NCBI RefSeq assembly: GCF_030403745.1
Contig: NZ_JAQMWP010000003.1
Coordinates: 248,001 to 312,000 of the forward strand
DNA length: 64,000 nucleotides
Direction of reading: 5' to 3'
Source: Streptomyces sp. S.PB5
GTDB lineage: Bacteria; Actinomycetota; Actinomycetes; Streptomycetales; Streptomycetaceae
Both the position numbers and the translations under genes were made by a program. Shown piece by piece: positions 1-64,000 of this stretch (the stretch's first letter is position 1; every line of letters begins with the position of its first letter). The notes under the pieces are model-generated. The model did no database searches. It was given only the letters and a program-made list of their open reading frames with translations, and was not told the origin of the DNA.

Positions 1-326
1 GCAAGCGGATGCTCGGCTGGTGGCGCGGAATGATCATGGGTATCACCGTGTTCGCCGCCGTGGCCACGCCGAGCACGGACCCGCTGAGCATGCTCGCGCT
101 CGCCGGTCCCATCTGGGTCCTGTACTTCGGCGCGACGCTGTTCTCACTGCTCAACGACAAGCGCCGACGTCGCCGCGACGCCGCGGGCCCCGCCGACGAC
201 GAGGCCTCCGACCTGGACCTGACCCCCGAGGACATCGGCGAGGTCGAGACCGTCTCCGCCGCCCGGGCACTGCCCGAGCAGTCGTCGGGAACGGACCGGG
301 TCAACGGTTATGACGACGTGACCTGA
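1..326 (+). CDS. tatC: Sec-independent protein translocase TatC, C-terminal part (5' end outside window)
   Basis: This is the 3' end of an ORF already open at the left edge (frame starts at base 3). The visible residues hold the last transmembrane segment of TatC, a stretch containing SMLALAGPIWVLYFGATLF, followed by an Arg/Lys-rich cytoplasmic stop-transfer (NDKRRRRR). An acidic tail of about 50 residues ends the protein. TatC is the membrane receptor that recognises twin-arginine signal peptides and exports folded proteins with TatA. In actinomycetes tatA and tatC usually follow the proteasome-accessory genes pafABC, and helY lies just downstream as here. That context makes the assignment firm although only about a third of the protein is visible. 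An internal ATG at 9 is not the real start. Confidence 0.85.
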   Translation, partial: KRMLGWWRGMIMGITVFAAVATPSTDPLSMLALAGPIWVLYFGATLFSLLNDKRRRRRDAAGPADDEASDLDLTPEDIGEVETVSAARALPEQSSGTDRVNGYDDVT

Positions 327-357
327 AGATCGGGAAGCGGCTCGTAGGGTCAGTGAC

Positions 358-1278
358 GTGACCAGCGAGATCACCCTCTTCGTCAACCCCACCGCGGGGC
401 GCGGCCGGGGCGCCCACGCGGCGCAGCCGGCCGCTTCCGCTCTGCGGGCGGCCGGCTTCTCCGTGCGGACGGTCCTCGGGGAGAACGCCGACGACGCCCT
501 CACGCGCGCGCGTGCCGCCGTCGCGGACGGCACGGGTGCCCTGATCGCCGTCGGCGGCGACGGCATGGCCAACCTGGCCCTCCAGGCCGTCGCCGGCACC
601 TCCACCCCGCTCGGCCTGGTCGCCGTCGGCACCGGCAACGACCTCGCCCGCGCCCTGGGCCTGCCCGTACGGGACCCGGCCACCGCGGGACGGCGGATCG
701 CCGCGGCCCTCAAGGGCGGCGACCTGCGCGACATCGACCTCGGACAGGCCGGCGGCCGCTGGTTCGGCACCGTCCTCGCCTCCGGCTTCGACTCCCGCGT
801 CAACGACCGGGGCAACCGGATGCGCCGGCCCGCGGGACGCCTCAAGTACGACATCGCGATGATCGCCGAGCTGGCCGCGTTCAAGCCCTTCCCGTACCGG
901 CTCCGGCTCGACGACGGCGAGGTCCAGGAGATCGAGGCGACCCTCGTCGCCGTCGGCAACGGATCGTCGTACGGCGGAGGCATGCGGATCTGTCCCGGGG
1001 CCGACCTCACCGACGGCCTGTTCGACATCACCGTGGTCGGGGACTGCAGCCGGGCCACGCTGCTCAGGGTGTTTCCCAGCGTGTACCGGGGCACGCACGT
1101 CGAGCACGCCAAGGTCAGCGTGCACCGGGCCGCGAAGGTCGAGCTCAGCACGGAGGCGGGGGTCCGGGGGTATCCCCCGGGAGAACACATCACCGGGTAC
1201 GCGGACGGGGAGCCGCTCGGGCCGCTGCCGCTGACCGCGCGTTGCATCCCGGGCGCGGTGCGGGTCGCGGGGCTCTGA
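358..1278 (+). CDS. Diacylglycerol kinase family lipid kinase (DagK/YegS-like)
   Basis: A 306-residue protein with the diacylglycerol/sphingosine kinase catalytic fold. FVNPTAGRG near the N-terminus forms the first nucleotide loop, VGGDGMANLALQAV is the GGDGT-type ATP motif with T changed to M, and GTGNDLARALGLP is the conserved GTGND block. Family members phosphorylate diacylglycerol or related lipids using ATP at the inner face of the membrane. The GTG start at 358 gives a normal family N-terminus. The gene lies 31 bp after tatC and before helY in the same direction. The C-terminal part carries a short GC-rich palindrome (1164-1180) read in frame as GVRGYPPGEH just before the conserved YADGEPLGPLP block. 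It looks like an in-frame insertion. The substrate is not identifiable. Confidence 0.85.
   Translation: MTSEITLFVNPTAGRGRGAHAAQPAASALRAAGFSVRTVLGENADDALTRARAAVADGTGALIAVGGDGMANLALQAVAGTSTPLGLVAVGTGNDLARALGLPVRDPATAGRRIAAALKGGDLRDIDLGQAGGRWFGTVLASGFDSRVNDRGNRMRRPAGRLKYDIAMIAELAAFKPFPYRLRLDDGEVQEIEATLVAVGNGSSYGGGMRICPGADLTDGLFDITVVGDCSRATLLRVFPSVYRGTHVEHAKVSVHRAAKVELSTEAGVRGYPPGEHITGYADGEPLGPLPLTARCIPGAVRVAGL
1164..1180. repeat. Small GC palindrome embedded in the lipid kinase gene
   Basis: CCGGGGG and CCCCCGG form a perfect 7-bp inverted repeat around the trinucleotide TAT. GGGGGTCCGGGGG-type palindromes of this kind are scattered through Streptomyces genomes, mostly between genes. Here it lies inside a coding region without breaking the frame. 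Confidence 0.5.
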
Positions 1279-1330
1279 AGTGCACGGACCCGGAGTTTGA
1301 CAAGACGGGATCCGGATAATGATCGTCCTG

Positions 1331-1353
1331 TTGTCAGTGGGGCCCGGTACGCT
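1331..1353 (+). promoter_or_regulatory. PafBC-type (RecA/LexA-independent) DNA-damage promoter of helY
   Basis: TTGTCAGTG (1331-1339), an 8-base spacer, then TACGCT (1348-1353). This is an exact fit to the actinobacterial motif tTGTCRGtg-N8-TAnnnT, bound by RNA polymerase together with PafBC after DNA damage. The expected transcription start, 6-8 bases after the -10, falls at about 1359-1361. That leaves an almost leaderless mRNA beginning at the ATG at 1364 and supports that start. Confidence 0.65.
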
Positions 1354-1363
1354 CGAAAGCACG

Positions 1364-4180
1364 ATGACAGAGGACCTCTCACCGGCCGAGCGATACGCGG
1401 CTGCCCGAAAGCGCGCAGCCGAGCAGGCCACCGCGCTCGCCGACTTCCGCGAGATGTACGACTTCGGTCTCGACCCCTTCCAGATCGAGGCCTGCCAGGC
1501 GCTCGAAGCGGGGAAGGGCGTGCTGGTGGCCGCCCCCACCGGCTCCGGCAAGACCATCGTGGGCGAGTTCGCCGTCCACCTTGCCCTGCAACAGGGCAAG
1601 AAGTGCTTCTACACGACACCCATCAAGGCGCTGTCGAACCAGAAGTACGCCGACCTGTGCCGCCGTTACGGCGCCGAGAAGGTCGGTCTGCTCACCGGCG
1701 ACAACAGCGTCAACTCCGAGGCCCCGGTGGTCGTGATGACCACCGAGGTGCTGCGGAACATGCTGTACGCGGGCTCGCAGACCCTCCTCGGGCTCGGCTA
1801 TGTCGTCATGGACGAGGTGCACTACCTCTCCGACCGCTTCCGGGGCGCCGTATGGGAAGAGGTGATCATCCATCTCCCCGAATCGGTCACCCTGGTCTCG
1901 CTGTCGGCGACCGTGTCCAACGCCGAGGAGTTCGGCGACTGGCTCGACACCGTCCGCGGCGACACCCAGGTGATCGTCTCCGAGCACCGGCCCGTGCCGC
2001 TGTTCCAGCATGTGCTCGCCGGGCGGCGGATGTACGACCTGTTCGAGGAGGGCGAGGGCCAGAAGAAGGCCGTCAACCCCGACCTCACCCGGCTCGCGCG
2101 GATGGAGGCGCAGCGCCCCTCGTACCAGGACCGCAGACGCGGCCGTGCGATGCGCGAGGCCGACCGGGAGCGCGAGCGCAGACAGCGGTCGCGGGTGTGG
2201 ACCCCGGGGCGGCCCGAGGTCATCGAGCGGCTGGACGCCGAGGGGCTGCTGCCGGCCATCACCTTCATCTTCAGCCGTGCCGCCTGCGAGGCCGCCGTAC
2301 AGCAGTGTCTGTACGCGGGGCTGCGGCTCAACGACGACGAGGCGAGGGGGAAGGTGCGTGCCCTCGTCGAGGAACGCACGGCCGCCATTCCGACTGAAGA
2401 CCTGCATGTGCTCGGGTACTACGAGTGGCTTGAGGGGCTGGAGCGCGGGATCGCCGCCCACCACGCGGGCATGCTGCCGACCTTCAAGGAGGTCGTCGAG
2501 GAGCTGTTCGTCCGCGGGCTGGTGAAGGCCGTGTTCGCGACCGAGACACTCGCGTTGGGTATCAACATGCCCGCGCGGTCGGTGGTGTTGGAGAAGCTCG
2601 TCAAGTGGAACGGCGAGCAGCATGCGGACATCACACCCGGTGAGTACACGCAGTTGACCGGGCGTGCGGGGCGGCGCGGTATCGATGTCGAGGGTCATGC
2701 CGTGGTGCTGTGGCAGCGCGGGAGCAGCCCTGAGCATCTGGCCGGACTGGCCGGTACGCGTACGTATCCGCTGCGGTCCAGCTTCAAGCCGTCGTACAAC
2801 ATGGCGGTCAACCTCGTGGAGCAGTTCGGGCGGCATCGGTCGCGGGAGCTGCTGGAGACCTCCTTCGCGCAGTTCCAGGCCGACAAGTCCGTGGTCGGGA
2901 TCTCGCGGCAGGTGCAGCGCAACGAGGAAGGGCTCGAGGGCTACAAGGAGTCCATGACCTGCCACCTCGGCGACTTCGACGAGTACGCGCGGCTGCGGCG
3001 GGAGTTGAAGGACCGCGAGACCGAGCTGGCGCGGCAGGGGGCGAACCAGCGGCGGGCCGAGGCGGCCACGGCGCTGGAGAAGCTCAAGCCGGGTGACGTC
3101 ATCCATGTGCCGACGGGCAAGTACGCCGGGCTCGCGCTGGTCCTCGATCCGGGGCTGCCCGCCGGGCGCTCCAACGGACACCGTGGGTTCGAGCACCATG
3201 ACGGGCCGCGGCCGCTGGTGCTGACCGCCGAGCGGCAGGTCAAGCGGCTGGCGTCGATGGACTTCCCGGTGCCGGTCGAGCCGCTGGAGCGGATGCGGAT
3301 CCCCAAGTCCTTCAACCCGCGGTCGCCGCAGTCCCGTCGGGATCTCGCGTCCGCGCTGCGCACCAAGGCGGGGCACATTCCGCCCGAGCGGGCCCGCAAG
3401 AAGCGGGCGCAGGCGGCGGACGACCGCGAGATCGCCCGGCTGCGGACCGCTATCCGGGCGCATCCCTGTCATGGGTGCGACGAGCGCGAGGACCACGCGC
3501 GGTGGGCCGAGCGGTATCACCGGCTGCTGCGGGACACCTCGCAGCTGGAGCGGCGCATCGAGGGCCGTACCAATACCATCGCGCGGACCTTCGACAGGAT
3601 CGTGGCGCTGCTGACCGAGCTGGACTATCTGCGGGGTGACGAGGTCACCGAGCACGGGAAGCGGCTCGCCCGGCTCTACGGCGAGCTCGATCTCCTTGCC
3701 AGTGAGTGTCTGCGGGCTGGTGTGTGGGAGGGGCTTGCTCCTGCGGAACTCGCGGCTTGTGTCTCGGCGTTGGTGTACGAGGCGCGGGTCGGTGACGACG
3801 CGATGGCGCCGAAGCTGCCGTCCGGCAAGGCCAAGGCCGCGCTCGGGGAGATGGTGCGGATCTGGGGGCGGCTCGATGCCCTTGAGGAGGACTTCCGGAT
3901 CACCCAGAGCGAGGGTGTGGGGCAGCGGGAGCCGGATCTCGGGTTCGCCTGGTCCGCGTACATGTGGGCCTCCGGGAAGGGGCTCGACGAGGTGTTGCGT
4001 GAGGCGGAGATGCCGGCGGGGGACTTCGTGCGGTGGTGCAAGCAGGTGATCGACGTGCTGGGGCAGATTTCCGCGGCGGCTCCTGTTTCTGGTGGGGAGG
4101 GGGCGACCGTGGCGAAGAATGCGCGCAAGGCGGTTGATCAGTTGCTGCGAGGGGTTGTGGCCTACTCGTCTGTGGGGTGA
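1364..4180 (+). CDS. helY: DEAD/DEAH-box superfamily 2 helicase HelY (Ski2/Mtr4-like)
   Basis: A 938-residue RNA/DNA helicase. Motif I is APTGSGKT, motif II is DEVH (VVMDEVHYLSDR), motif III is LSATVSN and motif VI is QLTGRAGRRG. A C-terminal DSHCT-type region follows, preceded by the HelY signature HPCHGCDEREDHARWAERY with its two cysteines. The family acts as an ATP-driven 3'-5' helicase; its cellular role in actinomycetes is not settled. I chose ATG 1364 rather than the in-frame ATG 1319 because the first 15 codons would otherwise overlap the promoter at 1331-1353 and because MTEDLSPAERYAAARKR is the typical N-terminus. The gene follows tatC and the lipid kinase, the usual actinomycete order. 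The promoter suggests DNA-damage induction. Confidence 0.92.
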   Translation: MTEDLSPAERYAAARKRAAEQATALADFREMYDFGLDPFQIEACQALEAGKGVLVAAPTGSGKTIVGEFAVHLALQQGKKCFYTTPIKALSNQKYADLCRRYGAEKVGLLTGDNSVNSEAPVVVMTTEVLRNMLYAGSQTLLGLGYVVMDEVHYLSDRFRGAVWEEVIIHLPESVTLVSLSATVSNAEEFGDWLDTVRGDTQVIVSEHRPVPLFQHVLAGRRMYDLFEEGEGQKKAVNPDLTRLARMEAQRPSYQDRRRGRAMREADRERERRQRSRVWTPGRPEVIERLDAEGLLPAITFIFSRAACEAAVQQCLYAGLRLNDDEARGKVRALVEERTAAIPTEDLHVLGYYEWLEGLERGIAAHHAGMLPTFKEVVEELFVRGLVKAVFATETLALGINMPARSVVLEKLVKWNGEQHADITPGEYTQLTGRAGRRGIDVEGHAVVLWQRGSSPEHLAGLAGTRTYPLRSSFKPSYNMAVNLVEQFGRHRSRELLETSFAQFQADKSVVGISRQVQRNEEGLEGYKESMTCHLGDFDEYARLRRELKDRETELARQGANQRRAEAATALEKLKPGDVIHVPTGKYAGLALVLDPGLPAGRSNGHRGFEHHDGPRPLVLTAERQVKRLASMDFPVPVEPLERMRIPKSFNPRSPQSRRDLASALRTKAGHIPPERARKKRAQAADDREIARLRTAIRAHPCHGCDEREDHARWAERYHRLLRDTSQLERRIEGRTNTIARTFDRIVALLTELDYLRGDEVTEHGKRLARLYGELDLLASECLRAGVWEGLAPAELAACVSALVYEARVGDDAMAPKLPSGKAKAALGEMVRIWGRLDALEEDFRITQSEGVGQREPDLGFAWSAYMWASGKGLDEVLREAEMPAGDFVRWCKQVIDVLGQISAAAPVSGGEGATVAKNARKAVDQLLRGVVAYSSVG

Positions 4181-4209
4181 CGGAATCGTTGGCGGGTGCG
4201 GGTGGATTG

Positions 4210-4247
4210 TGGCTGGTCGCGCAGTTCCCCGCGCCCCTTTGGGCCCG
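4210..4247 (+). repeat. Streptomyces dispersed intergenic repeat, copy A
   Basis: The intergenic stretch contains GTGGCTGGTCGCGCA followed by GTTCCCCGCGCCCC. The same 15 bases GTGGCTGGTCGCGCA and a CCCCGCGCC end occur on the minus strand at about 40326-40391. I recall this as a common intergenic element of Streptomyces chromosomes. Here it marks the junction between the conserved tatC-helY block and the biosynthetic cluster. Confidence 0.6.
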
Positions 4248-4335
4248 TTGCAGTTCGCCTCTCCTACAGGGCTCCCGCGCTTCTTCAGCGGGGTTGGGTT
4301 GGGTTGGTGCAGTTCCATACGAGGGGAGCTGCACC

Positions 4336-5133
4336 ATGCGATTCCGTGTTCTGGGCCCCGTGCGTCTTCACCCGCGCACGCCCGCCGCTGCCAAACCCCG
4401 GGCCGTGCTCGCCACGCTGCTGGTGCGGGGCGGCACCGTCGTCTCCAGTGAGGCGCTCATCGACGAGTTGTGGCCCGATGAGCCGCCCCGTACCGCGTCC
4501 AGCACGCTGCATGTGTACGTCTGCCATGTGCGTAAAGCCCTCGCGGAGAGCGGGGCCGGGCGGCCCCTTGTCAGCAGGGCCCCCGGGTATCTGCTGCACG
4601 TCGAGCCGGGGGAGCTGGATCTGCGGCTGTTCGAGGAGTTGAGCGAGCGGGGGCGCGCCGAGGTGCGGGAGGAGCGGTATGCCGATGCTTCGCGGACCTT
4701 GGGGCAGGCGCTCGGTCTGTGGAGCGGGCCCGCGCTGTCCGGGATTCCGCAGGGGGTCGTGCTGCGGTCCGCCGCCACTCGCCTGGAGGAGCAGCGGCTC
4801 GGGGTGCTGGAGCAGCGGATCGGGGCCGATCTCAAGCTCGGGCGGCACGACGAACTCACCGGGGAGCTGATGGAGCTGGCCGTGGAGCATCCCTTGCGGG
4901 AGCGGCTGCACTGCCAGCTCATCGTGGCGCTGCACCGGTCCGGGCGGGCCTCCGACGCGTTGCGGGCCTACCGGGCGGTGCGGCGATCCCTGCACGAGGA
5001 GCTCGGGATCGGGCCCGGCCCGGCGCTCACGCGGCTGCACGACCACGTGCTGGGCGGAGCAGGTTCAGGACCAGCCAGCGGCGCAGGGCACCGGCATGGT
5101 CCGGTGAGCCGTGCACATCGTCGAACAGCTTGA
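4336..5133 (+). CDS. SARP-family transcriptional activator (cluster edge)
   Basis: A 265-residue AfsR/SARP-type regulator. The N-terminal OmpR-like winged helix runs from MRFRVLGPVRL through the wing YVCHVRKAL at about residues 1-95. A bacterial transcriptional activator (TPR-like) domain follows to about residue 245. The ATPase domain of large AfsR proteins is absent, so this is a small SARP like ActII-ORF4 or RedD. The ATG at 4336 is preceded by GAGGGGAG. SARPs usually activate neighbouring antibiotic genes by binding direct repeats near the -35 region. It lies tail-to-tail with the tetronate operon and its last 107 bp overlap the antisense hydrolase gene. The final 20 or so residues are low-complexity and probably not conserved. 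Confidence 0.88.
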   Translation: MRFRVLGPVRLHPRTPAAAKPRAVLATLLVRGGTVVSSEALIDELWPDEPPRTASSTLHVYVCHVRKALAESGAGRPLVSRAPGYLLHVEPGELDLRLFEELSERGRAEVREERYADASRTLGQALGLWSGPALSGIPQGVVLRSAATRLEEQRLGVLEQRIGADLKLGRHDELTGELMELAVEHPLRERLHCQLIVALHRSGRASDALRAYRAVRRSLHEELGIGPGPALTRLHDHVLGGAGSGPASGAGHRHGPVSRAHRRTA

Positions 5134-6058
5134 TCCGTACGTCGGGGAGCGCGGTGCGCAGCAGGGTCTGCTCCTGGGGCGGGATGATCTCGTCCCGGGC
5201 GCTCGCCACATACCGCACAGCGGCCCGTACGCCGTGGAGTTGCGCCGGGTCCAGAGGGAACTCCTTGAGCAGTGAGCGCAGTTCGGCGATGTCCGTCGCG
5301 CCCGTCAGACTGCGCAGGGTCGTCGCGGTGATCGTGGGGACGCGGGGCCACCAGTCGTCGTCGGTGAAGAAGTGGGCGACCGGGGCGCCCACGGTCAGGA
5401 CGCGGCCGACGCGGTCGTCCTCGGCGGCGGCGCGCAGGGCCATGTGGCCGCTGAAGCTCAGACAGAGGAGCGTGGTGTCGGTGGTCCGGGCGCGGGAGGA
5501 CAGCCGGTCCATGATCCAGGGCAGCAGGCGCCAGGAGTCGGCCGTGTAGCGCAGGGGGTTCTCGCCCACGCCCGGCATCTCCGTCACGACCGCGGCATAG
5601 CCGAGGCGTGTCAGTTTGGGCAGCAGGGGCGCCCATTGCTCCTTCACGCTGACTATGCCGCCCATCAGGACGAGGAGGGGGCGGCCGCGGTCCAGGCCTG
5701 CCGCCCAGCAGGCCAACGGGCCCTCCGGGTGGTCGAGTTCGAGGCGGACGATGCCTCGGCGGCGCGCTCCTCGCCACTTGTCGAACGCGGCCACGCCCGC
5801 CTGCTGGGCGCGGCCGCGTTCCGGGTCCCCGGCCGGGTGCGGAAAGCGGGCCAGGGCGTAGCAGCGGCAGGCGTCCAGGAGGCGGCCACGGGCCGCGAGG
5901 GTGTCGCCCTGGGCCGACCACACCCTGGCCCAGGAGGCCTCGTCGCCCTCGTCGTCGTTGTGGATCCGGGCCAGGGTCTGGGCCGCGGCCTTGGCGGTCA
6001 TGCCCTGGTTGCGGGCGTGCAGCAGGGCGTACGACTTCAACTCGCCGAGGTGGTCCAT
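5027..6058 (-). CDS. Alpha/beta hydrolase, tetronate acetate-eliminating (Agg5-like) candidate
   Basis: A 343-residue protein with an N-terminal helical region (about 1-100) and an alpha/beta-hydrolase core. The nucleophile elbow is SFSGH with Ser203; the usual first Gly of GxSxG is Ser. An acid (SARDEIIPP) and a His (DDVHGSPDH) follow in the expected order. In agglomerin and spirotetronate pathways such a hydrolase-fold enzyme removes acetate from the O-acetylated 5-hydroxymethyl tetronate, leaving an exocyclic methylidene. That role is inferred from the adjacent E2-like acyltransferase, with whose 3' end its start overlaps by 22 bp, and from the FkbH, ACP and KASIII genes of the same operon. 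It is the last gene of that operon. A generic esterase is the alternative. Confidence 0.75.
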   Translation of the reverse strand: MDHLGELKSYALLHARNQGMTAKAAAQTLARIHNDDEGDEASWARVWSAQGDTLAARGRLLDACRCYALARFPHPAGDPERGRAQQAGVAAFDKWRGARRRGIVRLELDHPEGPLACWAAGLDRGRPLLVLMGGIVSVKEQWAPLLPKLTRLGYAAVVTEMPGVGENPLRYTADSWRLLPWIMDRLSSRARTTDTTLLCLSFSGHMALRAAAEDDRVGRVLTVGAPVAHFFTDDDWWPRVPTITATTLRSLTGATDIAELRSLLKEFPLDPAQLHGVRAAVRYVASARDEIIPPQEQTLLRTALPDVRIKLFDDVHGSPDHAGALRRWLVLNLLRPARGRAAA

Positions 6059-6894
6059 GGGTTCGCCTCCTGCCCGGTCGACTGCTCGGCCTTGATCTCA
6101 CGGAGGTGGCCGGTACGGGACGCGGCCTGCCAGTCCTCCTCCAGGGCCGACTTGAGGTCGGCCAGTACGTCCGCCGCTGCGGCGCCGTCCAGGACCCGGT
6201 GGTCGAAGGCGAGGCCCAGCCGCATCAGCGGGGCCACCTCGATCCGGTCGCCGTCGCGGACGACCGGGCGGGGCGCCGTACGGCCGCAGGTGAGGGTGAG
6301 GGCCGTGCCGCCCGTGGAGTGGAAGCCGTCCACGGGGCGGTGGCCCAGGGAGCTCACGGAGACCGTGCCGAGCAGGGCGGGGCGGCGGCGGGCGCTGCGC
6401 AGGGCCGCGCCGAAGGCCAGCCGGCCCAGCCGGGCAGGGAGGCGGGCGAGGGTGCGGGCACCGCGGAACTCGGGGAGGGCGGTGACGTCCGGGGCCTCGC
6501 GGTAGCGGTCGACGCCGTCCTGGATGTCGTCCAGGGAGGCGGACTCCAGCGCGGGGAAGAGCGCCGACAGCACGATGCGGTCGCCTTCGGGGACCCGGGC
6601 GTCCAGCGCCAGCTTGGCTGTCACCTGCGGGAAACGGAGGATGCGGTGGCCTCGGCCGAGGACCGCGTTGGCCTCCGGGTGGCGGGCCAGTACCCGGCCC
6701 GTCGCATGCAGGACGTAGGTGACGGTGGAGTAGTGGCGGTCGGCGCGGTCGCGGTGGGCGTGGGCCTGGGTCATGTCGATGTCGGTGTCGAGGAACACCG
6801 GGCGCTGGGCGGCGGCGAACTCCAGGAAGTGCAGGGTGTGGCGGCGGTCCCGGACGGGGTGGGTGGTGTGGGCCGGGGGTTTCCTGGGGGTCAC
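6037..6894 (-). CDS. 2-oxoacid dehydrogenase E2-type acyltransferase (tetronate O-acetylation, Agg4-like)
   Basis: A 285-residue stand-alone catalytic domain of the E2/chloramphenicol-acetyltransferase fold. The active-site signature is AFDHRVLDGAAAADVL with catalytic His232 and Asp236 near the C-terminus. There is no lipoyl domain and no E1/E3-binding domain, and no E1 or E3 gene nearby, so it is not part of a pyruvate-dehydrogenase-type complex. E2-like acyltransferases of this form acetylate the primary hydroxyl of tetronate intermediates before elimination. GTG start at 6894 overlaps the ACP stop by 4 bp, and the 3' end overlaps the hydrolase, implying coupled translation. The assignment to tetronate maturation rests on gene context plus the fold. 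Confidence 0.8.
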   Translation of the reverse strand: MTPRKPPAHTTHPVRDRRHTLHFLEFAAAQRPVFLDTDIDMTQAHAHRDRADRHYSTVTYVLHATGRVLARHPEANAVLGRGHRILRFPQVTAKLALDARVPEGDRIVLSALFPALESASLDDIQDGVDRYREAPDVTALPEFRGARTLARLPARLGRLAFGAALRSARRRPALLGTVSVSSLGHRPVDGFHSTGGTALTLTCGRTAPRPVVRDGDRIEVAPLMRLGLAFDHRVLDGAAAADVLADLKSALEEDWQAASRTGHLREIKAEQSTGQEANPWTTSAS

Positions 6895-7130
6895 GGGGTC
6901 ACCACCTCGTCGTAGATCTCCTGGAGGCTGCGGGCCTCCAGGAGGCGGGAGACCGCGATGCGCCGGCCGGTGGCGCGTTCGAGGAGGACGACCAGTTTGA
7001 GGAGCAGCAGGGAGTCCCAGTCGGGGAGTTCGTCGAAGTCGGCGGCGAACTGGGCGTCGGTGAGGGGGAGTCCGAGTTCGGTTCGGACCAGGTGGTGGAA
7101 GTCGGTGGAGGGCAGGGTCGGGGAGGTCAT
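6891..7130 (-). CDS. Acyl carrier protein (glyceryl carrier candidate)
   Basis: A 79-residue free-standing ACP. The phosphopantetheine attachment Ser lies in LPDWDSLLLLKLV, a variant of the DSL motif. It is distinct from the second ACP at 11190-11468, which has YGLDSVAALS. ATG 7130 is preceded by GAGAGG; the longer upstream reading adds 25 residues without ACP character. Its position between the KASIII-like and E2-like genes matches the ACP that receives the glyceryl unit from FkbH-type enzymes in tetronate pathways. Which ACP carries glycerate and which the fatty acyl chain is inferred from order only. Confidence 0.82.
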   Translation of the reverse strand: MTSPTLPSTDFHHLVRTELGLPLTDAQFAADFDELPDWDSLLLLKLVVLLERATGRRIAVSRLLEARSLQEIYDEVVTP

Positions 7131-7168
7131 GTCGGCCTCTCGGTGTCGGGGGTGGGATGCGGGTCGGC

Positions 7169-8185
7169 TCAGGGTTTCTGCAGGGCGAATCCGGACTTGA
7201 TCCACTTGCTGGACTCGACCGCCACGGCCAGCGCCCTCTGGCCGCCGGACATCTGGGGCAGCAGCTGCTCGATCTGGAGGAAGGGCAGGGCGTTGCCGTT
7301 GTTGCCGGTGCGGTCGACGCAGGAGATCGGCCGGGCGGAGGGCACGGCCAGCTGCTCGGTGATGAGGCGGGTCATCCGGCCGGAGAGCTGCGGCGGGAGG
7401 AGGAAGTCGAGGTCGTCCGGGGACCAGTCGAGGTCGTCGAGGAGCTCCCAGAGGATCTCCACCGCCATGACGGGGATGTTCTCCTCGATCGCCTTGTAGT
7501 CCTCGGTGAGCGCCTGTCGGTCCTCGTGGCGGTCGGCGAGGCCGAACCAGTCGATGATCTGACCGGGTTCACGGCCGAGGCCGGTGCAGCGGTTGAGGGT
7601 GCGCAGGAGGGCCGGGCCCTGAGGGTCCGCGGTGAGTACGGCGGCGCCGGCGCCGTCTCCGAACAGCACGGCGTTGACGAGGTCGCCGGGTGCGGCCGCC
7701 GACATGTCCCGGTCCACGTCCAGGTGCTTGGTGCAGACGTCACCGCCGATGGCGAGGCCGCAGCGGTATCCGCCGCCCGTGATCAGGAGCCGGGCGAGGT
7801 CGAGGGCCTGTACGGCGCCGGCGCAGCCCGACTGGAGCTGGTAGGTGGGGAGTTGGTCGAGACCGAGCAGGTCGGCGACCCGGCTCGCGGTGGTCGGCAT
7901 CAGGTGGTCGGGGGTGGCCGTGCCCAGCACCAGGAACTCGATGTCGGCGGGCTCGGCCGCGCAGCGCTCCATGGCCTGGGCCGCGGCCCGTGCGCACAGG
8001 TCGGCCAGGGAGTGCCGGATCTCGCCGGTCAGCAGGTCACGGGCGAAGTGGCGGGTCTGGGTGCCGATGTACACCTCGATCCACTCGGCGCTGATGCCCA
8101 GGGCGGCCGAGAGCGCGGTGTTGTCGACCGGGTCGCCGGGGAGGGCGGAGCCGGCGGCGGCGATGTGGGGGACGGGGGGCGTCAT
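7169..8185 (-). CDS. KASIII-like condensing enzyme (tetronate-forming, RkD/Agg2-like) with altered active site
   Basis: A 338-residue FabH-fold protein. Cys121 lies in LQSGCAGAVQAL, the expected nucleophile, and Asn295 lies in RTGNNGNALP. The position of the catalytic His, in the FabH motif PHQA, reads LPPQL, so it is Pro265. In tetronate pathways a KASIII homologue joins a beta-ketoacyl thioester to glyceryl-ACP, forming the C-C and C-O bonds of the ring rather than doing decarboxylative priming. Loss of the His, which assists decarboxylation in FabH, is compatible with such non-decarboxylative chemistry. The gene starts at ATG 8185, overlapping the PKS stop by 4 bp, and ends 38 bp before the ACP. 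A broken FabH is unlikely because the rest of the fold is intact. Confidence 0.82.
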   Translation of the reverse strand: MTPPVPHIAAAGSALPGDPVDNTALSAALGISAEWIEVYIGTQTRHFARDLLTGEIRHSLADLCARAAAQAMERCAAEPADIEFLVLGTATPDHLMPTTASRVADLLGLDQLPTYQLQSGCAGAVQALDLARLLITGGGYRCGLAIGGDVCTKHLDVDRDMSAAAPGDLVNAVLFGDGAGAAVLTADPQGPALLRTLNRCTGLGREPGQIIDWFGLADRHEDRQALTEDYKAIEENIPVMAVEILWELLDDLDWSPDDLDFLLPPQLSGRMTRLITEQLAVPSARPISCVDRTGNNGNALPFLQIEQLLPQMSGGQRALAVAVESSKWIKSGFALQKP

Positions 8186-11100
8186 GGGGTGGGCTCCTGT
8201 ATGTGGTGCTGCTGTACGTGGTGTTCCTGTATGTGGTGCTCCGTCACGTACGCGATGAGGTCGCCGAGCGTGGAGAGGCGGGACAGCAGCTCCTGGACCG
8301 GGAGTTCGCCGAGGGCGGGGAGGCTTTGCTCGATACGGGCCTTGAGTTCCATCACGGCGACCGAGTCGAGGCCGAGGTCCTCGTAGAGGCGGGCGTCGGG
8401 GGAGAGGTCGGCGGGGTGGTAGCCGCCGACGTGGGCCACGGCTTCGAGGACGGCGGTGTCGGTGGCGGTGGCAGCGGCGGGCCGGGTCTGGTCCGGCGTC
8501 TTGGGACGTTGTGCGGGCGGAGGCGTGGGGAGACCCCGGTGCCAGAAGCGGTGGTCGGTGGCGAAGGCGTACGGCGTCAGTCGGGTCAGGACACGGTCCT
8601 GTGGTGGGTGGACCGCCTCCCAGTCGGGATCGAGGCCCGCCCGGTAGAGGGTGGCGAGGGCCTCGGCGAGGTCTCGGGCGCCCGCTTGCTCGCCGGGGAG
8701 CGGGTGCACCGGATGGGGGCGGTGCGATGTCAACTGGCGGGCCAGCGCGGTGAGTACGGGCTTCGGGCCCAGTTCGACGAGATGGGTCGGGCCCTCGTCC
8801 AGGAGTTGTGCGGCCGCGTCCGCGAACAGGACGGAGGCGCTGATGTGTTCCGTCCAGTACGTGGCGTCCATCGGCTCGGACTCCAGGAGCTTGCCGCGCA
8901 GGGTGGAGTAGACGGGGAGACCGGGGACCCCGCCGCCGATCTGCTCGGCGAGTCGGTGGAAGGGTTCGAGGACGGGACGCATGAGGGGTGAGTGGAAAGC
9001 GTGCGAGACCTCCAGGCGGCGTACCCGGGTCCCGCGGTGCTCCAGTGCCTCGGCGATGCGCCCGAGCGCCGCCAGGTCTCCCGACAGCACGGTGGAGGCC
9101 GGCCCGTTGAGCGCCGCGTAACCGACCAGGGGCTCGTGGTCGACGTACTCCCGCAGCGGCTCGGCCGGGGACCGTACGGCGATCATGCCGCCGCCCTCGG
9201 GGAGCTCCTGCATCAACGCACCGCGTACGGCGACGAGTTGTGCGGCCCCTTCCAGCGGGAGGGCCCCGGCCAGTACGGCGGCGGCGAACTCTCCGACGCT
9301 GTGCCCGAGCAGCAGGTCCGGACGTACGCCCAGCTCGGTGAGGCTCGCGCCGAGGGCGTATCCGACGGCGAACAGGGCGGGTTGGGCCCAGCCGGTGCGG
9401 TGGACGGCCGGGTCGGCGCCGAGCAGCAGGTCGCGGACGCGGCCGCCGGTGTGCGGGAGCAGCACGGTGTCGACGGCGTCGAAGTGGTGCCGGAACAGGG
9501 GGGATTCGCGGTACAGGCGGGCCGCCATGCCCGGGTACTGGGCGCCCTGGCCGGTGAACAGCCAGGCGGTGAAGGGGGGTTCGGTGGGCGGGGCCGCAAG
9601 TGCCGGTGCCTCGGCGGCGGTGCGCAGGCGCGCGGCCAGGTCGGTGGGGTCGGTGGCGGGGACCGCGCAGCGGTGGGTGTGGCCGGACTTGATGCGGTGG
9701 GAGCTCCAGCAGAGGGGGCCGAGGGGGGTGCGGCGGCGGGTGATCGAGTCGGCCTGGGCGAGCAGGTTGCGGCGCAGGGCGGCTTCGGAGGGGGCGGTGA
9801 GGGTGAAGAGCGGGGTGCCCAGGCCGGAGGGGCGGGGTGGAGGTGTGTCGGTGGGGTTCCGGTCGGCGGGGATGCCGAGGGGCGTGCCTTCGTGAGCGGA
9901 GCCTTCCCGGGTGTCGCTCGGACGGCTCGCCTTGCCCGCGCGCGCGTGCGGGCCTCGGGGCGCCGACTCCAGCACCGCGTGCGCGTTCGTGCCGCCCAGC
10001 CCGAAGCTGCTCAGCCCCGCCACCACCGGTCCGGCCCCCAGTCGCAGCGGTGCCTTCAGCAGTCGTAGCCCCTGGTCGGGCAGGTTCAGGGCGGGGTTCT
10101 CACGGGCCGAGAAGCGGCTGGCCGGGACCGTGCGGTGGTGGAGGGCGAGGGCGACCTTGATGAGGCCCGCGATGCCGGCGGCGCCCTCCGTGTGGCCGAG
10201 GTTGCCCTTGACCGAGCCGAGGGCCATGGGGCGGGGGCGGCCGGAGTGGAGGGCGCCCAGGGCCTTCGTCTCGATCATGTCGCCCAGGATCGTGCCGGTG
10301 CCGTGGCCCTCCGTGAAGGTCACGTCCGACGGTTCGACCCCGGCGCGACGGTACGCCGAGGACACCACCGCCTCCTGGCACCAGCGGTTCGGCGCGGTGA
10401 TGCCGTTGCTGCGGCCGTCCTGGTTGACGGCGGTGCCGCGGAGGACCGCGTACACGGGCTGCCCGTCGGCGACCGCGTCCGCGTACCGGCGCAGCACCAC
10501 CGCCCCGACGCCCTCGCCGCGCCCGATGCCGTCCGCGTCCGCGCTGAACGGCTTGCAGCGGCCGTCGGGCGCCGCCAGCCCCGCCTGGGTGTAGAAGATG
10601 CCGAGCGCGGGGGTGAGGGCCAGGTTGACGCCGCCCGCTATCGCCCAGTCGCACTCGCCCGCCAGCAGCGAGTTCGCCGCCAGATGCACCGCCACCAGCG
10701 AGGACGAGCACGCCGTGTCCACCGCCAGGGACGGGCCCTTGAGGTCGAGGTGGTACGAGACCCGGTTGGCGATCATGCAGTAGCCGTTGCCGGAGCCGAT
10801 CTGGGCCGTGATGCCGGACAGGTCCGTGAGCGTCAACTGCGCCCACTCGCTGCCCATCACGCCGACGAACACCCCGGTCGGTGTCCCCGCCAGTCGGTGC
10901 GGGGCGATGCCCGCGTCCTCGACCGCCCGCCACGCGCAGTGCAGCATCAGCCGCTGCTGCGGGTCCATGGAACCGGCCTCGCGAGGCGAGAGGGAGAAGA
11001 ACTCGTGGTCGAAGACGTCCGGGTCGGAGAGGAAGCCCGCCTCGCACGGGAAGTCCGAGGCCGCCCACCGGTCGGCCGGCACCGGACGGGCCGTGTCACC

Positions 11101-11193
11101 GGAGCGCATCAGCAACTCCCAGTAGCCGCCAGGCCCTTCGGCCGCCGGGAACCGGCAGTCGATGCCCGTGATCGCGATGGCGTCCGCCGTCAC
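8182..11193 (-). CDS. Type I polyketide synthase, single KS-AT-ACP module
   Basis: A 1003-residue module. KS at about 1-410: VDTACSSS with Cys162, EGHGTG His297 and KGNLGH His334. AT at about 540-830: GHSVGE with Ser632 and the HAFH motif that marks malonyl-CoA specificity. A C-terminal ACP at about 905-975 has its Ser in LGLDSVAVMEL. No KR, DH, ER, TE or docking domain is present, so the product is an unreduced beta-ketoacyl-ACP, as needed for a 3-acyl tetronate. GTG 11193 overlaps the upstream ACP stop (GTGA); the ORF upstream of this start has no PKS character. The C-terminus has a His/Gln-rich repeat (EHHIQEHHVQQHHIQEPTP). I infer that the fatty acyl chain comes from the preceding ACP. 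Confidence 0.93.
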   Translation of the reverse strand: MTADAIAITGIDCRFPAAEGPGGYWELLMRSGDTARPVPADRWAASDFPCEAGFLSDPDVFDHEFFSLSPREAGSMDPQQRLMLHCAWRAVEDAGIAPHRLAGTPTGVFVGVMGSEWAQLTLTDLSGITAQIGSGNGYCMIANRVSYHLDLKGPSLAVDTACSSSLVAVHLAANSLLAGECDWAIAGGVNLALTPALGIFYTQAGLAAPDGRCKPFSADADGIGRGEGVGAVVLRRYADAVADGQPVYAVLRGTAVNQDGRSNGITAPNRWCQEAVVSSAYRRAGVEPSDVTFTEGHGTGTILGDMIETKALGALHSGRPRPMALGSVKGNLGHTEGAAGIAGLIKVALALHHRTVPASRFSARENPALNLPDQGLRLLKAPLRLGAGPVVAGLSSFGLGGTNAHAVLESAPRGPHARAGKASRPSDTREGSAHEGTPLGIPADRNPTDTPPPRPSGLGTPLFTLTAPSEAALRRNLLAQADSITRRRTPLGPLCWSSHRIKSGHTHRCAVPATDPTDLAARLRTAAEAPALAAPPTEPPFTAWLFTGQGAQYPGMAARLYRESPLFRHHFDAVDTVLLPHTGGRVRDLLLGADPAVHRTGWAQPALFAVGYALGASLTELGVRPDLLLGHSVGEFAAAVLAGALPLEGAAQLVAVRGALMQELPEGGGMIAVRSPAEPLREYVDHEPLVGYAALNGPASTVLSGDLAALGRIAEALEHRGTRVRRLEVSHAFHSPLMRPVLEPFHRLAEQIGGGVPGLPVYSTLRGKLLESEPMDATYWTEHISASVLFADAAAQLLDEGPTHLVELGPKPVLTALARQLTSHRPHPVHPLPGEQAGARDLAEALATLYRAGLDPDWEAVHPPQDRVLTRLTPYAFATDHRFWHRGLPTPPPAQRPKTPDQTRPAAATATDTAVLEAVAHVGGYHPADLSPDARLYEDLGLDSVAVMELKARIEQSLPALGELPVQELLSRLSTLGDLIAYVTEHHIQEHHVQQHHIQEPTP

Positions 11194-11468
11194 GGGGTCG
11201 CCTCCAGCCGGCTCAGCAGGTGACCGGCCAGCGCCCGGACCGTCGGATAGTCCCAGGCCGCCGTCGGATCGATCTGCACCCCGAACGCGTCCTCGACATC
11301 GCCGCACAGACTGAGCGCGGCCACCGAGTCCAGGCCGTACTGGGCGAGCGGCACCGCCGGGTCTATCTCGGACGGCGGGGTGCGCAGATACTCGGCGACG
11401 CGCTGCGCCAGCCAGTCGGTCAGCGTCCGCTCGGTGTGGGTGCTCGGCACGGTCATCGGATGCTCCAT
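11190..11468 (-). CDS. Acyl carrier protein (fatty acyl carrier candidate)
   Basis: A 92-residue ACP with the attachment Ser in YGLDSVAALSLCGDVE. Starts are possible at ATG 11468 or ATG 11456. The gene lies between two acyl-CoA-dehydrogenase-like genes plus the fatty acyl-AMP ligase upstream and the PKS downstream, and its stop overlaps the PKS GTG. Fatty acyl-AMP ligases load free fatty acids onto a partner ACP. This is the obvious partner, and it would present the chain first to the dehydrogenases and then to the KS. Confidence 0.85.
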   Translation of the reverse strand: MEHPMTVPSTHTERTLTDWLAQRVAEYLRTPPSEIDPAVPLAQYGLDSVAALSLCGDVEDAFGVQIDPTAAWDYPTVRALAGHLLSRLEATP

Positions 11469-11473
11469 CGGTG

Positions 11474-13132
11474 TCAGCCGTCCAGGGAGAGGTCGTACAG
11501 GTCGAAGGACCGGTGCTCGTCGTAGCGGCGCAGGAGTTCCGCACGCACCCGGGCCGTGAGGCCGGTAGGCGGTGGAGCGGGGCGCAGTCCGAGGCGGGCC
11601 GCCGTCCGGTGCAGCGCGGCCGCGAGCCACGCCGGGTCCGCGAGGAACCCGTCGGACGCCGCCCGCCACACCCCGGCTGCGGCCGCCGCGGCGAGCAACT
11701 GCGCGTAGCGGTCGGCGAGCCGGAAGGACGCCGGACCGGCCAGCGGTGTGCGTTCGGCCGGCGGCAGCGCGAGGGCCTCAGCCCGTACGACGGCCAGCTC
11801 CTCGGCCAACTGCCTCAGCAGCGCCGCCGTGCACGCGTCCGGGACCTCCGGCACGGCATCCAGTACGCCGCCCAGGGCGTCCCCGTCGGCCGCCAGTGTG
11901 AGCGCCTCGTACGGGATGCCCGGGGTGAGTGTGCCGCCCGGTGTGAAGAGGTCGTTCGGGGCCGGCGGACCGGGATTCCTTGCCAGGCGCGGGAGTTGGG
12001 GGATCAGGGTGGCGAGGCAGGCGGTGGATCCGGCGTGGCCGAGGCTGAGGACGGGCAGGTCGCGCAGATGCTTGCCGAAGATCGCGTGCTCGCCCTCGCG
12101 GACGTAGAAGCGGGCGCCGAGGATCACCGAGAGGTCGCCCGCGGTGCGGCCCAGCAGCCTCGGGACCAGGTACTTCACCGCCGCGCCCGTCACGCTCGAC
12201 TGGCCCGGCAGCAGATGCACCGCTCTCGCGGCGGCCAGCGCCAGGCTGTCGCAGAGGAGGAGGTCGGTGAAGGCGCCGGTCAGGGTCGTGGCGGCGTGCG
12301 GGAGGTCCAGGACGCGGCCCCGGTACAGGCGGCGGCCGAGGGCGAAGCGCAGGACCGTGCGCAGACAGGTGTCGACCGTGCCGACCGCCATGCCCGGCAG
12401 GGCGCTGCGGGTGATCTGGAAGGAGCGCAGGGCGAGTTCGGCGCCGTGGCCCTCCTCGCCGACCAGCGCACCGGCCGGGATCGCACAGTCGCGGAAGTCC
12501 AGGCCGGTCAGATGGCAGCCGCGTACGCCCGCGGTGCGGTAACGGGGGAGGAAGGCCAGCCCTTCCCCGCAGTCCTCGGGGCCGGTGAGCAGCACGGAGT
12601 GGCTGCGCGCTCCCGGGGCCGGGTCGGTGCGGGCGAACAGCACCCACGCGGCCGCGCGGTCGGCGTTGTTGATGACCTGCTTGGTGCCGTCGAGGACATA
12701 GCCGCCCGGGATCCGACGGGCCGTGAACTCGTTGCGCAGGAAGTCGTTGCCGTGCGCCAGCTCGTGGTACGCCACCGACACCTTGGCCCCGTCGAGCAGC
12801 AACCCGGCGAGGTGCTTGCGCTGTTGGGGCGAGCCGCCCGCCCATATGTTCACGGCGGCCATGAAGGACGTGACGCCGTAGCCCAGCCCCAGTCCGACAT
12901 CGCGCCGGAACACCTCACGGGCGACCCGCACCAGCGAGTCCAACCGGTCGAGCCGGCCACCGAGTTCGGTGGGGACGAACTCGGCGCCGAACCCGAAGCG
13001 GTCGAGGAGATCCTCGCCCGCCGCGCTCAACTCGCCTCGCTCGTCGGCCGCCAGCAGCGCCGACCGGCCCACCGGGTTCGCCGGGTCGTCCGGATCGCCG
13101 AACAGGCCGATCAGTTCCTGGACGCGGTTCAT
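11474..13132 (-). CDS. Acyl-CoA dehydrogenase family protein 1 (acyl-ACP desaturation candidate)
   Basis: A 552-residue flavoprotein of the acyl-CoA dehydrogenase fold. It is clearly paralogous to the next gene: YVLDGTKQVINNADRAAAWV corresponds to WRVSGEKWLINNATRGSVLT there. The usual TEPxxGSD signature is degenerate here (YHELAHGNDF), and the family C-terminal block appears as SLGHAGSTACLATLIPQ. It is longer than the usual 380-400 residues because of a C-terminal extension of about 130 residues. ATG 13132 overlaps the upstream stop (ATGA). It probably introduces or helps introduce a double bond in the ACP-bound chain, possibly as a heteromer with its paralogue. The site of desaturation is unknown. 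The degenerate signature leaves open a structural rather than catalytic role. Confidence 0.75.
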   Translation of the reverse strand: MNRVQELIGLFGDPDDPANPVGRSALLAADERGELSAAGEDLLDRFGFGAEFVPTELGGRLDRLDSLVRVAREVFRRDVGLGLGYGVTSFMAAVNIWAGGSPQQRKHLAGLLLDGAKVSVAYHELAHGNDFLRNEFTARRIPGGYVLDGTKQVINNADRAAAWVLFARTDPAPGARSHSVLLTGPEDCGEGLAFLPRYRTAGVRGCHLTGLDFRDCAIPAGALVGEEGHGAELALRSFQITRSALPGMAVGTVDTCLRTVLRFALGRRLYRGRVLDLPHAATTLTGAFTDLLLCDSLALAAARAVHLLPGQSSVTGAAVKYLVPRLLGRTAGDLSVILGARFYVREGEHAIFGKHLRDLPVLSLGHAGSTACLATLIPQLPRLARNPGPPAPNDLFTPGGTLTPGIPYEALTLAADGDALGGVLDAVPEVPDACTAALLRQLAEELAVVRAEALALPPAERTPLAGPASFRLADRYAQLLAAAAAAGVWRAASDGFLADPAWLAAALHRTAARLGLRPAPPPTGLTARVRAELLRRYDEHRSFDLYDLSLDG

Positions 13133-14844
13133 ACCGTCTCCCTCGCCAGACCGAGCCGCAGCAGCGAGAACAGCCGGTCCGTCCGCCCTGCCTCGTACGC
13201 CTCGTCCAGCAGTCGCTCGTACGCCTCCGGGTCGGCCGGGCCCTGCTGCTCGCCGAGCCGCACCAGCAGCCGGTCGAGCGCCGCCCGCAGCCAGACGCCG
13301 TCGCGCCACACCCCGTCGGTCGCCACCAGCCGGTTGTGCAGCCACAGGCCAAGACAGGCGGCGCCCGCGAAGCACAGGCAGTAGCGCCGCGCCGTCTCGA
13401 AGGCCTCGTACGGGACCCCGGCGGCCAGGTCCCAGGGCGCCGCCATCTCCTCGTGGACCTTCTCGGTGACCGTCAGCAGACGCCGGGCGGCAGCGGCGAG
13501 GGCGGGGTGGGACTCCGCCCGGGCCACCCAGGCGGGGAGCGCGCCGAGCACCGAACTCCCGTACCGGGACAGCAGGGAGAGACCCCTCGCGTCGAACTCC
13601 GGCAGCGGGACGGAGAGGTCGCAGGCCGCGACCGGTTCGTCCGCCTGGCCCCGCCCCCAGTGCCGTACCAGTGAACGGAACTGGTTCACCAGGGAGTTGA
13701 GGTTGACCAGGGTGTTGCCGTCGAAGAGGGAGACGATGCGGTGATCGCGTTCGACCTTCTCGAACAGGCCGTAGTGGTCCGCCCCGGCGAGGAAGGCGCG
13801 CGCCCCGAGGAGGGCGGCCAGTTCGCGCAGCAGCTCCTCCGTGCCGGTCGGCACCAGGTACTTGGTGACGGCGGAGACCACGCTCAGCTCGCCGGTCGCG
13901 GTGTGGACCAGGCGGGCGGCGACCAGGGAGAGCGCCTCGTGGGTGAGGACGTCGGCCGCCGCGGAGGCCAGGACGTGCCGCGCCTGGGGGAGTTCGGCGA
14001 GCGGGCGGCCGTACAGGCGGCGTTCGGCCGCGAAGCCGAGGGCGAGGCTGAGGCCGTGGTCGGCGGCGCCGAGGGAGAGGGAGGCGCACATGGTGCGGGT
14101 CAGCTGCAGGGCCTTGAGGACGGTTTCGATGCCGCCGCCCTCGGTGCCGACGACCGTGGTCCGGGGCAGGCGGGCGCGGTGCAGGGCGATGCCGGAGATG
14201 TCGGCGCCGCGGATGCCGTGGGTGGGGATCTTCGGGAGGTGGCGGTAACTGCCGGGCGGCAGCTCGCGTTTGTCGGCGAGCAGGACGCTGAAGCCGCGCG
14301 GTCCGCCGTCCGGGCCGGTGCGTGCGAGGAGGGTCAGGACACTGCCCCGGGTGGCGTTGTTGATCAGCCACTTCTCACCGCTCACCCGCCACGCCCCGGG
14401 CCCGTCCGGTACCGCCTCCACCTCCCCGGCGAGCAGGTCGCTGCCGTGCGCGCGCTCGGTCAGACCGAGGGCGACCGGGACCCCTGCGCGGATGTCCGCG
14501 CCGAGCCGGGCCGCCTGTTCGGCGCTGCCCGCGATCCAGACGCAGACCGCGCCGAGGTAGGTCTTGCCGTGCGCGACGGCCACGGTCAGGTCCCGTCGGG
14601 CCACCGTCCGCAGCAGCTGGAGGGCGTGCTCGTAGTCGCGCAGCCGGCCGCCGACCGGGGCGGGCACGTAGTAGTCGGGCAGCCCCCAGTCGTCCAGCAG
14701 CCGGCAGATCTCCGCCGGGAACTCCTCGCGCGCGTCGAGGGAGGCCGAGGCCGCGTCGGAGAAGGGGGAGCGCGGGTCGGCGGGGTCGCCGAGGTAGAGC
14801 TCCAGCTCCTCGGCGAGACGGTACGGGGAGTGCTCCATCGTCAT
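13129..14844 (-). CDS. Acyl-CoA dehydrogenase family protein 2 (acyl-ACP desaturation candidate)
   Basis: A 571-residue paralogue of the downstream gene with a better preserved dehydrogenase signature: LTERAHGSDLL in the flavin/substrate loop and SLFDGNTLVNLNSLVNQF in the C-terminal helix region. ATG 14844 overlaps the FAAL stop by 4 bp; a second ATG at 14838 is possible. Position directly after the fatty acyl-AMP ligase and before the ACP suggests that it oxidises an ACP-tethered fatty chain using FAD. A pair of diverged, adjacent dehydrogenases recalls heteromeric acyl-CoA dehydrogenases of actinobacteria. The regiochemistry cannot be read from the sequence. Confidence 0.8.
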   Translation of the reverse strand: MTMEHSPYRLAEELELYLGDPADPRSPFSDAASASLDAREEFPAEICRLLDDWGLPDYYVPAPVGGRLRDYEHALQLLRTVARRDLTVAVAHGKTYLGAVCVWIAGSAEQAARLGADIRAGVPVALGLTERAHGSDLLAGEVEAVPDGPGAWRVSGEKWLINNATRGSVLTLLARTGPDGGPRGFSVLLADKRELPPGSYRHLPKIPTHGIRGADISGIALHRARLPRTTVVGTEGGGIETVLKALQLTRTMCASLSLGAADHGLSLALGFAAERRLYGRPLAELPQARHVLASAAADVLTHEALSLVAARLVHTATGELSVVSAVTKYLVPTGTEELLRELAALLGARAFLAGADHYGLFEKVERDHRIVSLFDGNTLVNLNSLVNQFRSLVRHWGRGQADEPVAACDLSVPLPEFDARGLSLLSRYGSSVLGALPAWVARAESHPALAAAARRLLTVTEKVHEEMAAPWDLAAGVPYEAFETARRYCLCFAGAACLGLWLHNRLVATDGVWRDGVWLRAALDRLLVRLGEQQGPADPEAYERLLDEAYEAGRTDRLFSLLRLGLARETV

Positions 14845-16592
14845 GCCGGGCTCACCCGCGCCAGCGCCCGGTCGGCCGCGTCGCTGACCAGCTCGCGTAC
14901 CGCCGGTTCGAGCACCTCGTACAGCGGGACGAGGGCGCCTTCGAGGAACAGCCTTCGCATCAGGGTGCGTTGGACCTTGCCGCTGGTGGTGCGGCGGACC
15001 GTGCCGGGGCGGACGAGCACCACATTGCCCGCCGCGACCGAGAACTGACGGCCTATCTGCAACTGGACCGCCGTGGCGACCGCGCGGAGATCGCCGTCCG
15101 GGACGGCCGCGGCCCGCACCTCCTGTACGACGACCAGGTGTTCGCCCGCCGCGCTCTGCACGGCGAACGCGGCGCCCGTGCCGGCGGCGAGCGAGCGGTC
15201 CGCGGACTGCACGGTGCGCTCCACGTCGTGCGGGTACACATTGCGCCCGGCGAGGATGATGACCTCCTTGAGCCGGCCGGTGACGAAGAGCTCACCGCCG
15301 TCGAGGACACCGAGGTCGCCGGTGCGGAGCCAGCCGTCGGGGGAGCGGCTCTCGGCCGTGGCCCGCGGGTTGCGGAAGTAGCCGGGGGTGACGCTCGGGC
15401 CGCGGACCCAGATCTCGCCGACGGCTCCCGGGGGCCGGTCGGCTCCCGTGGCCGGGTCGGTGACGCGGATCTCGCAGTCGCGGACCGTGCCGCTGCCGGC
15501 GAGGGTCCGCACCGAGGAGCCCTCGACGGGCGGGGCCAGCTCGCCCAGCTCCAGGGCGGTGGCGTCCACCTGCCTGGTCACCGGCGGGGCCTTGGGGCGG
15601 CAGCCTGTCACCAGCAGGGTCGTCTCCGCCATGCCGTAGCAGGGGAAGAAGGTCTCGGGCCGGAAGCCGGCCGGGGCGAAGCGGTCGGCGAAGGCCTGGA
15701 GGGTGTCGGCGCGCACGGGCTCGGCCCCGTTGGGGGCCACCCGCCAGCCGGACAGGTCCAGGGTGGCCAACTGCTCGTCGGTGACCCGGCGTACGCACAG
15801 GTCGAAGGCGAAGTTGGGGCCGCCGCTGCCGCTCAGCCGGTAGTCGTCGATCATCTTCAGCCAGCGGTGCGGGCGTTTGAGGAACGCGGTCGGCGGCATC
15901 AGGACCGCGGTGCCGCCCGCGTAGAGGGGCTGGAGGATATGGCCGATGAGCCCGAGGTCGTGGTAGTGCGGCAGCCAGCCGCCGCCGACGGTGTCCGGGC
16001 CGGTCCCCGTCCACGCCTGGATGGCCGCCTCGTTGGCGAGCAGATTGGCGTGGGTGACCATCACACCCTTGGGGTCGCTGGTCGAGCCCGAGGTGTACTG
16101 CAGGAACGCGAGATCGCCCGGGCCGGTGGCCGGTGGCCGCCAGTCCGCCGGGTCGGCGAAGTCGCCCTCGCCGTCGGTGCCCAGACAGTGGACGTGCGGC
16201 ATGTTCTCCGCGGCCAGCCACGCCTCCAGGGCGGGGGCCAGCTCGGGGGACGTCAGCACCGCGACCGCCTCGGCGTCGCGCAGGATGCCGGTGACCCGGG
16301 CCAGACCGCGGCCCTGATCGGTGGGGACCGGGGCGGGGACGGCGACGGCACCGGCGTACAGACAGCCCAGGAAGGCCGCGGTGAAGGCGGTGCCCGAGGG
16401 GTGGAGGAGCAGCACCTGGCGGCCCACCGCGCCGCGGGCGCGCAGCCAGACGGCGATACGGCGGGCCCGGGTGTCGAGGGCGGCGTACGTGACGTGCTCG
16501 GCGGTGTCGTCCTGGAGGTGGATCAGGGCGTCCTTGGCCGCGTGGGCGGCCATGTTCTCCAGGATGACCTCGGTGAAGGTCCTGCTGCTCAC
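14841..16592 (-). CDS. Fatty acyl-AMP ligase (FAAL)
   Basis: A 583-residue adenylate-forming enzyme. The P-loop is LQYTSGSTSDPKGVMVTH at about residues 165-181. Further motifs are GWLPHYHDLGL, typical of FAALs, CYGMAETTL, and the hinge/acceptor motifs GWLRTGDLGVL and GRLKEVIILAGRNVYPHDVE. FAALs activate a free medium or long-chain fatty acid with ATP and pass it to an ACP rather than to CoA. GTG 16592 overlaps the FkbH stop (GTGA). The gene supplies the starter chain of the pathway and implies that the acyl part of the product is fatty-acid derived, not built by a long PKS line. Confidence 0.9.
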   Translation of the reverse strand: MSSRTFTEVILENMAAHAAKDALIHLQDDTAEHVTYAALDTRARRIAVWLRARGAVGRQVLLLHPSGTAFTAAFLGCLYAGAVAVPAPVPTDQGRGLARVTGILRDAEAVAVLTSPELAPALEAWLAAENMPHVHCLGTDGEGDFADPADWRPPATGPGDLAFLQYTSGSTSDPKGVMVTHANLLANEAAIQAWTGTGPDTVGGGWLPHYHDLGLIGHILQPLYAGGTAVLMPPTAFLKRPHRWLKMIDDYRLSGSGGPNFAFDLCVRRVTDEQLATLDLSGWRVAPNGAEPVRADTLQAFADRFAPAGFRPETFFPCYGMAETTLLVTGCRPKAPPVTRQVDATALELGELAPPVEGSSVRTLAGSGTVRDCEIRVTDPATGADRPPGAVGEIWVRGPSVTPGYFRNPRATAESRSPDGWLRTGDLGVLDGGELFVTGRLKEVIILAGRNVYPHDVERTVQSADRSLAAGTGAAFAVQSAAGEHLVVVQEVRAAAVPDGDLRAVATAVQLQIGRQFSVAAGNVVLVRPGTVRRTTSGKVQRTLMRRLFLEGALVPLYEVLEPAVRELVSDAADRALARVSPA

Positions 16593-18445
16593 TGGTACGT
16601 CCCCTTCAGCGTGATGTGCGACGGGACCTCGGGGAGGTCGAGGAGGGGGTGGCGGAAGGCGCGCTCCGGACCCGGCGCCTGGGCCGGCTCGGGCAGGAAG
16701 CCGAGCGAGGGGTAGAGGTCCCGCACCCGGCCGTTCCTCGCCGTCGGGCGGTAGGTGCCGTGCACGGCGGGGGCGCCGGAGGCCTTGGCGTGCTCCAACA
16801 GGGCCGCGAACACGGCCTGTTCGATGCCCCGGCCGAAGACCCGGCAGCTGAGCAGGACGTTGTCCAGGTGCCAGCCGTCCGGTGCGCCGCGCAGGAACAC
16901 GGCGCCGACCAGGCCGTTGTCGCCGAACTTGTCGCGGGTGGTGACGGTCAGGACCCGCCCGGCGTACTCGCTCACCTCCGGGCCGGTCATCCGTCGGGTG
17001 GTGAGGTTGAACTGGTTGGTCCGCTGGGTCAGCTGGGCGACCCGGGCCACCTCGCCCGGCCGCAGGGGCGCGACGTCGACGACCACGTCGAGCCGCGCCA
17101 GATACTCCTCGTACGACCGCGCGCTCTCCCGGAGCCGATGACGGTCCCCCTCGCTGCGGTACCGGTCGGCCCGTTGCAGGTCGGCGTCGGTCAGCTGGGG
17201 TGTGTCGAACCAGCCGTCCGCCAGCAGGCGTTCGGTGTGCAGCGCGGGCTCGTCGTCCAGGGGGACGAGGGCCACGCCGGGCAGGGCGGAGGCCACCTGG
17301 CCGCGTTCGAAGGCGGAGTCGTCGGCGAGGACGAGGCTGTCGATGCCGAGGCCGAGCCGCTCGGCGATCTGCCGTAGCCCTTCGCTCTTGGGGCCCCAAT
17401 TCGCCTGCACCTGTACGAAGTCGGGCTCCCGCAAGGTCATGTCCGGGTGCTCGCGCAGCACGGCCAGCAGCGGTGCCCGGTCGTTCTTCGAGCACACGGC
17501 GAGCAGCACGCCCTGGGCGGCGAGCTGTCCGACCACCCGCTGGAACCCGGCGAACGCCTCTCCTCGCACGGTCCCGGCGGCGGCGATCCCCTCGGGGCCG
17601 ACGTCGCCGAGCACCCCGTCCCAGAGGGTCTGGTCGGCGTCCAGGACGAGGACCTTGCGGGTGCGGCCGCGCAGGGTGCGGGTCAGGTGGCCGATCTCGC
17701 GGGCGTACCGGGCGAGCAGTTCGGAGCCGAGGCGGGCCTTGGCGTAGGCCGACAGCCGGGCGTCGCGGACCGGGCCGCCCTCGGCGACGAGCGGGTCCAG
17801 ATCGACGACGTGGGTGCGGGGGTGGCGTCCGACGAGCCGGAGGAGACCCGCGTTGAAGTCCCGCCAGAGCGCCGCGAGTTCGGTACGGGCGCGCAGGTCG
17901 ACGAGTTGGTGGGCGTCCGAGCGGAGCAGCGGGAGGGTGTTGAGGACGAGCATCCCCCGGGCGTGGTCGCCGTGCCGGGCCGCGTGGGCGTCGAGCCGGG
18001 CGAGCAGGTCGGCCGTCGCCTCGGCGACATCGGTGACCGTCCAGGGGCGGGGCAGGGTGTCGAAGACCGTCGAGGAGTCCAGGACACACAGGGAGAGGGC
18101 GGTGTCGGGCGCGTAGACGGGACCGTCCGTGGTGAGCAGGTCGCGCTCCCAGGCGCCGAAGTCCCCTTGCCGTGCATCGAGTCGCAGTCCGTGGCGGGCG
18201 AACTCGGCGGTCAGGGAGGCGGTCAGGCCGTCCAGTGTGCCGCTGCCGCCGACGGTGACCCGTACCGGCTCCGGCTCCCCGGCCGGCTCCCCGGCGGGCT
18301 CTTCGTCCGGGCGGGCGAGGATCCGGCCGGCCGACTGCAGGGCACCGAACGGGTCCGGTCCGGCGGCGAGTTCCGCGAGAAGGGCGGGCACCTCGGGGTC
18401 GTACCGGCGCAGGGAGCGCAGGCGGTCGAGGAGGGCGTTCGTCAT
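16589..18445 (-). CDS. FkbH-like HAD-IIIC glyceryl-ACP synthase
   Basis: A 618-residue protein, the first gene of the tetronate operon. The N-terminal region of about 255 residues resembles the SGNH-like domain found on long FkbH forms. The HAD phosphatase core begins with VLDADQTLWDG, giving the catalytic Asp269 and Asp271 with Thr273. A GNAT-like C-terminal region carries the FkbH signature RTNQFNLTTRRM. FkbH enzymes bind 1,3-bisphosphoglycerate, remove the phosphate and place D-glycerate on an ACP, giving the three-carbon unit that becomes C4, C5 and the exocyclic carbon of a tetronate. ATG 18445 faces the monooxygenase gene across a 77-bp region holding two CTTAAG elements. This gene strongly supports a tetronate or glyceryl-derived product. 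Confidence 0.9.
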   Translation of the reverse strand: MTNALLDRLRSLRRYDPEVPALLAELAAGPDPFGALQSAGRILARPDEEPAGEPAGEPEPVRVTVGGSGTLDGLTASLTAEFARHGLRLDARQGDFGAWERDLLTTDGPVYAPDTALSLCVLDSSTVFDTLPRPWTVTDVAEATADLLARLDAHAARHGDHARGMLVLNTLPLLRSDAHQLVDLRARTELAALWRDFNAGLLRLVGRHPRTHVVDLDPLVAEGGPVRDARLSAYAKARLGSELLARYAREIGHLTRTLRGRTRKVLVLDADQTLWDGVLGDVGPEGIAAAGTVRGEAFAGFQRVVGQLAAQGVLLAVCSKNDRAPLLAVLREHPDMTLREPDFVQVQANWGPKSEGLRQIAERLGLGIDSLVLADDSAFERGQVASALPGVALVPLDDEPALHTERLLADGWFDTPQLTDADLQRADRYRSEGDRHRLRESARSYEEYLARLDVVVDVAPLRPGEVARVAQLTQRTNQFNLTTRRMTGPEVSEYAGRVLTVTTRDKFGDNGLVGAVFLRGAPDGWHLDNVLLSCRVFGRGIEQAVFAALLEHAKASGAPAVHGTYRPTARNGRVRDLYPSLGFLPEPAQAPGPERAFRHPLLDLPEVPSHITLKGTYQ

Positions 18446-18464
18446 GGCCGGGAGCCTGCGGAGT

Positions 18465-18503
18465 GCGCCTTAAGCCCGTCTTGTGCAAGGCGCGCTTAAG
18501 GGG
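18465..18503. promoter_or_regulatory. Paired CTTAAG elements in the divergent cluster promoter
   Basis: GCGCCTTAAGCCCG (CTTAAG at 18469-18474) and GCGCGCTTAAGGGG (CTTAAG at 18495-18500) lie 26 bp apart between the divergent fkbH-like and monooxygenase starts. A third copy, GGCGCTTAAGCCCCG on the minus strand (CTTAAG at 26431-26436), precedes the RND transporter. No other CTTAAG was seen in the window. A binding site for the cluster response regulator or a SARP is the natural reading. The protein partner is not shown by the sequence. Confidence 0.5.
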
Positions 18504-18522
18504 CGGCGGACAGCATCGCGGC

Positions 18523-19761
18523 ATGACGATTCAGACGTCCGTGTGCGTGGTCGGCGGTGGTCCCGCAGGGCTCACCCTCGCGCTCGAACTGGCCCGGCGG
18601 TCCGTGCCCGTCGTCGTGCTGGAGGCGAGCGGTCACTTCAATCGCAGCTTCCGGGGCGAGTCCGTCTCCCCGGACTCGGTCTGGCTCCTCGACCGGCTCG
18701 GGCTGCTCGACCGGCTGGACGGGGGGTACGTCCAGATGCACCGGATGGAGATCTCCGACTCCGGACACACCGTGTTCCGGGCGGAGTTCTCGGACTTCCG
18801 GTATCCGCACCCGTTCCCCGTCGAGCTGCCCCAGCCCACGCTGCTCGCGGCACTCGCGGAAGCCGGTGCCGGACTCACCGGCTTCCGGCTCCTCCAAGGG
18901 GCCACGGCGACCGGGCTGTTGTACGACGGGGAGGGCGCGGTCGCCGGGGTGCGGGCCCGAACGCCCGAGGGGGAGACCGAGGTTCGCGCGATGCTGACCG
19001 TCGCCGCGGACGGACGGTTCAGCAAGGTGCGGGAGATGGCGGGGATCGAGTACCGGAAGGTTCCGCTGGAGCGGGACGTCATCTGGCTCAAGCTGCCCTT
19101 TCCGTACGGAGACTGGGACGACCGCACCTACCGGGTACGGATCCGGGGCGATCAGCACGGGCTGTTCATTCCGACACGGCCCGACAGCGTGCGGGTCGGG
19201 TTCAACATCCCCAAGGGCGGGCTGCGGGAGATGCGGCAGCAGGGGCTCGGGGCACTGTACGAGCGGCTCGATCTGCTGGCGCCGGAACTCTCGGGGGCCG
19301 TGCGGGACGAGGTGCGGAGCTGGTCCGACACGTCGATGCTCGACATCTTCACGACGGTGGTGCCTCGGTGGGCGGTGCCCGGGCTGACGCTGATCGGCGA
19401 CGCGGCGCATACCCTCACGCCGATTCTGGGGCAGGGCGTCAACCACGCGATCATCGACGCGGTGACGCTCGCCCCGCTGGTGGAGAAGGCGATGGGGGAG
19501 GGCGGGTCGACGGGGGCGCTGCTCTCGGCGTCCGAGATGTTCCAGCGGGAGCGGGAGGCGTCTGTTGCTCGGTCCCGTGCGCTTCAGCTTCGGCAGGAGC
19601 GGCTCTTCACGTTGGACGGGGCTGTGGGGGCGGCCTGGCGGCGGTCGCTCTACCGGGTGGTGAGCAGTAGTCCGTGGCTGGTGCGGAAGGTGCTGGCCGG
19701 GGCGTACTTCCAGTTGCAGGAGCCTGGGGAGCAGGTCGCGAAGATGCAGGTGGGGATGTAG
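18523..19761 (+). CDS. FAD-dependent monooxygenase (PHBH/UbiH-like fold)
   Basis: A 412-residue flavoprotein. CVVGGGPAGLTLALEL is the FAD-binding GxGxxG motif at residues 9-20, AADGRFSKVREMAGI is the DG motif and LIGDAAHTLTPILGQGVN is the GD motif binding the FAD ribityl chain. It belongs to the single-component hydroxylase/geranylgeranyl-reductase-like class that uses NAD(P)H and O2 to hydroxylate or epoxidise. In this cluster it is a candidate for oxygenating the unsaturated acyl chain or the tetronate ring. ATG 18523 is chosen because the upstream 20 codons overlap the CTTAAG promoter elements and lack family character. The stop TAG overlaps the GTG of the following MFS gene by one base. 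Confidence 0.85.
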   Translation: MTIQTSVCVVGGGPAGLTLALELARRSVPVVVLEASGHFNRSFRGESVSPDSVWLLDRLGLLDRLDGGYVQMHRMEISDSGHTVFRAEFSDFRYPHPFPVELPQPTLLAALAEAGAGLTGFRLLQGATATGLLYDGEGAVAGVRARTPEGETEVRAMLTVAADGRFSKVREMAGIEYRKVPLERDVIWLKLPFPYGDWDDRTYRVRIRGDQHGLFIPTRPDSVRVGFNIPKGGLREMRQQGLGALYERLDLLAPELSGAVRDEVRSWSDTSMLDIFTTVVPRWAVPGLTLIGDAAHTLTPILGQGVNHAIIDAVTLAPLVEKAMGEGGSTGALLSASEMFQREREASVARSRALQLRQERLFTLDGAVGAAWRRSLYRVVSSSPWLVRKVLAGAYFQLQEPGEQVAKMQVGM

Positions 19762-20357
19762 TGGTTGATCTGCGGGCCGGTGGGGCCGCACATGTCACAG
19801 CCCCGCGTCCCTCCCGGGGCGCGATCCTCGCCGTCGCTCTCCTGCTCAACCAGTTCGTGGTGGCCCTCGCCGGTAGCAGCGTCGCGACTGTCGGACCGGG
19901 GTTCCGGACGGCCATGGGGGTTTCTGCCACCGCACTTCCCTGGGCCGTCATCGTCTACGTCCTCGCGCTAGGCGTTCTCCTGCTGCCGTTCCGGTGGCTG
20001 TGCGGGCGCATCGGGCCCTTCCTCGTCCTGCTCGGCGGGCTGTGGATGTTCGTCCAGTCCTCCGTCGTGATCGGCACCCACCTGGTCACCACGCCGCACG
20101 GCTTCCTCGCCCTTCGTGGCGTACAAGGTGCCGGTGCCGCCGCGCTCACCGCCGTGGCGCTGATGCTGATGCCGGTACGAGTCCGACCCGCCTGGAGTGC
20201 CGTGATCCTCGGAGGGCTCGGTGTGGGTCTCCTGCTCGGTTCGGCCGTACCGGGCGACTCATGGCGCTGGGTGTTCTGGGCGAACGTACCGCTCGCCGTC
20301 CTCAGCGGTATGACCACGCTCGGACTGCTGCGCGGGGCCCGTCGGCGTCCGGCATGA
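19761..20357 (+). CDS. Half-length MFS transporter protein (six transmembrane segments)
   Basis: A 198-residue membrane protein matching only the N-terminal half of DHA2-type drug exporters. Six hydrophobic segments are visible: ILAVALLLNQFVVALAG, PWAVIVYVLALGVLLL, FLVLLGGLWMFVQSSVVIG, LRGVQGAGAAALTAVALML, AWSAVILGGLGVGLLLG and WRWVFWANVPLAVLSG. The typical RGVQGAGAA and WRWVFWxNVP blocks are intact. GTG 19761 overlaps the monooxygenase stop (TAGTG). A stop follows TM6 and no MFS C-terminal half occurs in any frame downstream, where the thioesterase lies antisense (56-bp overlap). It may dimerise to a full transporter or be a degraded exporter. Confidence 0.75.
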   Translation: MVDLRAGGAAHVTAPRPSRGAILAVALLLNQFVVALAGSSVATVGPGFRTAMGVSATALPWAVIVYVLALGVLLLPFRWLCGRIGPFLVLLGGLWMFVQSSVVIGTHLVTTPHGFLALRGVQGAGAAALTAVALMLMPVRVRPAWSAVILGGLGVGLLLGSAVPGDSWRWVFWANVPLAVLSGMTTLGLLRGARRRPA

Positions 20358-21075
20358 CACGGTCGTACCGCCGCACCAGCGCGGCCACCTCGTCCAGCAC
20401 CGCCCCCTCGTGCGACCGCAGGAAGAAGTGCCCGCCCGGCACCGTCCGCACCTCGAACCCCCGTCCCGCGAACCGGCGCCAGGCGATCACCTCCGCCACC
20501 CGCACCAGGGCGTCGTCCTCCCCGGCGAACAGATGCAGCGGCACCCGCACCGCGTCCGGCCGTACGGAGTCCACGTCCGCGCACACTCTCAGGTCGTCCC
20601 GGACCACGGGCAGCAGCGCGCGGAGCCACTCCGGGTGGTCCAGGAGCAACGGGGGCAGACCGCCCAACCGGGCCAGGGCGGCGGCCAGTTCGGGATCCGG
20701 GGCGTGGGCCTCGGCGATGTGCGGGGCCGGGAGGTGCGGGGCGCGGTGGGCGCCGAGGAGCAGGGCGCGGGGGAGGGGCGCGCCGCGGGACTGGCGGCGC
20801 AGGGCGAGGGCGTAACCCACCAGGGCGCCCATGCTGTGGCCGTACACCAGGTGAGGGTGCGACATCACATCGTCCAGCTCGGCGTCCAACGCACGCACCA
20901 GCGTGTCGAGTTCGGTGAACCGGGGCTCCCGCGCGCGGCTCTCCCGGCCCGGCAGCCGTACCGGCACCACCTCCACGACGCAGCCCCGCTCCGTGAGGCC
21001 GCGCTGCCAGCGGGCGTAGACCGAGCCACCGGCACCGGCGTACGGGAAGCAGAGGAGCCGGCAGGGGGCGTTCAC
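20302..21075 (-). CDS. Type II thioesterase
   Basis: A 257-residue GrsT/RifR-type thioesterase. The early block is CFPYAGAGGSVYARW, Ser81 lies in GHSMGALVGY, LHLFAGEDDALV carries the acid, and the catalytic His is in PGGHFFL. Such enzymes hydrolyse stalled or wrong acyl groups from carrier proteins of PKS and NRPS systems. GTG 21075 overlaps the SARP stop by 4 bp, so the two genes are co-transcribed. Its presence suits the ACPs of the tetronate operon. It could alternatively release product, but tetronate formation by the KASIII-like enzyme usually releases the chain itself. Confidence 0.9.
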   Translation of the reverse strand: MNAPCRLLCFPYAGAGGSVYARWQRGLTERGCVVEVVPVRLPGRESRAREPRFTELDTLVRALDAELDDVMSHPHLVYGHSMGALVGYALALRRQSRGAPLPRALLLGAHRAPHLPAPHIAEAHAPDPELAAALARLGGLPPLLLDHPEWLRALLPVVRDDLRVCADVDSVRPDAVRVPLHLFAGEDDALVRVAEVIAWRRFAGRGFEVRTVPGGHFFLRSHEGAVLDEVAALVRRYDRVMPDADGPRAAVRAWSYR

Positions 21076-21896
21076 CGGAGCGTGCCGCGGTCGGCGAGGA
21101 CGACCGGCGCGGAGGTCATCGTCGGCTCCAGCGCCGGGTCGCCCTCCAGCACCGCCTGATGGAGCCGCCTCAGCTGCGGTGACGGCTCCAGGCCGAGGTC
21201 CGCCACGAAGGCCGCCCGCAACCGTCCGTACACCTCCAGCGCCTGCCAGGTCCGGCCGCTGCGGCACAGGGCCACCATGAGCTGGCCGTGCAGGCGTTCG
21301 TGCAGGGGGAAACGGGCGGTCAGGCCGGTCAACTCGCCCAGCAGGACGTCGTGCCGGCCCAGTCGGAGGTCCGCCGCGATGCGGTCCTCCAGGGCGGTGA
21401 GGCGGAGTTCCTCCAGGCGCAGGACCTCCGCCTCCAGCACCCGGCCCGGGGTCACATCGGCCAACGCCGGGCCCCGCCACAGCCGTAGCGCCTCATCGAG
21501 GCGAGCCGAGGCGGTGGTGGCGTCGCCCGTCTCCAGTGCGGCTCGTCCCCTCCTGGCGAGCCGTTCGAAGCGGGCGGCGTCCGTGTCGTCCGGCGGTGCC
21601 TCCAGGACATAGCCGCTGTGGCGGCGCAGCAGGACGTCCCTCGGGCCGCGGGCCGGTTCGGGGCCGAGGGCGGCCGCGATCAGACGGCGGAGCTGCTTGA
21701 CGTAGGTGTGCAGGGTGGCGGCGGCGCTGCGCGGTGGCCGGTCTCCCCACAGTTCGTCGGTCAGGGCGCGGACGCTCACCTCCCGGCCGGAGTTGAGTGC
21801 CAACAGGGCCAGTGCCTGCCGTGGTTTCGCTGCGCTCGGCACGACGGAGGTCTGCTCCTGACGTGCCACGAGCGGTCCGAGTACGGCGATCTCCAT
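21072..21896 (-). CDS. SARP-family transcriptional activator (second)
   Basis: A 274-residue small SARP. The OmpR-like winged helix at about 1-95 (MEIAVLGPLVA, VSVRALTDELWGDRPP, LHTYVKQLRRLI) is followed by a bacterial transcriptional activator domain up to about residue 255. It is preceded by a GGGGGA Shine-Dalgarno sequence and starts at ATG 21896. It is translationally coupled to the thioesterase and divergent from the sensor kinase gene across 200 bp. Together with the SARP at 4336 it brackets the biosynthetic operon, so either or both could be the pathway-specific activator. No TTA codon is present in it. Confidence 0.9.
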   Translation of the reverse strand: MEIAVLGPLVARQEQTSVVPSAAKPRQALALLALNSGREVSVRALTDELWGDRPPRSAAATLHTYVKQLRRLIAAALGPEPARGPRDVLLRRHSGYVLEAPPDDTDAARFERLARRGRAALETGDATTASARLDEALRLWRGPALADVTPGRVLEAEVLRLEELRLTALEDRIAADLRLGRHDVLLGELTGLTARFPLHERLHGQLMVALCRSGRTWQALEVYGRLRAAFVADLGLEPSPQLRRLHQAVLEGDPALEPTMTSAPVVLADRGTLR

Positions 21897-22034
21897 TTCT
21901 CGCGTCCCCCTGGACTCGATTGCCGCTTATGCACTGCTTACGTCCCGCTGTACAGACGATGGCAGTCTGACGGGAACCTGGAGAAGTGTTCGGGACACGA
22001 GCTGTCCATGAATTCATCACGTTGTGTGGTTGTT

Positions 22035-22046
22035 CGCATGCATGCG
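22035..22046. promoter_or_regulatory. Palindrome in the SARP/sensor-kinase divergent region
   Basis: CGCATGCATGCG is a perfect 12-bp palindrome, flanked by GTT on one side and GCGAAC on the other so that an imperfect longer dyad can be drawn. It lies about 50 bp before the kinase ATG and just upstream of a possible -10 (TAGCAT, 22069-22074). It could be an operator for the response regulator or another regulator. Confidence 0.35.
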
Positions 22047-22096
22047 GCGAACCGGGTCCGGCCTCGCCTAGCATCCCGGACCAGGGGGGTGAGTGG

Positions 22097-23215
22097 ATGT
22101 CGGATGCCGCTGACCGGCCGGAACTCACCGCCTTCAGGGCGCTGCTTCCGGTGCTGGGCGGGTTCCTCGTCCTCGGGGTGCTGGGCATTCTGGCCCGGCG
22201 TCCCGACGCGGGCGCCGCGGCGGTTGCGCTGGTCTGTCTGGCCGGCGCGAGCGGGCTTCAACTCGTCTGTGCGGCAAGGGAGCTGCGTGAGCGCTTCGGC
22301 ACCCTGGTCCTCGCGCCGCAGACGCTGCTCGCGCTGCTCCCGCCCGTCGTCTCCGGCTTCAGCTGGCCCGGTATGTTCGGCTTTCTCGCCGGATCACTGA
22401 TGCTCGCGCTCGGACCCCTGCCGGGCCTGGTCGTCGTCGGCGGCGCGTGTGCGACCGGTGCGCTTCTCCGGCTCGACTGGCGGGACTGGGCGTTCGACGG
22501 GGCCGCGACGGCGGCCGTGGGGCTCGCCCTGTACGGCACGACCCGGCTCGCCGAACTCGTCGTGCGCGCCCGTGCCGCCCGGGAGCCGTTCGCCTGGCGG
22601 GCCGTCGCGCAGGAGCGCAACCGCTTCGCCCGGGATCTGCACGACCTCCTCGGCTACAGCCTCTCGGCGATCGCGCTCAAGACCGACCTCGCCCATCGGC
22701 TGGTGCGCAGCGAGCCCGACCGTGCGCTGGCGGAGCTCGACAGTGCGCGGGACGTGGCCCAGCAGGCCCTCGGCGATGTGCGTGCCGTGGCCCGCGGCCA
22801 CCGCGAACTGTCCTTCGCCGTCGAGGCGGAGTCCGCGCGTTCGCTGCTCGCGGCCGCCGACATCCGGGCCAGTGTCGATGTGCGGTGTGCGGTGCCGGAC
22901 CCGGTGGGCACCGTGCTCGCGACCGTGCTGCGCGAGGGCGTCACCAATGTGATCCGGCACAGCAAGGCCACCGAGTGCCGTATCGAGGTGCGTGACCGGG
23001 GGGACGGATTCATCCGGTTCACCCTGTCCAACGACGGCGTGCGGAAGAGCTCAGGGCGCTCCTGCCAGGGCGGGGGTGGAGGCGGTGGGCTCGGCAATCT
23101 CGCCGAGCGGCTGGCCGCCGTCGGTGGCCGGCTCGTCGTGGGCACCGACGAGCGCGGCTGGTACCGCGTGGTGGCCGAGGCGCCGTCGGCACCGGCCGCC
23201 GTTCAAGAGATGTGA
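22097..23215 (+). CDS. Sensor histidine kinase, DesK/LuxR-partner (HisKA_3) type
   Basis: A 372-residue kinase. The N-terminal membrane part spans about residues 13-160 with four to five hydrophobic segments (FLVLGVLGIL, AAVALVCLAGASGLQLVC, LLALLPPVVSGF, FLAGSLMLALGPLPGLVVVGGA). The HisKA_3 phosphoacceptor box is RFARDLHDLLGYSLSAIALK with His182. The ATPase domain shows GVTNVIRHSKA and GGGLGNLAERLAAVGG. ATG 22097 follows GGGGGTGAG. The partner response regulator lies convergently 117 bp downstream. The kinase probably signals to the RR to control the cluster or its exporter; the stimulus is unknown. Confidence 0.88.
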   Translation: MSDAADRPELTAFRALLPVLGGFLVLGVLGILARRPDAGAAAVALVCLAGASGLQLVCAARELRERFGTLVLAPQTLLALLPPVVSGFSWPGMFGFLAGSLMLALGPLPGLVVVGGACATGALLRLDWRDWAFDGAATAAVGLALYGTTRLAELVVRARAAREPFAWRAVAQERNRFARDLHDLLGYSLSAIALKTDLAHRLVRSEPDRALAELDSARDVAQQALGDVRAVARGHRELSFAVEAESARSLLAAADIRASVDVRCAVPDPVGTVLATVLREGVTNVIRHSKATECRIEVRDRGDGFIRFTLSNDGVRKSSGRSCQGGGGGGGLGNLAERLAAVGGRLVVGTDERGWYRVVAEAPSAPAAVQEM

Positions 23216-23238
23216 AACGCGCCCGAGTTCGCAGCGGG

Positions 23239-23256
23239 GGTGGCCGAGGCGCCACC
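23239..23256. terminator. Hairpin between convergent kinase and response regulator
   Basis: GGTGGC and GCCACC form a 6-bp stem with a 6-base loop. Two further short dyads (CTTCA/TGAAG at 23284-23300 and ACGCC/GGCGT at 23314-23328) follow before the response regulator stop. No T-tract is visible. Bidirectional termination is plausible between convergent genes but not certain. Confidence 0.4.
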
Positions 23257-23332
23257 GCCGCACTCGACGGCGCGCCCGGCCCCCTTCAAGTCCTGTGAAG
23301 TTCCCCCGAGTTCACGCCTGGACGGCGTGCCC

Positions 23333-23944
23333 TCACATCAGCCACCCCGCGTCCTGCGCGATCCGCACCGCGTCCAGCCGGTTGCGCGCCCCCAGCTTGG
23401 TCACCGCCGACGTCAGATAGTTGCGCACCGTCCCCACCGACAGATGGAGCCCGGCCGCGATCTCCGTCGCCTCCGCGCCGCGCGAGGCGCGCCGCAGGAT
23501 CTCCGTCTCGCGGTCCGTGAGCGGGCTGTCCCCGGTGTCCAGGGCGGCCAGCGCCAACTCGTTGTCGAACACCCGCTCCCCGGCGGCGACTTGGCGCACC
23601 GCCTCGGCCAGCCGGCCCGCGGGCGCGTCCTTGAGGACGAACCCGGTGACCTTCTGGGTCAGCGCCCGGCGCAGGGTGCCCGGCTTGCCGAGGCTGGTGA
23701 TGATCACGGTGCGGCACTCCGGCAGCGCCTCCCGGAGCTCGGCGGCGGCGCTGATGCCGTCGAGCTTCGGAAGGTGGATGTCGATGACCGCCACATCGGG
23801 CCTGGCGGCCAGCGCCGCGCCCACGACGGCATCGCCCGCCGCCACTTCCGCGACGACGTCGAAATCGGGTTCCAGATTCAGCAGCGCCACCAACGCGCCC
23901 CGAACCATCCCCACATCCTCCGCCAGCAGAATCCGAATCAACAT
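23333..23944 (-). CDS. NarL/FixJ-family response regulator
   Basis: A 203-residue regulator. The receiver domain at about 1-120 has an acidic pocket from MLIRILLAED and the phosphoacceptor Asp55 in VAVIDIHLPKLDG. The C-terminal LuxR-type helix-turn-helix begins LTDRETEILRRASRGAEATEIAAGL and continues to the C-terminus. ATG 23944 has GGGGGGA just upstream; the longer upstream reading is non-coding in character. It is convergent with the HisKA_3 kinase, its evident partner. It is a candidate for binding the CTTAAG elements or the palindrome at 22035. Confidence 0.9.
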   Translation of the reverse strand: MLIRILLAEDVGMVRGALVALLNLEPDFDVVAEVAAGDAVVGAALAARPDVAVIDIHLPKLDGISAAAELREALPECRTVIITSLGKPGTLRRALTQKVTGFVLKDAPAGRLAEAVRQVAAGERVFDNELALAALDTGDSPLTDRETEILRRASRGAEATEIAAGLHLSVGTVRNYLTSAVTKLGARNRLDAVRIAQDAGWLM

Positions 23945-24062
23945 TCCCCCCAGAGGTCGGCCGGACGGCAGCAGTACCCCGCGAGCCCGGGAGTCTAACT
24001 GCCCCATATGACCGTTCTGATTCCTCTGGGTGAAGGCCACCGCAAAGCAGCCATGAGCTCCG

Positions 24063-26378
24063 CTAGGCGCGCTCCACCGAATGGGAACCGATGAGCGACT
24101 CCTGGGCTCCGCGCTCCTCGGGAACCACGGCAGACACAGTGGCGGGCTCCGATTCGGAGATTCCGATACGACGGTGAAGGCGCCGGAGCACACCGGGCGC
24201 CCACCAGGTGGCGCGCCCCGTCAGCCGCAGCACCGCCGGCACCAGCAGGCTGCGCACGACCATGGCGTCCATCAGCACGGCCAGCCCCACCCCCAGGCCG
24301 AGCATCTTGATGTTGGTTACCCGGGAGGTCCCGATCGCCACCATCACGAAGCCCAGGATCACCGCGGCCGCCGTGATCAGACCCCCGGTGCGCCGGATGC
24401 CGAACTCCACGGCCGCGCGGTGGTCGCCCGAGCGCTCGTACTCCTCCTGGATCCGCGAGACCAGGAAAACCCCGTAGTCCATGGAGAGTCCGAAGGCCAC
24501 GCAGAACATCAGCACCGGCAGCGCGGTCTCGATGTCCCCGGTCGGGGTGAAGCCGAGCAGCCCCGACAGATGCCCCTCCTGGAAGACCCACACCACGGCC
24601 CCGAACATGGCCGTCAGACTGAGGGCGTTGAGCAGGACCGCCAGCAGCGGCAGCACCAGACTGCCGGTCAGCAGGAAGATCAGCAGCAGGGTGGTCACCG
24701 CGATGGCGCCCAGCGCCCAGGGCAGCCGTTCGGCGGTGCCGTGCTGGGTGTCGGCCAGGACGGCGGCGGCGCCTGTAACAGAAGCCTTGAACGGCACCGG
24801 AATTGACCGAATGTCAGTCACCAGATCGAGTGAAGACGCCGAGGTGGCCTCGCCCTTGGGCAGCACCGTCACATATCCTGTGCCGCCGCTCGCCTGAGCC
24901 GCCTCGGCGGGTGTGGCCGCACGGACCCGGGCGCCGTCCACGTACAGCCCGCCGGGGCCGGAGACCCGTACCACGTCCGGGAGTCGGGACACCGTGCGGC
25001 TGAAGTCGGCGAGTGTCCCCGCCGAGACCCGGTGGCCCTCCGTCAGTACCGCGAGCGCGCTGCCGGGACTGCCGGGGAACTCCTCACGGATCTCCTGCTG
25101 GACCACGTGCGCGGTCGTGGCGGCGGGGAGCTGCCGGTCGTCGGCCGTGCCGAACTGCACGTCCTTGAAGGGCAGTCCGAGTGCGACGAGTACCGCCACC
25201 GTGCCGATCGCGAAGAACGGCGCCCGGCGCATCACCAGCCGGGCGAGCGCCGCCCAGCCCGCTCCCGGCTCCCGACGGCGCTCCTTGACGCGCCGCGGCA
25301 GCAGCTTCCGTGCGTCGAGAGCGTCGACCCGCCGCCCCAGCAGGACCAGCAGCGCGGGCAGCGCGATCAGCGAAGCCGCCGCCGCGATGAGGACCACCGC
25401 GATCCCGGCGTACGCGAACGACCGCAGGAAGTACTGCTCGAAGGCGAACATCGACGCCAGCGACACCGCGACCGTCAGGGCCGAGAACAGCACCGTGCGC
25501 CCGGCGGTCCGCAGGGTCGTCGCCACCGCCGTGCGCGGATCGGCGCCCGTCGCGACCTCCTCGCGGTGGCGCCGCACGATGAACAGGGCGTAGTCGATGG
25601 CGAGTCCGAGGCCGAGCGCGGTGGTGAGGTTCTGGGCGTAGACCGACACCTCGGTGAACTCGGTGAGCACCCGCAGCACGGCATTGGTGCCGAGGATCGC
25701 CATGATCCCGACGAGCAGCGGCAGCAGCGCGGCCACGACACTGCCGAAGACCAGCACCAGCAGCACGAGGGTGACGGGCAGGGCGATCATCTCCGCCCGG
25801 ATCAGGTCTTCCTCGATCACTTCCTGCGAGGCGTGCCGCACGGCCGCCGGACCGCCGACCCGCACCTCGACCGACCCGTGCCGCCCCTCGTACGAGGGCA
25901 GGATGCGCTCCAGCACGGCGTCCACCGTGTCCTCGTCACCGGCGATACGCGCGGTGATCAGCGCCTCGCCGCCGTCCTTCGCGCGCAGCCCCCGCTCCTT
26001 GCCGTCCCAGTACGAGACGACACCGCCGACCGACTTCTCGGCCCCGAGCCGCGCCGCCAACTCCTTCGCATCGGCGGTCACCTGGGGCCCGTCGACGTCA
26101 CCCTCCCGCGCCGAGACCATCAGCAGCAGATTCGGCTGCGAGGCGGGCCGCTGCTCCTCCAACACCCGTGTGGCGTACGTCGACTCCGCCCCCGGGATCT
26201 GCGAGCCGCCGCTGCTCATCCGGTCCGCCGCGCTACCGCCGAGCACGGCGGCAGCGGCGGTGAGGGCCAGGACGAGCAGGAGCAGCAGTCGGGGCCGGGC
26301 CGTCACGGCCCGGCCCCAGTACCTCCCACCCCCGTCACGCGCTCGCGGTTGCGTCCGACCAGTGGGCCGCTCTGCCAT
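24063..26378 (-). CDS. MMPL/RND-family exporter
   Basis: A 771-residue membrane protein with the MmpL layout: TM1 (LLLLLVLALTAAAAVLG), a large extracytoplasmic loop, TM2-6, a short cytoplasmic loop around residue 370, TM7, a second loop, then TM8-12. The conserved polar transmembrane motifs are LGLAIDYALFIVRRHREE and FGLSMDYGVFLVSRIQEE. MmpL proteins export lipids and lipophilic metabolites using proton-motive force, which fits a fatty-acyl tetronate product. The CTTAAG element 52 bp upstream of the start is shared with the biosynthetic promoters and argues that it belongs to the cluster. The last 35 residues are Ser/Glu-rich. Confidence 0.88.
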   Translation of the reverse strand: MAERPTGRTQPRARDGGGRYWGRAVTARPRLLLLLVLALTAAAAVLGGSAADRMSSGGSQIPGAESTYATRVLEEQRPASQPNLLLMVSAREGDVDGPQVTADAKELAARLGAEKSVGGVVSYWDGKERGLRAKDGGEALITARIAGDEDTVDAVLERILPSYEGRHGSVEVRVGGPAAVRHASQEVIEEDLIRAEMIALPVTLVLLVLVFGSVVAALLPLLVGIMAILGTNAVLRVLTEFTEVSVYAQNLTTALGLGLAIDYALFIVRRHREEVATGADPRTAVATTLRTAGRTVLFSALTVAVSLASMFAFEQYFLRSFAYAGIAVVLIAAAASLIALPALLVLLGRRVDALDARKLLPRRVKERRREPGAGWAALARLVMRRAPFFAIGTVAVLVALGLPFKDVQFGTADDRQLPAATTAHVVQQEIREEFPGSPGSALAVLTEGHRVSAGTLADFSRTVSRLPDVVRVSGPGGLYVDGARVRAATPAEAAQASGGTGYVTVLPKGEATSASSLDLVTDIRSIPVPFKASVTGAAAVLADTQHGTAERLPWALGAIAVTTLLLIFLLTGSLVLPLLAVLLNALSLTAMFGAVVWVFQEGHLSGLLGFTPTGDIETALPVLMFCVAFGLSMDYGVFLVSRIQEEYERSGDHRAAVEFGIRRTGGLITAAAVILGFVMVAIGTSRVTNIKMLGLGVGLAVLMDAMVVRSLLVPAVLRLTGRATWWAPGVLRRLHRRIGISESEPATVSAVVPEERGAQESLIGSHSVERA

Positions 26379-26423
26379 CGGTCCGTCCCCTCCCGAGTCG
26401 CTGACGGGGACCCGATGGTGACG

Positions 26424-26441
26424 GGCGGGGCTTAAGCGCCG
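26424..26441 (-). promoter_or_regulatory. CTTAAG element upstream of the RND exporter gene
   Basis: Read in the gene direction it is GGCGCTTAAGCCCCGCCC, closely like the two elements at 18465-18503. It lies about 50 bp before the exporter start, a plausible promoter-proximal position. Confidence 0.5.
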
Positions 26442-26465
26442 ATTGCGGTTGTGTTGGGGCGTCCG

Positions 26466-28127
26466 TCAAGGCTGTCGCGGAGCAGGATCGCCTTGCAGAT
26501 ACGCCCGCCAGCCGCCGTACGACGTGATGTCCTCGGCGTCCACGAGCGCGGCGGGCTCGCACAGGAAGCCGGGGACGCGCTCACCGTCCGCCAGTTCCAC
26601 ACTCCCCAGCGCCATCGGCCGGGGCAGCGCCGCCAGCAGACGGCCCAGCCCCTCCGCCGGCAGCCGCCACACCTCCGCCTCGATCGCGGCACCGCCCCCG
26701 TCCGGACCGACCCGGACCAGACCGGGCTTGGGCGGAGTCGTCGCCAGGGCGTGCAGTCGGTAGGCATCGGCCGTGGTGGTCGTACGTTCCAACCGGGCGC
26801 CCAGGGAGAGGAGTTGCGGGTTGAGGGGCTGGCCCGTGAGGTGCGCGCCCACGACCGCGATCCGGGTTTCGGGCCGCAGCAGCCCCGCGATCCGCGCCAG
26901 CCGCTCGTCCGTGAACGCCGGGCCGATCAGCATCACACCGAACGGCAGGCCGCTCACCTCGCTGGCGGGGACGGCGACCGCCGCCAGGTCGAAGAGGTTC
27001 GTGGAGTTGGTGAACCGGCCCATCCGGGCGTTGACGCCCAGCGGGTCGGCGGCGACCTCGGCGAGGGTGGGGTGGCCCGGCGTGGTGGGCAGCAACAGGG
27101 CGTCCGCGTCGGCGAGTCCGGCGAGGGCGCGGGTGCGCAGGGCGGCCAGTCGGTCGTGGTCGGCGTAGAGCTGGTGGGCCGGGATGCCGCGGGCTCGGGT
27201 GATGATGCCGGCGACGGTGGGGTCTAGATCCGCACTTCCTTCCTCGATCAGCTTGTCGACAAAGCTCCCCACTGCCGTGTAGCGCTCGGCGACGAACGCG
27301 CCCTCGTACAGCATCGCCGCGGCCTCGGTGAAGGGCGTGAGGTCGATCTCGCGCACCGACGCCCCCGCTGTCACGAGCTGCTCGATCGCCGCCTCGTACG
27401 CCTCCGCCCAGCCCTCGTCCAGCTCGCCGAGTTGCTCCCGCGCCGGTACCGCGATCCGCCAGGGGCCGGGCGGGCGACCCGGGAGGGAGGGGAGCGTGCC
27501 GGACGTCATGTGGGACAACGCCTGCTCGGCCTCCGGGAGCGTGCGGGCGAAGACCGTCACGCAGTCGATGGAGGCGCAGGCCGGGACGACCCCGGCCGTC
27601 GGCACCAGGCCGCGGGTGGGCTTGAGGCCGACGATGCCGTTGAAGGCGGCCGGCACCCGGCCCGAGCCCGCGGTGTCGGTGCCGAGCGCGAGGTCGACGA
27701 TCCCGAGGGCCACCGCGACGGCCGAGCCGGAGCTGGAGCCGCCGCTGATGTACTCGGGGTCGTAGGCGTTGCGCACCGCTCCGTGCGGCGAGCGCGTCCC
27801 CACCAGGCCGGTCGCGAACTGGTCCAGGTTCGTGGTCCCCAGGACGATCGCACCCGCCGCCCTGAGCCGCGCCACGACCGGGGCGTCGGCCTCGGGGCGG
27901 TAGGCGTACGCCGGACATCCCGCGGTCGTGGGCAGCCCGGCGACGTCGATGTTGCCCTTGACGGCCAGGAGGCGCCCGGCGAGGGGGAGGTGCTCACCGG
28001 CGGCCACACGCGCCGCCACCGCACGTGCCTCCGCCTCGACCTCGTCCTCGGGGCGCAGGTCGATCCAGATCTCGGGGCGGTCCACGGCCTCGATGCGCGC
28101 GTAGGCGGCACGGATTCTCGACAGCAT
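26466..28127 (-). CDS. atzF: Allophanate hydrolase (amidase signature family)
   Basis: A 553-residue amidase-signature enzyme with the Ser-cisSer-Lys triad visible: Lys57 in LAVKGNIDVAG, the Gly/Ser-rich SGGSSSGSAVAVA with the cis-Ser near residue 132, and nucleophile Ser155 in GTDTAGSGRVPA. The C-terminal part, about 440-553, corresponds to the small second domain of allophanate hydrolases, ending near LPAEGLGRLLAALPRPMALG. The enzyme turns allophanate into two CO2 and two ammonia. ATG 28127 has GAGAGAGG five bases upstream, so it is preferred to GTG 28133. It lies 11 bp after the carboxylase gene and is the last gene of that operon. At 553 residues it is slightly shorter than the usual 600. 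Confidence 0.9.
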   Translation of the reverse strand: MLSRIRAAYARIEAVDRPEIWIDLRPEDEVEAEARAVAARVAAGEHLPLAGRLLAVKGNIDVAGLPTTAGCPAYAYRPEADAPVVARLRAAGAIVLGTTNLDQFATGLVGTRSPHGAVRNAYDPEYISGGSSSGSAVAVALGIVDLALGTDTAGSGRVPAAFNGIVGLKPTRGLVPTAGVVPACASIDCVTVFARTLPEAEQALSHMTSGTLPSLPGRPPGPWRIAVPAREQLGELDEGWAEAYEAAIEQLVTAGASVREIDLTPFTEAAAMLYEGAFVAERYTAVGSFVDKLIEEGSADLDPTVAGIITRARGIPAHQLYADHDRLAALRTRALAGLADADALLLPTTPGHPTLAEVAADPLGVNARMGRFTNSTNLFDLAAVAVPASEVSGLPFGVMLIGPAFTDERLARIAGLLRPETRIAVVGAHLTGQPLNPQLLSLGARLERTTTTADAYRLHALATTPPKPGLVRVGPDGGGAAIEAEVWRLPAEGLGRLLAALPRPMALGSVELADGERVPGFLCEPAALVDAEDITSYGGWRAYLQGDPAPRQP

Positions 28128-28138
28128 GTGCACCTCTC

Positions 28139-31100
28139 TCAGTTCACGGACGTTCGGTCCACGGGCGCGAGCACGAGCAACGCCGTCCCCGCCTCCACCT
28201 GGTCGCCCGGCCTCGCCAGGATCCGAGCCACCACGCCGGCCATCGGTGCGGGCACCCTGGACTCCATCTTCATCGCCTCCAGCGCCAGCAGCGGCTGACC
28301 GGCGGTCACCTCGTCGCCCGGCTCGACGTTCAACTGCCAGACGGAGGCCGCGAATTCGGCCTCGACGATCCGGCCCCCGGCCGGCACCTCGACGGACTCC
28401 GGGGTGACGGCCGGAGCCGACACCGCCTCCGCGCGGGCGAACTCGCCCGCCGCCTCCCAGGCGTCCCGCTCGGCCGCGAAGGCTGCCCGCTGCCGGGCCC
28501 TGAACTCACCGATGGACTCGGCGTTCTCGGCGAGGAACGCCTGGTACTCGGCGAGCGAGAAGGTCCCCTCCTCGATCCGCGGCACGAACCGCCCGGAGGT
28601 GATGTCGGCCCGCAGTTCCAGGAGTTCGTCGGCGTCCACCGGATACCACCTGATCCGGTCGAAGAACCTGAGCAGCCAGGGCGACCCCGGCTCGAACGCG
28701 CCGCGCTGCTGCCACCCCGACCACACCTGCGTCGTACGGCCCACGAACTGGTAGCCGCCGGGCCCTTCCATGCCGTAGATACACAGATAGGCGCCGCCGA
28801 TGCCGACGGAGTTCTCGGCGGTCCAGGTGCGGGCCGGGTTGTACTTGGTGGTCACGAGGCGGTGCCGTGGGTCGAGCGGGGTGGCCACAGGGGCTCCCAA
28901 GTACACGTCTCCCAGGCCGAGTACGAGGTACTCGGCGTCGAAGACCGTGGTGTGGACGTCGTGCACCGACTCCAGCCCGTTGACCCGGCGGATGAACTCG
29001 ATGTTCCAGGGACACCAGGGCGCGTCGTCCCGCACCCCCGCCATGTAGCGGGCGATCGCCTCGCGGGTCGCCGGGTCGTCCCAGGAGAGGGGGAGATGGA
29101 CGGTCCGGGAGGGGACGACGAGTTCGTCCGTCGGGGGCAGCGTCCCGACGATCTCCCGTACCGCGGTGAGCAGTTCGCGCTGCGGCAGCCGTTGGGGGTC
29201 CGCCTGGATCTGGAGCGAGCGGATACCGGGCGTGAGGTCCGTGACCCCGGGCAGACACGCCTCGGCCACCGACTCCATCAGCGCGTGGACACGCATGCGC
29301 AGCGCCAGGTCCAGCTGCATCGGCCCGAACTCGACCAGCAGGTTGTCGTCACCGCTGCGGCGGTACGTCACATCGCCGTCGCGCGCGAGCACCCCGCCGT
29401 CGACGATCACCTCCCGAGGCGCACCGTCCACGTCCACCGGCACGAACCGGACCGTGTCGCCCGGCCGCAGCTGGCCCAGCTTCCAGCGCTCGCCGCTGAT
29501 CACCGTCGCCGGGCACACGAACCCGCCGAGCGAGGGCCCGTCCGGGCCCAGCAGCACCGGCATGTCGCCCGTGTAGTCGACCGCGCCGACGGAGTAGGGG
29601 GTGTCGTGGATGTTGGAGGGGTGCAGGCCCGCCTCCCCGCCGTCCGTGCGCGCCCAGCGCGGCTTGGGGCCGACCAGCCGGACACCGGTACGGGCGGAGT
29701 TGAAGTGGACCTTCCATTCGGCGGCGTAGAAGTCGCGGATGTCGTCCTCGGTGAAGAACTCCGGTGCCGCGTGGGGCCCTTCGACGGCGCCTATGTGCCA
29801 GGCCGAGCCGAACGAGGGCCGGTCCGTGACCGGGGTGCCCGCGGCCCGCGCACCCCCGTGCAGCACGTCCCCCGTCCGCAGCGCCCGCCCGCCGTGTCCG
29901 CCGAACCGGCCCAGCGTGAAGGTGCTCGCGCTGCCGAGGAAGGCGGGGACGTCGAGGCCGCCCGCGAACAGCACATAGGTCCGCAGACCGTGTTCGGCAG
30001 GCGGGCCGATCTCCAGTACGGCCCCGGCGGGCACCGTCACCGGCTCCCACCGGGCGACCGGTGTGCCGTCCACGGTGACCGGGGCGGGCGCACCCGTCAC
30101 ACACACGGTCGTGGCGTGGCTGAACCTCAACGACGGCCCCTGGAGGGTGCATTCGAGGCCCGGCGCCCCCTCGTGGTTGCCCACCGCCAGATTGCCCAGC
30201 CGGAACGACCGGTCGTCCATCGGACCGCACGGCGGCACACCGACCTGCCAGTAGCCGGTACGGCCGGGCCAGTCCTGCACGGTGGTGAGGGTGCCGCCGG
30301 AGACGACCTCGATCCGGGGCGTCGGGTCGTGCACCTCGGCGAGGGTCGCCGTCGAGTGCACAGCCGCCGCGAACCGCGCGTCCGCGAGCGCCGCCCTGAC
30401 CAGCCCCAGGTTCGTCTCGATCCCGTCGACCCGGGTACGGGCCAGCGCCCGGTCCAGCCGCTCCAGCGCGTGGGCACGATCCGAGCCGTACGCGATGACC
30501 TTCGCGAGCATCGGATCGTACGACGTCGTCACCTCGGTGCCGGTCTCCACCCAGCCGTCGATCCGCACCCCGGGCGGGAACTCGACCCGCGTCAACAGGC
30601 CCGCGCTGGGCCGGTGTTCGCGGGAGGGGTCCTCGGCGTACACGCGGGCCTCGACTGCGTGGCCGCGCGGGGTGCCGGGGTCGCGGACGACGTCGCGCTC
30701 GCCGCGGGCCAGCCGCAGCATCCAGGCGACCAGATCGACGCCGTAGATCTCCTCGGTGACCGGATGCTCCACCTGCAGGCGGGTGTTGACCTCAAGGAAG
30801 TACGCCTCCTCGCGGGCGGCGTCGTAGACGAACTCGACGGTCCCGGCGGAGCGGTAGCCGACACGGGCGCACAAGTCACGGGCGCTCGACGCGAGTCGGT
30901 CCCGCACACGGTCGGGCAGTCCCGGGGCCGGTGCCTCCTCCAGCACCTTCTGGTTGCGGCGCTGGAGGGAGCAGTCGCGGTCGCCGAAGGTGACCACCCG
31001 GCCCTCGCCGTCGCCGAAGACCTGTACCTCGACATGGCGGGCCTGCTCGACGAGGCGCTCCAGGAAGACACCCGCGGAGGAGAAGGAGGCGGCCGCGACC

Positions 31101-31657
31101 CGCTGCACCCGCTCCCAGGCGTCCGTCAGTTCCCCGGCGGACCGGCATGCCGACATACCGATGCCGCCGCCTCCGCCGGTCGCCTTGAGCATGACGGGAT
31201 AGCCGATGCGGGAGGCTTCGGACAGCGCCTCCGCCACCGATCCCAGCAACCCCGTCCCCGGTGCAAGCGGCACCCCCGCCGCCTCGGCCGCCGCCCGTGC
31301 CGTGTGCTTGGCGCCGAACAGCTCCAGCTGCTCCGGCGTCGGCCCCACGAACACGATCCCGGCCTCCTCGCAGCGCCGCGCGAAGTCGGCGTCCTCCGAG
31401 AGGAATCCGTACCCGGGGTGGATGGCGCCCGCGCCGGTGTCCTTCGCCGCCTTCAGGACCAGGTCGGCGTCGAGATACGACTCCTTCGCGGGCGCGGGCC
31501 CGAGGCGCACGGCCGTGTCCGCGAGCCGGACGTGGGCCGCCGAGCGGTCGGGGTCGGAGTACACGGCGACCGTGCGCAGGCCCAGCTCCCGTGCCGTACG
31601 GATGATCCGGACCGCGATCTCGCCCCGGTTGGCGACCAGCAGCGTGTCGAAGCTCAT
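28139..31657 (-). CDS. uca: Urea (or guanidine) carboxylase, biotin-dependent
   Basis: A 1172-residue multidomain enzyme. Biotin carboxylase at about 1-450: MSFDTLLVANRGEIAVRI, the ATP-grasp loop KATGGGGGIGMS, and EVNTRLQVEHPVTE. Carboxyltransferase of the KipA/KipI (AHS2 then AHS1) type at about 470-1050: TTVQDWPGRTGYWQVGVPPCGPM, and YRRSGDDNLLVEFG. A C-terminal biotin carrier domain has Lys1130 in EAMKMES. It carboxylates urea to allophanate, or guanidine to carboxyguanidine. The accompanying pair of DUF1989 proteins is typical of systems since reassigned to guanidine, so the substrate is open. ATG 31657 overlaps the upstream stop (ATGA). Confidence 0.9.
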   Translation of the reverse strand: MSFDTLLVANRGEIAVRIIRTARELGLRTVAVYSDPDRSAAHVRLADTAVRLGPAPAKESYLDADLVLKAAKDTGAGAIHPGYGFLSEDADFARRCEEAGIVFVGPTPEQLELFGAKHTARAAAEAAGVPLAPGTGLLGSVAEALSEASRIGYPVMLKATGGGGGIGMSACRSAGELTDAWERVQRVAAASFSSAGVFLERLVEQARHVEVQVFGDGEGRVVTFGDRDCSLQRRNQKVLEEAPAPGLPDRVRDRLASSARDLCARVGYRSAGTVEFVYDAAREEAYFLEVNTRLQVEHPVTEEIYGVDLVAWMLRLARGERDVVRDPGTPRGHAVEARVYAEDPSREHRPSAGLLTRVEFPPGVRIDGWVETGTEVTTSYDPMLAKVIAYGSDRAHALERLDRALARTRVDGIETNLGLVRAALADARFAAAVHSTATLAEVHDPTPRIEVVSGGTLTTVQDWPGRTGYWQVGVPPCGPMDDRSFRLGNLAVGNHEGAPGLECTLQGPSLRFSHATTVCVTGAPAPVTVDGTPVARWEPVTVPAGAVLEIGPPAEHGLRTYVLFAGGLDVPAFLGSASTFTLGRFGGHGGRALRTGDVLHGGARAAGTPVTDRPSFGSAWHIGAVEGPHAAPEFFTEDDIRDFYAAEWKVHFNSARTGVRLVGPKPRWARTDGGEAGLHPSNIHDTPYSVGAVDYTGDMPVLLGPDGPSLGGFVCPATVISGERWKLGQLRPGDTVRFVPVDVDGAPREVIVDGGVLARDGDVTYRRSGDDNLLVEFGPMQLDLALRMRVHALMESVAEACLPGVTDLTPGIRSLQIQADPQRLPQRELLTAVREIVGTLPPTDELVVPSRTVHLPLSWDDPATREAIARYMAGVRDDAPWCPWNIEFIRRVNGLESVHDVHTTVFDAEYLVLGLGDVYLGAPVATPLDPRHRLVTTKYNPARTWTAENSVGIGGAYLCIYGMEGPGGYQFVGRTTQVWSGWQQRGAFEPGSPWLLRFFDRIRWYPVDADELLELRADITSGRFVPRIEEGTFSLAEYQAFLAENAESIGEFRARQRAAFAAERDAWEAAGEFARAEAVSAPAVTPESVEVPAGGRIVEAEFAASVWQLNVEPGDEVTAGQPLLALEAMKMESRVPAPMAGVVARILARPGDQVEAGTALLVLAPVDRTSVN

Positions 31658-32268
31658 CCGGCGGCCCCGATCGTCATCTCCACCGCCGTCGGCTCGAAGC
31701 CGTTGCAGGGGTTGTTGATCTGGGGGCAGTTGGAGACCAGCACCAGCACATCGGTCTCCGCCCGCAGGGTGAGCTTCAGCCCCGGCGCCGAGATGCCGTC
31801 GACGATGCCGAGGGTGCCGTCCTTCTCGACCGGCACGTTCATGTACCAGTTGATGTTGGAGACCAGGTCCCGCTTGCCGAGGCCGTGACGCGCGCCCTCG
31901 GCGAGGAAGTTGTCCACGCACGCGTGCTGCGACCAGGTGTGGTGGCCGTAGCGGAGGGTGTTGGACTCCTTGGAGCAGGCGCCGCCCACCGTGTCGTGGC
32001 GGCCCACCTCGTCGTCGACCACCGTCATCAGCGGGGTGTGCTCGTTCGACATCAGCACACTGCCCGTGGTGAGGAAGACGTTCCCCTGGGCGTGGATGGT
32101 GTCGGGCGCGCTGTAGCGGACCGAGGTGTCGTGGGCGTCGTAGACGAGGAAGTCGACGGCCTGGTTGCCGTGCAGATCGGCGATGGTGAGGGTCTGCCCG
32201 GCGCGGACGACGGCGGACCAGGCGGCCCGGGCGGGAACGACGGTCCTCACAGGAACCACGGACGTCAT
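31654..32268 (-). CDS. Urea carboxylase-associated protein 2 / carboxyguanidine deiminase subunit (DUF1989)
   Basis: A 204-residue DUF1989 protein. It contains GNQAVDFLVYDAHDTSVRYSAPDT, SNEHTPLMTVVDD and CSKESNTLRYGHHTW, typical of the shorter urea carboxylase-associated protein with its conserved Cys and His residues. Paired DUF1989 proteins have been shown in some bacteria to form a heteromeric carboxyguanidine deiminase, converting carboxyguanidine to allophanate. ATG 32268 overlaps the preceding stop and its stop overlaps the carboxylase ATG, so the three genes are translated as a chain. Function in this organism is inferred from the family and operon. Confidence 0.85.
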   Translation of the reverse strand: MTSVVPVRTVVPARAAWSAVVRAGQTLTIADLHGNQAVDFLVYDAHDTSVRYSAPDTIHAQGNVFLTTGSVLMSNEHTPLMTVVDDEVGRHDTVGGACSKESNTLRYGHHTWSQHACVDNFLAEGARHGLGKRDLVSNINWYMNVPVEKDGTLGIVDGISAPGLKLTLRAETDVLVLVSNCPQINNPCNGFEPTAVEMTIGAAG

Positions 32269-33089
32269 ACGAGCCCCCTCGCGGCGAGGAATTCGGCGGT
32301 GTTGAGGAAGGCGCGGCGGCCTTCCGGGGTGGCGTTCCACAGCGGGTCGGCCGGCCGGGTCGCGGCGGCCCGCCAGGCGAGCACCTCCAGCGGGGTGCTG
32401 AGGTAGTCGGGGCGTGGGTCGGCCGGGTGCGGCACGTTGGCGACGAGGACGATGACGTCCTGCTCGGTGCGCAGGGTCACGCTCCCGCCCGGGCCCGTCG
32501 ACCCGGTGAAGTCCAGGGCGCCGTCCTCGCGGATCTCCACGCCCTGGAAGAAGGAGAGCGAGGGCGGCAGATCACGCGGCGCCAGCCCGTTCTTCGCGGC
32601 CGCCAGCTTGAACAGCTCCCGTCCGGCCGGGGAGGGGGACTGCGGGGTGCCGTCGCCGTACCGCCGGGTGTTCCGTACGAGGGTGGAGGTGCCGCACAGC
32701 GCGTCGTGGCGCCCGGAGGTGTCGGCGACCACCGAGGCGAGCACGCGGCCCTGGTCGGACAGGAGCAGCACGCCCTCGCCGAGGTAGGCGTTCCACTGGA
32801 CCTTCACCGTGTCGGCGACGTTCAGCCGCTCCCAGGGCCGGTCCGCCGCGTAGAGCAGCAGATGCGCGCAGGCGTCGCCGCTGAGGTCGGTCAGACGCAG
32901 TTCGGTGCCGCGGGCCAGCACGCGGTGCGTGTAGTTGCCGCCCGCCACCGTCTCGGCCCACACCAGGTGCCCCGCCTCGCAGGGCGGCTCGGGCCAGTCG
33001 GCCGCCGGGACGACGGGCATCGCCTCCGCCCGCGCGCCCTCCTGGGCGCGGGCGTGATCGCGGGCTCCGTAAGTGGTCTCTGTCGCCAT
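32265..33089 (-). CDS. Urea carboxylase-associated protein 1 / carboxyguanidine deiminase subunit (DUF1989)
   Basis: A 274-residue DUF1989 protein, the longer partner of the pair. Conserved stretches include LTDLSGDACAHLLLYAADRPWERLNVADT, GVLLLSDQGRVLASVVADTSGRHDALCGTST and NVPHPADPRPDYLSTPLEVLAW. It is the first gene of the four-gene carboxylase operon. A perfect inverted repeat begins 25 bp upstream of its ATG, which suggests tight control by the divergent TetR regulator. It is expected to act in the cytoplasm with the 204-residue partner. Confidence 0.87.
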   Translation of the reverse strand: MATETTYGARDHARAQEGARAEAMPVVPAADWPEPPCEAGHLVWAETVAGGNYTHRVLARGTELRLTDLSGDACAHLLLYAADRPWERLNVADTVKVQWNAYLGEGVLLLSDQGRVLASVVADTSGRHDALCGTSTLVRNTRRYGDGTPQSPSPAGRELFKLAAAKNGLAPRDLPPSLSFFQGVEIREDGALDFTGSTGPGGSVTLRTEQDVIVLVANVPHPADPRPDYLSTPLEVLAWRAAATRPADPLWNATPEGRRAFLNTAEFLAARGLV

Positions 33090-33113
33090 CGCGGGACCTC
33101 CGGCTCCGGTGCT

Positions 33114-33135
33114 ATTTCTGTCGTGCGACAGAAAT
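33114..33135. promoter_or_regulatory. TetR-type operator of the carboxylase operon
   Basis: Perfect 10-bp arms ATTTCTGTCG (33114-33123) and CGACAGAAAT (33126-33135) flank the dinucleotide TG. In the operon direction it is preceded by CCTA, giving CCTAATTTCTGTCG. A near-identical site lies upstream of the permease gene at 42024-42045. It lies between the carboxylase operon and the divergent TetR gene. Confidence 0.75.
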
Positions 33136-33255
33136 TAGGAGCGGGGCGGGTCGTACGGGTTGCCCGGGCGTTGCGGACCGGTTACCGCCGCCTCACCCGT
33201 CCTGACCGACGGCTTTTGAAGATCACCGCAAGACACGCTGTGCGAGGATCGACGT

Positions 33256-33882
33256 ATGGGAACGACAGGTGGACGGCGGGTCGGCAGACCGCGGGCCGCA
33301 CAGCGGCCGGACAGCGGGCTCGAACCGCGCGACGAACTGCTCGCCGCCGCCGCCGAGTTGTTCACCACCCGCGGCTACGCGGCCACCACCACCCGGGCCG
33401 TCGCCGAACGCGCGGGCATGCGCCAGGCGTCGATGTACCACTACGTCTCCGGCAAGGAGGAGCTGCTCGCCCGGCTCCTGGAGTCCACCGTCACCCCGTC
33501 GCTCGGCTACGCCCGTGAACTCCTCGCCGATGACACGACCGCGGCCGAGGACCGGCTGTGGGAGCTGTGCCGTGCGGACGTGGAGCTGCTGTGCGGGGGC
33601 ACGCACAACCTCGGCGGCCTCTATCTGCTGCCCGAGGTGCGCGCCGAGCGCTTCGCCGGCTTCCATGCGGTGCGCGCCGAACTCAAGGACGCCTACCGGC
33701 AGTTGCTGGCCGCGACCGAGGTCGGCGGTGCGCTCGCCAAGAGTGAGCTCGATCTGCGCACGGATCTGGTCTTCGGGCTGATCGAGGGCGTCATCCTGGT
33801 CCACCGCTCCGACCCCGACCGGCCGGTGTCGGTGTTTGCGGAAGCCACCGCGGACGCGGCGCTGAGGATCGCCGGCATCTGA
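33256..33882 (+). CDS. TetR-family transcriptional regulator of the carboxylase/permease regulon
   Basis: A 208-residue TetR protein. The helix-turn-helix is at about 28-75 (ELLAAAAELFTTRGYAATTTRAVAERAGMRQASMYHYVSGKEELL). The C-terminal ligand-binding domain is helical. It is divergent from the urea/guanidine carboxylase operon across 166 bp containing the inverted repeat at 33114-33135. TetR proteins usually repress neighbouring divergent genes until a small ligand binds. I infer that it also controls the permease at 40428. It is preceded by a basic, disordered N-terminus (GRRVGRPRAAQRPDSG). A hairpin follows immediately after the stop. Confidence 0.85.
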   Translation: MGTTGGRRVGRPRAAQRPDSGLEPRDELLAAAAELFTTRGYAATTTRAVAERAGMRQASMYHYVSGKEELLARLLESTVTPSLGYARELLADDTTAAEDRLWELCRADVELLCGGTHNLGGLYLLPEVRAERFAGFHAVRAELKDAYRQLLAATEVGGALAKSELDLRTDLVFGLIEGVILVHRSDPDRPVSVFAEATADAALRIAGI

Positions 33883-33907
33883 GGCCCGGCCGGACGAGGG
33901 CCGGGCC
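33883..33907 (+). terminator. Hairpin after the TetR gene
   Basis: Perfect 9-bp arms GGCCCGGCC (33883-33891) and GGCCGGGCC (33899-33907) enclose a 7-base loop directly after the TetR stop. There is no T-run, as is common for Streptomyces terminators. The following 258 bp up to cvnA is unusually AT-rich for this window and probably holds the cvnA promoter; I see no confident -35/-10 pair in it. Confidence 0.6.
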
Positions 33908-34165
33908 GGGGGTGCTTTCACCCGTCACGGTGAGTGCTTTTCGCATGCCTGTACGCCGTGACGCACCGTGTGCGAGTGGAGTCGCAGCGTGTAAATGGAG
34001 TCGAGGGTACTCCTTCTCCGGACCCCATTTCAGGTGCTTGCTGAATATGACACAGCGATGATCCGGTCGGACTAAGCTCGCCCGCGGCGCACCGAGTTGA
34101 GATGTATTCGTGCGCTTGTTCCCTATGTATGCGCATCCAAGCCGATTTGTTTCCGAGGGCCTTAC

Positions 34166-35749
34166 ATGGTGAGTGTTCAATCCCCACCCGTACGCCGTGA
34201 ACTTCCCTACGCGCGCGTGCTGTTGCTGCCCGCGATAGCGATGGCCGCGGCCACCGGAGCCGCAGCCGCCGTTGTCACGGAGCCCGCCCGGACGGCCGTC
34301 GCCGTGTGCGGCACCGTCGGGATGCTCCTGGTGCTCGCGACGGCTTCCGAAGTGGTGCGCCGTGGCCGGGCCCTGCGCAAGCTGCGGGCCGAACATGCCC
34401 GTGACACTGCGTATCTGCATCAACGGGTCGCCGCCCACGAGGGCGAGATGCACCGGCTCGCCAAGGAGATCGTGCCCGCCACGATCCACCGGTTGCGATC
34501 CGGAAATTCGCCCGGTGAGGTGATTCGCCGCATCGGCGAGATCGACCCCTCCTACCGCGAACTCCCCGAGCCGCAGATGATGTTGATCAAGACCCTGCTC
34601 GACATCATCGACCGCGAGGAAGCCCTCCGCGACTCCACCCAGCGCTCCTTCGTCTCCATCGCCCGCCGCGTGCAGGCGATCGTGCACCAGCAGAACAACG
34701 AACTCCGCGAGATGGAGGAGGACCACGGCCGCAACCCCGAGGTCTTCGACGACCTGCTGCGCATCGACCACGGCACCGCGCTGATCGGCCGCCTCGCCGA
34801 CTCCATCTCCGTCCTCGGCGGCGGCCGTCCCAGCCGTCAGTGGCCCGACCCCGTCCCCCTGTACAGCGTGCTGCGCGGCGGCATGTCCCGCATCCTCGAG
34901 TACCGCCGCATCAAGCTGGTCTCCATCGCCCAGGTCAACATCCGCGGCATCTCCGTCGAACCGGTCATCCACGCCGTCGCGGAACTCCTGGACAACGCCA
35001 CGCGCTACTCACCGCCGCAGACCAAGGTCCACGTCACCGCCACCGAGGTGCAGACCGGCGTCGCCGTCGAGATCGAGGACGCCGGAGTCAGCTTCAGCGA
35101 GGAGGCCCGCAACCGGGCCGAAGGCATGCTGGAGAGCGCCAAGGCCGGTGTCGACCTCCAGGACCTGGGCGATTCCCCACGCCTGGGCCTGGCCGTCGTC
35201 GGCCGGCTCTGCACCCAGTTCAACATGCAGGTCTCGCTGCGCTCCTCGGCCTACGGCGGCGTCCGCGCCGTGCTGATCGTGCCGCGCGAGATGATGACCA
35301 GCGATCCGGCCCCCGGACTCGCCCACGGCATCGGCGCCGGCGCCGTGCCGAAGACCGAAGGTGCGCTCGAAGGTCCCAAGCGCGCACCGAAGCGGCGCCG
35401 TCCCACCAGCCCGCGCATCCCCGCCGGTGTCTCCATGGAGGACGACGTCCCCGTGGTCACCGAGTGGACCGCGGGCGGGCTGCCGCAGCGCCGCAGCCGG
35501 GTCAAGACCCCGCTCAGCCAGCGGATCGCCGAACAGGCCGCCATCGAGAAGGCCGAGCGGGAGGGCAGGCCGACCATCTGGTCGACGCCCGCCCCCGCCC
35601 CCGAGCCGGACAAGAAGGAACCCGAGCCCGGACTGTGGGTGGAGGCCTTCTGGAACGGACTCAAGGGCGACCCCGACCCGAGCGCACCCACCCAGCAGAC
35701 CACCGAGCCGGCCCGCACCGAGGCCGACGACGAGAGGGACCACACGTGA
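34166..35749 (+). CDS. cvnA: Conservon protein CvnA (sensor-kinase-like; RarA type)
   Basis: A 527-residue membrane-anchored histidine-kinase-like protein. Two N-terminal hydrophobic segments at about 18-37 and 42-64 are followed by a coiled-coil linker rich in Glu/Arg (about 66-200). The GHKL ATPase domain has AELLDNATRYSPPQTKVHV and SPRLGLAVVGRLC. A charged, low-complexity tail of about 140 residues ends the protein. Conservon A proteins pair with a roadblock protein, a DUF742 protein and a small GTPase in a membrane-associated complex that regulates development and metabolism. ATG 34166 has GAGGG upstream. Gene order next to helY and this P450 suggests the rarABCDE (cvn9) conservon by recalled synteny. 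Confidence 0.9.
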   Translation: MVSVQSPPVRRELPYARVLLLPAIAMAAATGAAAAVVTEPARTAVAVCGTVGMLLVLATASEVVRRGRALRKLRAEHARDTAYLHQRVAAHEGEMHRLAKEIVPATIHRLRSGNSPGEVIRRIGEIDPSYRELPEPQMMLIKTLLDIIDREEALRDSTQRSFVSIARRVQAIVHQQNNELREMEEDHGRNPEVFDDLLRIDHGTALIGRLADSISVLGGGRPSRQWPDPVPLYSVLRGGMSRILEYRRIKLVSIAQVNIRGISVEPVIHAVAELLDNATRYSPPQTKVHVTATEVQTGVAVEIEDAGVSFSEEARNRAEGMLESAKAGVDLQDLGDSPRLGLAVVGRLCTQFNMQVSLRSSAYGGVRAVLIVPREMMTSDPAPGLAHGIGAGAVPKTEGALEGPKRAPKRRRPTSPRIPAGVSMEDDVPVVTEWTAGGLPQRRSRVKTPLSQRIAEQAAIEKAEREGRPTIWSTPAPAPEPDKKEPEPGLWVEAFWNGLKGDPDPSAPTQQTTEPARTEADDERDHT

Positions 35750-36153
35750 TCCAGCAGCGCGCCAACTTCGACTGGATGCTCAAGGATCTCGCCGACGGGG
35801 TACCAGGCATCGAGATGATCGTGGTGCTCTCCGCCGACGGCCTGCGCATCGCGCGCTACGGCGGCGACCCGGACGCCGCCGACCGTGTCGCCGCGGCCTG
35901 CGCGGGGCTCCAGAGCCTCGCCCACGCCGTCGCCCACGAGATCCCGGACAGCGACGGCCGGATGAAGATGGTCATCATCGAGATCAACGGCGGCTACTTC
36001 TATCTGATGGCCGCGGGCGCCAACGCCTATCTCGCGGTCCTGTCCGACGTGGTCGCCGAACCCGGTCTGATGAGCAACCGCATGCGCGACCTCGTCGTCA
36101 GAATCGGCGCCCACCTCACCAGTCCGCCCCGGCGGAACGGGCAGACCGTATGA
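35746..36153 (+). CDS. cvnB: Conservon protein CvnB (roadblock/LC7 domain)
   Basis: A 135-residue roadblock/LC7 protein containing NFDWMLKDLADGVPGIEMIVVLSADGLRIARYG and MVIIEINGGYFYLMAAGANAYLAVL. Roadblock proteins act as partners or GTPase-activating factors for small Ras-like and MglA-like GTPases, here CvnD. The GTG at 35746 overlaps the cvnA stop by 4 bp (GTGA). It belongs to the four-gene conservon unit followed by a P450. Confidence 0.93.
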   Translation: MIQQRANFDWMLKDLADGVPGIEMIVVLSADGLRIARYGGDPDAADRVAAACAGLQSLAHAVAHEIPDSDGRMKMVIIEINGGYFYLMAAGANAYLAVLSDVVAEPGLMSNRMRDLVVRIGAHLTSPPRRNGQTV

Positions 36154-36557
36154 CTCCTCCGCAACGCCGACGGCGATACCCGAACCAGACGCCGGAAGAA
36201 CCGCCCCCCCAACCCACGGGCGAGGGCAACGGAAAGCGCCCCCCGGAACGGCTCTATGTGGTCGCCGGACCGGACGGGAAGCGAGCCGACCTCGACCTCG
36301 TCGCGTTAATCGTGGCGCGCGCCGACCCGCCGCCCTCCGCCACCCCGGAGCAGACGGCGATCCTCCGGCTCAGCACGGCCCCGATCTCGGTCGCCGAGCT
36401 CTCGGCCTATCTGAGCCTGCCGTTCAGTGTGATGACCGCGCTGCTCACCGAGATGCTGACGGCCGAACTGGTGACGGCACGCGCCCCGATCGTCCGCCAG
36501 TCGCTCCCCGACCGTTCCCTTCTCGAAGCGGTGATGCATGGACTTCAAAGGCTCTGA
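36150..36557 (+). CDS. cvnC: Conservon protein CvnC (DUF742), contains a TTA codon
   Basis: A 135-residue DUF742 protein with a basic, proline-rich N-terminus (about 1-33) and a winged-helix-like core (ERLYVVAGPDGKRADLDLVALIVARAD, and TAPISVAELSAYLSLPFSVMTALLTEML). DUF742 proteins are the third component of conservon complexes. ATG 36150 overlaps the cvnB stop (ATGA) and its 3' end overlaps cvnD by 20 bp. Leu53 is encoded by TTA, the only TTA codon I found in a gene in this window. It makes full translation dependent on the rare leucyl tRNA encoded by bldA. Confidence 0.92.
   Translation: MTPPQRRRRYPNQTPEEPPPQPTGEGNGKRPPERLYVVAGPDGKRADLDLVALIVARADPPPSATPEQTAILRLSTAPISVAELSAYLSLPFSVMTALLTEMLTAELVTARAPIVRQSLPDRSLLEAVMHGLQRL
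36306..36308 (+). promoter_or_regulatory. In-frame TTA (bldA-dependent) codon in cvnC
   Basis: Codon 53 of cvnC is TTA (reading GTC GCG TTA ATC). In Streptomyces, TTA codons are rare and concentrated in developmental and antibiotic-regulatory genes, which links their expression to the bldA tRNA. Confidence 0.85.
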
Positions 36558-37158
36558 CACCATCCCCGGACCACGCAAAGAGGATCATCTGCCGCACACG
36601 GCCCAGGCCGCGGTGAAGATCGTGATCGTGGGCGGATTCGGAGTCGGCAAGACGACGATGGTCGGCTCGGTCAGCGAGATCAGGCCGCTGACCACCGAGG
36701 AGACCATGACCCAGGCCGGCATCGGGGTCGACGACAACTACGGCTCCGAGACCAAGACCGCCACCACCGTGGCCATGGACTTCGGCCGTATCAGCATCAC
36801 CGACCAGCTCGTGCTGTACCTGTTCGGCACCCCGGGCCAGGAACGCTTCTGGTTCCTGTGGAACGGCCTGTTCGAGGGCGCGCTGGGCGCGGTGGTGCTG
36901 GTCGACACCCGCCGGCTCGAAGTCAGCTTCGACGTCATAGGACGTCTGGAGGAGCGCGGCGTGCCCTTCGTCGTCGCCGTCAACACCTTCCCGGACGGGC
37001 CCCGTTACCCCGTCGCGGACCTGCGCAGCGCGCTCGACCTTGCCCCGGAGATCCCCATCGTGGAGTGCGACGCGCGCCGCCGGGCCTCCAGCCGCGACAC
37101 CCTGATGACCCTGATGCGCTTCCTGCACTCGCTCGCACTGACGGGTCAGCTCACCTGA
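36538..37158 (+). CDS. cvnD: Conservon protein CvnD (small Ras-like GTPase)
   Basis: A 206-residue MglA/Ras-like GTPase. G1 is GGFGVGKTT (residues 32-40), the switch region contains TTEETMTQAGIGVD, G3 is LFGTPGQERFWFLW and the G4 region is VVAVNTF. The conserved D in G3 is replaced by T (GTPGQ), as seen in conservon GTPases. It acts as the G-protein of the CvnABCD complex at the membrane. ATG 36538 lies inside the end of cvnC (20-bp overlap). The P450 gene follows after 60 bp. Confidence 0.94.
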   Translation: MDFKGSDTIPGPRKEDHLPHTAQAAVKIVIVGGFGVGKTTMVGSVSEIRPLTTEETMTQAGIGVDDNYGSETKTATTVAMDFGRISITDQLVLYLFGTPGQERFWFLWNGLFEGALGAVVLVDTRRLEVSFDVIGRLEERGVPFVVAVNTFPDGPRYPVADLRSALDLAPEIPIVECDARRRASSRDTLMTLMRFLHSLALTGQLT

Positions 37159-37218
37159 GCCCGCGGTGAGCCCCGACCTCAACTCCCCAGCAACCGGATC
37201 CACTTCGGAGCGACCCCA

Positions 37219-38694
37219 GTGACGCCTGAATCCCACTCCCTGACCGGTGCGGACCCCACGACCGGCCCGCCCCCCGGCTGCCCCGCCCACGGCCGCGGCC
37301 CCGGCGGACTGCACCGGCTGTACGGCCCCGAGGCGGAGGACCTCGAAGGCCTCTACGAGCAACTCCGCGAGGAACACGGCCCGGTGGCGCCCGTGCTCCT
37401 CCACGACGACGTGCCGATGTGGATCGTGCTCGGCCACGCCGAGAACCTCCACATGGTCGGCACGCCCTCGCACTTCTGCCGGGACAGCCGCATCTGGACC
37501 CCGCAGATCGAGGGCATGGTCAAGCCCGACCACCCGATGATGCCGCACATCGCCTGGGCCCCCATCTGCTCCTACGCCGAGGGCGACGAGCACCTGCGCC
37601 TGCGCGGCGCCGTCACGGGCGCCATGTCGACGATCAACTACCGCTCGATCCGCCGCCACATCAACCGCTACACCCAGCGCCTGGCCAACGAGTTCTGCGA
37701 AGTGGGCGAGGCCGATCTGATCGGCCAGTTCGCCGAGCACCTGCCCATGGCCATCATGTGCGAGATCTTCGGCATGCCGGAGGAGTACAACGACCGGCTC
37801 GTCCAGGCCACCCGCGACCTGCTCAAGGGCACCGAGACCGCCAACGCCAGCCAGGCGTACGTCATGGGCGTCCTCCAGGGCCTCGCCGCCCGTCGCCGCA
37901 AGCAGCCCGACGACGACTTCGCCAGCCACCTCGTCCTGCACCCGGCGAACCTCACCGACGAGGAGGTCACCACCCACCTCTGGCTCGTCCTCATGGCGGC
38001 CTACGAGGCGACGGTCAACCTCATCGGCAACGTCCTGCGCGCCGTACTGACCAACCCCGGCTTCCGCGCCCAGCTCAACGGCGGTCAGATGACGGTCCCG
38101 CAGGCGGTCGAGCAGTCCCTGTGGGACGAGCCGCCGTTCAGCACCGTCTTCGCCTACTACGCCAAGCAGGACACCGAGTTGGGCGGCCAGCGCATCCGCA
38201 AGGGTGACGGTCTCCTCTTCGGCATCGCACCGGGCAACGTCGACCCGCGCGTGCGCCCCGACCTCCAAGCCAACATGCAGGGCAACCGCTCGCACCTCGC
38301 CTTCGGCGGCGGCCCCCACGAATGCCCCGGCCAGGACATCGCCCGTGGTATCGCCGACACCGGTGTGGACGCACTGCTGATGCGGTTGCCCGACGTCCAG
38401 CTCGACTGCGACGAGGACGAGTTGGAGTGGCGGCAGTCGATCTCCTCACGCCACCTCGTGGAACTGCCGGTCCGGTTCGCGCCCAAGCCGCAGCAGGACA
38501 TCATGCAGAAGCCGGCCCATGCCCCCGTGCCGGAGCAGCGGCCGAGCTGGCAGGTCGGCACGGCCCAGCCGCAGCCCGCGGCCGCCGAACCGCAGCCGGC
38601 GCCCGCCGCCCCGCCGCAGTCCGTGCCCGCGCCCGAACCGGCCCGCCCGATGGGTGCCTGGCGCCGCTTCCTGCGCTGGTGGCGCGGTTACTGA
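37219..38694 (+). CDS. cvnE: Conservon-associated cytochrome P450, CYP157-like, without ExxR
   Basis: A 491-residue P450. The haem ligand loop is AFGGGPHECPGQDIA with Cys369 and the I-helix is LMAAYEATVNLIGN. The K-helix position that normally reads ExxR is EQSLW (298-302), so the canonical Arg is missing, as described for the CYP157 family. After residue 420 a proline/alanine/glutamine-rich linker of about 55 residues leads to a basic, Trp-rich C-terminus (MGAWRRFLRWWRGY). That tail is not part of the P450 fold and looks suited to membrane or protein contact. GTG 37219 lies 60 bp after cvnD. The substrate is unknown. Its 3' end overlaps the antisense pseudouridine synthase gene by 7 bp. Confidence 0.9.
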   Translation: MTPESHSLTGADPTTGPPPGCPAHGRGPGGLHRLYGPEAEDLEGLYEQLREEHGPVAPVLLHDDVPMWIVLGHAENLHMVGTPSHFCRDSRIWTPQIEGMVKPDHPMMPHIAWAPICSYAEGDEHLRLRGAVTGAMSTINYRSIRRHINRYTQRLANEFCEVGEADLIGQFAEHLPMAIMCEIFGMPEEYNDRLVQATRDLLKGTETANASQAYVMGVLQGLAARRRKQPDDDFASHLVLHPANLTDEEVTTHLWLVLMAAYEATVNLIGNVLRAVLTNPGFRAQLNGGQMTVPQAVEQSLWDEPPFSTVFAYYAKQDTELGGQRIRKGDGLLFGIAPGNVDPRVRPDLQANMQGNRSHLAFGGGPHECPGQDIARGIADTGVDALLMRLPDVQLDCDEDELEWRQSISSRHLVELPVRFAPKPQQDIMQKPAHAPVPEQRPSWQVGTAQPQPAAAEPQPAPAAPPQSVPAPEPARPMGAWRRFLRWWRGY

Positions 38695-39635
38695 CCGGCC
38701 CGGTCGCCGAGGCCGGCCCAGGCCTCCAGCACCCGAGCGCTCCGGAACCGGTGCGCCACACCCGTGACCGGATCGGTGAACTCCAGCGCCCGCGCCAGCA
38801 GTTGGAGCGGTCGCCGGAACTCGCCGGCCGGCACGGGGGCGGCGACGACCGGATAGAGCGGATCGCCGAGGATGGGCACGCCGAGGGCGTTCATGTGGAC
38901 GCGCAGCTGATGCGTCCGGCCGGTGGCCGGGGTCAGCCGGTACAGGCCCAACTCATCGCGCCGGTCCACGAGTTCGACCCGGCTGACGGCATTCGGCTCG
39001 CCCTCGACCTCATAGGCGGCCAGCACCCCGCGGTCCTTCACGATCCGGCTCCGCACGGTCCGGGGAAGAGCGAGAGCCGGGTCGTACGGCGCGACGGCCT
39101 CGTACACCTTCCGCACCTGCCGGTCCCGGAACAGCGTCTGGTACGCACCCCGCTCCTCGGGCCGTACGGTGAACAGCACCAGCCCCGCGGTGAGCCGGTC
39201 GAGCCGGTGCGCGGCGCCGAGCTCCGGGACGCCGAGCTCTCTGCGCAGCCGGGCGAGGGCGGTCTCGGTGATGTGGCTGCCGCGGGGGGTCGTGGCGAGG
39301 AAGTGCGGTTTGTCCACGACGACGATGTGCTCGTCGCGGTGCACGATCTCCAGAGGGAACGGCACGGGCACCTCGTACGGCAGCTCCCGGTGGAACCACA
39401 CGTACATGCCCGGCACGTACGAGGCGTCCGGCGCCACGGGCTCGCCGTCCGCGCCGACGACCAGCCCCCGGCTGAACATCCCCTCGACGACTCCGGCGCC
39501 CGCGCCACTGAGCCGCTCCACCAGATGCTCCCGCACGGTGGCCCAGCCGCCCTCGCCGGGCAGGCGCACACGCATCGGGTCCACCCCGTCGCGCTGGGGG
39601 AGCGGGGAGGGCGGGGGAGCGGTACGGCGTGTCAT
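38688..39635 (-). CDS. RluA-family RNA pseudouridine synthase
   Basis: A 315-residue pseudouridine synthase. Family motif II with the catalytic Asp is AAHRLDRLTAGLVLF. The flanking blocks VVDKPHFLATTPRG and RVELVDRRDELGLYRLTPATGRTHQLRVHMNALGVPILGDPLY are typical of the RluA/RluC/RluD branch. It isomerises uridine to pseudouridine in rRNA or tRNA. The target nucleotide cannot be told. An S4 domain is only weakly suggested in the first 80 residues. I chose ATG 39635 over an upstream in-frame TTG at 39644. It is divergent from the GNAT gene. Confidence 0.88.
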   Translation of the reverse strand: MTRRTAPPPSPLPQRDGVDPMRVRLPGEGGWATVREHLVERLSGAGAGVVEGMFSRGLVVGADGEPVAPDASYVPGMYVWFHRELPYEVPVPFPLEIVHRDEHIVVVDKPHFLATTPRGSHITETALARLRRELGVPELGAAHRLDRLTAGLVLFTVRPEERGAYQTLFRDRQVRKVYEAVAPYDPALALPRTVRSRIVKDRGVLAAYEVEGEPNAVSRVELVDRRDELGLYRLTPATGRTHQLRVHMNALGVPILGDPLYPVVAAPVPAGEFRRPLQLLARALEFTDPVTGVAHRFRSARVLEAWAGLGDRAGQ

Positions 39636-39694
39636 CGGGATCAAGGGTAAAACGCGTTGAGCGGGGCTTCGCCCGCTTGGCAGGATGCCGATCC

Positions 39695-40276
39695 ATGCCC
39701 TTCCTCACAGACCCGGTCCTCTCCCCGGGCGCCCTGTCCCACGCCCCGCAGCCCGTGATCCCGACCGGCGACGGCCTGCTGCTGCGCCCCTGGCGGGCCG
39801 AGGACGCCCCAGCGGTGCACGCCGTCTTCCAGGATCCCGTCATGCACCAGTGGCACGCCCGCAGCGCCGACTCCGTTGCCGAGGTGGGCGAGTGGATCGA
39901 GGGCTGGCTGAAGGACTGGGCCGAGGAGCGGACCGCTCAGTGGGCCGTCGTCGACGCGGACACCGACCGGCTGGCGGGCCGCGTCGGGCTTCGTGAGCTG
40001 CGGCTGGACGAGGGCCGCGCGGAGACGGCGTACTGGACGGCGCCCGAGGCCCGGGGCCAGGGCGTCGCGGCCCGCGCCACCACCGCCCTGACCCGCTGGG
40101 CCCTCGACGACATCGGCTTCCACCGCCTCGAACTGTGGCACGCCGTCGGCAACGAGGCCTCGTGCCGCGTGGCCGCCAAGACCGGTTACGCCCTGGAGGG
40201 CACCCTGCGCAGCGCGGTCCTCCACCCGGACGGCTGGCACGACATGCACCTCCACGCGCGCGTGCAGGGCGACTGA
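39695..40276 (+). CDS. GNAT-family N-acetyltransferase
   Basis: A 193-residue acetyltransferase of the RimJ/RimL type. It starts with the family beta-strand LLLRPWRAEDAPAVHAVFQDP, carries the acetyl-CoA loop TAPEARGQGVAARATTALTRWAL, and ends with the usual HRLELWHAVGNEASCRVAAKTGYALEGTLR. Substrate unknown; members modify ribosomal proteins, amino acids or antibiotics. ATG 39695 with AGGA upstream is preferred to the upstream in-frame start because the extra 22 residues are non-conserved in character. Confidence 0.87.
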   Translation: MPFLTDPVLSPGALSHAPQPVIPTGDGLLLRPWRAEDAPAVHAVFQDPVMHQWHARSADSVAEVGEWIEGWLKDWAEERTAQWAVVDADTDRLAGRVGLRELRLDEGRAETAYWTAPEARGQGVAARATTALTRWALDDIGFHRLELWHAVGNEASCRVAAKTGYALEGTLRSAVLHPDGWHDMHLHARVQGD

Positions 40277-40325
40277 CCTGAGCGGATCGGGCGAGGCCGA
40301 CTGCGGTTCGGCAGCGCTCTGAAGC

Positions 40326-40391
40326 GGCGCGGGGCTGTATCTGCCAGCAGCCCCGCTGCCGTGCGCGACCAGCCACGACGGCGGCGCAGCC
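40326..40391 (-). repeat. Streptomyces dispersed intergenic repeat, copy B, with terminator-like hairpin
   Basis: On the minus strand this contains GTGGCTGGTCGCGCA, identical to the element at 4210-4224, and ends with CCCCGCGCC. Within it GCGGGGCTG (40329-40337) and CAGCCCCGC (40348-40356) form a perfect 9-bp stem. It sits between the convergent GNAT and permease genes, so it may also terminate both transcripts. Confidence 0.6.
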
Positions 40392-40427
40392 GACCGACAA
40401 CCCCTCGCCGCCCTTCCGGCGGAGCGC

Positions 40428-41963
40428 TCAGGCGGCGGCCGCCGGTACGGCCGACCTGCGCCCGGAGTACGCCCGCCAGCCCACGCCCAGCACCAGCGTC
40501 GCCCCGAGGAACAGGACGGTGAACCACTGGAAGTACCAGTGGCCGCCCGCCGGGTCGTACACCTCCGCCCTCGGCCAGGCCAGGTTGACCGTCATGAACA
40601 GGCCGTAGAGGAGGGCGAGGGCGTTGACCGGGATGCCCCAGCGGCCCAGGGAGAAGAGCTTGGCGCCGGTCTCGTCCGTGCCCTCCGAGGTGAACTCGCC
40701 GCGGATCCTGCGGACCAGGAGCGGGCCCGTGACCATCGCGTACGCGAGGTAGAGCATGACGATGCAGGTCGTGCCGATGGCCAGGAACGCCTCGGGGGAG
40801 GCGAAGTTGAGCAGGAGCAGGGCCGCCGCCAGGACGCCCACCACCAGGGCGGGGGCGTTGGGCATGCCCGTGCGGGGGTGGACCCGGGCCAGCCGGGCGG
40901 AGAAGGGGAGCTGGGTGTCGCGGGCCATCGAGAACAGCATGCGGCAGGCCGCGGTCTGGATGGCCAGGGTCGCCACCGCGATCGCCACCACCACGTCCGC
41001 CAGGAGCAGCTTGCCCACGCCGTCGCCCAGGCTGCTGGTGAGGACGTAGCTCAGCCCGTCCACCGCCAGGCGGCCGTCCGTCAGGCTGGGCGCCGCCAGC
41101 AGGCCGCCCAGGACGATCAGGCCCCCGAGGAGGCCCGCCGCCCCCAGCGCGGTCAGGATCGTGCGGGGTGCGGTGCGGCGGGGATCGCGGGTCTCCTCGC
41201 TCATCTCGCCCGCGCTGTCGAAACCGATCATCACGTACGCCGCCGTGAACGAACCCACCAACAGGGCGCCGAGCAGGCCGGACTGGGCGGCGCCCTCGGT
41301 GTGGAAGGTGATGCTCGGTGTGCGCTCGGAGTGGGTCAGGAGCAGGACGACGATCAGCACCGCGCCGATGATCTCGGCCGTCACCCCGACCCGGTTGATC
41401 ACGGACATCACCCGGTTGTCGAGCACGTTCACGAGCGTCGTCAGGATCAGTAGGAACACGCCCAGGAGCGCCGCGTTGGCCGCGCCGTCCGCCGAGGTCG
41501 GCGCCGGGTCCGTGCCGATGAGCTGGAAGCCCGACCAGATCGCCGGCAGCACCATCTGCAGCGCCAGTGCCGCCGCCGCGACCACCACGACCTGCCCGAT
41601 CACCATGATCCAGCCCGCGAACCAGCCGAAGGTGAGGTTCGACAGACGGGACGACCACTGGTAGATCGCGCCGGAGAGGGGATAGCGCGCCGCCAGCTCC
41701 GCGAAGCAGGCCGCCACCATCAGCTGCCCGAGCAGCACCGCAGGCCAGGTCCAGAAGAAGACGGGGCCGCCGAACGCGTATCCGAAGGCGAAGAACTGGA
41801 AGACGGTCGTCAGGACGGAGATGAAGGAGAACCCGGCCGCGAACGAGGCGTACCGGCCCAGGCTGCGGTGGAGTTCCTGGCGATAGCCGAACTCGGCGAG
41901 GGAGCGCTCGGCGGGGGAGTGCGGTGGATCGGGGCGGAGTTCGGAGGGGCTGGTCGTCGTCAC
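40428..41963 (-). CDS. APC-superfamily permease, urea-carboxylase-system type
   Basis: A permease of about 511 residues with 12 hydrophobic segments (for example FISVLTTVFQFFAFGYAF, WAGWIMVIGQVVVVAAAALAL-like, GLIVLGGLLAAPSL and LVVGVLAAALLLLNFA). It resembles the GABA-permease-like transporters often encoded beside urea carboxylase genes. The consensus loop GFDSAGEMSEETRDPRRTAPRTIL is present. It would import an amine, amino acid or guanidine-like nitrogen source. GTG 41963 is preceded by AGGCAGGT at good spacing; an upstream in-frame ATG at 41987 would add eight residues. An inverted repeat nearly identical to that of the carboxylase operon lies at 42024-42045, linking the two. Confidence 0.85.
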   Translation of the reverse strand: MTTTSPSELRPDPPHSPAERSLAEFGYRQELHRSLGRYASFAAGFSFISVLTTVFQFFAFGYAFGGPVFFWTWPAVLLGQLMVAACFAELAARYPLSGAIYQWSSRLSNLTFGWFAGWIMVIGQVVVVAAAALALQMVLPAIWSGFQLIGTDPAPTSADGAANAALLGVFLLILTTLVNVLDNRVMSVINRVGVTAEIIGAVLIVVLLLTHSERTPSITFHTEGAAQSGLLGALLVGSFTAAYVMIGFDSAGEMSEETRDPRRTAPRTILTALGAAGLLGGLIVLGGLLAAPSLTDGRLAVDGLSYVLTSSLGDGVGKLLLADVVVAIAVATLAIQTAACRMLFSMARDTQLPFSARLARVHPRTGMPNAPALVVGVLAAALLLLNFASPEAFLAIGTTCIVMLYLAYAMVTGPLLVRRIRGEFTSEGTDETGAKLFSLGRWGIPVNALALLYGLFMTVNLAWPRAEVYDPAGGHWYFQWFTVLFLGATLVLGVGWRAYSGRRSAVPAAAA

Positions 41964-42023
41964 GGCGGCACCTGCCTTCGGCGGCATGAGGGCGGAAGAG
42001 CGGGACAGCGGTGCGGGCGCTGA

Positions 42024-42045
42024 ATTCCTGTCGGGCGACAGAAAT
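42024..42045. promoter_or_regulatory. TetR-type operator of the permease gene
   Basis: Arms ATTCCTGTCG (42024-42033) and CGACAGAAAT (42036-42045) flank GG. Compared with 33114-33135 there is one change in the arms, the same 2-bp spacing, the same flanking TAGG, and the same position relative to the gene (37-60 bp upstream of the translation starts). Confidence 0.75.
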
Positions 42046-42140
42046 TAGGGAGGCCCTGTTTCGCCCGCATGACGCGGCCATGTCCGGGGCGGTCCTAACT
42101 CCTCACGCTCCCGGGTGACCTCTTCCGTCCGCCCGGTGAC

Positions 42141-43076
42141 CTACTTGGATTCGAGCCGTCCGACCTGGTCGGGGCCGGTCGTCAGGGCCTCGCACTCGGT
42201 CCGCCAGGCGACGAGGGCGCCGGAGTCGAGCTGGGTGTGGAGGTACGCCGCGCTGATGCGGGCGAGGGCGGCGACCAGCTGCGGGTTCTCGTCGGTGGTC
42301 TCGGCGGCGTCGTATCCGGCGATCCCGCCGAGCCCGTGCTCCGCCCCGAACAGCGTGAGCAGGGTCTTCGGGCCCGGGGCGAGGGTGTAGGCGTCGGCGT
42401 GCCAGTCCGGTCCCATGTCCGTGAAGTGCGGGGCGTCGTCCTTGTCGCCGACCACGACCAGCGCGGGCGCGGTCATCGTGGAGAAGTCGACGGCCCCGAT
42501 GATCGGCCACTGCGCTGCCATGGGCCCGTTGTAGACGTCGCCGCCCCTGCCGGGCGCGGCGAGCAGCACGCCCGCCTTGATCCGGGGCTCGACGAGGTGC
42601 ACCACCTTTCCGGTGCCGGGGTCGGTGATCCCGGCGCCCAGCAGGAGGGCGGCGGTGAAGCCGCCCAGCGAGTGTCCGGCGAGGGCGACCTTGCCGGCGT
42701 CGATCCGACCGGCCAGCTGCGGCACGGTGCGCTCGATCACGTCGAGCCGGTCGAGGATGTGCGACATGTCCTCGGCGCGGGAGCGCCAGAAGTCGGGGGC
42801 GCCGGGCGCGTCGGCGACCAGGTGGCTCAGCGTCCTGGAGGTGAGGTGGGTGGGCTGGATGACGACGAAGCCGTGTGCCGCCCAGAGGTTGGCGAGCGGC
42901 GCGTAGCCGTTGAGCGAGGAGAGGTTGTTCGAGGGGCCGTGGCCGTGCGAGAGCAGGATGACCGGGAGGCCGGTTCCTGTCGCGGGTGCGGTGACCCGCA
43001 CCTGGAGATCCACGGGGCGTCCGGGCACGGAGAGGGTCACGGGGCTGAAGGAGAGGACCGGGGTGGAGGTGCTCAC
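42141..43076 (-). CDS. Alpha/beta hydrolase (chlorophyllase / PAF-acetylhydrolase-like)
   Basis: A 311-residue hydrolase. LPVILLSHGHGPSNNLSSLNGYAPL forms the oxyanion region, the nucleophile Ser is in ALAGHSLGGFTAALLLG, ALVVVGDKDDAPHF carries an acid and FGAEHGLGG has the probable catalytic His. It resembles the chlorophyllase and platelet-activating-factor acetylhydrolase branch. No signal peptide is evident from GTG 43076; a longer N-terminal reading is basic and unconserved. Divergent from a TetR gene with tandem operators between them, so it is probably the regulated target. Natural substrate unknown. Confidence 0.8.
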   Translation of the reverse strand: MSTSTPVLSFSPVTLSVPGRPVDLQVRVTAPATGTGLPVILLSHGHGPSNNLSSLNGYAPLANLWAAHGFVVIQPTHLTSRTLSHLVADAPGAPDFWRSRAEDMSHILDRLDVIERTVPQLAGRIDAGKVALAGHSLGGFTAALLLGAGITDPGTGKVVHLVEPRIKAGVLLAAPGRGGDVYNGPMAAQWPIIGAVDFSTMTAPALVVVGDKDDAPHFTDMGPDWHADAYTLAPGPKTLLTLFGAEHGLGGIAGYDAAETTDENPQLVAALARISAAYLHTQLDSGALVAWRTECEALTTGPDQVGRLESK

Positions 43077-43200
43077 GATGGGGGTTCCCTTTCGGATGCG
43101 GGGATGCGGGATCTGAGGTGCGAGATACGGGGTGCGGGATGCGGGCAGGTCGGCGCGAGGGCGCAACGGCAGACGCGTCCCACTTCGGCTAACCTGAAGC

Positions 43201-43237
43201 GGAACACTGCTCCATTTAGTATTCGGAGCGCTGCTCC
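43201..43237. promoter_or_regulatory. Tandem inverted repeats between hydrolase and TetR genes
   Basis: GGAGCGCTGCTCC (43225-43237, perfect GGAGC/GCTCC arms) and GGAACACTGCTCC (43201-43213, one imperfect arm) share the same core and are 24 bp apart. Two similar half-site pairs in a divergent regulatory region are the expected pattern for autoregulating TetR proteins. Confidence 0.65.
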
Positions 43238-43279
43238 GTTTTGTCAATCGGTGTTGGACCGGCGTGGAAAGAGAACGTG

Positions 43280-43876
43280 ATGACCAGCGATCGCTCCGCG
43301 GGGCAGTCCGCGCCCCGAGGCAAGCGGGCCGACGCCCAGCGCAACCGGCAGACGGTTCTCGATGCCGCCGCCGAGATCTTCGTGACCGGTGGCGTGGACG
43401 CGCCGATCCGTCAGATCGCGGCCCGGGCGGGCGTCGGGATGGCCACGATCTACCGCCACTTCCCGACCCGGGCGGACCTCGTCACCGCCGTCTACCGCCA
43501 CCAGATCGAGGCGTGCGCCGAGGCCGGCCCGGCCCTGCTGGCCGACGCCGACACCCCGTTCGACGCGCTGCGCCGGTGGATCGACCTCTTCGTGGACTTC
43601 CTCGTCACCAAGCACGGACTCGCCGACGCTCTGCAGTCCGAGCGTGAGCGCTTCGCCGCGCTGCACGACTACTTCCTCGACCGGCTGCTGCCCGTCTGCG
43701 CCCGACTGCTCGACGCCGCGGTCGAGTCCGGCGACATCAGGCCCGGCGTGCAGCCCTACGAGCTGATGCGCGGCATCGGCAACCTCTGCGTCGGCCACGA
43801 GAGCGACCCCCGCTATGACCCCCGGCGCCTGATCGCCCTTCTCCTGGCGGGGCTTCGACGGTCCGACGCGCCCTGA
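43280..43876 (+). CDS. TetR-family transcriptional regulator
   Basis: A 198-residue TetR protein. The helix-turn-helix is at about 19-65 (RNRQTVLDAAAEIFVTGGVDAPIRQIAARAGVGMATIYRHFPTRADLV), followed by a helical ligand-binding domain containing RRWIDLFVDFLVTKHGLADAL, as in the SbtR-like group. ATG 43280 follows GGAAAGAGAA. It is divergent from the alpha/beta hydrolase and probably represses it and itself through the tandem repeats at 43201-43237. Ligand unknown. Confidence 0.88.
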   Translation: MTSDRSAGQSAPRGKRADAQRNRQTVLDAAAEIFVTGGVDAPIRQIAARAGVGMATIYRHFPTRADLVTAVYRHQIEACAEAGPALLADADTPFDALRRWIDLFVDFLVTKHGLADALQSERERFAALHDYFLDRLLPVCARLLDAAVESGDIRPGVQPYELMRGIGNLCVGHESDPRYDPRRLIALLLAGLRRSDAP

Positions 43877-43924
43877 CGCGCCCTTGGGCCACCCCGCGCC
43901 CCACCCCTTGCCTCATCCGCCTAA

Positions 43925-43940
43925 ACACGATACATCGTGT
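43925..43940. promoter_or_regulatory. PadR operator
   Basis: Perfect 7-bp arms ACACGAT (43925-43931) and ATCGTGT (43934-43940) lie around the dinucleotide AC, 70 bp before the PadR ATG. The AT-rich stretch just after it (CTATTGACG) may hold promoter elements. PadR-type autoregulation is the likely use. Confidence 0.6.
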
Positions 43941-44009
43941 CTATTGACGAGTCTTCGATGGTCGCGATATGTTCGGCTACGGATATTCGGAAGCGAGGTG
44001 AATCGGACC

Positions 44010-44606
44010 ATGCCCCCGCAGCGCCGCAAGCTCCGCAACCCCTTGGCGCTCGCCGTGCTGGCGACCCTGTGGCAGAAGCCGATGCACCCCTACGAGATCG
44101 CCCAGACCCTGCGCCGCCAGGGCAAGGACACCAGTACGAAGATCAATTACGGCTCGCTCTACACGGTCGTCCAGAGCCTGGAGAAGCACGGCTTCGTCGA
44201 GGTCACCGACGTGGAGCGACAGGGCAACCGCCCCGAGCGGACGGTCTACGGCATCACCGCGGCCGGCCGCCAGGAGACCACCGAGTGGATGTCGGACCTG
44301 GTCGCCACCCCGACCAAGGAGTACCCGATCTTCGAGACCGCGCTCTCGCTGCTCGGCGTACTGCACCCGGACGACGTGGTGCGGCTGCTGGAGGAGCGGC
44401 TCAGCACCCTGGAGGTCCATGTCGCCAGGGACCGGGGCGCGCTCGACAAGCTCTACGAGAGCGTGCCCCGGCTCTTCCTGGTGGAGATGGAGTACCAGCT
44501 CCACATGGCCGAGGCGGAGACCGAGTGGGTCCGCGGCTTTCTCGACGAGGTCAAGAAGGGCGCACTGCCCGGAATCGAGGAGTGGAAGGCGTTCCACGAA
44601 CCGTGA
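44010..44606 (+). CDS. PadR-family transcriptional regulator
   Basis: A 198-residue PadR protein. The winged helix at about 8-85 includes NPLALAVLATLWQKPMHPYEIAQTLRRQGKD, INYGSLYTVVQSLEKHGFVEV and the wing RTVYGITAAGRQE. A C-terminal dimerisation region follows. ATG 44010 is preceded by GCGAGGTGA. It lies upstream of and in the same direction as a DrrAB-type ABC exporter, the usual arrangement for PadR repressors of drug efflux genes. The inverted repeat at 43925-43940 is a plausible operator. Confidence 0.92.
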   Translation: MPPQRRKLRNPLALAVLATLWQKPMHPYEIAQTLRRQGKDTSTKINYGSLYTVVQSLEKHGFVEVTDVERQGNRPERTVYGITAAGRQETTEWMSDLVATPTKEYPIFETALSLLGVLHPDDVVRLLEERLSTLEVHVARDRGALDKLYESVPRLFLVEMEYQLHMAEAETEWVRGFLDEVKKGALPGIEEWKAFHEP

Positions 44607-44780
44607 TCTGACGAAGAACAGGCCCCGGCACGGCTGTTGCAGCAGCCCGCCGGGGCCTCGAACCCCGAGCTGAATCCGCCGAGAGGCACATCCAGGCGAT
44701 CGAGGTGCGGCACACCCAGGATAGCCCGGTGCTCCTCAAGCGGATCAGCTGTCATCCGCTCACTCAGGAGAGCACCTGTC

Positions 44781-45830
44781 ATGAACGCCCGTGTCATGAA
44801 CACCCGCGCGCCCGCAGTCGAGGCGCGGCAACTGATCAAGACCTACCCCGGCGGGGTCACCGCCCTCAACGGCATGGACATCACCGTCGAACCCGGCACC
44901 GTCTTCGGCCTGCTCGGCCCCAACGGCGCCGGCAAGTCCACCACCGTCAAGATCCTCACCACCCTGGCCCGCCCCGACTCGGGCACGGCGACGGTGGCCG
45001 GCCACGACGCGCTGCGGCACCCGGACCGGGTGCGCCGTGCGATCGGCGTGGTCGCCCAGAACTCCGGCGCCGATCCCGGCGCCACCGGCCGTGAGAACCT
45101 CCGGCTCCAGGGCAGGCTCTACGGCCTCAAGGGCGCCGCCCTCGACGACCGGGTCACCGAACTCCTCGGCCGCTTCACCCTCGCCGACGCCGCCGACCGC
45201 CGGGTCAAGGGCTACTCCGGCGGCATGCGGCGCCGCCTCGACGTCGCCCTCGGCCTGGTGCACCGCCCCGAGGTGCTCTTCCTGGACGAGCCCACCACCG
45301 GCCTCGACCCCGAGGCCCGCAGCGCGATGTGGGACGAGATCGGCCGGCTCGCGGGGGAGGAGGGGCTGACCATCCTGCTCACCACGCACTATCTGGAAGA
45401 GGCCGACCGGCTCGCCGAACGCGTCGCCATCGTCGACCGCGGCCGGGTCGTCGTCGAGGGCACCCCGGACTCCCTCAAGGGCGAACTCCGCGGCGACGCC
45501 GTCCACATGGAACTCCGCGCCACCGTCGGCGAAGCCGGTCGTACGCTGCTGAAGGGCGCCCTCGGCGGACTGCCGGGCGTGCACGAGGTGCTGGTCGACG
45601 GGCACCGGGTCAGCGTCCGCGCCGACGACGGGGCGGCGGCGATGCCCGCCCTGCTGGGGGCACTTGAGCGTGCCGGGGTCGGCGTCGCCGCCGCGACCGT
45701 CGCCCGGCCCTCGCTCGACGACGTGTACCTGCGGTACACCGGCCGCCGTTACTCGGAGGCCGAGGAAGCCGGGCGGGCCCCGGAGGCCGACGCGGCCGCC
45801 GACCTGGCCCTCGCGGGAGGTGCCCGATGA
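44781..45830 (+). CDS. DrrA-type ABC exporter ATP-binding protein
   Basis: A 349-residue ATPase. Walker A is GPNGAGKST, the Q-loop is VAQNSGAD, the signature motif is YSGGMRRRLDVALGL (degenerate LSGGQ), Walker B is VLFLDEPTTGLDP and the H-loop is TTHYLEEAD. It has the C-terminal domain typical of DrrA/antibiotic exporters. ATG 44781 has AGGAG upstream; ATG 44796 is possible. With the following permease it forms an exporter for a hydrophobic compound. The stop overlaps the permease ATG (ATGA). Confidence 0.93.
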   Translation: MNARVMNTRAPAVEARQLIKTYPGGVTALNGMDITVEPGTVFGLLGPNGAGKSTTVKILTTLARPDSGTATVAGHDALRHPDRVRRAIGVVAQNSGADPGATGRENLRLQGRLYGLKGAALDDRVTELLGRFTLADAADRRVKGYSGGMRRRLDVALGLVHRPEVLFLDEPTTGLDPEARSAMWDEIGRLAGEEGLTILLTTHYLEEADRLAERVAIVDRGRVVVEGTPDSLKGELRGDAVHMELRATVGEAGRTLLKGALGGLPGVHEVLVDGHRVSVRADDGAAAMPALLGALERAGVGVAAATVARPSLDDVYLRYTGRRYSEAEEAGRAPEADAAADLALAGGAR

Positions 45831-46603
45831 GTGCCGCCGTCACCCAGACCTGGTACATGACGCAACGTCAACTCATGGTGTTCGTACGGCAGCCCGCCTA
45901 CGCGATCATCACTCTCATCCAGCCGGTGATCTGGCTGTTCCTGTTCGGCAGCCTGTTCCGCGAGGTCGTCGAACTCGGCGGCTTCGGCACCACCTCGTAC
46001 CTCGACTATCTGGTCCCCGGCGTGGTCGTGATGAGTGCGCTGAGCTCCAACATGTGGGCCGGGATGACCACGCTCGACGAGATCCAGCGCGGGACCCTGG
46101 ACCGGTTCCTGACGACCCCGGTCAGCAGGGCCGCGCTGATGAACGGCAATGTCGTCAACAACGGCCTGGTCACCGCCGCGCAGTCGGTCGTCATCGTGCT
46201 GCTCGGGCTGCTGGGCGGGGCGGACTACCCCGGCGGGATCGCGGGGGTCGCGGTGCTGGTCCTCGCCTCGGTCCTGCTCGGCACCGTCTTCGGGGCGCTC
46301 TCCAACGCGCTGGGGATGCTGGTGCGGGAGCGTGAGTCGATCATCGGCATCAACACCTTCCTGCTGCTGCCGCTGACGTTCCTGTCCTCCGCCTTCATGG
46401 CGCCGAGCCAGATGCCGTCCTGGATGCGGCACATCGCCGACTTCAACCCGCTGAACTGGGCGATGGTGGCCGGTCGCTCGGCACTGTCCGAGAACCCGGA
46501 CTGGGGTGCGGTGCTGGGGCGCGGCGGGGCGCTGCTGGCGCTCGCGGTGGCGGCGGTGTGGCTGTCGATACGGACGTTCAGGTCGTATCAGCGGTCGGTG
46601 TAG
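45827..46603 (+). CDS. DrrB-type ABC-2 exporter permease
   Basis: A 258-residue ABC-2 permease with six hydrophobic segments: YAIITLIQPVIWLFLFGSLF, YLVPGVVVMSALSS, GLVTAAQSVVIVLLGLLGG, GVAVLVLASVLLGTVFGALSNALG, FLLLPLTFLSSAFM and GALLALAVAAVWLSI. The ABC-2 signature region includes PLTFLSSAFMAPSQMPSWMR and FNPLNWAM. Partner of the upstream ATPase. A strong hairpin follows between it and the convergent siderophore-interacting protein gene. Confidence 0.93.
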   Translation: MSAAVTQTWYMTQRQLMVFVRQPAYAIITLIQPVIWLFLFGSLFREVVELGGFGTTSYLDYLVPGVVVMSALSSNMWAGMTTLDEIQRGTLDRFLTTPVSRAALMNGNVVNNGLVTAAQSVVIVLLGLLGGADYPGGIAGVAVLVLASVLLGTVFGALSNALGMLVRERESIIGINTFLLLPLTFLSSAFMAPSQMPSWMRHIADFNPLNWAMVAGRSALSENPDWGAVLGRGGALLALAVAAVWLSIRTFRSYQRSV

Positions 46604-46633
46604 CAGGAAAGTCGGTGCAGCGGGAAAGGCGAA

Positions 46634-46655
46634 GGAGGGCGCCCCGGCGCCCTCC
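46634..46655. terminator. Bidirectional terminator between ABC permease and siderophore-interacting protein
   Basis: Perfect 10-bp arms GGAGGGCGCC (46634-46643) and GGCGCCCTCC (46646-46655) are separated by only two bases, preceded by AAGGCGAA and followed by CGAAA. It sits between two convergent genes. Confidence 0.75.
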
Positions 46656-46689
46656 CGAAACCGCTAACGGCTAACCGCTGACCGCCGGG

Positions 46690-47532
46690 CTACGCCGCCG
46701 GCGTGCCCTCCTGCTCGCTCTCGATGCGCGCGTTCCACTCCCGCTTGGAGGCCTGCCAGCCGTCCTCGTTGTGGCCGAGCCGCCAGTAGCCGGAGATCGA
46801 CAGATCCTCGCGCGGGATCTCGCGCTCGACCCGCAGCAGGTGCCGCAGCTCCTTCACGAAGTGCGCCTCGCCGTGGACGAAGGCATGCACCCGCCCCTCG
46901 GGAAAGTCCAGCGCCCGCACGGCCTCGGTCAGCGCCTCGCCGACCGGTCGGTCCCCGCGGTGCAGCCAGCCGACCTCCACATCGGAGTCGATCTTCTGCT
47001 CCTCCTCGGGGCCGGCCACCTCGACGAAGGCGTACGCCGTGACACCCTCGGGCAGCGCCTCCAGGGAACGGGCGATGGCGGGCAGCGCGCTCTCGTCACC
47101 GACGAGCAGATGCCAGTCGGCGGCGGCATCGGGGGCGTAGGCGCCGCCCGGGCCCATGAAGCGGACGGTCTCGCCCGGCTGTACCCGCATCGCCCACGGG
47201 CCGGCGAGGCCCTCGTCACCGTGGATCACGAAGTCGAGGGTCATCTCGGAGTGCTCGGCATCCCAGTGGCGGACCGTGTAGGTCCGGGTCACCGGCCACT
47301 GCTCGCGCGGGAACTCCTCGCGGATCCGCTCCATGTCGAAGGGCTCGGGATAGACGGCACCCCCCGCCGGGAACAGCAGCTTCACGTAATGGTCGGTGCA
47401 GGTGTCCGCCGCGAACTCGGCGAGCCCGTCGCCACCGAGCACCACCCGCTGCATGTGCGGGGTCAGTCGCTCGGTGCGGACGACCTGAGCGGAATGCGGC
47501 TTCCGCGGCTTACGTGCCGGTCGTTCTGCCAT
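46690..47532 (-). CDS. Siderophore-interacting protein (ferric-siderophore reductase, ViuB/SIP family)
   Basis: A 280-residue flavin reductase-like protein. The FAD-binding strand is PVTRTYTVRHWD, with LDFVIHGDEGLAGPWA typical of SIP proteins, and the C-terminal NAD-binding-like domain ends in YWRLGHNEDGW. It reduces iron in imported ferric siderophores to release Fe(II) in the cytoplasm. The upstream iron box (47555-47573) predicts repression by a DtxR/DmdR-type regulator when iron is sufficient. The N-terminus is basic. Confidence 0.92.
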   Translation of the reverse strand: MAERPARKPRKPHSAQVVRTERLTPHMQRVVLGGDGLAEFAADTCTDHYVKLLFPAGGAVYPEPFDMERIREEFPREQWPVTRTYTVRHWDAEHSEMTLDFVIHGDEGLAGPWAMRVQPGETVRFMGPGGAYAPDAAADWHLLVGDESALPAIARSLEALPEGVTAYAFVEVAGPEEEQKIDSDVEVGWLHRGDRPVGEALTEAVRALDFPEGRVHAFVHGEAHFVKELRHLLRVEREIPREDLSISGYWRLGHNEDGWQASKREWNARIESEQEGTPAA

Positions 47533-47554
47533 GACGGCCTCCCTGCTCCCATGC

Positions 47555-47573
47555 TTAGGCTTACCTAAGTTAG
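47555..47573. promoter_or_regulatory. Iron box (DtxR/DmdR/IdeR operator)
   Basis: TTAGGCTTACCTAA (47555-47568) with a following GTTAG matches the actinobacterial iron-box core TTAGGTTAGSCTAACCTAA in most positions. It lies 23-41 bp before the start of the siderophore-interacting protein gene, where bound repressor would block the promoter. Confidence 0.75.
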
Positions 47574-47680
47574 CATCTCCCCCCTGCTCAACACCCCTTG
47601 TCCGAGGCCAAGATTAAGCCAAGGACAGGAGTGCCATCGCCCTCAGGTGAGAAGCTGATTCGCCCAGCGGAGAAGATGAT

Positions 47681-48613
47681 TTACGGCGCCAGGGTCGTCA
47701 GCAGTCGCTTGAGCGAGCCGCCCAGGCCCCAACGGGCCCCCAGCTCCTCCACCGCCGCCGGGTCGCGCGGACCGCGCGGCAGGGTCGTGTCGACGTCCGG
47801 CAGCGGCACGTCGTCCGCGACCCGCACCACCTTCGGCGCCACCGCGACATACGGCCGCGACTCGTCCAGGCGCTTGCGCTGCGAGGGTGTGAGCTTCGCC
47901 TTCGGGTCGTCGACCGCGGCCATGATCCCGGCGAGGTCGCCGAACTCCGCCAGCAGCTTGGCCGCCGTCTTCTCCCCGATGCCGGGCACCCCCGGCAGAC
48001 CGTCGCTCGGGTCGCCCCGCAGCAGCGCCAGATCCGCGTACCCGCGCCCGTCGACCCCATACTTCTCGCGCAGCCACGCCTCGTCGGTGAGCTGGAGCGT
48101 GCCCACGCCCTTGAGGGGGTACAGCACCCGGATGCCGCGGTCGTCGTCCACCAGCTGGTACAGGTCGCGGTCGCCGGTCACGATGTCGACCGGGCCCTTC
48201 GCCCGCGCGGTGAACGTGCCGATGACGTCGTCCGCCTCATAGCCGGTGACGCCCACGCGCGCGATGCCGAGCGCGTCGAGGACCGCCTCGATGACCGGTA
48301 CCTGCGGAGACAGCGTGTCCGGCACCTCCTCCTCGTCCGGCCCCGCCTCATGCTCCTCGGCCACGCGGTGCGCCTTGTAGGAGGGGATGAGGTCGACCCG
48401 CCACTGGGGACGCCAGTCGGCGTCCATGCAGGCCACCAGCTCGTCCGGGCGGTGGTCCTTGACCAGGCGGTCGATGAATTCCAGCAGCCCGCGCACGGCG
48501 TTCACCGGCGTACCGTCCGGGGCCTTCACGGACTCCGGGACGCCGAAGTAGGCGCGGAAGTAGAGGGAGGCGGTGTCGAGGAGCATCAGTCGTCCGGTCA
48601 CGTCTCGCATCAT
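47681..48613 (-). CDS. 5'-3' exonuclease (FEN/Pol I N-terminal type)
   Basis: A 310-residue stand-alone 5'-3' exonuclease like the N-terminal domain of DNA polymerase I. Metal-binding acidic motifs are LMLLDTASLYFRAYFG, VACMDADWRPQWR, GYEADDVIGTFTA and IVTGDRDLYQLVDDD. The DNA-binding helix-hairpin-helix is GLPGVPGIGEKTAAKLL. It removes RNA primers or flaps in replication and repair. Start is uncertain: ATG 48613, ATG 48610 and GTG 48625 are in frame and none has a clear Shine-Dalgarno sequence. Divergent from the glycine-betaine importer. Confidence 0.9.
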   Translation of the reverse strand: MMRDVTGRLMLLDTASLYFRAYFGVPESVKAPDGTPVNAVRGLLEFIDRLVKDHRPDELVACMDADWRPQWRVDLIPSYKAHRVAEEHEAGPDEEEVPDTLSPQVPVIEAVLDALGIARVGVTGYEADDVIGTFTARAKGPVDIVTGDRDLYQLVDDDRGIRVLYPLKGVGTLQLTDEAWLREKYGVDGRGYADLALLRGDPSDGLPGVPGIGEKTAAKLLAEFGDLAGIMAAVDDPKAKLTPSQRKRLDESRPYVAVAPKVVRVADDVPLPDVDTTLPRGPRDPAAVEELGARWGLGGSLKRLLTTLAP

Positions 48614-48778
48614 GCCGTACGGCACCGACAGTCAGCGGTACGGCGACGCTCCTGGCCGTTGTGAAGCCCGGGCGGTGATCCCACGGACTGGTTGTGAACT
48701 GAACCACTCGGGCGTTTGCCCTGGTCGGTCGGGGGCAGGCGCCGCCACTGACCCCCGCCCCCGAGCCAAGAGGTACGC

Positions 48779-49834
48779 GTGTCAGCCAGCCTGGAAGCCG
48801 AACATCTCTACAAGGTGTTCGGCAGACGACCGAGTGAGGCAGTCGAGAGACTGCGCAATGGGGCCGAGCGAGAGGAGCTCCGCGCCGACGGCACCACCGC
48901 CGCGGTGGTCGACGCCTCCTTCACCGTGGAGCCCGGCCAGATCTTCGTCGTCATGGGCCTGTCCGGATCGGGGAAGTCCACGCTGCTGCGCATGCTCAAC
49001 GGCCTCCTGGAGCCCACCGCCGGACACGTCCGCTTCGACGGCCAGGACCTCACCGCCCTCAGCGACCGCGAACTGCGCTCGGTCCGGGCCAGGAAGATCA
49101 GCATGGTCTTCCAGCACTTCGCTCTCTTCCCGCACCGCAGCGTCGCCGAGAACGCCGCGTACGGCCTGGAGGTCCAGGGCGTCGCCAAGGCCGAGCGGCT
49201 GAAGCGGGCCGCCGAGGCGCTCGAACTGTGCGGCCTGGGGGGCTGGGAGAAGTCCTGGCCCGACGAGCTGTCCGGCGGAATGCAGCAGCGCGTGGGCCTC
49301 GCCCGCGCCCTCGCCACCGACGCCGACCTGCTGCTGATGGACGAGTCCTTCAGCGCCCTGGACCCGCTGATCCGCCGCGACATGCAGGACCAGCTCCTGG
49401 AGCTCCAGCAGACCCTGAAGAAGACCATCGTCTTCATCACCCACGACCTCAACGAGGCCATGCGGCTGGGCGACCGGATCGCCGTGATGCGCGACGGGCG
49501 CATCGTGCAGACCGGCACCGCCGAGGACATCCTCGTCCGGCCCGTCGACGACTACGTCGCCTCCTTCACCCGGGACGTCGACCGGTCCCGGGTGCTCACC
49601 GCGTCCGCCGTCATGGACACGGACGTACGCGGCGACGAGGCCGAGTGCGGATGCGCGAGCGGCTGCGAGACCGTGAGCCCCGACACCACGTTCGCCGAAC
49701 TCTGTGCTGTCAGCGCCCGCCTGACCCACCCCGTCGCCGTCCTCGACGACAAGCGGGAACTCGTCGGGGTGGTCCCCGCGCAACGCCTGATCGGCTTCCT
49801 CGGCGAGCAGGACCGGGAGACCGCCCATGCCTAG
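48779..49834 (+). CDS. proV: Glycine betaine/choline ABC importer ATP-binding protein (ProV/OpuAA)
   Basis: A 351-residue ATPase. Walker A is GLSGSGKST, the signature is LSGGMQQRVGLARALA, Walker B is LLLMDESFSALDP and the H-loop is ITHDLNEAMRLGD. The ProV hallmark N-terminus reads LYKVFGRRPSEAVERL. A C-terminal CBS-like segment (about 265-345) is present, interrupted by a cysteine cluster ECGCASGCE that I do not recognise from the family. GTG 48779 follows AGAGGT. It energises uptake of a compatible solute through the next gene, whose ATG it overlaps by 8 bp. Osmotic or ionic regulation through the CBS region is known for OpuA and is only inferred here. Confidence 0.9.
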   Translation: MSASLEAEHLYKVFGRRPSEAVERLRNGAEREELRADGTTAAVVDASFTVEPGQIFVVMGLSGSGKSTLLRMLNGLLEPTAGHVRFDGQDLTALSDRELRSVRARKISMVFQHFALFPHRSVAENAAYGLEVQGVAKAERLKRAAEALELCGLGGWEKSWPDELSGGMQQRVGLARALATDADLLLMDESFSALDPLIRRDMQDQLLELQQTLKKTIVFITHDLNEAMRLGDRIAVMRDGRIVQTGTAEDILVRPVDDYVASFTRDVDRSRVLTASAVMDTDVRGDEAECGCASGCETVSPDTTFAELCAVSARLTHPVAVLDDKRELVGVVPAQRLIGFLGEQDRETAHA

Positions 49835-52433
49835 GATCCCGCTCGGCGACTGGGTCAACGACGCGGTCGACTGGCTGCTCGGCCACATGGCCTGGCTCTT
49901 CGACTTCCTCAAGACCGTCTTCACCGGCACCTACGACGGCATCGACGCCGTCCTCCAGGCGCCCCGGCCCCTGCTCCTCGCGGGCATCTTCGCCATCGTC
50001 GCCTTCTGGCTGCGCGGCACCACCGCCGGACTCCTCACCTTCGCGGGCTTCGCCTTCATCGACTCCCTCGAACTGTGGGACGACGCGATGGTGACCCTCT
50101 CGCTGGTCCTCGTCGCCACGATCATCGCCCTGCTGATCTCCGTGCCCGTCGGCATCTGGGCGGCACGCTCCGACCGGGTCAGCGGACTGGTCCGGCCGGT
50201 CCTGGACTTCATGCAGACGCTGCCCGCGATGATCTACCTCATCCCGGCGATCCTCTTCTTCGGCACCGGCGCTTCCGCGGGCATCGTCGCCACCCTGATC
50301 TTCGCGCTCGCCCCCGGTGTGCGCATGACCGAGCTGGGCATCCGCCAGGTCGACAAGGAACTGGTCGAGGCGGCCGAGGCGTTCGGCACGACTCCCAGGA
50401 ACACCCTCCTGCGCGTCCAGCTCCCGCTCGCCCTGCCGACCGTCATGGCGGGCGTCAACCAGGTCATCATGCTCGGCCTGTCCATGGCCGCGATCGCCGG
50501 CATGGTCGGCACCGGCGGCCTCGGCGGCCGCGTCAACGAGGCCATCGGCCAGCTCGACGTCGGCCTCGGCTCCGAGGCGGGCATCGCCATCGTGATCCTC
50601 GCGATCTACCTCGACCGCATGACGAGCGCCCTGGGCGCCCATGTCTCCCCGCTGGGCCGCCGGGCCGCCGCCAAGGCCCGCGCCGCCCACGGGCTGAAGA
50701 TCTGGTCGTACCGCCCCCGTCCGCAGGTCGCCGTCATCGGCGTGGTCGTCCTCGCCCTGGTGGCCGGCGGCATGGGCATGTTCGGCGGCAGGACCGACAG
50801 CGCCACCCCGGCCGGCGAGAACGTGGGCCAGGGCAAGAAGGTCAGCATCGGCTACATCCCCTGGGACGAGGGCATCGCCTCCACCTTCCTCTGGAAGGAG
50901 ATCCTGGAGCGGCGCGGCTACGAGGTCGAGGCCGAGCAGCTCGACGCGGGCCCGCTCTACACCTCCCTCGCCTCCGGCAACGTCGACTTCCAGACCGACG
51001 CCTGGCTGCCGACCACCCACGCCGAGTACTGGAAGAAGCACGGCGACCGGCTCGACGACCTGGGCTCCTGGTACGGCCCGACCTCGCTGGAGCTGAGCGT
51101 CCCGTCGTACATGAAGGACGTCGACTCGCTCGACGACCTCAAGGGCAAGGCGGCCGCCTTCGGCGGGAAGATCACCGGCATCGAGTCCGGCGCCGGAATG
51201 ATGGGGCTGCTGAAGAGCAAGGTCCTGGGGGAGTACGGCCTCGACAAGGAGTACAAGGTCGTCGACAGCTCCACGCCCGCGATGCTGGCCGAGCTGAAGC
51301 GCGCGTACAGCAAGAAGGAGCCGATCGTCGTCACGCTCTGGTCGCCGCACTGGGCGTACAGCGACTACGACCTGAAGAAGCTCAAGGACCCGAAGGGCGC
51401 CTGGGGCAAGGGCGACGGTGTGCACACCGTCGCCCGCAAGGGCTTCGCCGAGGACGACCCGGTCGTCGCCGGGTGGCTGAAGGACTTCCGGATGAGCGAG
51501 AAACAGCTCACCGGCCTCGAAGCCGAGATCAACAAGGCGGGCAAGGGCAAGCAGCAGGACGCCGTCCGCACCTGGCTGAAGGCCAACCCGGACGTGGTCG
51601 ACAAGCTGGCCCCGGTCGCCGGCACCGCCACCCCCGCCGAGGCCAGGAACCCGATCGACGTGGCCTGGTTCCCCTGGGACGAGGACATCGCCGTCACCTA
51701 CCTCTGGAAGAACGTCCTGGAGCGCCGCGGCTACCGGCTCAACCTCAAGCAGATGGACGTGGGCCCGGTCTACACGGGCCTCGCCTCCGGGGACCTGGAC
51801 CTCAACTTCGACGCCTGGCTGCCGTACGCGCAGGCGAACTACTGGGACAAGAACAAGGACAGACTCGCCGACCTCGGAACCTGGTACGAGCCCACTTCAC
51901 TGGAGGTCGCGGTTCCCTCGTACGTGAAGGGAGTCAAGTCCTACGAGGACCTCAAGGGCAAGGCCGGCCTCTTCGACGGGAAGATCATCGGTATCGAGCC
52001 CGGCACCGGCGAGATGAACCTCCTCAAGAAGAAGGTCCTGCCGGGCTACGGCCTCGACAAGGAGTACGACGTCGTCGACGGCTCCACGCCCGCGATGCTC
52101 GCCGAGCTGAAGCGCGCGTACGCCAGGAAACAGCCCGTCGCGGTCGTCCTCTGGTCTCCGCACTGGGCGTACAGCAAGTACGAGCTCACCAAGTTGAAGG
52201 ACGACAAGAAGCTCTTCGGCGAGGGCAACACCATCCGGACCGTCGCCAACGAGAAGTTCCCCGAGCAGTACCCGCGGCTCACCGAGTGGATCAAGAACTT
52301 CCGGATGAGCGAGGACGAGCTCGGCACCCTGGAGGCCGAGATCAACGAGCGTGGGCAGGGCCACGAGGAGGAAGCGGTCGCGGCCTGGCTGAAGGAGCAC
52401 CCGGACATGGTGGAGCGGATGACACCGCAGTAG
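49827..52433 (+). CDS. proWX: ProW permease fused to two tandem OpuAC substrate-binding domains
   Basis: An 868-residue fusion. The ABC permease occupies about 1-290, with the EAA-type loop EAAEAFGTTPRNTLLRVQLPLALP (182-205). An extra transmembrane helix at about 299-318 (QVAVIGVVVLALVAGGMGMF) carries the chain outside. Two homologous glycine-betaine-binding domains follow at about 337-600 and 608-868. Each has PWDE, an aromatic/acidic block (FQTDAWLPTTHAEYW and LNFDAWLPYAQANYW), TSLE(L/V), STPAMLAELKRAY and LWSPHWAYS. OpuA-type importers with one fused binding domain are well known; two in tandem is less common. Substrates are probably glycine betaine, choline or proline betaine. Both Trp-containing motifs are kept in each domain, so both look functional. 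Confidence 0.92.
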   Translation: MPRIPLGDWVNDAVDWLLGHMAWLFDFLKTVFTGTYDGIDAVLQAPRPLLLAGIFAIVAFWLRGTTAGLLTFAGFAFIDSLELWDDAMVTLSLVLVATIIALLISVPVGIWAARSDRVSGLVRPVLDFMQTLPAMIYLIPAILFFGTGASAGIVATLIFALAPGVRMTELGIRQVDKELVEAAEAFGTTPRNTLLRVQLPLALPTVMAGVNQVIMLGLSMAAIAGMVGTGGLGGRVNEAIGQLDVGLGSEAGIAIVILAIYLDRMTSALGAHVSPLGRRAAAKARAAHGLKIWSYRPRPQVAVIGVVVLALVAGGMGMFGGRTDSATPAGENVGQGKKVSIGYIPWDEGIASTFLWKEILERRGYEVEAEQLDAGPLYTSLASGNVDFQTDAWLPTTHAEYWKKHGDRLDDLGSWYGPTSLELSVPSYMKDVDSLDDLKGKAAAFGGKITGIESGAGMMGLLKSKVLGEYGLDKEYKVVDSSTPAMLAELKRAYSKKEPIVVTLWSPHWAYSDYDLKKLKDPKGAWGKGDGVHTVARKGFAEDDPVVAGWLKDFRMSEKQLTGLEAEINKAGKGKQQDAVRTWLKANPDVVDKLAPVAGTATPAEARNPIDVAWFPWDEDIAVTYLWKNVLERRGYRLNLKQMDVGPVYTGLASGDLDLNFDAWLPYAQANYWDKNKDRLADLGTWYEPTSLEVAVPSYVKGVKSYEDLKGKAGLFDGKIIGIEPGTGEMNLLKKKVLPGYGLDKEYDVVDGSTPAMLAELKRAYARKQPVAVVLWSPHWAYSKYELTKLKDDKKLFGEGNTIRTVANEKFPEQYPRLTEWIKNFRMSEDELGTLEAEINERGQGHEEEAVAAWLKEHPDMVERMTPQ

Positions 52434-52738
52434 CCGGCCGGCCTCCCGGTCGACCGGGCGCCGCAAGGATTTGGACAACCACATACAGCTATGCCGCCCC
52501 CTGAGCCTCAGGGGGCGGTCGTGGTCAGCGGGGTTCGTCCTGACAGCGGAAACCCCGAACACGGACGGCGGAGAGCTGATCTACTGGCTGGAGTTGGCGT
52601 GATGCCCCATGCGGGGTTTACGGCAATGTGACGGGCGCATGAAACGGTTTGCCGAACATGCGTAGGGTGCAGACAACTCTTCAGAGAGTCCTTGGGAGAG
52701 TAGGACCGGACCGACGAGCGAAGGAGGGAGCCGGAGCG
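52434..52738. other. Intergenic region between proWX and the XRE-cupin gene
   Basis: This 305-bp region has the proWX terminator near its start. A possible promoter for the XRE gene is TGAAAC (52640-52645), 17 bases, TAGGGT (52663-52668). AAGGAGGGAG (52721-52730) is the ribosome binding site for ATG 52739. I see no further coding potential. Confidence 0.5.
52494..52518 (+). terminator. Terminator hairpin after proWX
   Basis: Perfect 11-bp arms CCGCCCCCTGA (52494-52504) and TCAGGGGGCGG (52508-52518) with a GCC loop, 60 bp after the proWX stop. A single T and C follow but no long T-run. Confidence 0.75.
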
Positions 52739-53308
52739 ATGGGCGACCACAAAGAACAGCCCCTGCGGGTGGGCGCGGCCGTCAGGCGGCGTCGCCGCGC
52801 GCTGGAACTCACCCTCGCCGTGGTGGCCGAACGCAGCGGCCTGTCCGTCCCCTTCCTCAGCCAGATCGAGAACGAACGCGCCCGCCCCAGCCAGAGCTCC
52901 CTGGAGAAGGTCGCCGACGCCCTGCGCACCACCGCGGTGGAACTCCTCGCCGCCGCCGACCCGGCGTGCAGCGTCGATGTCGTCCGCGCCGACGACCCCG
53001 AGCCGCAGTGCCTGCCCCGGGCGCGTTCCCTGGTGCGCGGTCACCATCAGATGCACGCCCAGGAGTTCACCGGCGACCATGACGCGGGCCGTGAGTTCCA
53101 GTACCGCAACGACCAGTTGATGTACGTCGCCGACGGCGCGGTGGAGATCGAGGCGGAGGGCCGGGCGTACCGGCTCGGCCGCGGCGACACGCTCTACCTG
53201 ACCGGCGGGGTGCGCCACCGGTGGCGGGCGACGGTGTCCGACACCCGGGTGGTCGTCGTCGCGGTGGCCGAACACATCGAGGCGGTCCGGGACCGGCCAC
53301 TGAAGTGA
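52739..53308 (+). CDS. XRE-family regulator with C-terminal cupin domain
   Basis: A 189-residue regulator. The N-terminal XRE helix-turn-helix (about 10-70, GAAVRRRRRALELTLAVVAERSGLSVPFLSQIENERARPSQSSLEKVADAL) is joined to a cupin_2 domain (about 105-180, VADGAVEIEAEGRAYRLGRGDTLYLTGGVRHRW). Such proteins sense a small molecule and regulate catabolic or polyamine/betaine genes. AAGGAGGGAG precedes ATG 52739. Its position just after the betaine importer makes that operon a candidate target, and the next gene begins 10 bp downstream. Confidence 0.9.
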   Translation: MGDHKEQPLRVGAAVRRRRRALELTLAVVAERSGLSVPFLSQIENERARPSQSSLEKVADALRTTAVELLAAADPACSVDVVRADDPEPQCLPRARSLVRGHHQMHAQEFTGDHDAGREFQYRNDQLMYVADGAVEIEAEGRAYRLGRGDTLYLTGGVRHRWRATVSDTRVVVVAVAEHIEAVRDRPLK

Positions 53309-53318
53309 GCGGCGCACG

Positions 53319-54038
53319 GTGAGGGTGGTCTCACTGGTCCCGTCCCTCACGGAGGCGGTGGCCTGTTCCGTCCCCGAGGTCCTGGCCGGGGCGACGGACT
53401 GGTGCACTCACCCGGCCGGCCTGGACGTCACCCGGATCGGCGGCACCAAGAACCCCGACCTCGACCGCGTCCTCGCCCTCACCCCCGACCTCGTGATCGC
53501 CAACGAGGAGGAGAACCGCGCACCGGACCTCGCCGCCCTGCGCGAGGCGGGCGTCGAGGTCCTGGTGACGGAGGTACGGGACGTCCCGCAGGCCTTCACG
53601 GAACTGTCCCGCGTGCTCACGGCGTGCGGCGCCCGGACCCGCCCGCGCTGGCTGGACGAGGCGGAGTCGGCGTGGCGGGCGCTGCCGGAACCGCCGTACC
53701 GGACGACGGCCGTGGTGCCGATCTGGCGCCGCCCCTGGATGGTCCTGGGCCGGGACACCTTCGCGGGTGACGTACTGGCCCGTCTGGGCGTTGACCACGT
53801 GTATACGAACCACGCCGAGCGCTACCCGCGCATCCCGGCCGACGAACTGCGCGCGGCCGCCCCCGATGTGGTGATCCTCCCGGACGAGCCGTACCGCTTC
53901 ACCGCGGACGACGGTCCGGAGGTCTTCCCCGGTCTGCGCTGCGCGTTGGTCAGCGGCAGGCACCTCACCTGGTACGGCCCCTCCCTCACCGAGGCGCCAC
54001 GGCTGCTGTCCGAGGCCCTGCGAGCAGCGCACCGCTGA
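53319..54038 (+). CDS. BtuF/FhuD-like periplasmic-binding-fold protein without signal peptide
   Basis: A 239-residue class III binding-protein fold (helical backbone metal receptor). It contains MRVVSLVPSLTEAV, VTRIGGTKNPDLDRVLALTPDLVIANEEENR and APDVVILPDEPYRF. BtuF-type proteins deliver cobalamin or ferric siderophores to ABC importers, but here the N-terminus begins directly with the fold. No Sec/Tat signal or lipobox is visible, and no transporter genes adjoin. It is therefore probably cytoplasmic and may bind a cofactor or metal complex for another purpose. GTG 53319 lies 10 bp after the XRE-cupin stop, suggesting one transcript. Its 3' end overlaps the antisense channel gene by 53 bp. 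Confidence 0.8.
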   Translation: MRVVSLVPSLTEAVACSVPEVLAGATDWCTHPAGLDVTRIGGTKNPDLDRVLALTPDLVIANEEENRAPDLAALREAGVEVLVTEVRDVPQAFTELSRVLTACGARTRPRWLDEAESAWRALPEPPYRTTAVVPIWRRPWMVLGRDTFAGDVLARLGVDHVYTNHAERYPRIPADELRAAAPDVVILPDEPYRFTADDGPEVFPGLRCALVSGRHLTWYGPSLTEAPRLLSEALRAAHR

Positions 54039-55125
54039 GCAGACCGCGCACGGTGTGCAGGGCGGCCGTGCCCCAGGCGGCGGCGAGCACGGCGTACAGC
54101 ACGACGGCGAGCCCGTCGAGGGCGATCAGCCCCGTGTGCCGGGCCAGCCCCTCCGCCCCGGTGACACAAGTGCCGACGGGGAAGGTGAACGCCCACCAGG
54201 TCATCGCGAACCCCATGCCCTCCCGCCGCGCCCGCACGACGTGCGCGGTGGCCAGCGCGAACCACAGCAGCGCGAACCCCATCACGGGAACGCCGTAGAG
54301 CACGGCGAGCACGCCGAAGCCACCGCTGTACGGGGTGGGTACGACCCCGGGGGCGACGTCCGCGAACTTGTTGACGGCGGTGGTGGACTGCCCGAGCGGC
54401 CCCAGCACCAGGAACAGAGTCGGGGTGAGGGCGAGCGGCAGCGGTCCGCCGGTGATCAGCCGGCCGAAGACCAGCGGCAGCATGAGCAGCGTCGCGAGGA
54501 GCGAGACCCCGAACATCGCCACGCACGCGAGCAGCAGCGTCTCCCGCGCCTGTCCGGCCGGAAGGTGGGGCACGAGGAGCGGCCCGAGCGCGGCGGACAC
54601 CATCGGCGCGACGAGCGGCAGCAGCCACACGGGCGTGGCCTGCGCCGGCTCGATCCGATGGCGTACGGCCATGAGGTACGGCACGGCGACGGCGGCGGCG
54701 AGTCCGACGACCGTCCCCGCGGTGAACAGCACGGCGTCGAGAGCGACCGCGGCCTCCGTGCCGATCCAGTCGGAGCCGACGGTGAGGGCACCGCCGCCGA
54801 CGGCGAGGAGGGCCATGGAGAGGCAGCCGTAGAAGGGCGCCATGGCCGGGTCGAGGAGATGGGCGCGGGCCTGGTCCCGGTGGTGCGTCCAGTGCAGGGC
54901 GCGGGCGCCGAGCAGGGTGACGAGGAGGGCCAGGGAGAGCGCCCAGACGCCGGTGAGGACGGGACGCAGACCGGGGACGGAGACCGGAAGGCCGGCTCCG
55001 GCGGTGGCGACGACGGCGGTGCCCATGACGGTGGCGTACCAGTTCGGTCCGAGGTGACGGACGCCCATGGCGCGCGGGGGACGTGCGGTGGCACGGGGGA
55101 GAAGAGGCTGGGCTGCGGTGACCAT
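53986..55125 (-). CDS. TDT-family channel/exporter (TehA/SLAC1/sulfite-exporter type)
   Basis: A 379-residue membrane protein with about ten hydrophobic segments. It begins GPNWYATVMGTAVVATAGAGLP, the TDT signature region, and includes PFYGCLSMALLAVGGGALTVGSDW, FGVLAVLYGVPVMGFALLWFALATAHVV and TWWAFTFPVGTCVTGAEGLA. The family carries tellurite, C4-dicarboxylates, sulfite or small anions. ATG 55125 is preferred because the upstream ORF extension is antisense to the LysR gene. It is divergent from that LysR gene, which probably controls it. Anion or sulfite export is the best guess. Confidence 0.87.
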   Translation of the reverse strand: MVTAAQPLLPRATARPPRAMGVRHLGPNWYATVMGTAVVATAGAGLPVSVPGLRPVLTGVWALSLALLVTLLGARALHWTHHRDQARAHLLDPAMAPFYGCLSMALLAVGGGALTVGSDWIGTEAAVALDAVLFTAGTVVGLAAAVAVPYLMAVRHRIEPAQATPVWLLPLVAPMVSAALGPLLVPHLPAGQARETLLLACVAMFGVSLLATLLMLPLVFGRLITGGPLPLALTPTLFLVLGPLGQSTTAVNKFADVAPGVVPTPYSGGFGVLAVLYGVPVMGFALLWFALATAHVVRARREGMGFAMTWWAFTFPVGTCVTGAEGLARHTGLIALDGLAVVLYAVLAAAWGTAALHTVRGLLSGALLAGPRTAAVAPR

Positions 55126-55181
55126 GATGAGACGGTCGCGCGATTCCACGCCTCCCACCAGGGACGACGTTTCTATGAGGA

Positions 55182-55198
55182 CATAAACTGGATTTATG
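55182..55198. promoter_or_regulatory. CATAAA-N5-TTTATG inverted repeat at the LysR start
   Basis: CATAAA (55182-55187) and TTTATG (55193-55198) form a perfect dyad whose right arm contains the LysR start codon. It lies in the 70-bp divergent region between the TDT channel and LysR genes and is a candidate autoregulatory operator. Confidence 0.5.
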
Positions 55199-56125
55199 AG
55201 CAGTGGGCAGGACGATTCTCTTCCGACCTTCGGTGGCACGCTGGCGCACCGCGTCCCGGATCTGGGAGCACTGGAGCTGCTGCTGGCGGTGGCCCGCCTC
55301 GGCAGCCTCGGTGCCGCGGCGCGGGAGATCGGCATCACCCAGCCGGCGGCGAGCAGCCGTATCCGCTCGATGGAACGGCAGCTGGGCGTGGCGCTCGTGG
55401 ACCGCTCGCCGCGGGGCTCCCGTCTCACGGACGCGGGCGCGCTGGTGACGGACTGGGCGCGGCGGATCGTGGAGGCGGCGGAGGCGTTCGACGCGGGGGC
55501 ACAGGCGCTGCGGGACCGCCGGGACTCCCGGCTCCGGGTGGCGGCGAGCATGACGATCGCGGAGTACCTGCTGCCGGGCTGGCTGCTGGCACTGCGCGCC
55601 GGACGGCCGGACACGGCCGTGTCGCTGCTCGCGGGCAACTCGGCCGCGGTGGCCGAGAGGTTGCTCGCGGACGAGGCGGACCTCGGCTTCGTCGAGGGGC
55701 TGACGGTACCGACGGGTCTGGACTCGGTGGTGATCGCCCACGACCATCTGATCGTCGTGACGGCTCCGGCGCATGCGTGGGCGCGTCGCCGACGGCCGCT
55801 GTCGGCCCAGGAGCTGGCGGTGACGCCGTTGATCCTGCGGGAGAAGGGTTCGGGGACGCGGCAGGTGCTGGACGCCGCGCTGGGCGGTCTGGCCCGTCCG
55901 CTGATCGAGCTGTCGTCCACCACGGCGGTCAAGGCGGCGGCGGTGAGCGGTGCGGGCCCGGCGGTGCTGAGCGAACTGGCGGTGGGGGAGGAACTGGCGA
56001 TGCGGCGCCTGGTGCGGGTGCCGGTGGAGGGGGTTTCCCTGGCGCGGGATCTGCGGGCGGTGTGGCCCACGGGACACCGGCCGGTGGGGCCGGCGCGGGA
56101 GCTGTTGTCGCTGACGCGGGGCTAG
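55196..56125 (+). CDS. LysR-family transcriptional regulator
   Basis: A 309-residue LysR regulator. The N-terminal winged helix (about 22-80) includes LELLLAVARLGSLGAAAREIGITQPAASSRIRSMERQLGVALVDRSPRGSRLTDAG. The effector domain includes LRVAASMTIAEYLLPGWLLALR and LGFVEGLTV. It is divergent from the TDT-family channel gene, the usual arrangement for LysR-regulated anion or sulfite exporters. The start codon lies in a short inverted repeat, so binding could autoregulate it. Inducer unknown. Confidence 0.9.
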   Translation: MSSGQDDSLPTFGGTLAHRVPDLGALELLLAVARLGSLGAAAREIGITQPAASSRIRSMERQLGVALVDRSPRGSRLTDAGALVTDWARRIVEAAEAFDAGAQALRDRRDSRLRVAASMTIAEYLLPGWLLALRAGRPDTAVSLLAGNSAAVAERLLADEADLGFVEGLTVPTGLDSVVIAHDHLIVVTAPAHAWARRRRPLSAQELAVTPLILREKGSGTRQVLDAALGGLARPLIELSSTTAVKAAAVSGAGPAVLSELAVGEELAMRRLVRVPVEGVSLARDLRAVWPTGHRPVGPARELLSLTRG

Positions 56126-56174
56126 AACCCTCCCGCCGCCTCAGTCCCCCCGCCGCCCCGGACCCCGGGCCGCC

Positions 56175-56861
56175 TCAGCCTCCTGCCGCCTTTACCAACG
56201 CCCGCACCACCCGCAGATCCTCACCCATCTCCGGATGCCACTGCACCCCCAACACCCAGTGGGCGGTGGGCAGTTCCACCGCCTCCACCGTCCCGTCCGC
56301 CGCGTACGCCGACACCACAAGACCGGCGCCGAGCCGGTCCACGGCCTGATGGTGGTACGTCGGTACGGACGCCTCCTCCGGCACGACCCCGGCGTACAAC
56401 GTCCCCGGCACCGGCTTCACCGCGTGCTGCCCGAAGACGCCGACCACCTCCGCGTGCCCGTCGATGTGCTGGACGAGCGTGCCGCCGAGGGCGACGTTCA
56501 GCAGCTGCATGCCCCGGCAGATCCCGAGCAGCGGGATGCCCGCGGCGAGCGCGGCGTCGACGAGGGCGAGCTCCCACGCGTCCCGCTCCCGCGCCGGCGG
56601 CCCGGTGCGAGGGTCGCGCTCGGCGCCGTAGTGGACCGGTTCGACGTCCGGGCCGCCCGCGATCACCAGCCCGTCGAGGCGTGCCACGGCCGCGGCCGCC
56701 AGCTCGGGCCCGTCCGGCGGCAGCATCGCGGCCAGTCCGCCCGCCCGCTGCACGAGCCGCGGATACCCGGCGGGCAGCAACGCCGCCTCCAGCTCCCACG
56801 CGCCCCAGCGCGCCCCGGCCTCCAGATAGGTGCTGATGCCGATCAGCGGCCTGCCCGCCAT
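56175..56861 (-). CDS. Gamma-glutamyl hydrolase, class I amidotransferase fold (PuuD-like, peptidase C26)
   Basis: A 228-residue C26-type hydrolase with nucleophile Cys115 in GICRGMQLLNVALGGTLVQHI and the His-Glu pair in GVQWHPEMGED. It contains GGPDVEPVHYGAE, typical of PuuD, which cleaves gamma-glutamyl-GABA to glutamate and GABA. In this cluster it would cleave the gamma-glutamyl intermediate made by the glutamine-synthetase-like ligase. ATG 56861 has GGAGGA upstream. A 23-bp motif shared with the gntR-glnA promoter lies at 56877-56899, just before this start. Confidence 0.9.
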   Translation of the reverse strand: MAGRPLIGISTYLEAGARWGAWELEAALLPAGYPRLVQRAGGLAAMLPPDGPELAAAAVARLDGLVIAGGPDVEPVHYGAERDPRTGPPARERDAWELALVDAALAAGIPLLGICRGMQLLNVALGGTLVQHIDGHAEVVGVFGQHAVKPVPGTLYAGVVPEEASVPTYHHQAVDRLGAGLVVSAYAADGTVEAVELPTAHWVLGVQWHPEMGEDLRVVRALVKAAGG

Positions 56862-56876
56862 ACGTCCTCCCGCCCC

Positions 56877-56899
56877 GCAATGGATTTCCCGCATACCTT
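56877..56899. promoter_or_regulatory. Candidate GntR operator, copy 1 (upstream of the PuuD-like gene)
   Basis: GCAATGG, nine bases, ATACCTT. The same 7-bp ends with the same 9-bp gap recur at 57700-57722 between gntR and glnA4. Position 16-38 bp upstream of the hydrolase ATG is suited to repression. Confidence 0.6.
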
Positions 56900-56943
56900 T
56901 GCTGAGCCGAGCCCGGAACGGCAAGAGCACGCCGGTCGCGGGC

Positions 56944-57678
56944 CTACGCCAGGAACCCCCTCAGCAGCGCCGCCGTGCCCGCGCAGTGCTCCCGCATCAT
57001 CTCCCGCGCCCCGTCCGCGTCCCCGTCCAGGACCGCCTCCACCAGAGCGCTGTGCTGCCGCTGGGAGTGCTCCAGGTTGCGCACCAGGAGCGGGATGCAG
57101 TCCAGCAGGTCGTTCACCGTCGCCCGTACCGCCGCGTACTGCGACGTCAGTGTCGGCGACCCGCACAGCTCGGCCAGCGTCAGATGCAGCAGGGTGTCAA
57201 GGCGCCGATAGTCCGCCAGCGGAGCGTCCTGGGTCCGGGCCAGCGCCTCCCGGAGCCGCTCCGCCTGCTCGTCCGTCAGCCCGTGCGCCGCGCACAGACC
57301 CGCCGCCCCCACCTCCAGCACCTCGCGGAACCGCAGCACGTCCTCGATGTCGACCGCGGTGATCCGCCGCCGCAGCTCGTCCTCGCCGCCCGCGTCCGCC
57401 CGCGGCAGCACGAACGTGCCGCCGTACCGACCGCGCCGCGACTCCACGAGCCCCTGGTCCTGGAGCACCTTCAGCACCTCGCGCAGCGTCACCCGGCTGA
57501 TCCCGAGCCGCTCCGCCAGCTCGCGTTCGGCGGGCAGCCGCTCACCCCCGGGGACCAGGCCCAGCCGTACGACCTGCAGGATCTGCTCCAGTGCCTCCTC
57601 GAAGCCGTTGCCCGCGCGCACCGGCCGCAGCACCGGCGTCAACCGGTCCTCCAGGTCGGCCTCCGGATCCAGCGACAT
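56944..57678 (-). CDS. GntR/FadR-family regulator (FCD domain)
   Basis: A 244-residue FCD-type GntR regulator. The winged helix (about 25-90) reads ILQVVRLGLVPGGERLPAERELAERLGISRVTLREVLKVLQDQGLVESRRGRYGGTFV, followed by an all-helical FCD domain whose metal/ligand-binding His residues are in RRLDTLLHLTLAEL and HSALVEAVLDGDADGAREMMREH. ATG 57678 is preferred to the upstream TTG at 57699. It lies between the puuD-like gene and divergent glnA4, and probably represses both through the shared 23-bp motif, with a pathway intermediate or amine as inducer. Confidence 0.9.
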   Translation of the reverse strand: MSLDPEADLEDRLTPVLRPVRAGNGFEEALEQILQVVRLGLVPGGERLPAERELAERLGISRVTLREVLKVLQDQGLVESRRGRYGGTFVLPRADAGGEDELRRRITAVDIEDVLRFREVLEVGAAGLCAAHGLTDEQAERLREALARTQDAPLADYRRLDTLLHLTLAELCGSPTLTSQYAAVRATVNDLLDCIPLLVRNLEHSQRQHSALVEAVLDGDADGAREMMREHCAGTAALLRGFLA

Positions 57679-57699
57679 CCCGCCGCACCCCCTTCCCAA

Positions 57700-57722
57700 G
57701 CAATGGTTCTCCGCAATACCTT
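57700..57722. promoter_or_regulatory. Candidate GntR operator, copy 2 (gntR-glnA4 intergenic)
   Basis: GCAATGG, nine bases, ATACCTT, with a central nonamer differing from the copy at 56877-56899. It is 22 bp before the gntR start and about 77 bp before the glnA4 start. Confidence 0.6.
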
Positions 57723-57798
57723 ATGGCTTCCGGCCCGGCCGTAAAACGCGCACACGAAAAGCGCAGACGAAATGCGCAGATGCCGAAGGAGCTCTCCC

Positions 57799-59157
57799 GT
57801 GGCAGACCGCACACCCCCGCTGAGCGTCGAGGACCTGCACGCCCTCGTCGCCGGCGGTGAGATCGACACTGTCGTCCTGGCCTTCCCCGACATGCAAGGC
57901 CGGCTCCAGGGCAAGCGGTTCGCCGCCCGCTTCTTCCTCGACGAGGTACTCCACCACGGCACCGAGGGCTGCAACTACCTCCTCGCCGTCGACACCGAGA
58001 TGAACACCGTCGACGGGTACGCCATGTCCTCCTGGGACCGCGGCTACGGCGACTTCGCCATGCACCCGGACCTCAGCACCCTCCGCCGCGTGCCCTGGAA
58101 CGCCGGCACCGCCATGCTCATCGCCGACCTCGCCTGGAACGACGGCTCCCCGGTCGTCGCCGCGCCCCGCCAGATCCTCCGCCGCCAGCTGGAGCGGCTC
58201 GCCGAACTCGGCTACACCGCCAAGGTCGGCACCGAGCTGGAGTTCATCGTCTTCAAGGACACCTACGAGCAGGCCTGGGACGCGGGCTACCGAGGGCTCA
58301 CGCCGGCCAACCAGTACAACATCGACTACTCCGTGCTCGGCACCGGCCGTATCGAGCCGCTCCTGCGCCGCATCCGCAACGAGATGGCGGGCGCCGGGCT
58401 CACCGTCGAGTCCGCCAAGGGCGAGTGCAACCCCGGCCAGCACGAGATCGCCTTCAAGTACGACGACGCCCTGGTCACCTGCGACCAGCACGCCATCTAC
58501 AAGACCGGCACCAAGGAGATCGCCGCCCAGGAAGGCGTCTCGATCACCTTCATGGCCAAGTACAACGAACGCGAGGGCAACTCCTGCCACATCCACCTCT
58601 CCCTCGCCGACGCGGCCGGCAACAACGTCATGGCCGGCGACGACGGCATGTCGGAGGTCATGCGGCACTTCCTCGCCGGGCAGCTGGCGGCCCTGAGGGA
58701 CTTCTCCCTCCTCTACGCCCCCAACATCAACTCGTACAAGCGGTTCCAGCCCGGCTCCTTCGCCCCGACCGCCGTCGCCTGGGGTCACGACAACCGCACC
58801 TGCGCGCTGCGGGTCGTCGGCCACGGCCGCTCGATGCGCTTCGAGAACCGGCTGCCCGGCGGTGACGTCAACCCGCATCTCGCCGTCGCCGGGCTGGTGG
58901 CGGCGGGGCTGTACGGCATCGAGCAGAAGCTGGAACTGCCCGAGGCCTGTCCCGGCAACGCCTACACCGCCGGATACGCGCACGTCCCCACCACCCTCCG
59001 CGAGGCCGCCGAGCTCTGGGAGAACAGCCCCATCGCCAAGGCCGCCTTCGGTGACGAGGTCGTCGCCCACTACCGCAACATGGCGCGGGTCGAACTGGAC
59101 GCCTTCGACGCCGCGGTGACCGACTGGGAGCTGCGCCGCTCCTTCGAACGCATGTGA
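57799..59157 (+). CDS. glnA4: Glutamine-synthetase-like gamma-glutamyl-amine ligase (GlnA4-type)
   Basis: A 452-residue GS-fold ligase. Signatures are VGTELEFIVFKD, ESAKGECNPGQHEIAFKY, NSCHIHLSLAD and ENRLPGGDVNPHLAVA. The adenylylation site and other features of true GlnA are absent, as in polyamine or ethanolamine ligases. Such enzymes join glutamate to an amine with ATP. From recalled synteny with S. coelicolor GlnA4 (a gamma-glutamylethanolamide synthetase), ethanolamine is a good candidate. GTG 57799 follows AAGGAG at proper spacing; the ORF extension upstream is unconserved. The stop overlaps the next gene (GTGA), giving an operon with the aldehyde dehydrogenase and SDR. Confidence 0.88.
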   Translation: MADRTPPLSVEDLHALVAGGEIDTVVLAFPDMQGRLQGKRFAARFFLDEVLHHGTEGCNYLLAVDTEMNTVDGYAMSSWDRGYGDFAMHPDLSTLRRVPWNAGTAMLIADLAWNDGSPVVAAPRQILRRQLERLAELGYTAKVGTELEFIVFKDTYEQAWDAGYRGLTPANQYNIDYSVLGTGRIEPLLRRIRNEMAGAGLTVESAKGECNPGQHEIAFKYDDALVTCDQHAIYKTGTKEIAAQEGVSITFMAKYNEREGNSCHIHLSLADAAGNNVMAGDDGMSEVMRHFLAGQLAALRDFSLLYAPNINSYKRFQPGSFAPTAVAWGHDNRTCALRVVGHGRSMRFENRLPGGDVNPHLAVAGLVAAGLYGIEQKLELPEACPGNAYTAGYAHVPTTLREAAELWENSPIAKAAFGDEVVAHYRNMARVELDAFDAAVTDWELRRSFERM

Positions 59158-60554
59158 GGCATCTCTTGTCGCGACACTACGAAATGGACATCCTCAACCC
59201 CGCGACGGAGGAGGTGATCGCCACCATCACGGGCGGCGTCGAGCAGGACGTGAACGCCGCCGTCCACCGGGCCGGCCTGGCACAGCGCACATGGGCCGCC
59301 GTCGCGCCCGCCGACCGGGCCCGGCTGCTGCGCCGGTTCGCCGTCGTCGTGGACGAACACATCGAGGAACTCGCCCGGTTGGAGGTCCGCGAGGCCGGCC
59401 ACACCATCGGCAACGCCCGCTGGGAGGCGGGCAACGTCCGTGACCTGCTCGACTACGCGGCCGGGGGAGTGGAGCGCCTGACCGGCCGTCAGATCCCCGT
59501 ACCCGGTGGCCTCGACGTCACCTTCCTCGAGCCGCTCGGCGTCATCGGCGTGATCGCGCCCTGGAACTTCCCGATGCCCATCGCGGCCTGGGGCACCGCC
59601 CCCGCCCTCGCCGCGGGAAACGCCGTCGTCCTCAAGCCCGCCGAGACGACCCCCCTGACCGCGCTCCGCCTCGCCGAACTCGCCCTGGAGGCAGGGCTCC
59701 CGGAGAACCTCTTCCAGGTGGTGCCAGGAATCGGTCACATCGCGGGCGACTCCCTCGTACGGCAGCCCGGCGTCGCAAAAATCGTCTTCACGGGCTCCAC
59801 GCGGACCGGCAAGCGCGTCATGGCCCTCTGCGCCGACCAGGTCAAGCCGGTCACCCTCGAACTCGGCGGCAAGAGCCCGAACATCGTCTTCGCGGACGCC
59901 GACCTCAAGACCGCCGTCGACCCCTTCTCCTTCCTCGACAACGCCGGCCAGGACTGCTGCGCCCGCACCCGCATCCTGGTCCAGGAGTCCGTCTACGACG
60001 AGGTCCGCGAACTGCTCGCCGACGCGCTGGCCGCCGTCGTCGTGGGCGACCCGGCCGACGAGAAGACCCAGATGGGCCCGCTGATCTCCCGTCAGCAGCT
60101 GGACCGCGTACGGTCGTTCGTACCGGACGACGCCCCGGCCCTGCGCGGCAGCGCGCCCGAGGGGCCCGGCTTCTGGTTCCCGCCGACCGTCCTCACCGGG
60201 GAGCGGCACGACTCCGAGGCGGCCCGGGAGGAGATCTTCGGCCCGGTCGCCGTGCTCCTGCCGTTCACCGACGAGGAGGACGCCATCCGCCTCGCCAACG
60301 ACACCCCGTACGGCCTCTCCGGCTCCATCTGGACCCGGGACGTCGGCCGCGCGCTCCGCGTCTCCCAGGGCGTCCGCGCCGGGAACCTGTCCGTCAACTC
60401 CCACTCCAGCGTCCGCTATTGGACCCCCTTCGGCGGCTACAAGCAGTCCGGCGTCGGACGCGAGCTCGGCCCGGACGCCCTGGCCGCCTTCACCGAGACC
60501 AAGAACGTCTTCATCAGCAACGTCGCCACCAGCACGGAGGGCCCCGCACAGTGA
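59154..60554 (+). CDS. Aldehyde dehydrogenase (PuuC-like, gamma-glutamyl-aminoaldehyde oxidation)
   Basis: A 466-residue NAD(P)-dependent aldehyde dehydrogenase. Signatures are IAPWNFPMPIAAWGTAPALAAGN, cofactor loop FTGSTRTGK, general base Glu236 in ELGGKSPN, nucleophile Cys268 in NAGQDCCARTR and EEIFGPVAVLLPF. GTG 59154 is coupled to the ligase stop; an ATG at 59184 is an alternative. In the gamma-glutamylation scheme it would oxidise the gamma-glutamyl-amino aldehyde to the acid before hydrolysis. Its stop overlaps the SDR GTG. Confidence 0.9.
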   Translation: MRHLLSRHYEMDILNPATEEVIATITGGVEQDVNAAVHRAGLAQRTWAAVAPADRARLLRRFAVVVDEHIEELARLEVREAGHTIGNARWEAGNVRDLLDYAAGGVERLTGRQIPVPGGLDVTFLEPLGVIGVIAPWNFPMPIAAWGTAPALAAGNAVVLKPAETTPLTALRLAELALEAGLPENLFQVVPGIGHIAGDSLVRQPGVAKIVFTGSTRTGKRVMALCADQVKPVTLELGGKSPNIVFADADLKTAVDPFSFLDNAGQDCCARTRILVQESVYDEVRELLADALAAVVVGDPADEKTQMGPLISRQQLDRVRSFVPDDAPALRGSAPEGPGFWFPPTVLTGERHDSEAAREEIFGPVAVLLPFTDEEDAIRLANDTPYGLSGSIWTRDVGRALRVSQGVRAGNLSVNSHSSVRYWTPFGGYKQSGVGRELGPDALAAFTETKNVFISNVATSTEGPAQ

Positions 60555-61351
60555 CCGCATCCACCGAAGAGACCGAAGAGACCGTCTGCCGTCGCCTCGT
60601 CGGCCGTACGGCCGTCATCACCGGCGCCGGCAGCGGCATCGGCCTCGCCGCCGCCCGCCGGCTCGCCTCCGAGGGCGCGCACATCGTCTGCGGCGACATC
60701 GACGAGCAGCGCGGCAAGGCGGCCGCCGAGGAGGTCGGCGGGATCTTCGTGAAGGTCGACGTCACCGACGCCGAACAGGTCGAGACGCTGTTCAGGACGG
60801 CGTACGACACCTACGGCAGCGTCGACATCGCCTTCAACAACGCGGGCATCTCACCGCCCGACGACGACTCCATCCTGGACACGGGCCTGGAGGCCTGGAA
60901 GCGCGTCCAGGAGGTCAACCTCACCTCCGTCTACCTGTGCTGCAAGGCAGCGATCCCCTACATGCGGCGCCAGGGCAAGGGCTCGATCATCAACACGGCG
61001 TCCTTCGTGGCCCGGATGGGCGCGGCCACGTCCCAGATCTCGTACACGGCGTCCAAGGGCGGCGTTCTCGCCATGTCCCGTGAACTGGGCGTGCAGTTCG
61101 CGAGGGAGGGCATCCGCGTCAACGCCCTCTGCCCGGGCCCGGTCAACACCCCCCTGCTGCAGGAGCTGTTCGCCAAGGACCCCGAGCGCGCCGCCCGCCG
61201 CCTCGTCCACATCCCGCTCGGCCGGTTCGCCGAGGCCGAGGAGATCGCCGCCGCCGTCGCCTTCCTGGCCAGCGACGACTCGTCCTTCGTGAACGCCAGC
61301 GACTTCCTGGTCGACGGCGGAATCTCCGGGGCTTACGTCACACCGCTGTAG
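60551..61351 (+). CDS. Short-chain dehydrogenase/reductase (probable alcohol oxidation step)
   Basis: A 266-residue classical SDR. The cofactor motif is TGAGSGIG, followed by an acidic residue pair (GDID) favouring NAD. NNAG is present and the active site is NTASF ... YTASK with Tyr and Lys. It ends VDGGISGAYVTPL. In an ethanolamine-type route the gamma-glutamyl-ethanolamide is an alcohol and needs oxidation to the aldehyde before the aldehyde dehydrogenase can act. This SDR supplies that missing step, which the putrescine Puu pathway does not need. GTG 60551 overlaps the preceding stop. Confidence 0.87.
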   Translation: MTASTEETEETVCRRLVGRTAVITGAGSGIGLAAARRLASEGAHIVCGDIDEQRGKAAAEEVGGIFVKVDVTDAEQVETLFRTAYDTYGSVDIAFNNAGISPPDDDSILDTGLEAWKRVQEVNLTSVYLCCKAAIPYMRRQGKGSIINTASFVARMGAATSQISYTASKGGVLAMSRELGVQFAREGIRVNALCPGPVNTPLLQELFAKDPERAARRLVHIPLGRFAEAEEIAAAVAFLASDDSSFVNASDFLVDGGISGAYVTPL

Positions 61352-61372
61352 CCCTCGTCCTACAGTGCCGGG

Positions 61373-62335
61373 ATGAGCATGACGCCCCCGCCCGGCTGGT
61401 ACCGCGACCCCGAGCAGCCCCATCTGGAGCGCTGGTGGGACGGCACCGCCTGGACCGAGCACCGGCGCGAGCCCGCACTTCCGGGCCCGCCGCCGGTGTC
61501 GTCACCGGTACCGGCGGTCCCACCGGCGCCCGGGCGGCCGCCCGGCGGGGAGTCCTCGGGGCGCGCGAAGGCCGTCGCCCTGACCACCGCCGGGGCGGTC
61601 CTGGTCGCGGCGATCGTCACCGGCGCGCTGGTGCTCCGCGAGGACGACAGCACGGCGGGCAACACGGTCACCACCGAGTCGATCACCCCCACCTTCGCCC
61701 CGACGAGCGAACCGCCCTCGCCCACCCCCACCGACTCCGCCGACGAGCCCTCCGCCGACGCCCCGGCCGTCGTCGAGGACCAGCTCAACGGCATCACCCT
61801 GCCCCTGCTCACCGGCTGGGTCCGGCCGGAGTTCATCGTCGACGACGACGTCCTGATGAGCACCGAAGGCACCTACAACTGCCCCGGCGACCCGGGCCTG
61901 TGCCGGCACGGCCTCGTCATCTCCCGCACGGTGACCGAGAACGCGGAGACCTCCCCCGAGGCGCTCGCCAAGGCGGACATCTCCGACGCCGCCGACGACG
62001 CCTACGACCGTGACCTCGTCGGCAAACGGCCCTTCGGCGGCATCGAGTCCCACGAACTCGTGAAGGCGGGGCCGGTCGCGGTGGCAGGCCGCGCGGGCTA
62101 TTACGTCCGCTGGCGCGTCAAGACCGCGAAAGGCCCCGGCGGTTACGTCCAGTCCCTCGCCTTCCAGTCCAGCGTCGGCACCGAGTCGCCGGTCATCGTC
62201 CGCTATGTCTTCGACGCGGGCGAGGACGGGCCGCCGCTCGCCGACATGGACCGCATCACCAAGGGCATCCGGTCCACGGGCGACACGGCGGACTCGGGCG
62301 GCGGCGTGGGCAGCAGCGTGGGCCCGACGGACTGA
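61373..62335 (+). CDS. DUF2510 membrane-anchored protein
   Basis: A 320-residue protein. The DUF2510 domain is at the N-terminus (PPPGWYRDPEQPHLERWWDGTAWTEH), a proline-rich linker follows, then one transmembrane helix (AVALTTAGAVLVAAIVTGALVL, about 66-88), a Thr/Ser/Pro-rich stalk and an extracytoplasmic domain of about 190 residues. The two visible cysteines (YNCPGDPGLCRHG) may form a disulfide. DUF2510 occurs in many actinobacterial membrane proteins without a known role. It starts 21 bp after the SDR gene and converges with the next gene. Confidence 0.8.
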   Translation: MSMTPPPGWYRDPEQPHLERWWDGTAWTEHRREPALPGPPPVSSPVPAVPPAPGRPPGGESSGRAKAVALTTAGAVLVAAIVTGALVLREDDSTAGNTVTTESITPTFAPTSEPPSPTPTDSADEPSADAPAVVEDQLNGITLPLLTGWVRPEFIVDDDVLMSTEGTYNCPGDPGLCRHGLVISRTVTENAETSPEALAKADISDAADDAYDRDLVGKRPFGGIESHELVKAGPVAVAGRAGYYVRWRVKTAKGPGGYVQSLAFQSSVGTESPVIVRYVFDAGEDGPPLADMDRITKGIRSTGDTADSGGGVGSSVGPTD

Positions 62336-62357
62336 CCCGCACTGAACTCGGGCCGGT

Positions 62358-63560
62358 CTACAGGAAGGTCCGGCCCTCGCCGCGATACGTCGGGACCGTC
62401 GCCGTGACGGCGTCCCCCTCGATCAGATGCAGCGTGTCGAACCGCTCGCACAGCTCACCGGCCTTCGCGTGCCGGAACCACACCTTGTCGCCGATGAGCA
62501 GATCGTCGGCGGGGGAGCCGAGCAGCGGGGTCTGCACCTCGCCGGGCCCTTCCTGAGGGTCGTACCTGAGCCCTTCGGGCAGATGGGGAACGGGCAACCG
62601 GTCCCGCCCGGGAGCACCGGAGGCGGGATAACCACCCCCGAGGACGGTCACCACTCCCACCCCCGGCCGCCGTACGACGGGCTGCGCGAAGAGCGCGGCC
62701 GGACGCCCGCTGAAGGACGTGTAGTTGTCGAACAACCGCGGGACATACAGCCCCGACCCCGCCCCGATCTCGGTGACGGCGTCCTCGGCGGCGGTGGTCT
62801 GCACACTGCCGGTGCCGCCGCCGTTGACGAACTCCAGGTCGGGCACGACGGCCCGCACGGCACGCACGACCTCGGCGCGCCGCTCGGCCAGTTCGCGGCG
62901 GGCGGTGGCCTGCATCAGCCGCACGGCCCGGGACCGGAAGGGATGCCCGGCGACGGAGTCGCCCACACCGGCGATATGACCCTCGTACGCCATGATCCCG
63001 ACGACCTTGAAGCCGGGCCGGCGGGAGATCGCACGGGCGACGTCGGCGACCTGGGCGGGGGAGTGCAGCGGGGAGCGGCGGGCACCGACGCGGATACGGC
63101 CGCCGAGGAGCTTGAGGGCGGTGTCCAACTCCAGGCAGACGCGCACGACTTCACGGCCGCCGTCGCGTGACCGCTCGATCAGGTCGAGCTGCTGGACGTC
63201 GTCGACCATCACGGTGACGGCGGCGGCGAGCTTGGGGTCGGAGGTCAGCTCGGCGAAACCGGCTCTGTCGACGGACGGATAGGCGAGCAGGATGTCGTCG
63301 AAGCCGGAGCGGGCCAGCCACAGGGACTCGGCGAGCGTGAAGGACATGATGCCCGCGAACCCCTCCCTCGCCAGCACCCGCTCCAGCAGCGTGCGGCAGC
63401 GCACGGACTTGCTGGCGACCCGGATCGGCTTGCCCCCGGCCCGGCGGACGAGATCGTCCGCGTTGGCGTCGAAGGCGTCCAGATCGACGATCGCGAGAGG
63501 GGCGTCGAGATGGGCGGTGGCCCGGTCGTAACGGGCCCGGTCGGCGGCGCGCGCAGTCAT
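62358..63560 (-). CDS. Alanine-racemase-fold PLP enzyme (amino acid deaminase/aldolase type)
   Basis: A 400-residue PLP enzyme of the alanine racemase N-terminal/D-threonine aldolase-like family. The PLP-binding Lys51 lies in PIRVASKSVRCRTLL, with IMSFTLAESLWLARSGFDDILLAYPSV, the EGHIAGVGDS loop and FVNGGGTGS. Members include D-threonine aldolases and D-serine dehydratases. The C-terminal domain keeps several potential metal ligands (WFRHAKAGELCERFD). ATG 63560 is preferred to a longer reading. It converges with the DUF2510 gene. Substrate not determined; a D-amino acid is likely. Confidence 0.82.
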   Translation of the reverse strand: MTARAADRARYDRATAHLDAPLAIVDLDAFDANADDLVRRAGGKPIRVASKSVRCRTLLERVLAREGFAGIMSFTLAESLWLARSGFDDILLAYPSVDRAGFAELTSDPKLAAAVTVMVDDVQQLDLIERSRDGGREVVRVCLELDTALKLLGGRIRVGARRSPLHSPAQVADVARAISRRPGFKVVGIMAYEGHIAGVGDSVAGHPFRSRAVRLMQATARRELAERRAEVVRAVRAVVPDLEFVNGGGTGSVQTTAAEDAVTEIGAGSGLYVPRLFDNYTSFSGRPAALFAQPVVRRPGVGVVTVLGGGYPASGAPGRDRLPVPHLPEGLRYDPQEGPGEVQTPLLGSPADDLLIGDKVWFRHAKAGELCERFDTLHLIEGDAVTATVPTYRGEGRTFL

Positions 63561-63801
63561 GAACGAAGCCTGCCAGACAGGATTACCGCAGGGTAGGGGG
63601 ACGATCCGGGCCAATGCCCCGAGCTCATGGACTGGTTCCCGCCCGACCGGGGACAACCCGTAGAGTGACGCGCACGCACGTGAGGCGGCAAAGACCCGGT
63701 TCGGGGGATGCCGATCTCATGGTGCGGGTATGCGTGCCCGGGGCACCGAAACGAGCGCCGGGCACGACGACGGACCCGGGCACAAGGGAAACGGGGGGCG
63801 C

Positions 63802-64000
63802 ATGAGCACGGAAGCGCGGCACGCCTCCATCCCCCCGCGCCCCACGACCCCGCCCCTCCCCCCGGCTCCCCCCAGAACAACCCCCGACCCGACGGACCCC
63901 GCCCCCTCCAACCACGCCTCGGCCACCACCGAGAACCAGACGGACACGACCGCGGCTCCGGCCCCGGACACCCGCCCGACGGCTGAGGCTGGTGGGTCGG
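63802..64000 (+). CDS. Proline/threonine-rich protein, N-terminal part (3' end outside window)
   Basis: An ORF open from ATG 63802 to the right edge (66 codons). It is preceded by ACGGGGGGCG as a possible ribosome binding site, starts MSTEARHASIPPRP and is dominated by Pro, Thr and Ala. This composition fits the disordered cytoplasmic leader of an actinobacterial membrane protein, kinase or peptidase, but no domain is visible. The 241 bp upstream contain short GC hairpins (for example GTGCC/GGCAC) and no confident promoter. Confidence 0.45.
   Translation, partial: MSTEARHASIPPRPTTPPLPPAPPRTTPDPTDPAPSNHASATTENQTDTTAAPAPDTRPTAEAGGS

What the first reader, a model, noticed from the sequence alone, without database searches (positions are those of the whole stretch)
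5027..21075. Compact fatty-acid-primed tetronate cluster with a single non-reducing PKS module
FkbH, ACP, KASIII-like, E2-like acyltransferase and alpha/beta hydrolase form the known tetronate cassette. It is combined here in one coupled operon with FAAL, a dedicated ACP, two acyl-CoA-dehydrogenase-like enzymes and one KS-AT(malonyl)-ACP module. The predicted logic is: a fatty acid is adenylated and loaded, desaturated on the ACP, extended once without reduction, and condensed with glyceryl-ACP to a tetronic acid. It is then O-acetylated and acetate is eliminated to a 5-methylidene group. A flavin monooxygenase could add oxygen. The product would resemble an unsaturated agglomerin/RK-682. I do not recognise this exact gene set as a described pathway.
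Basis: partly seen in the sequence, partly recalled or inferred. Interest (0 to 1): 0.85.

Follow-up and report, generated by a model that had tools for sequence, protein, structure and literature searches.

The report
Dienoyl fatty-acid tetronate gene cluster
A Streptomyces gene cluster joins the fatty-acid starter kit of lipopeptide antibiotics to the standard tetronate ring-making kit, so it probably makes a small tetronate with an unsaturated tail; the same kind of cluster sits in about one in sixteen Streptomyces species sampled, and I found no described product.

Summary
Ten genes on the minus strand (5027-18445) form one coupled operon, FkbH-FAAL-ACAD1-ACAD2-ACP-[KS-AT-ACP]-KASIII-ACP-E2-hydrolase; seven of nine junctions overlap. 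The conserved cluster is larger, about 4177-26378: flavoprotein, thioesterase, two SARPs, two-component pair, MMPL transporter.

It is not a one-off. Of 392 genomes of the genus, 66 hold a tetronate KASIII and 24, the window's included, hold this type. Three other FAAL-primed types carry zero, one or two ACADs. The zero-ACAD order fits the printed RK-682 letters, so FAAL priming itself is probably not new. FAAL-ACAD1-ACAD2-ACP is a lipopeptide starter cassette.

New here: the dienoyl cassette joined to exo-methylene tetronate genes; a natural series in ACAD number; ACADs whose usual catalytic Glu is Asp (ACAD1, 51 of 51 rows) or His (ACAD2, 60 of 62); a flavoprotein found in 30 of 31 genomes with two-ACAD tetronate clusters and in 0 of 182 others sampled. 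Product, chain length and flavoprotein role are unproven. Verdict: new variant of a known kind.

The parts
4177..5133 (+). SARP1 regulator (true start probably about 4333)
   Evidence: Pfam BTAD + Trans_reg_C; present beyond the hydrolase or E2 end in several relatives
5027..6058 (-). alpha/beta hydrolase, Agg5/AbyA5-like acetate-eliminating enzyme
   Evidence: phmmer to AbyA5 5no5 E=1.5e-81; Ser203, Asp289 and His316 line up with it; S in 17 of 18, D and H in 18 of 18 type A rows
6037..6894 (-). E2-like acyltransferase (Agg4 type), proposed O-acetylation of the 5-hydroxymethyl
   Evidence: Pfam 2-oxoacid_dh E=5.5e-15; His232 and Asp236 of HxxxDG kept in 38 of 38 aligned rows
6891..7130 (-). 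ACP2, glyceryl carrier
   Evidence: Pfam PP-binding; Ser40 kept in 56 of 56 rows
7169..8185 (-). KASIII-like tetronate synthase (RkD/AbyA1 type)
   Evidence: PDB 5by7 E=1.3e-112; Cys121, Pro265 and Asn298 kept in 69 of 69 rows; tree
8182..11193 (-). single non-reducing PKS module KS-AT-ACP
   Evidence: Pfam; DTACSSS, EGHGTGT, GNLGHTEG, GHSVGE, HAFHSP, GLDSV present
11190..11468 (-). ACP1, acyl-starter carrier
   Evidence: Pfam PP-binding E=5e-18; Ser48 kept in 55 of 55 rows
11474..13132 (-). ACAD2, proposed desaturase of carrier-bound starter, His at the usual base position
   Evidence: Pfam ACAD domains; His366 in 60 of 62 aligned ACAD2 rows
13129..14844 (-). ACAD1, proposed desaturase of carrier-bound starter, Asp at the usual base position
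   Evidence: Pfam; Asp375 in 51 of 51 rows; aligned to YEG of 3pfd
14841..16592 (-). FAAL, fatty acyl-AMP ligase
   Evidence: Pfam AMP-binding E=8.6e-69; NCBIfam fatty acyl-AMP ligase models among the best matches, below their cut-offs
16589..18445 (-). FkbH-like glyceryl-S-ACP synthase
   Evidence: NCBIfam TIGR01686 289 bits, above its cut-off of 146.65; DxD of HAD kept in 63 of 63 rows
18520..19761 (+). PHBH-type FAD monooxygenase-like flavoprotein
   Evidence: Pfam FAD_binding_3 E=6.3e-37; homolog of at least 52% identity in 16 of 17 genomes with two-ACAD tetronate clusters and 0 of 182 others in one sample; 30 of 31 over all such genomes found
19794..20357 (+). half-length MFS protein (187 aa as taken here), with homologs of 192-236 aa in the three nearest relatives
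   Evidence: Pfam MFS_1 positions 1-172 of 347; relatives
20302..21075 (-). type II thioesterase (editing)
   Evidence: Pfam Thioesterase E=2.5e-33
21072..21896 (-). SARP2 regulator
   Evidence: Pfam BTAD E=2.8e-47; syntenic in three relatives
21986..23215 (+). sensor histidine kinase
   Evidence: Pfam HisKA_3; syntenic in three relatives
23333..24193 (-). LuxR-type response regulator (start uncertain, probably about 23940)
   Evidence: Pfam Response_reg + GerE; syntenic in three relatives
24063..26378 (-). MMPL-family transporter, putative exporter and outer boundary of the cluster
   Evidence: Pfam MMPL E=6.4e-81; 73-85% identical and syntenic in the three nearest relatives

Best explanation
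A biosynthetic cluster for a 3-(alka-2,4-dienoyl)-5-methylidene tetronate, probably modified further by a flavoprotein. FAAL adenylates a free fatty acid and loads it on ACP1. ACAD1 and ACAD2 desaturate the ACP1-bound chain to a 2,4-dienoyl thioester. The KS-AT-ACP module adds one malonyl unit without reduction, giving a 3-oxo-4,6-dienoyl-ACP. FkbH loads a glyceryl unit from 1,3-bisphosphoglycerate on ACP2, and the KASIII joins the two by C-C and C-O bond formation to a 5-hydroxymethyl-3-acyltetronate. The E2-like enzyme acetylates the hydroxymethyl and the hydrolase-fold enzyme eliminates acetate to the 5-methylidene. The flavoprotein acts on the dienoyl intermediate or on the product, most likely by epoxidation or hydroxylation. 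The MMPL protein exports it. Shown here: gene content, order, co-occurrence and conserved residues. By homology to proven enzymes: the tetronate steps. Inferred: number and position of double bonds, timing, chain length, single use of the PKS module, flavoprotein step, export.
For: Domain and family matches. KASIII signature kept in 69 of 69 rows, and the window groups within a clade of 24 same-type loci. Chemistry of the five tetronate genes established elsewhere (PMC4979870; PMC5819245). In 22 non-tetronate loci chosen for an ACAD1 homolog, FAAL was found in 20 and NRPS or condensation genes in 17. Lipopeptide clusters with ACADs between FAAL and ACP make C8:2,4 (taromycin) and C10-11:2,4 (malacidin) chains (PMC9113097). 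ACAD number varies by type, 0 in B, 1 in C, 2 in A and D, and follows the KASIII tree. The flavoprotein is in 16 of 17 genomes with A/D clusters and 0 of 182 others in one sample, and in 30 of 31 A/D genomes over all. In the six genomes of one clade where no hydrolase was seen beside E2, two of them on short contigs, a 63-66% identical copy lies elsewhere.
Against: No metabolite is known here. ACAD2 lacks an acidic residue at the usual base position, so its reaction may not be an ordinary dehydrogenation. E2 was not detected by tblastn in 3 of 7 type D loci. The set is split in one close relative (G128), where FkbH, ACP2 and E2 are missing from the locus and a more distant FkbH-ACP-E2 trio lies 7 Mb away. 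In the seven type A genomes of another clade the flavoprotein is not beside the operon; it is 42 kb off in two complete genomes and on other contigs in five. The PKS module could act more than once. The flavoprotein's role is open.
Confidence: 0.7

Rival explanations
1. ACAD1 and ACAD2 form one hetero-oligomeric enzyme with a single working site and introduce only one double bond, giving a 3-(2-enoyl)-5-methylidene tetronate.
For: The two genes are adjacent and coupled; ACAD2 has His where the base normally is, as if it were a non-catalytic partner. Paired ACADs with one inactive subunit are known in mycobacterial steroid degradation (recalled, not checked).
Against: ACAD2 stands without ACAD1 in 10 of 10 type C loci and keeps its own His there (10 of 10); ACAD1 lacks an ACAD2 hit in 2 of 22 non-tetronate loci, one of them on a 5 kb contig. 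[quoted passage not shown]
Confidence: 0.2
2. [quoted passage not shown]
For: The flavoprotein tracks genomes with both ACADs and no homolog of 45% or more was seen in type B and C loci; the HxcO/HcmO pair is described in PMC9136287 (passages).
Against: Methylosinus OB3b has the flavoprotein between E2 and hydrolase with no ACAD annotated in the 17 kb seen, which points to a role on the ring. Similarity of the flavoprotein to HcmO was not tested.
Confidence: 0.25
3. The cluster is an ordinary RK-682/agglomerin-type locus whose ACADs are not used, and it makes a known agglomerin.
For: Tetronate genes are standard; type B, with no ACAD, has an order that fits RK-682 letters.
Against: ACAD genes are kept between FAAL and ACP1 in 21 of 23 other type A loci as fetched, one of the two misses having them 30 kb away and the other on a second contig, with invariant site residues and a linked flavoprotein.
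Confidence: 0.12

Closest known systems
RK-682 pathway (rk genes, Streptomyces sp. 88-682)
   Same: KASIII (RkD), FkbH (RkE) and two ACPs (RkC, RkF) by printed assignment; type B loci show FAAL-ACP-PKS-KASIII-FkbH-ACP, an order that fits those letters
   Different: No ACADs in the type B order; RK-682 keeps the 5-hydroxymethyl (recalled); the primary paper was not held, so RkA and RkB are unverified
Agglomerin pathway (agg genes)
   Same: Agg4 acetylates and Agg5 eliminates acetate (PMC4979870); the window has a homolog of each type
   Different: How agglomerin gets its chain was not checked; the review says only that some tetronates take intermediates from fatty acid synthesis
Abyssomicin and other spirotetronate clusters
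   Same: The hydrolase is closest to AbyA5; same five-gene ring set
   Different: Modular PKS chain instead of a fatty acid plus one module
Lipopeptide unsaturated-starter cassette (rotihibin rthHIJK; taromycin, malacidin)
   Same: FAAL-ACAD-ACAD-ACP in this order in rotihibin and in three annotated plasmid loci; ACADs lie between FAAL and ACP in taromycin and malacidin
   Different: There the chain goes to an NRPS, here to a PKS module and tetronate synthase
Methylosinus trichosporium OB3b plasmid pOB3b3 cluster
   Same: KASIII-FkbH-ACP-E2-flavoprotein-hydrolase-PKS
   Different: No FAAL or ACAD annotated in the 17 kb seen; large type I PKS

Membership tests
Tetronate biosynthetic cluster (FkbH, ACP, FabH-like set) | FkbH-like glyceryl-ACP synthase with intact HAD DxD | tested here: met
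   TIGR01686 289 bits; both Asp kept
Tetronate biosynthetic cluster (FkbH, ACP, FabH-like set) | Stand-alone ACP | tested here: met
   ACP2, PP-binding E=3.6e-7, Ser kept
Tetronate biosynthetic cluster (FkbH, ACP, FabH-like set) | FabH-like enzyme of the tetronate subgroup | tested here: met
   Groups with KASIIIs that sit beside FkbH genes; PPQLSG in place of HQAN. No named, characterised tetronate KASIII was in the tree
Tetronate biosynthetic cluster (FkbH, ACP, FabH-like set) | Product holds a glycerol-derived C3 unit | not testable with these tools
   Needs labelling
Exo-methylene tetronate (Agg4/Agg5 type) | E2-like acyltransferase with HxxxDG | tested here: met
   Pfam PF00198, motif kept
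Exo-methylene tetronate (Agg4/Agg5 type) | Agg5-type hydrolase-fold enzyme | tested here: met
   AbyA5 E=1.5e-81; Ser, Asp, His kept in the window, while type B homologs have Gly for Ser and for His in 8 of 8; 6 of 7 type D homologs also have Gly for Ser
Lipopeptide-type unsaturated starter cassette | FAAL, two ACADs and ACP contiguous in that order | tested here: met
   same order in annotated NBC_01244, NBC_00963 and B. glumae plasmids
Lipopeptide-type unsaturated starter cassette | Chain handed to an NRPS condensation domain | tested here: not met
   No condensation domain among the 20 proteins scanned, 4177-31921
Lipopeptide-type unsaturated starter cassette | ACADs make a 2,4-dienoyl-ACP | not tested
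   Enzyme assay needed
RK-682-type FAAL-primed tetronate | Same proteins by sequence as rkA-rkF | not testable with these tools
   The rk sequences were not at hand under a name; the paper is not held
Canonical acyl-CoA dehydrogenase | Catalytic Glu in the YEG position | tested here: not met
   Asp in ACAD1, His in ACAD2
Spirotetronate | Modular PKS and small AbyU/VstJ-type cyclase | tested here: inconclusive
   Only one PKS module among the proteins scanned; a dedicated search for the cyclase was not run

The most novel reading that the evidence does not exclude
The product carries both partners of the spirotetronate [4+2] reaction, a conjugated diene in the tail and an exo-methylene on the ring. 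The cluster-specific flavoprotein is then not an oxygenase but a cyclase in the manner of PyrE3/ChlE3, joining two such molecules into dimeric spirotetronates built from fatty acids. In addition ACAD2, with His as base, removes a gamma proton from the enoyl-ACP, so the Asp/His pair is a two-step relay for carrier-bound 2,4-dienes across tetronates and lipopeptides alike.
Probability: 0.06. Interest if true: 0.85.

Novelty: new variant of a known kind. Interest (0 to 1): 0.5.

Why it matters
If the reading holds, a compact, easily cloned operon type present in about 6% of sampled Streptomyces species makes a tetronate class with no described product in the searches run here. The zero, one and two ACAD types give a ready natural series for asking what each ACAD does on a carrier-bound chain, a point on which a 2021 lipopeptide review says no mechanistic studies were reported (PMC9113097, passages). 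The Asp and His residues give precise sites to mutate. An exo-methylene tetronate is a reactive group (general chemistry, not tested), so the compounds may be bioactive.

Tried and rejected
Foxicin clusters (PMC5318452, abstract and passages) came up in the search but carry a different PKS/NRPS set; rejected. Sampling the phylum gave 4 of 396 genomes with a match, three of them of the genus itself.

First readings that I corrected. I took L053 to lack ACADs; they lie about 30 kb upstream on the same contig. I took one type A clade to lack the hydrolase; it is elsewhere in each of the six genomes. In the first 20 kb, 12 of 23 type A loci showed the flavoprotein. Two more have it just upstream. 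Eight more have it elsewhere in the genome: G094, G187 and G139 and G353, G367, G296, G264 and G266. Only G028 does not.

KASIII matches: of 73, 70 are covered by the 69 typed loci. Two more were fetched late: G070 shows KASIII-FkbH-ACP-E2-hydrolase without the flavoprotein, so it looks like type E; the G050 contig (4.7 kb) shows only the KASIII with no PKS match before it, so it is not of type A-D layout as far as it goes. The third, a second copy in G226, was not fetched. Typing of L078 and L080 as type E is weak because their contigs are short; L080 groups with type C. L077, typed B, lacks a FAAL hit on its 6.5 kb contig.

ACAD1 loci outside tetronates: 19 genus loci and 3 plasmid loci were fetched; the remaining matches, mostly at 39% identity or below but with a few at 47-52%, were dropped. 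The NRPS and condensation queries came from three of those same loci. Tetronate FAALs as one clade against lipopeptide FAALs is neither shown nor rejected (p-AU 0.50). The trees are quick ones without bootstrap. Structure prediction was not run: its rule names only window proteins and loci of certain other tools, and a single-sequence model would have been weak.


Full report
What is there. The operon at 5027-18445 on the minus strand holds ten genes: FkbH, FAAL, ACAD1, ACAD2, ACP1, a KS-AT-ACP module, KASIII, ACP2, an E2-like acyltransferase and an alpha/beta hydrolase. Seven of nine junctions overlap. Divergent from it lie a PHBH-type flavoprotein and a half-length MFS protein, then a type II thioesterase, a SARP, a sensor kinase, a response regulator and an MMPL transporter; a second SARP lies at the other end. 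In the three nearest relatives the block from MMPL to flavoprotein is in the same order. In a more distant one (G094) MMPL, HK, SARP2, thioesterase and flavoprotein homologs are spread over the 39 kb beyond the hydrolase, among other genes. In one relative (L041) the left neighbour is the same helicase gene as in the window, and on the right the window runs into urea amidolyase genes, so I place the cluster at about 4177-26378.

How common it is. KASIII of the tetronate kind was found in 66 of 392 genomes at E up to 1e-60. Type A, the window's, counts 24: FkbH first, two ACADs, E2 and hydrolase. Type B counts 10: FAAL-ACP-PKS-KASIII-FkbH-ACP-hydrolase-thioesterase, no ACAD and no E2. Type C counts 10: FAAL-ACAD2-ACP-PKS-KASIII-FkbH-ACP, no hydrolase found. 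Type D counts 7: two ACADs, FkbH after KASIII, and the flavoprotein before the hydrolase. Type E counts 15, mostly loci with modular-PKS matches or no FAAL; type F counts 3, divergent. The KASIII tree returns A, B, D and F as one side of a branch each (A with support 91); C and E need two changes, because L080, on a short contig, was typed E and falls with C. Named type A, B and C loci also sit on linear Streptomyces plasmids.

Tetronate part. The KASIII has its best solved match in 5by7, whose PPQLSG and TGNNGN stretches it shares; a FabH (5bqs) has HQAN there. Cys, Pro and Asn of these sites are kept in 69 of 69 rows. The hydrolase matches AbyA5, with Ser203, Asp289 and His316 kept. In type B the Ser and His are Gly in 8 of 8 rows, which fits the absence of E2 there; in type D the Ser is Gly in 6 of 7 rows although the His stays, so the Ser may not be needed. 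The E2 keeps HxxxDG in 38 of 38 rows. The chemistry of these enzymes is established in other tetronates (PMC4979870, part of section 1.7 read; PMC5819245, passages). So ring formation, acetylation and elimination rest on homology with proven enzymes.

Starter part. ACAD1 relatives outside tetronate clusters lie in lipopeptide-type loci: of 22 fetched, FAAL was found in 20, ACAD2 in 20, and NRPS or condensation genes in 17. Annotated examples are Streptomyces sp. NBC_01244 and NBC_00963 and a Burkholderia glumae plasmid, all with FAAL-ACAD-ACAD-ACP in a row. Rotihibin has the same four genes in the same order, though its main chain is described as cis-2-decenoyl, that is mono-unsaturated, with the second ACAD thought not essential (PMC8552735, passages): a result against a strict two-ACADs-two-double-bonds rule. 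A 2021 review lists C8:2,4 for taromycin and C10-11:2,4 for malacidin, places ACADs between FAAL and ACP there, and says that no mechanistic studies of these ACADs had been reported (PMC9113097, passages). ACAD1 trees split into A, D and lipopeptide rows; ACAD2 trees into A, C, D, F and lipopeptide rows. So the ACAD genes of each type seem to have stayed together. Whether tetronate FAALs have one origin is not resolved.

Odd active sites. In the alignment with 3pfd the usual catalytic Glu (YEG) is Asp375 in ACAD1. In a joint alignment that column is Asp in 51 of 51 ACAD1 rows and His in 60 of 62 ACAD2 rows; the two exceptions are lipopeptide rows, one gap and one Ala. That the Glu is the base in ordinary ACADs is recalled. 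For ACAD2 the column rests on the MAFFT alignment with ACAD1, in which the RD pair before the site lines up without gaps.

The flavoprotein. Its homologs of at least 52% identity occur in 16 of 17 genomes with type A or D clusters in a 199-genome sample, and in 0 of the other 182; the next matches are at 42% or less. The 17 are taken, on the footing that the sample is part of the earlier 392, as the handles listed show; two KASIII genomes among the 182 (G050, G070) were looked at later and are not of type A or D as far as their contigs go. The chance of this by random placement is about 1e-22 if genomes were independent, which they are not. Over all 31 A and D genomes found, 30 have it (24 type A: window, 12 in the first stretch, 2 upstream, 8 elsewhere, 1 without; 7 of 7 type D). 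The one without, G028, is a draft in about 1300 contigs. The gene lies between ACP2 or E2 and the hydrolase in type D and between E2 and hydrolase in Methylosinus OB3b, the latter without an annotated ACAD in view. No homolog of 45% or more was seen in the type B, C and E loci. The best solved match is 8uiu, 127 bits, then a group at 54-59 bits that includes ChlE3 and PyrE3. I favour oxygenation, at about two to one over a redox-neutral role.

What is known and what is not. RkD is the KASIII and RkE the glyceryl-ACP synthase of RK-682, and RkC and RkF are ACPs. Type B order, FAAL-ACP-PKS(with ACP)-KASIII-FkbH-ACP, fits the letters A to F. So FAAL priming is probably part of RK-682 biosynthesis, but the primary paper is not held. 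The 2025 FAAL review has no word beginning 'tetron' in its main text (PMC11837247, find only). Searches for tetronate with FAAL, ACAD, dienoyl or related terms showed, in the listings I saw, no paper describing this gene set (of one search's 65 papers only 20 were listed). Most subscription papers are not in the library, so this is weak evidence of absence.

Verdict. It is a new variant: two known cassettes joined, widespread, with no product found in the searches named. Interest 0.5.

Noticed in passing
window 19794-20357: Half-length MFS protein (187 aa as taken here, matches only the first half of the Pfam model); homologs of 192, 204 and 236 aa stand at the same place in the three nearest relatives, so it is conserved rather than a fresh truncation.
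   Followed up: partly
L041 and L261/L286 (G128): A close relative lacks FkbH, ACP2 and E2 in the cluster, while a more distant FkbH-ACP-E2 trio (50-54% identical) lies about 7 Mb away with no KASIII match in the 20 kb seen: a possible split cluster.
   Followed up: partly
ACAD1 window residue 375, ACAD2 window residue 366: Asp and His replace the canonical catalytic Glu of acyl-CoA dehydrogenases, in lipopeptide cassettes too.
   Followed up: yes
L192 (Methylosinus trichosporium OB3b pOB3b3): A methanotroph plasmid holds KASIII-FkbH-ACP-E2-flavoprotein-hydrolase beside a large type I PKS, an apparent tetronate cluster.
   Followed up: no
L193 (Pseudalkalibacillus hwajinpoensis plasmid): KASIII-FkbH-ACP-E2 with two flavoproteins, a stand-alone KS, reductases and a FabZ-like enzyme: a tetronate-like cluster with a dissociated chain builder.
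   Followed up: no
L101-L103: Three Streptomyces loci with a divergent tetronate set (KASIII 42-43% identical), an ACAD2-like enzyme with the same His, E2 and a flavoprotein at 37%, but no FAAL found.
   Followed up: no
L045, L054, L057, L059 and their genomes, with G028 and G266: In one type A clade the Agg5-like hydrolase has moved away from E2; in three genomes it lies about 20-24 kb off on the same contig, in the three drafts on other contigs.
   Followed up: yes
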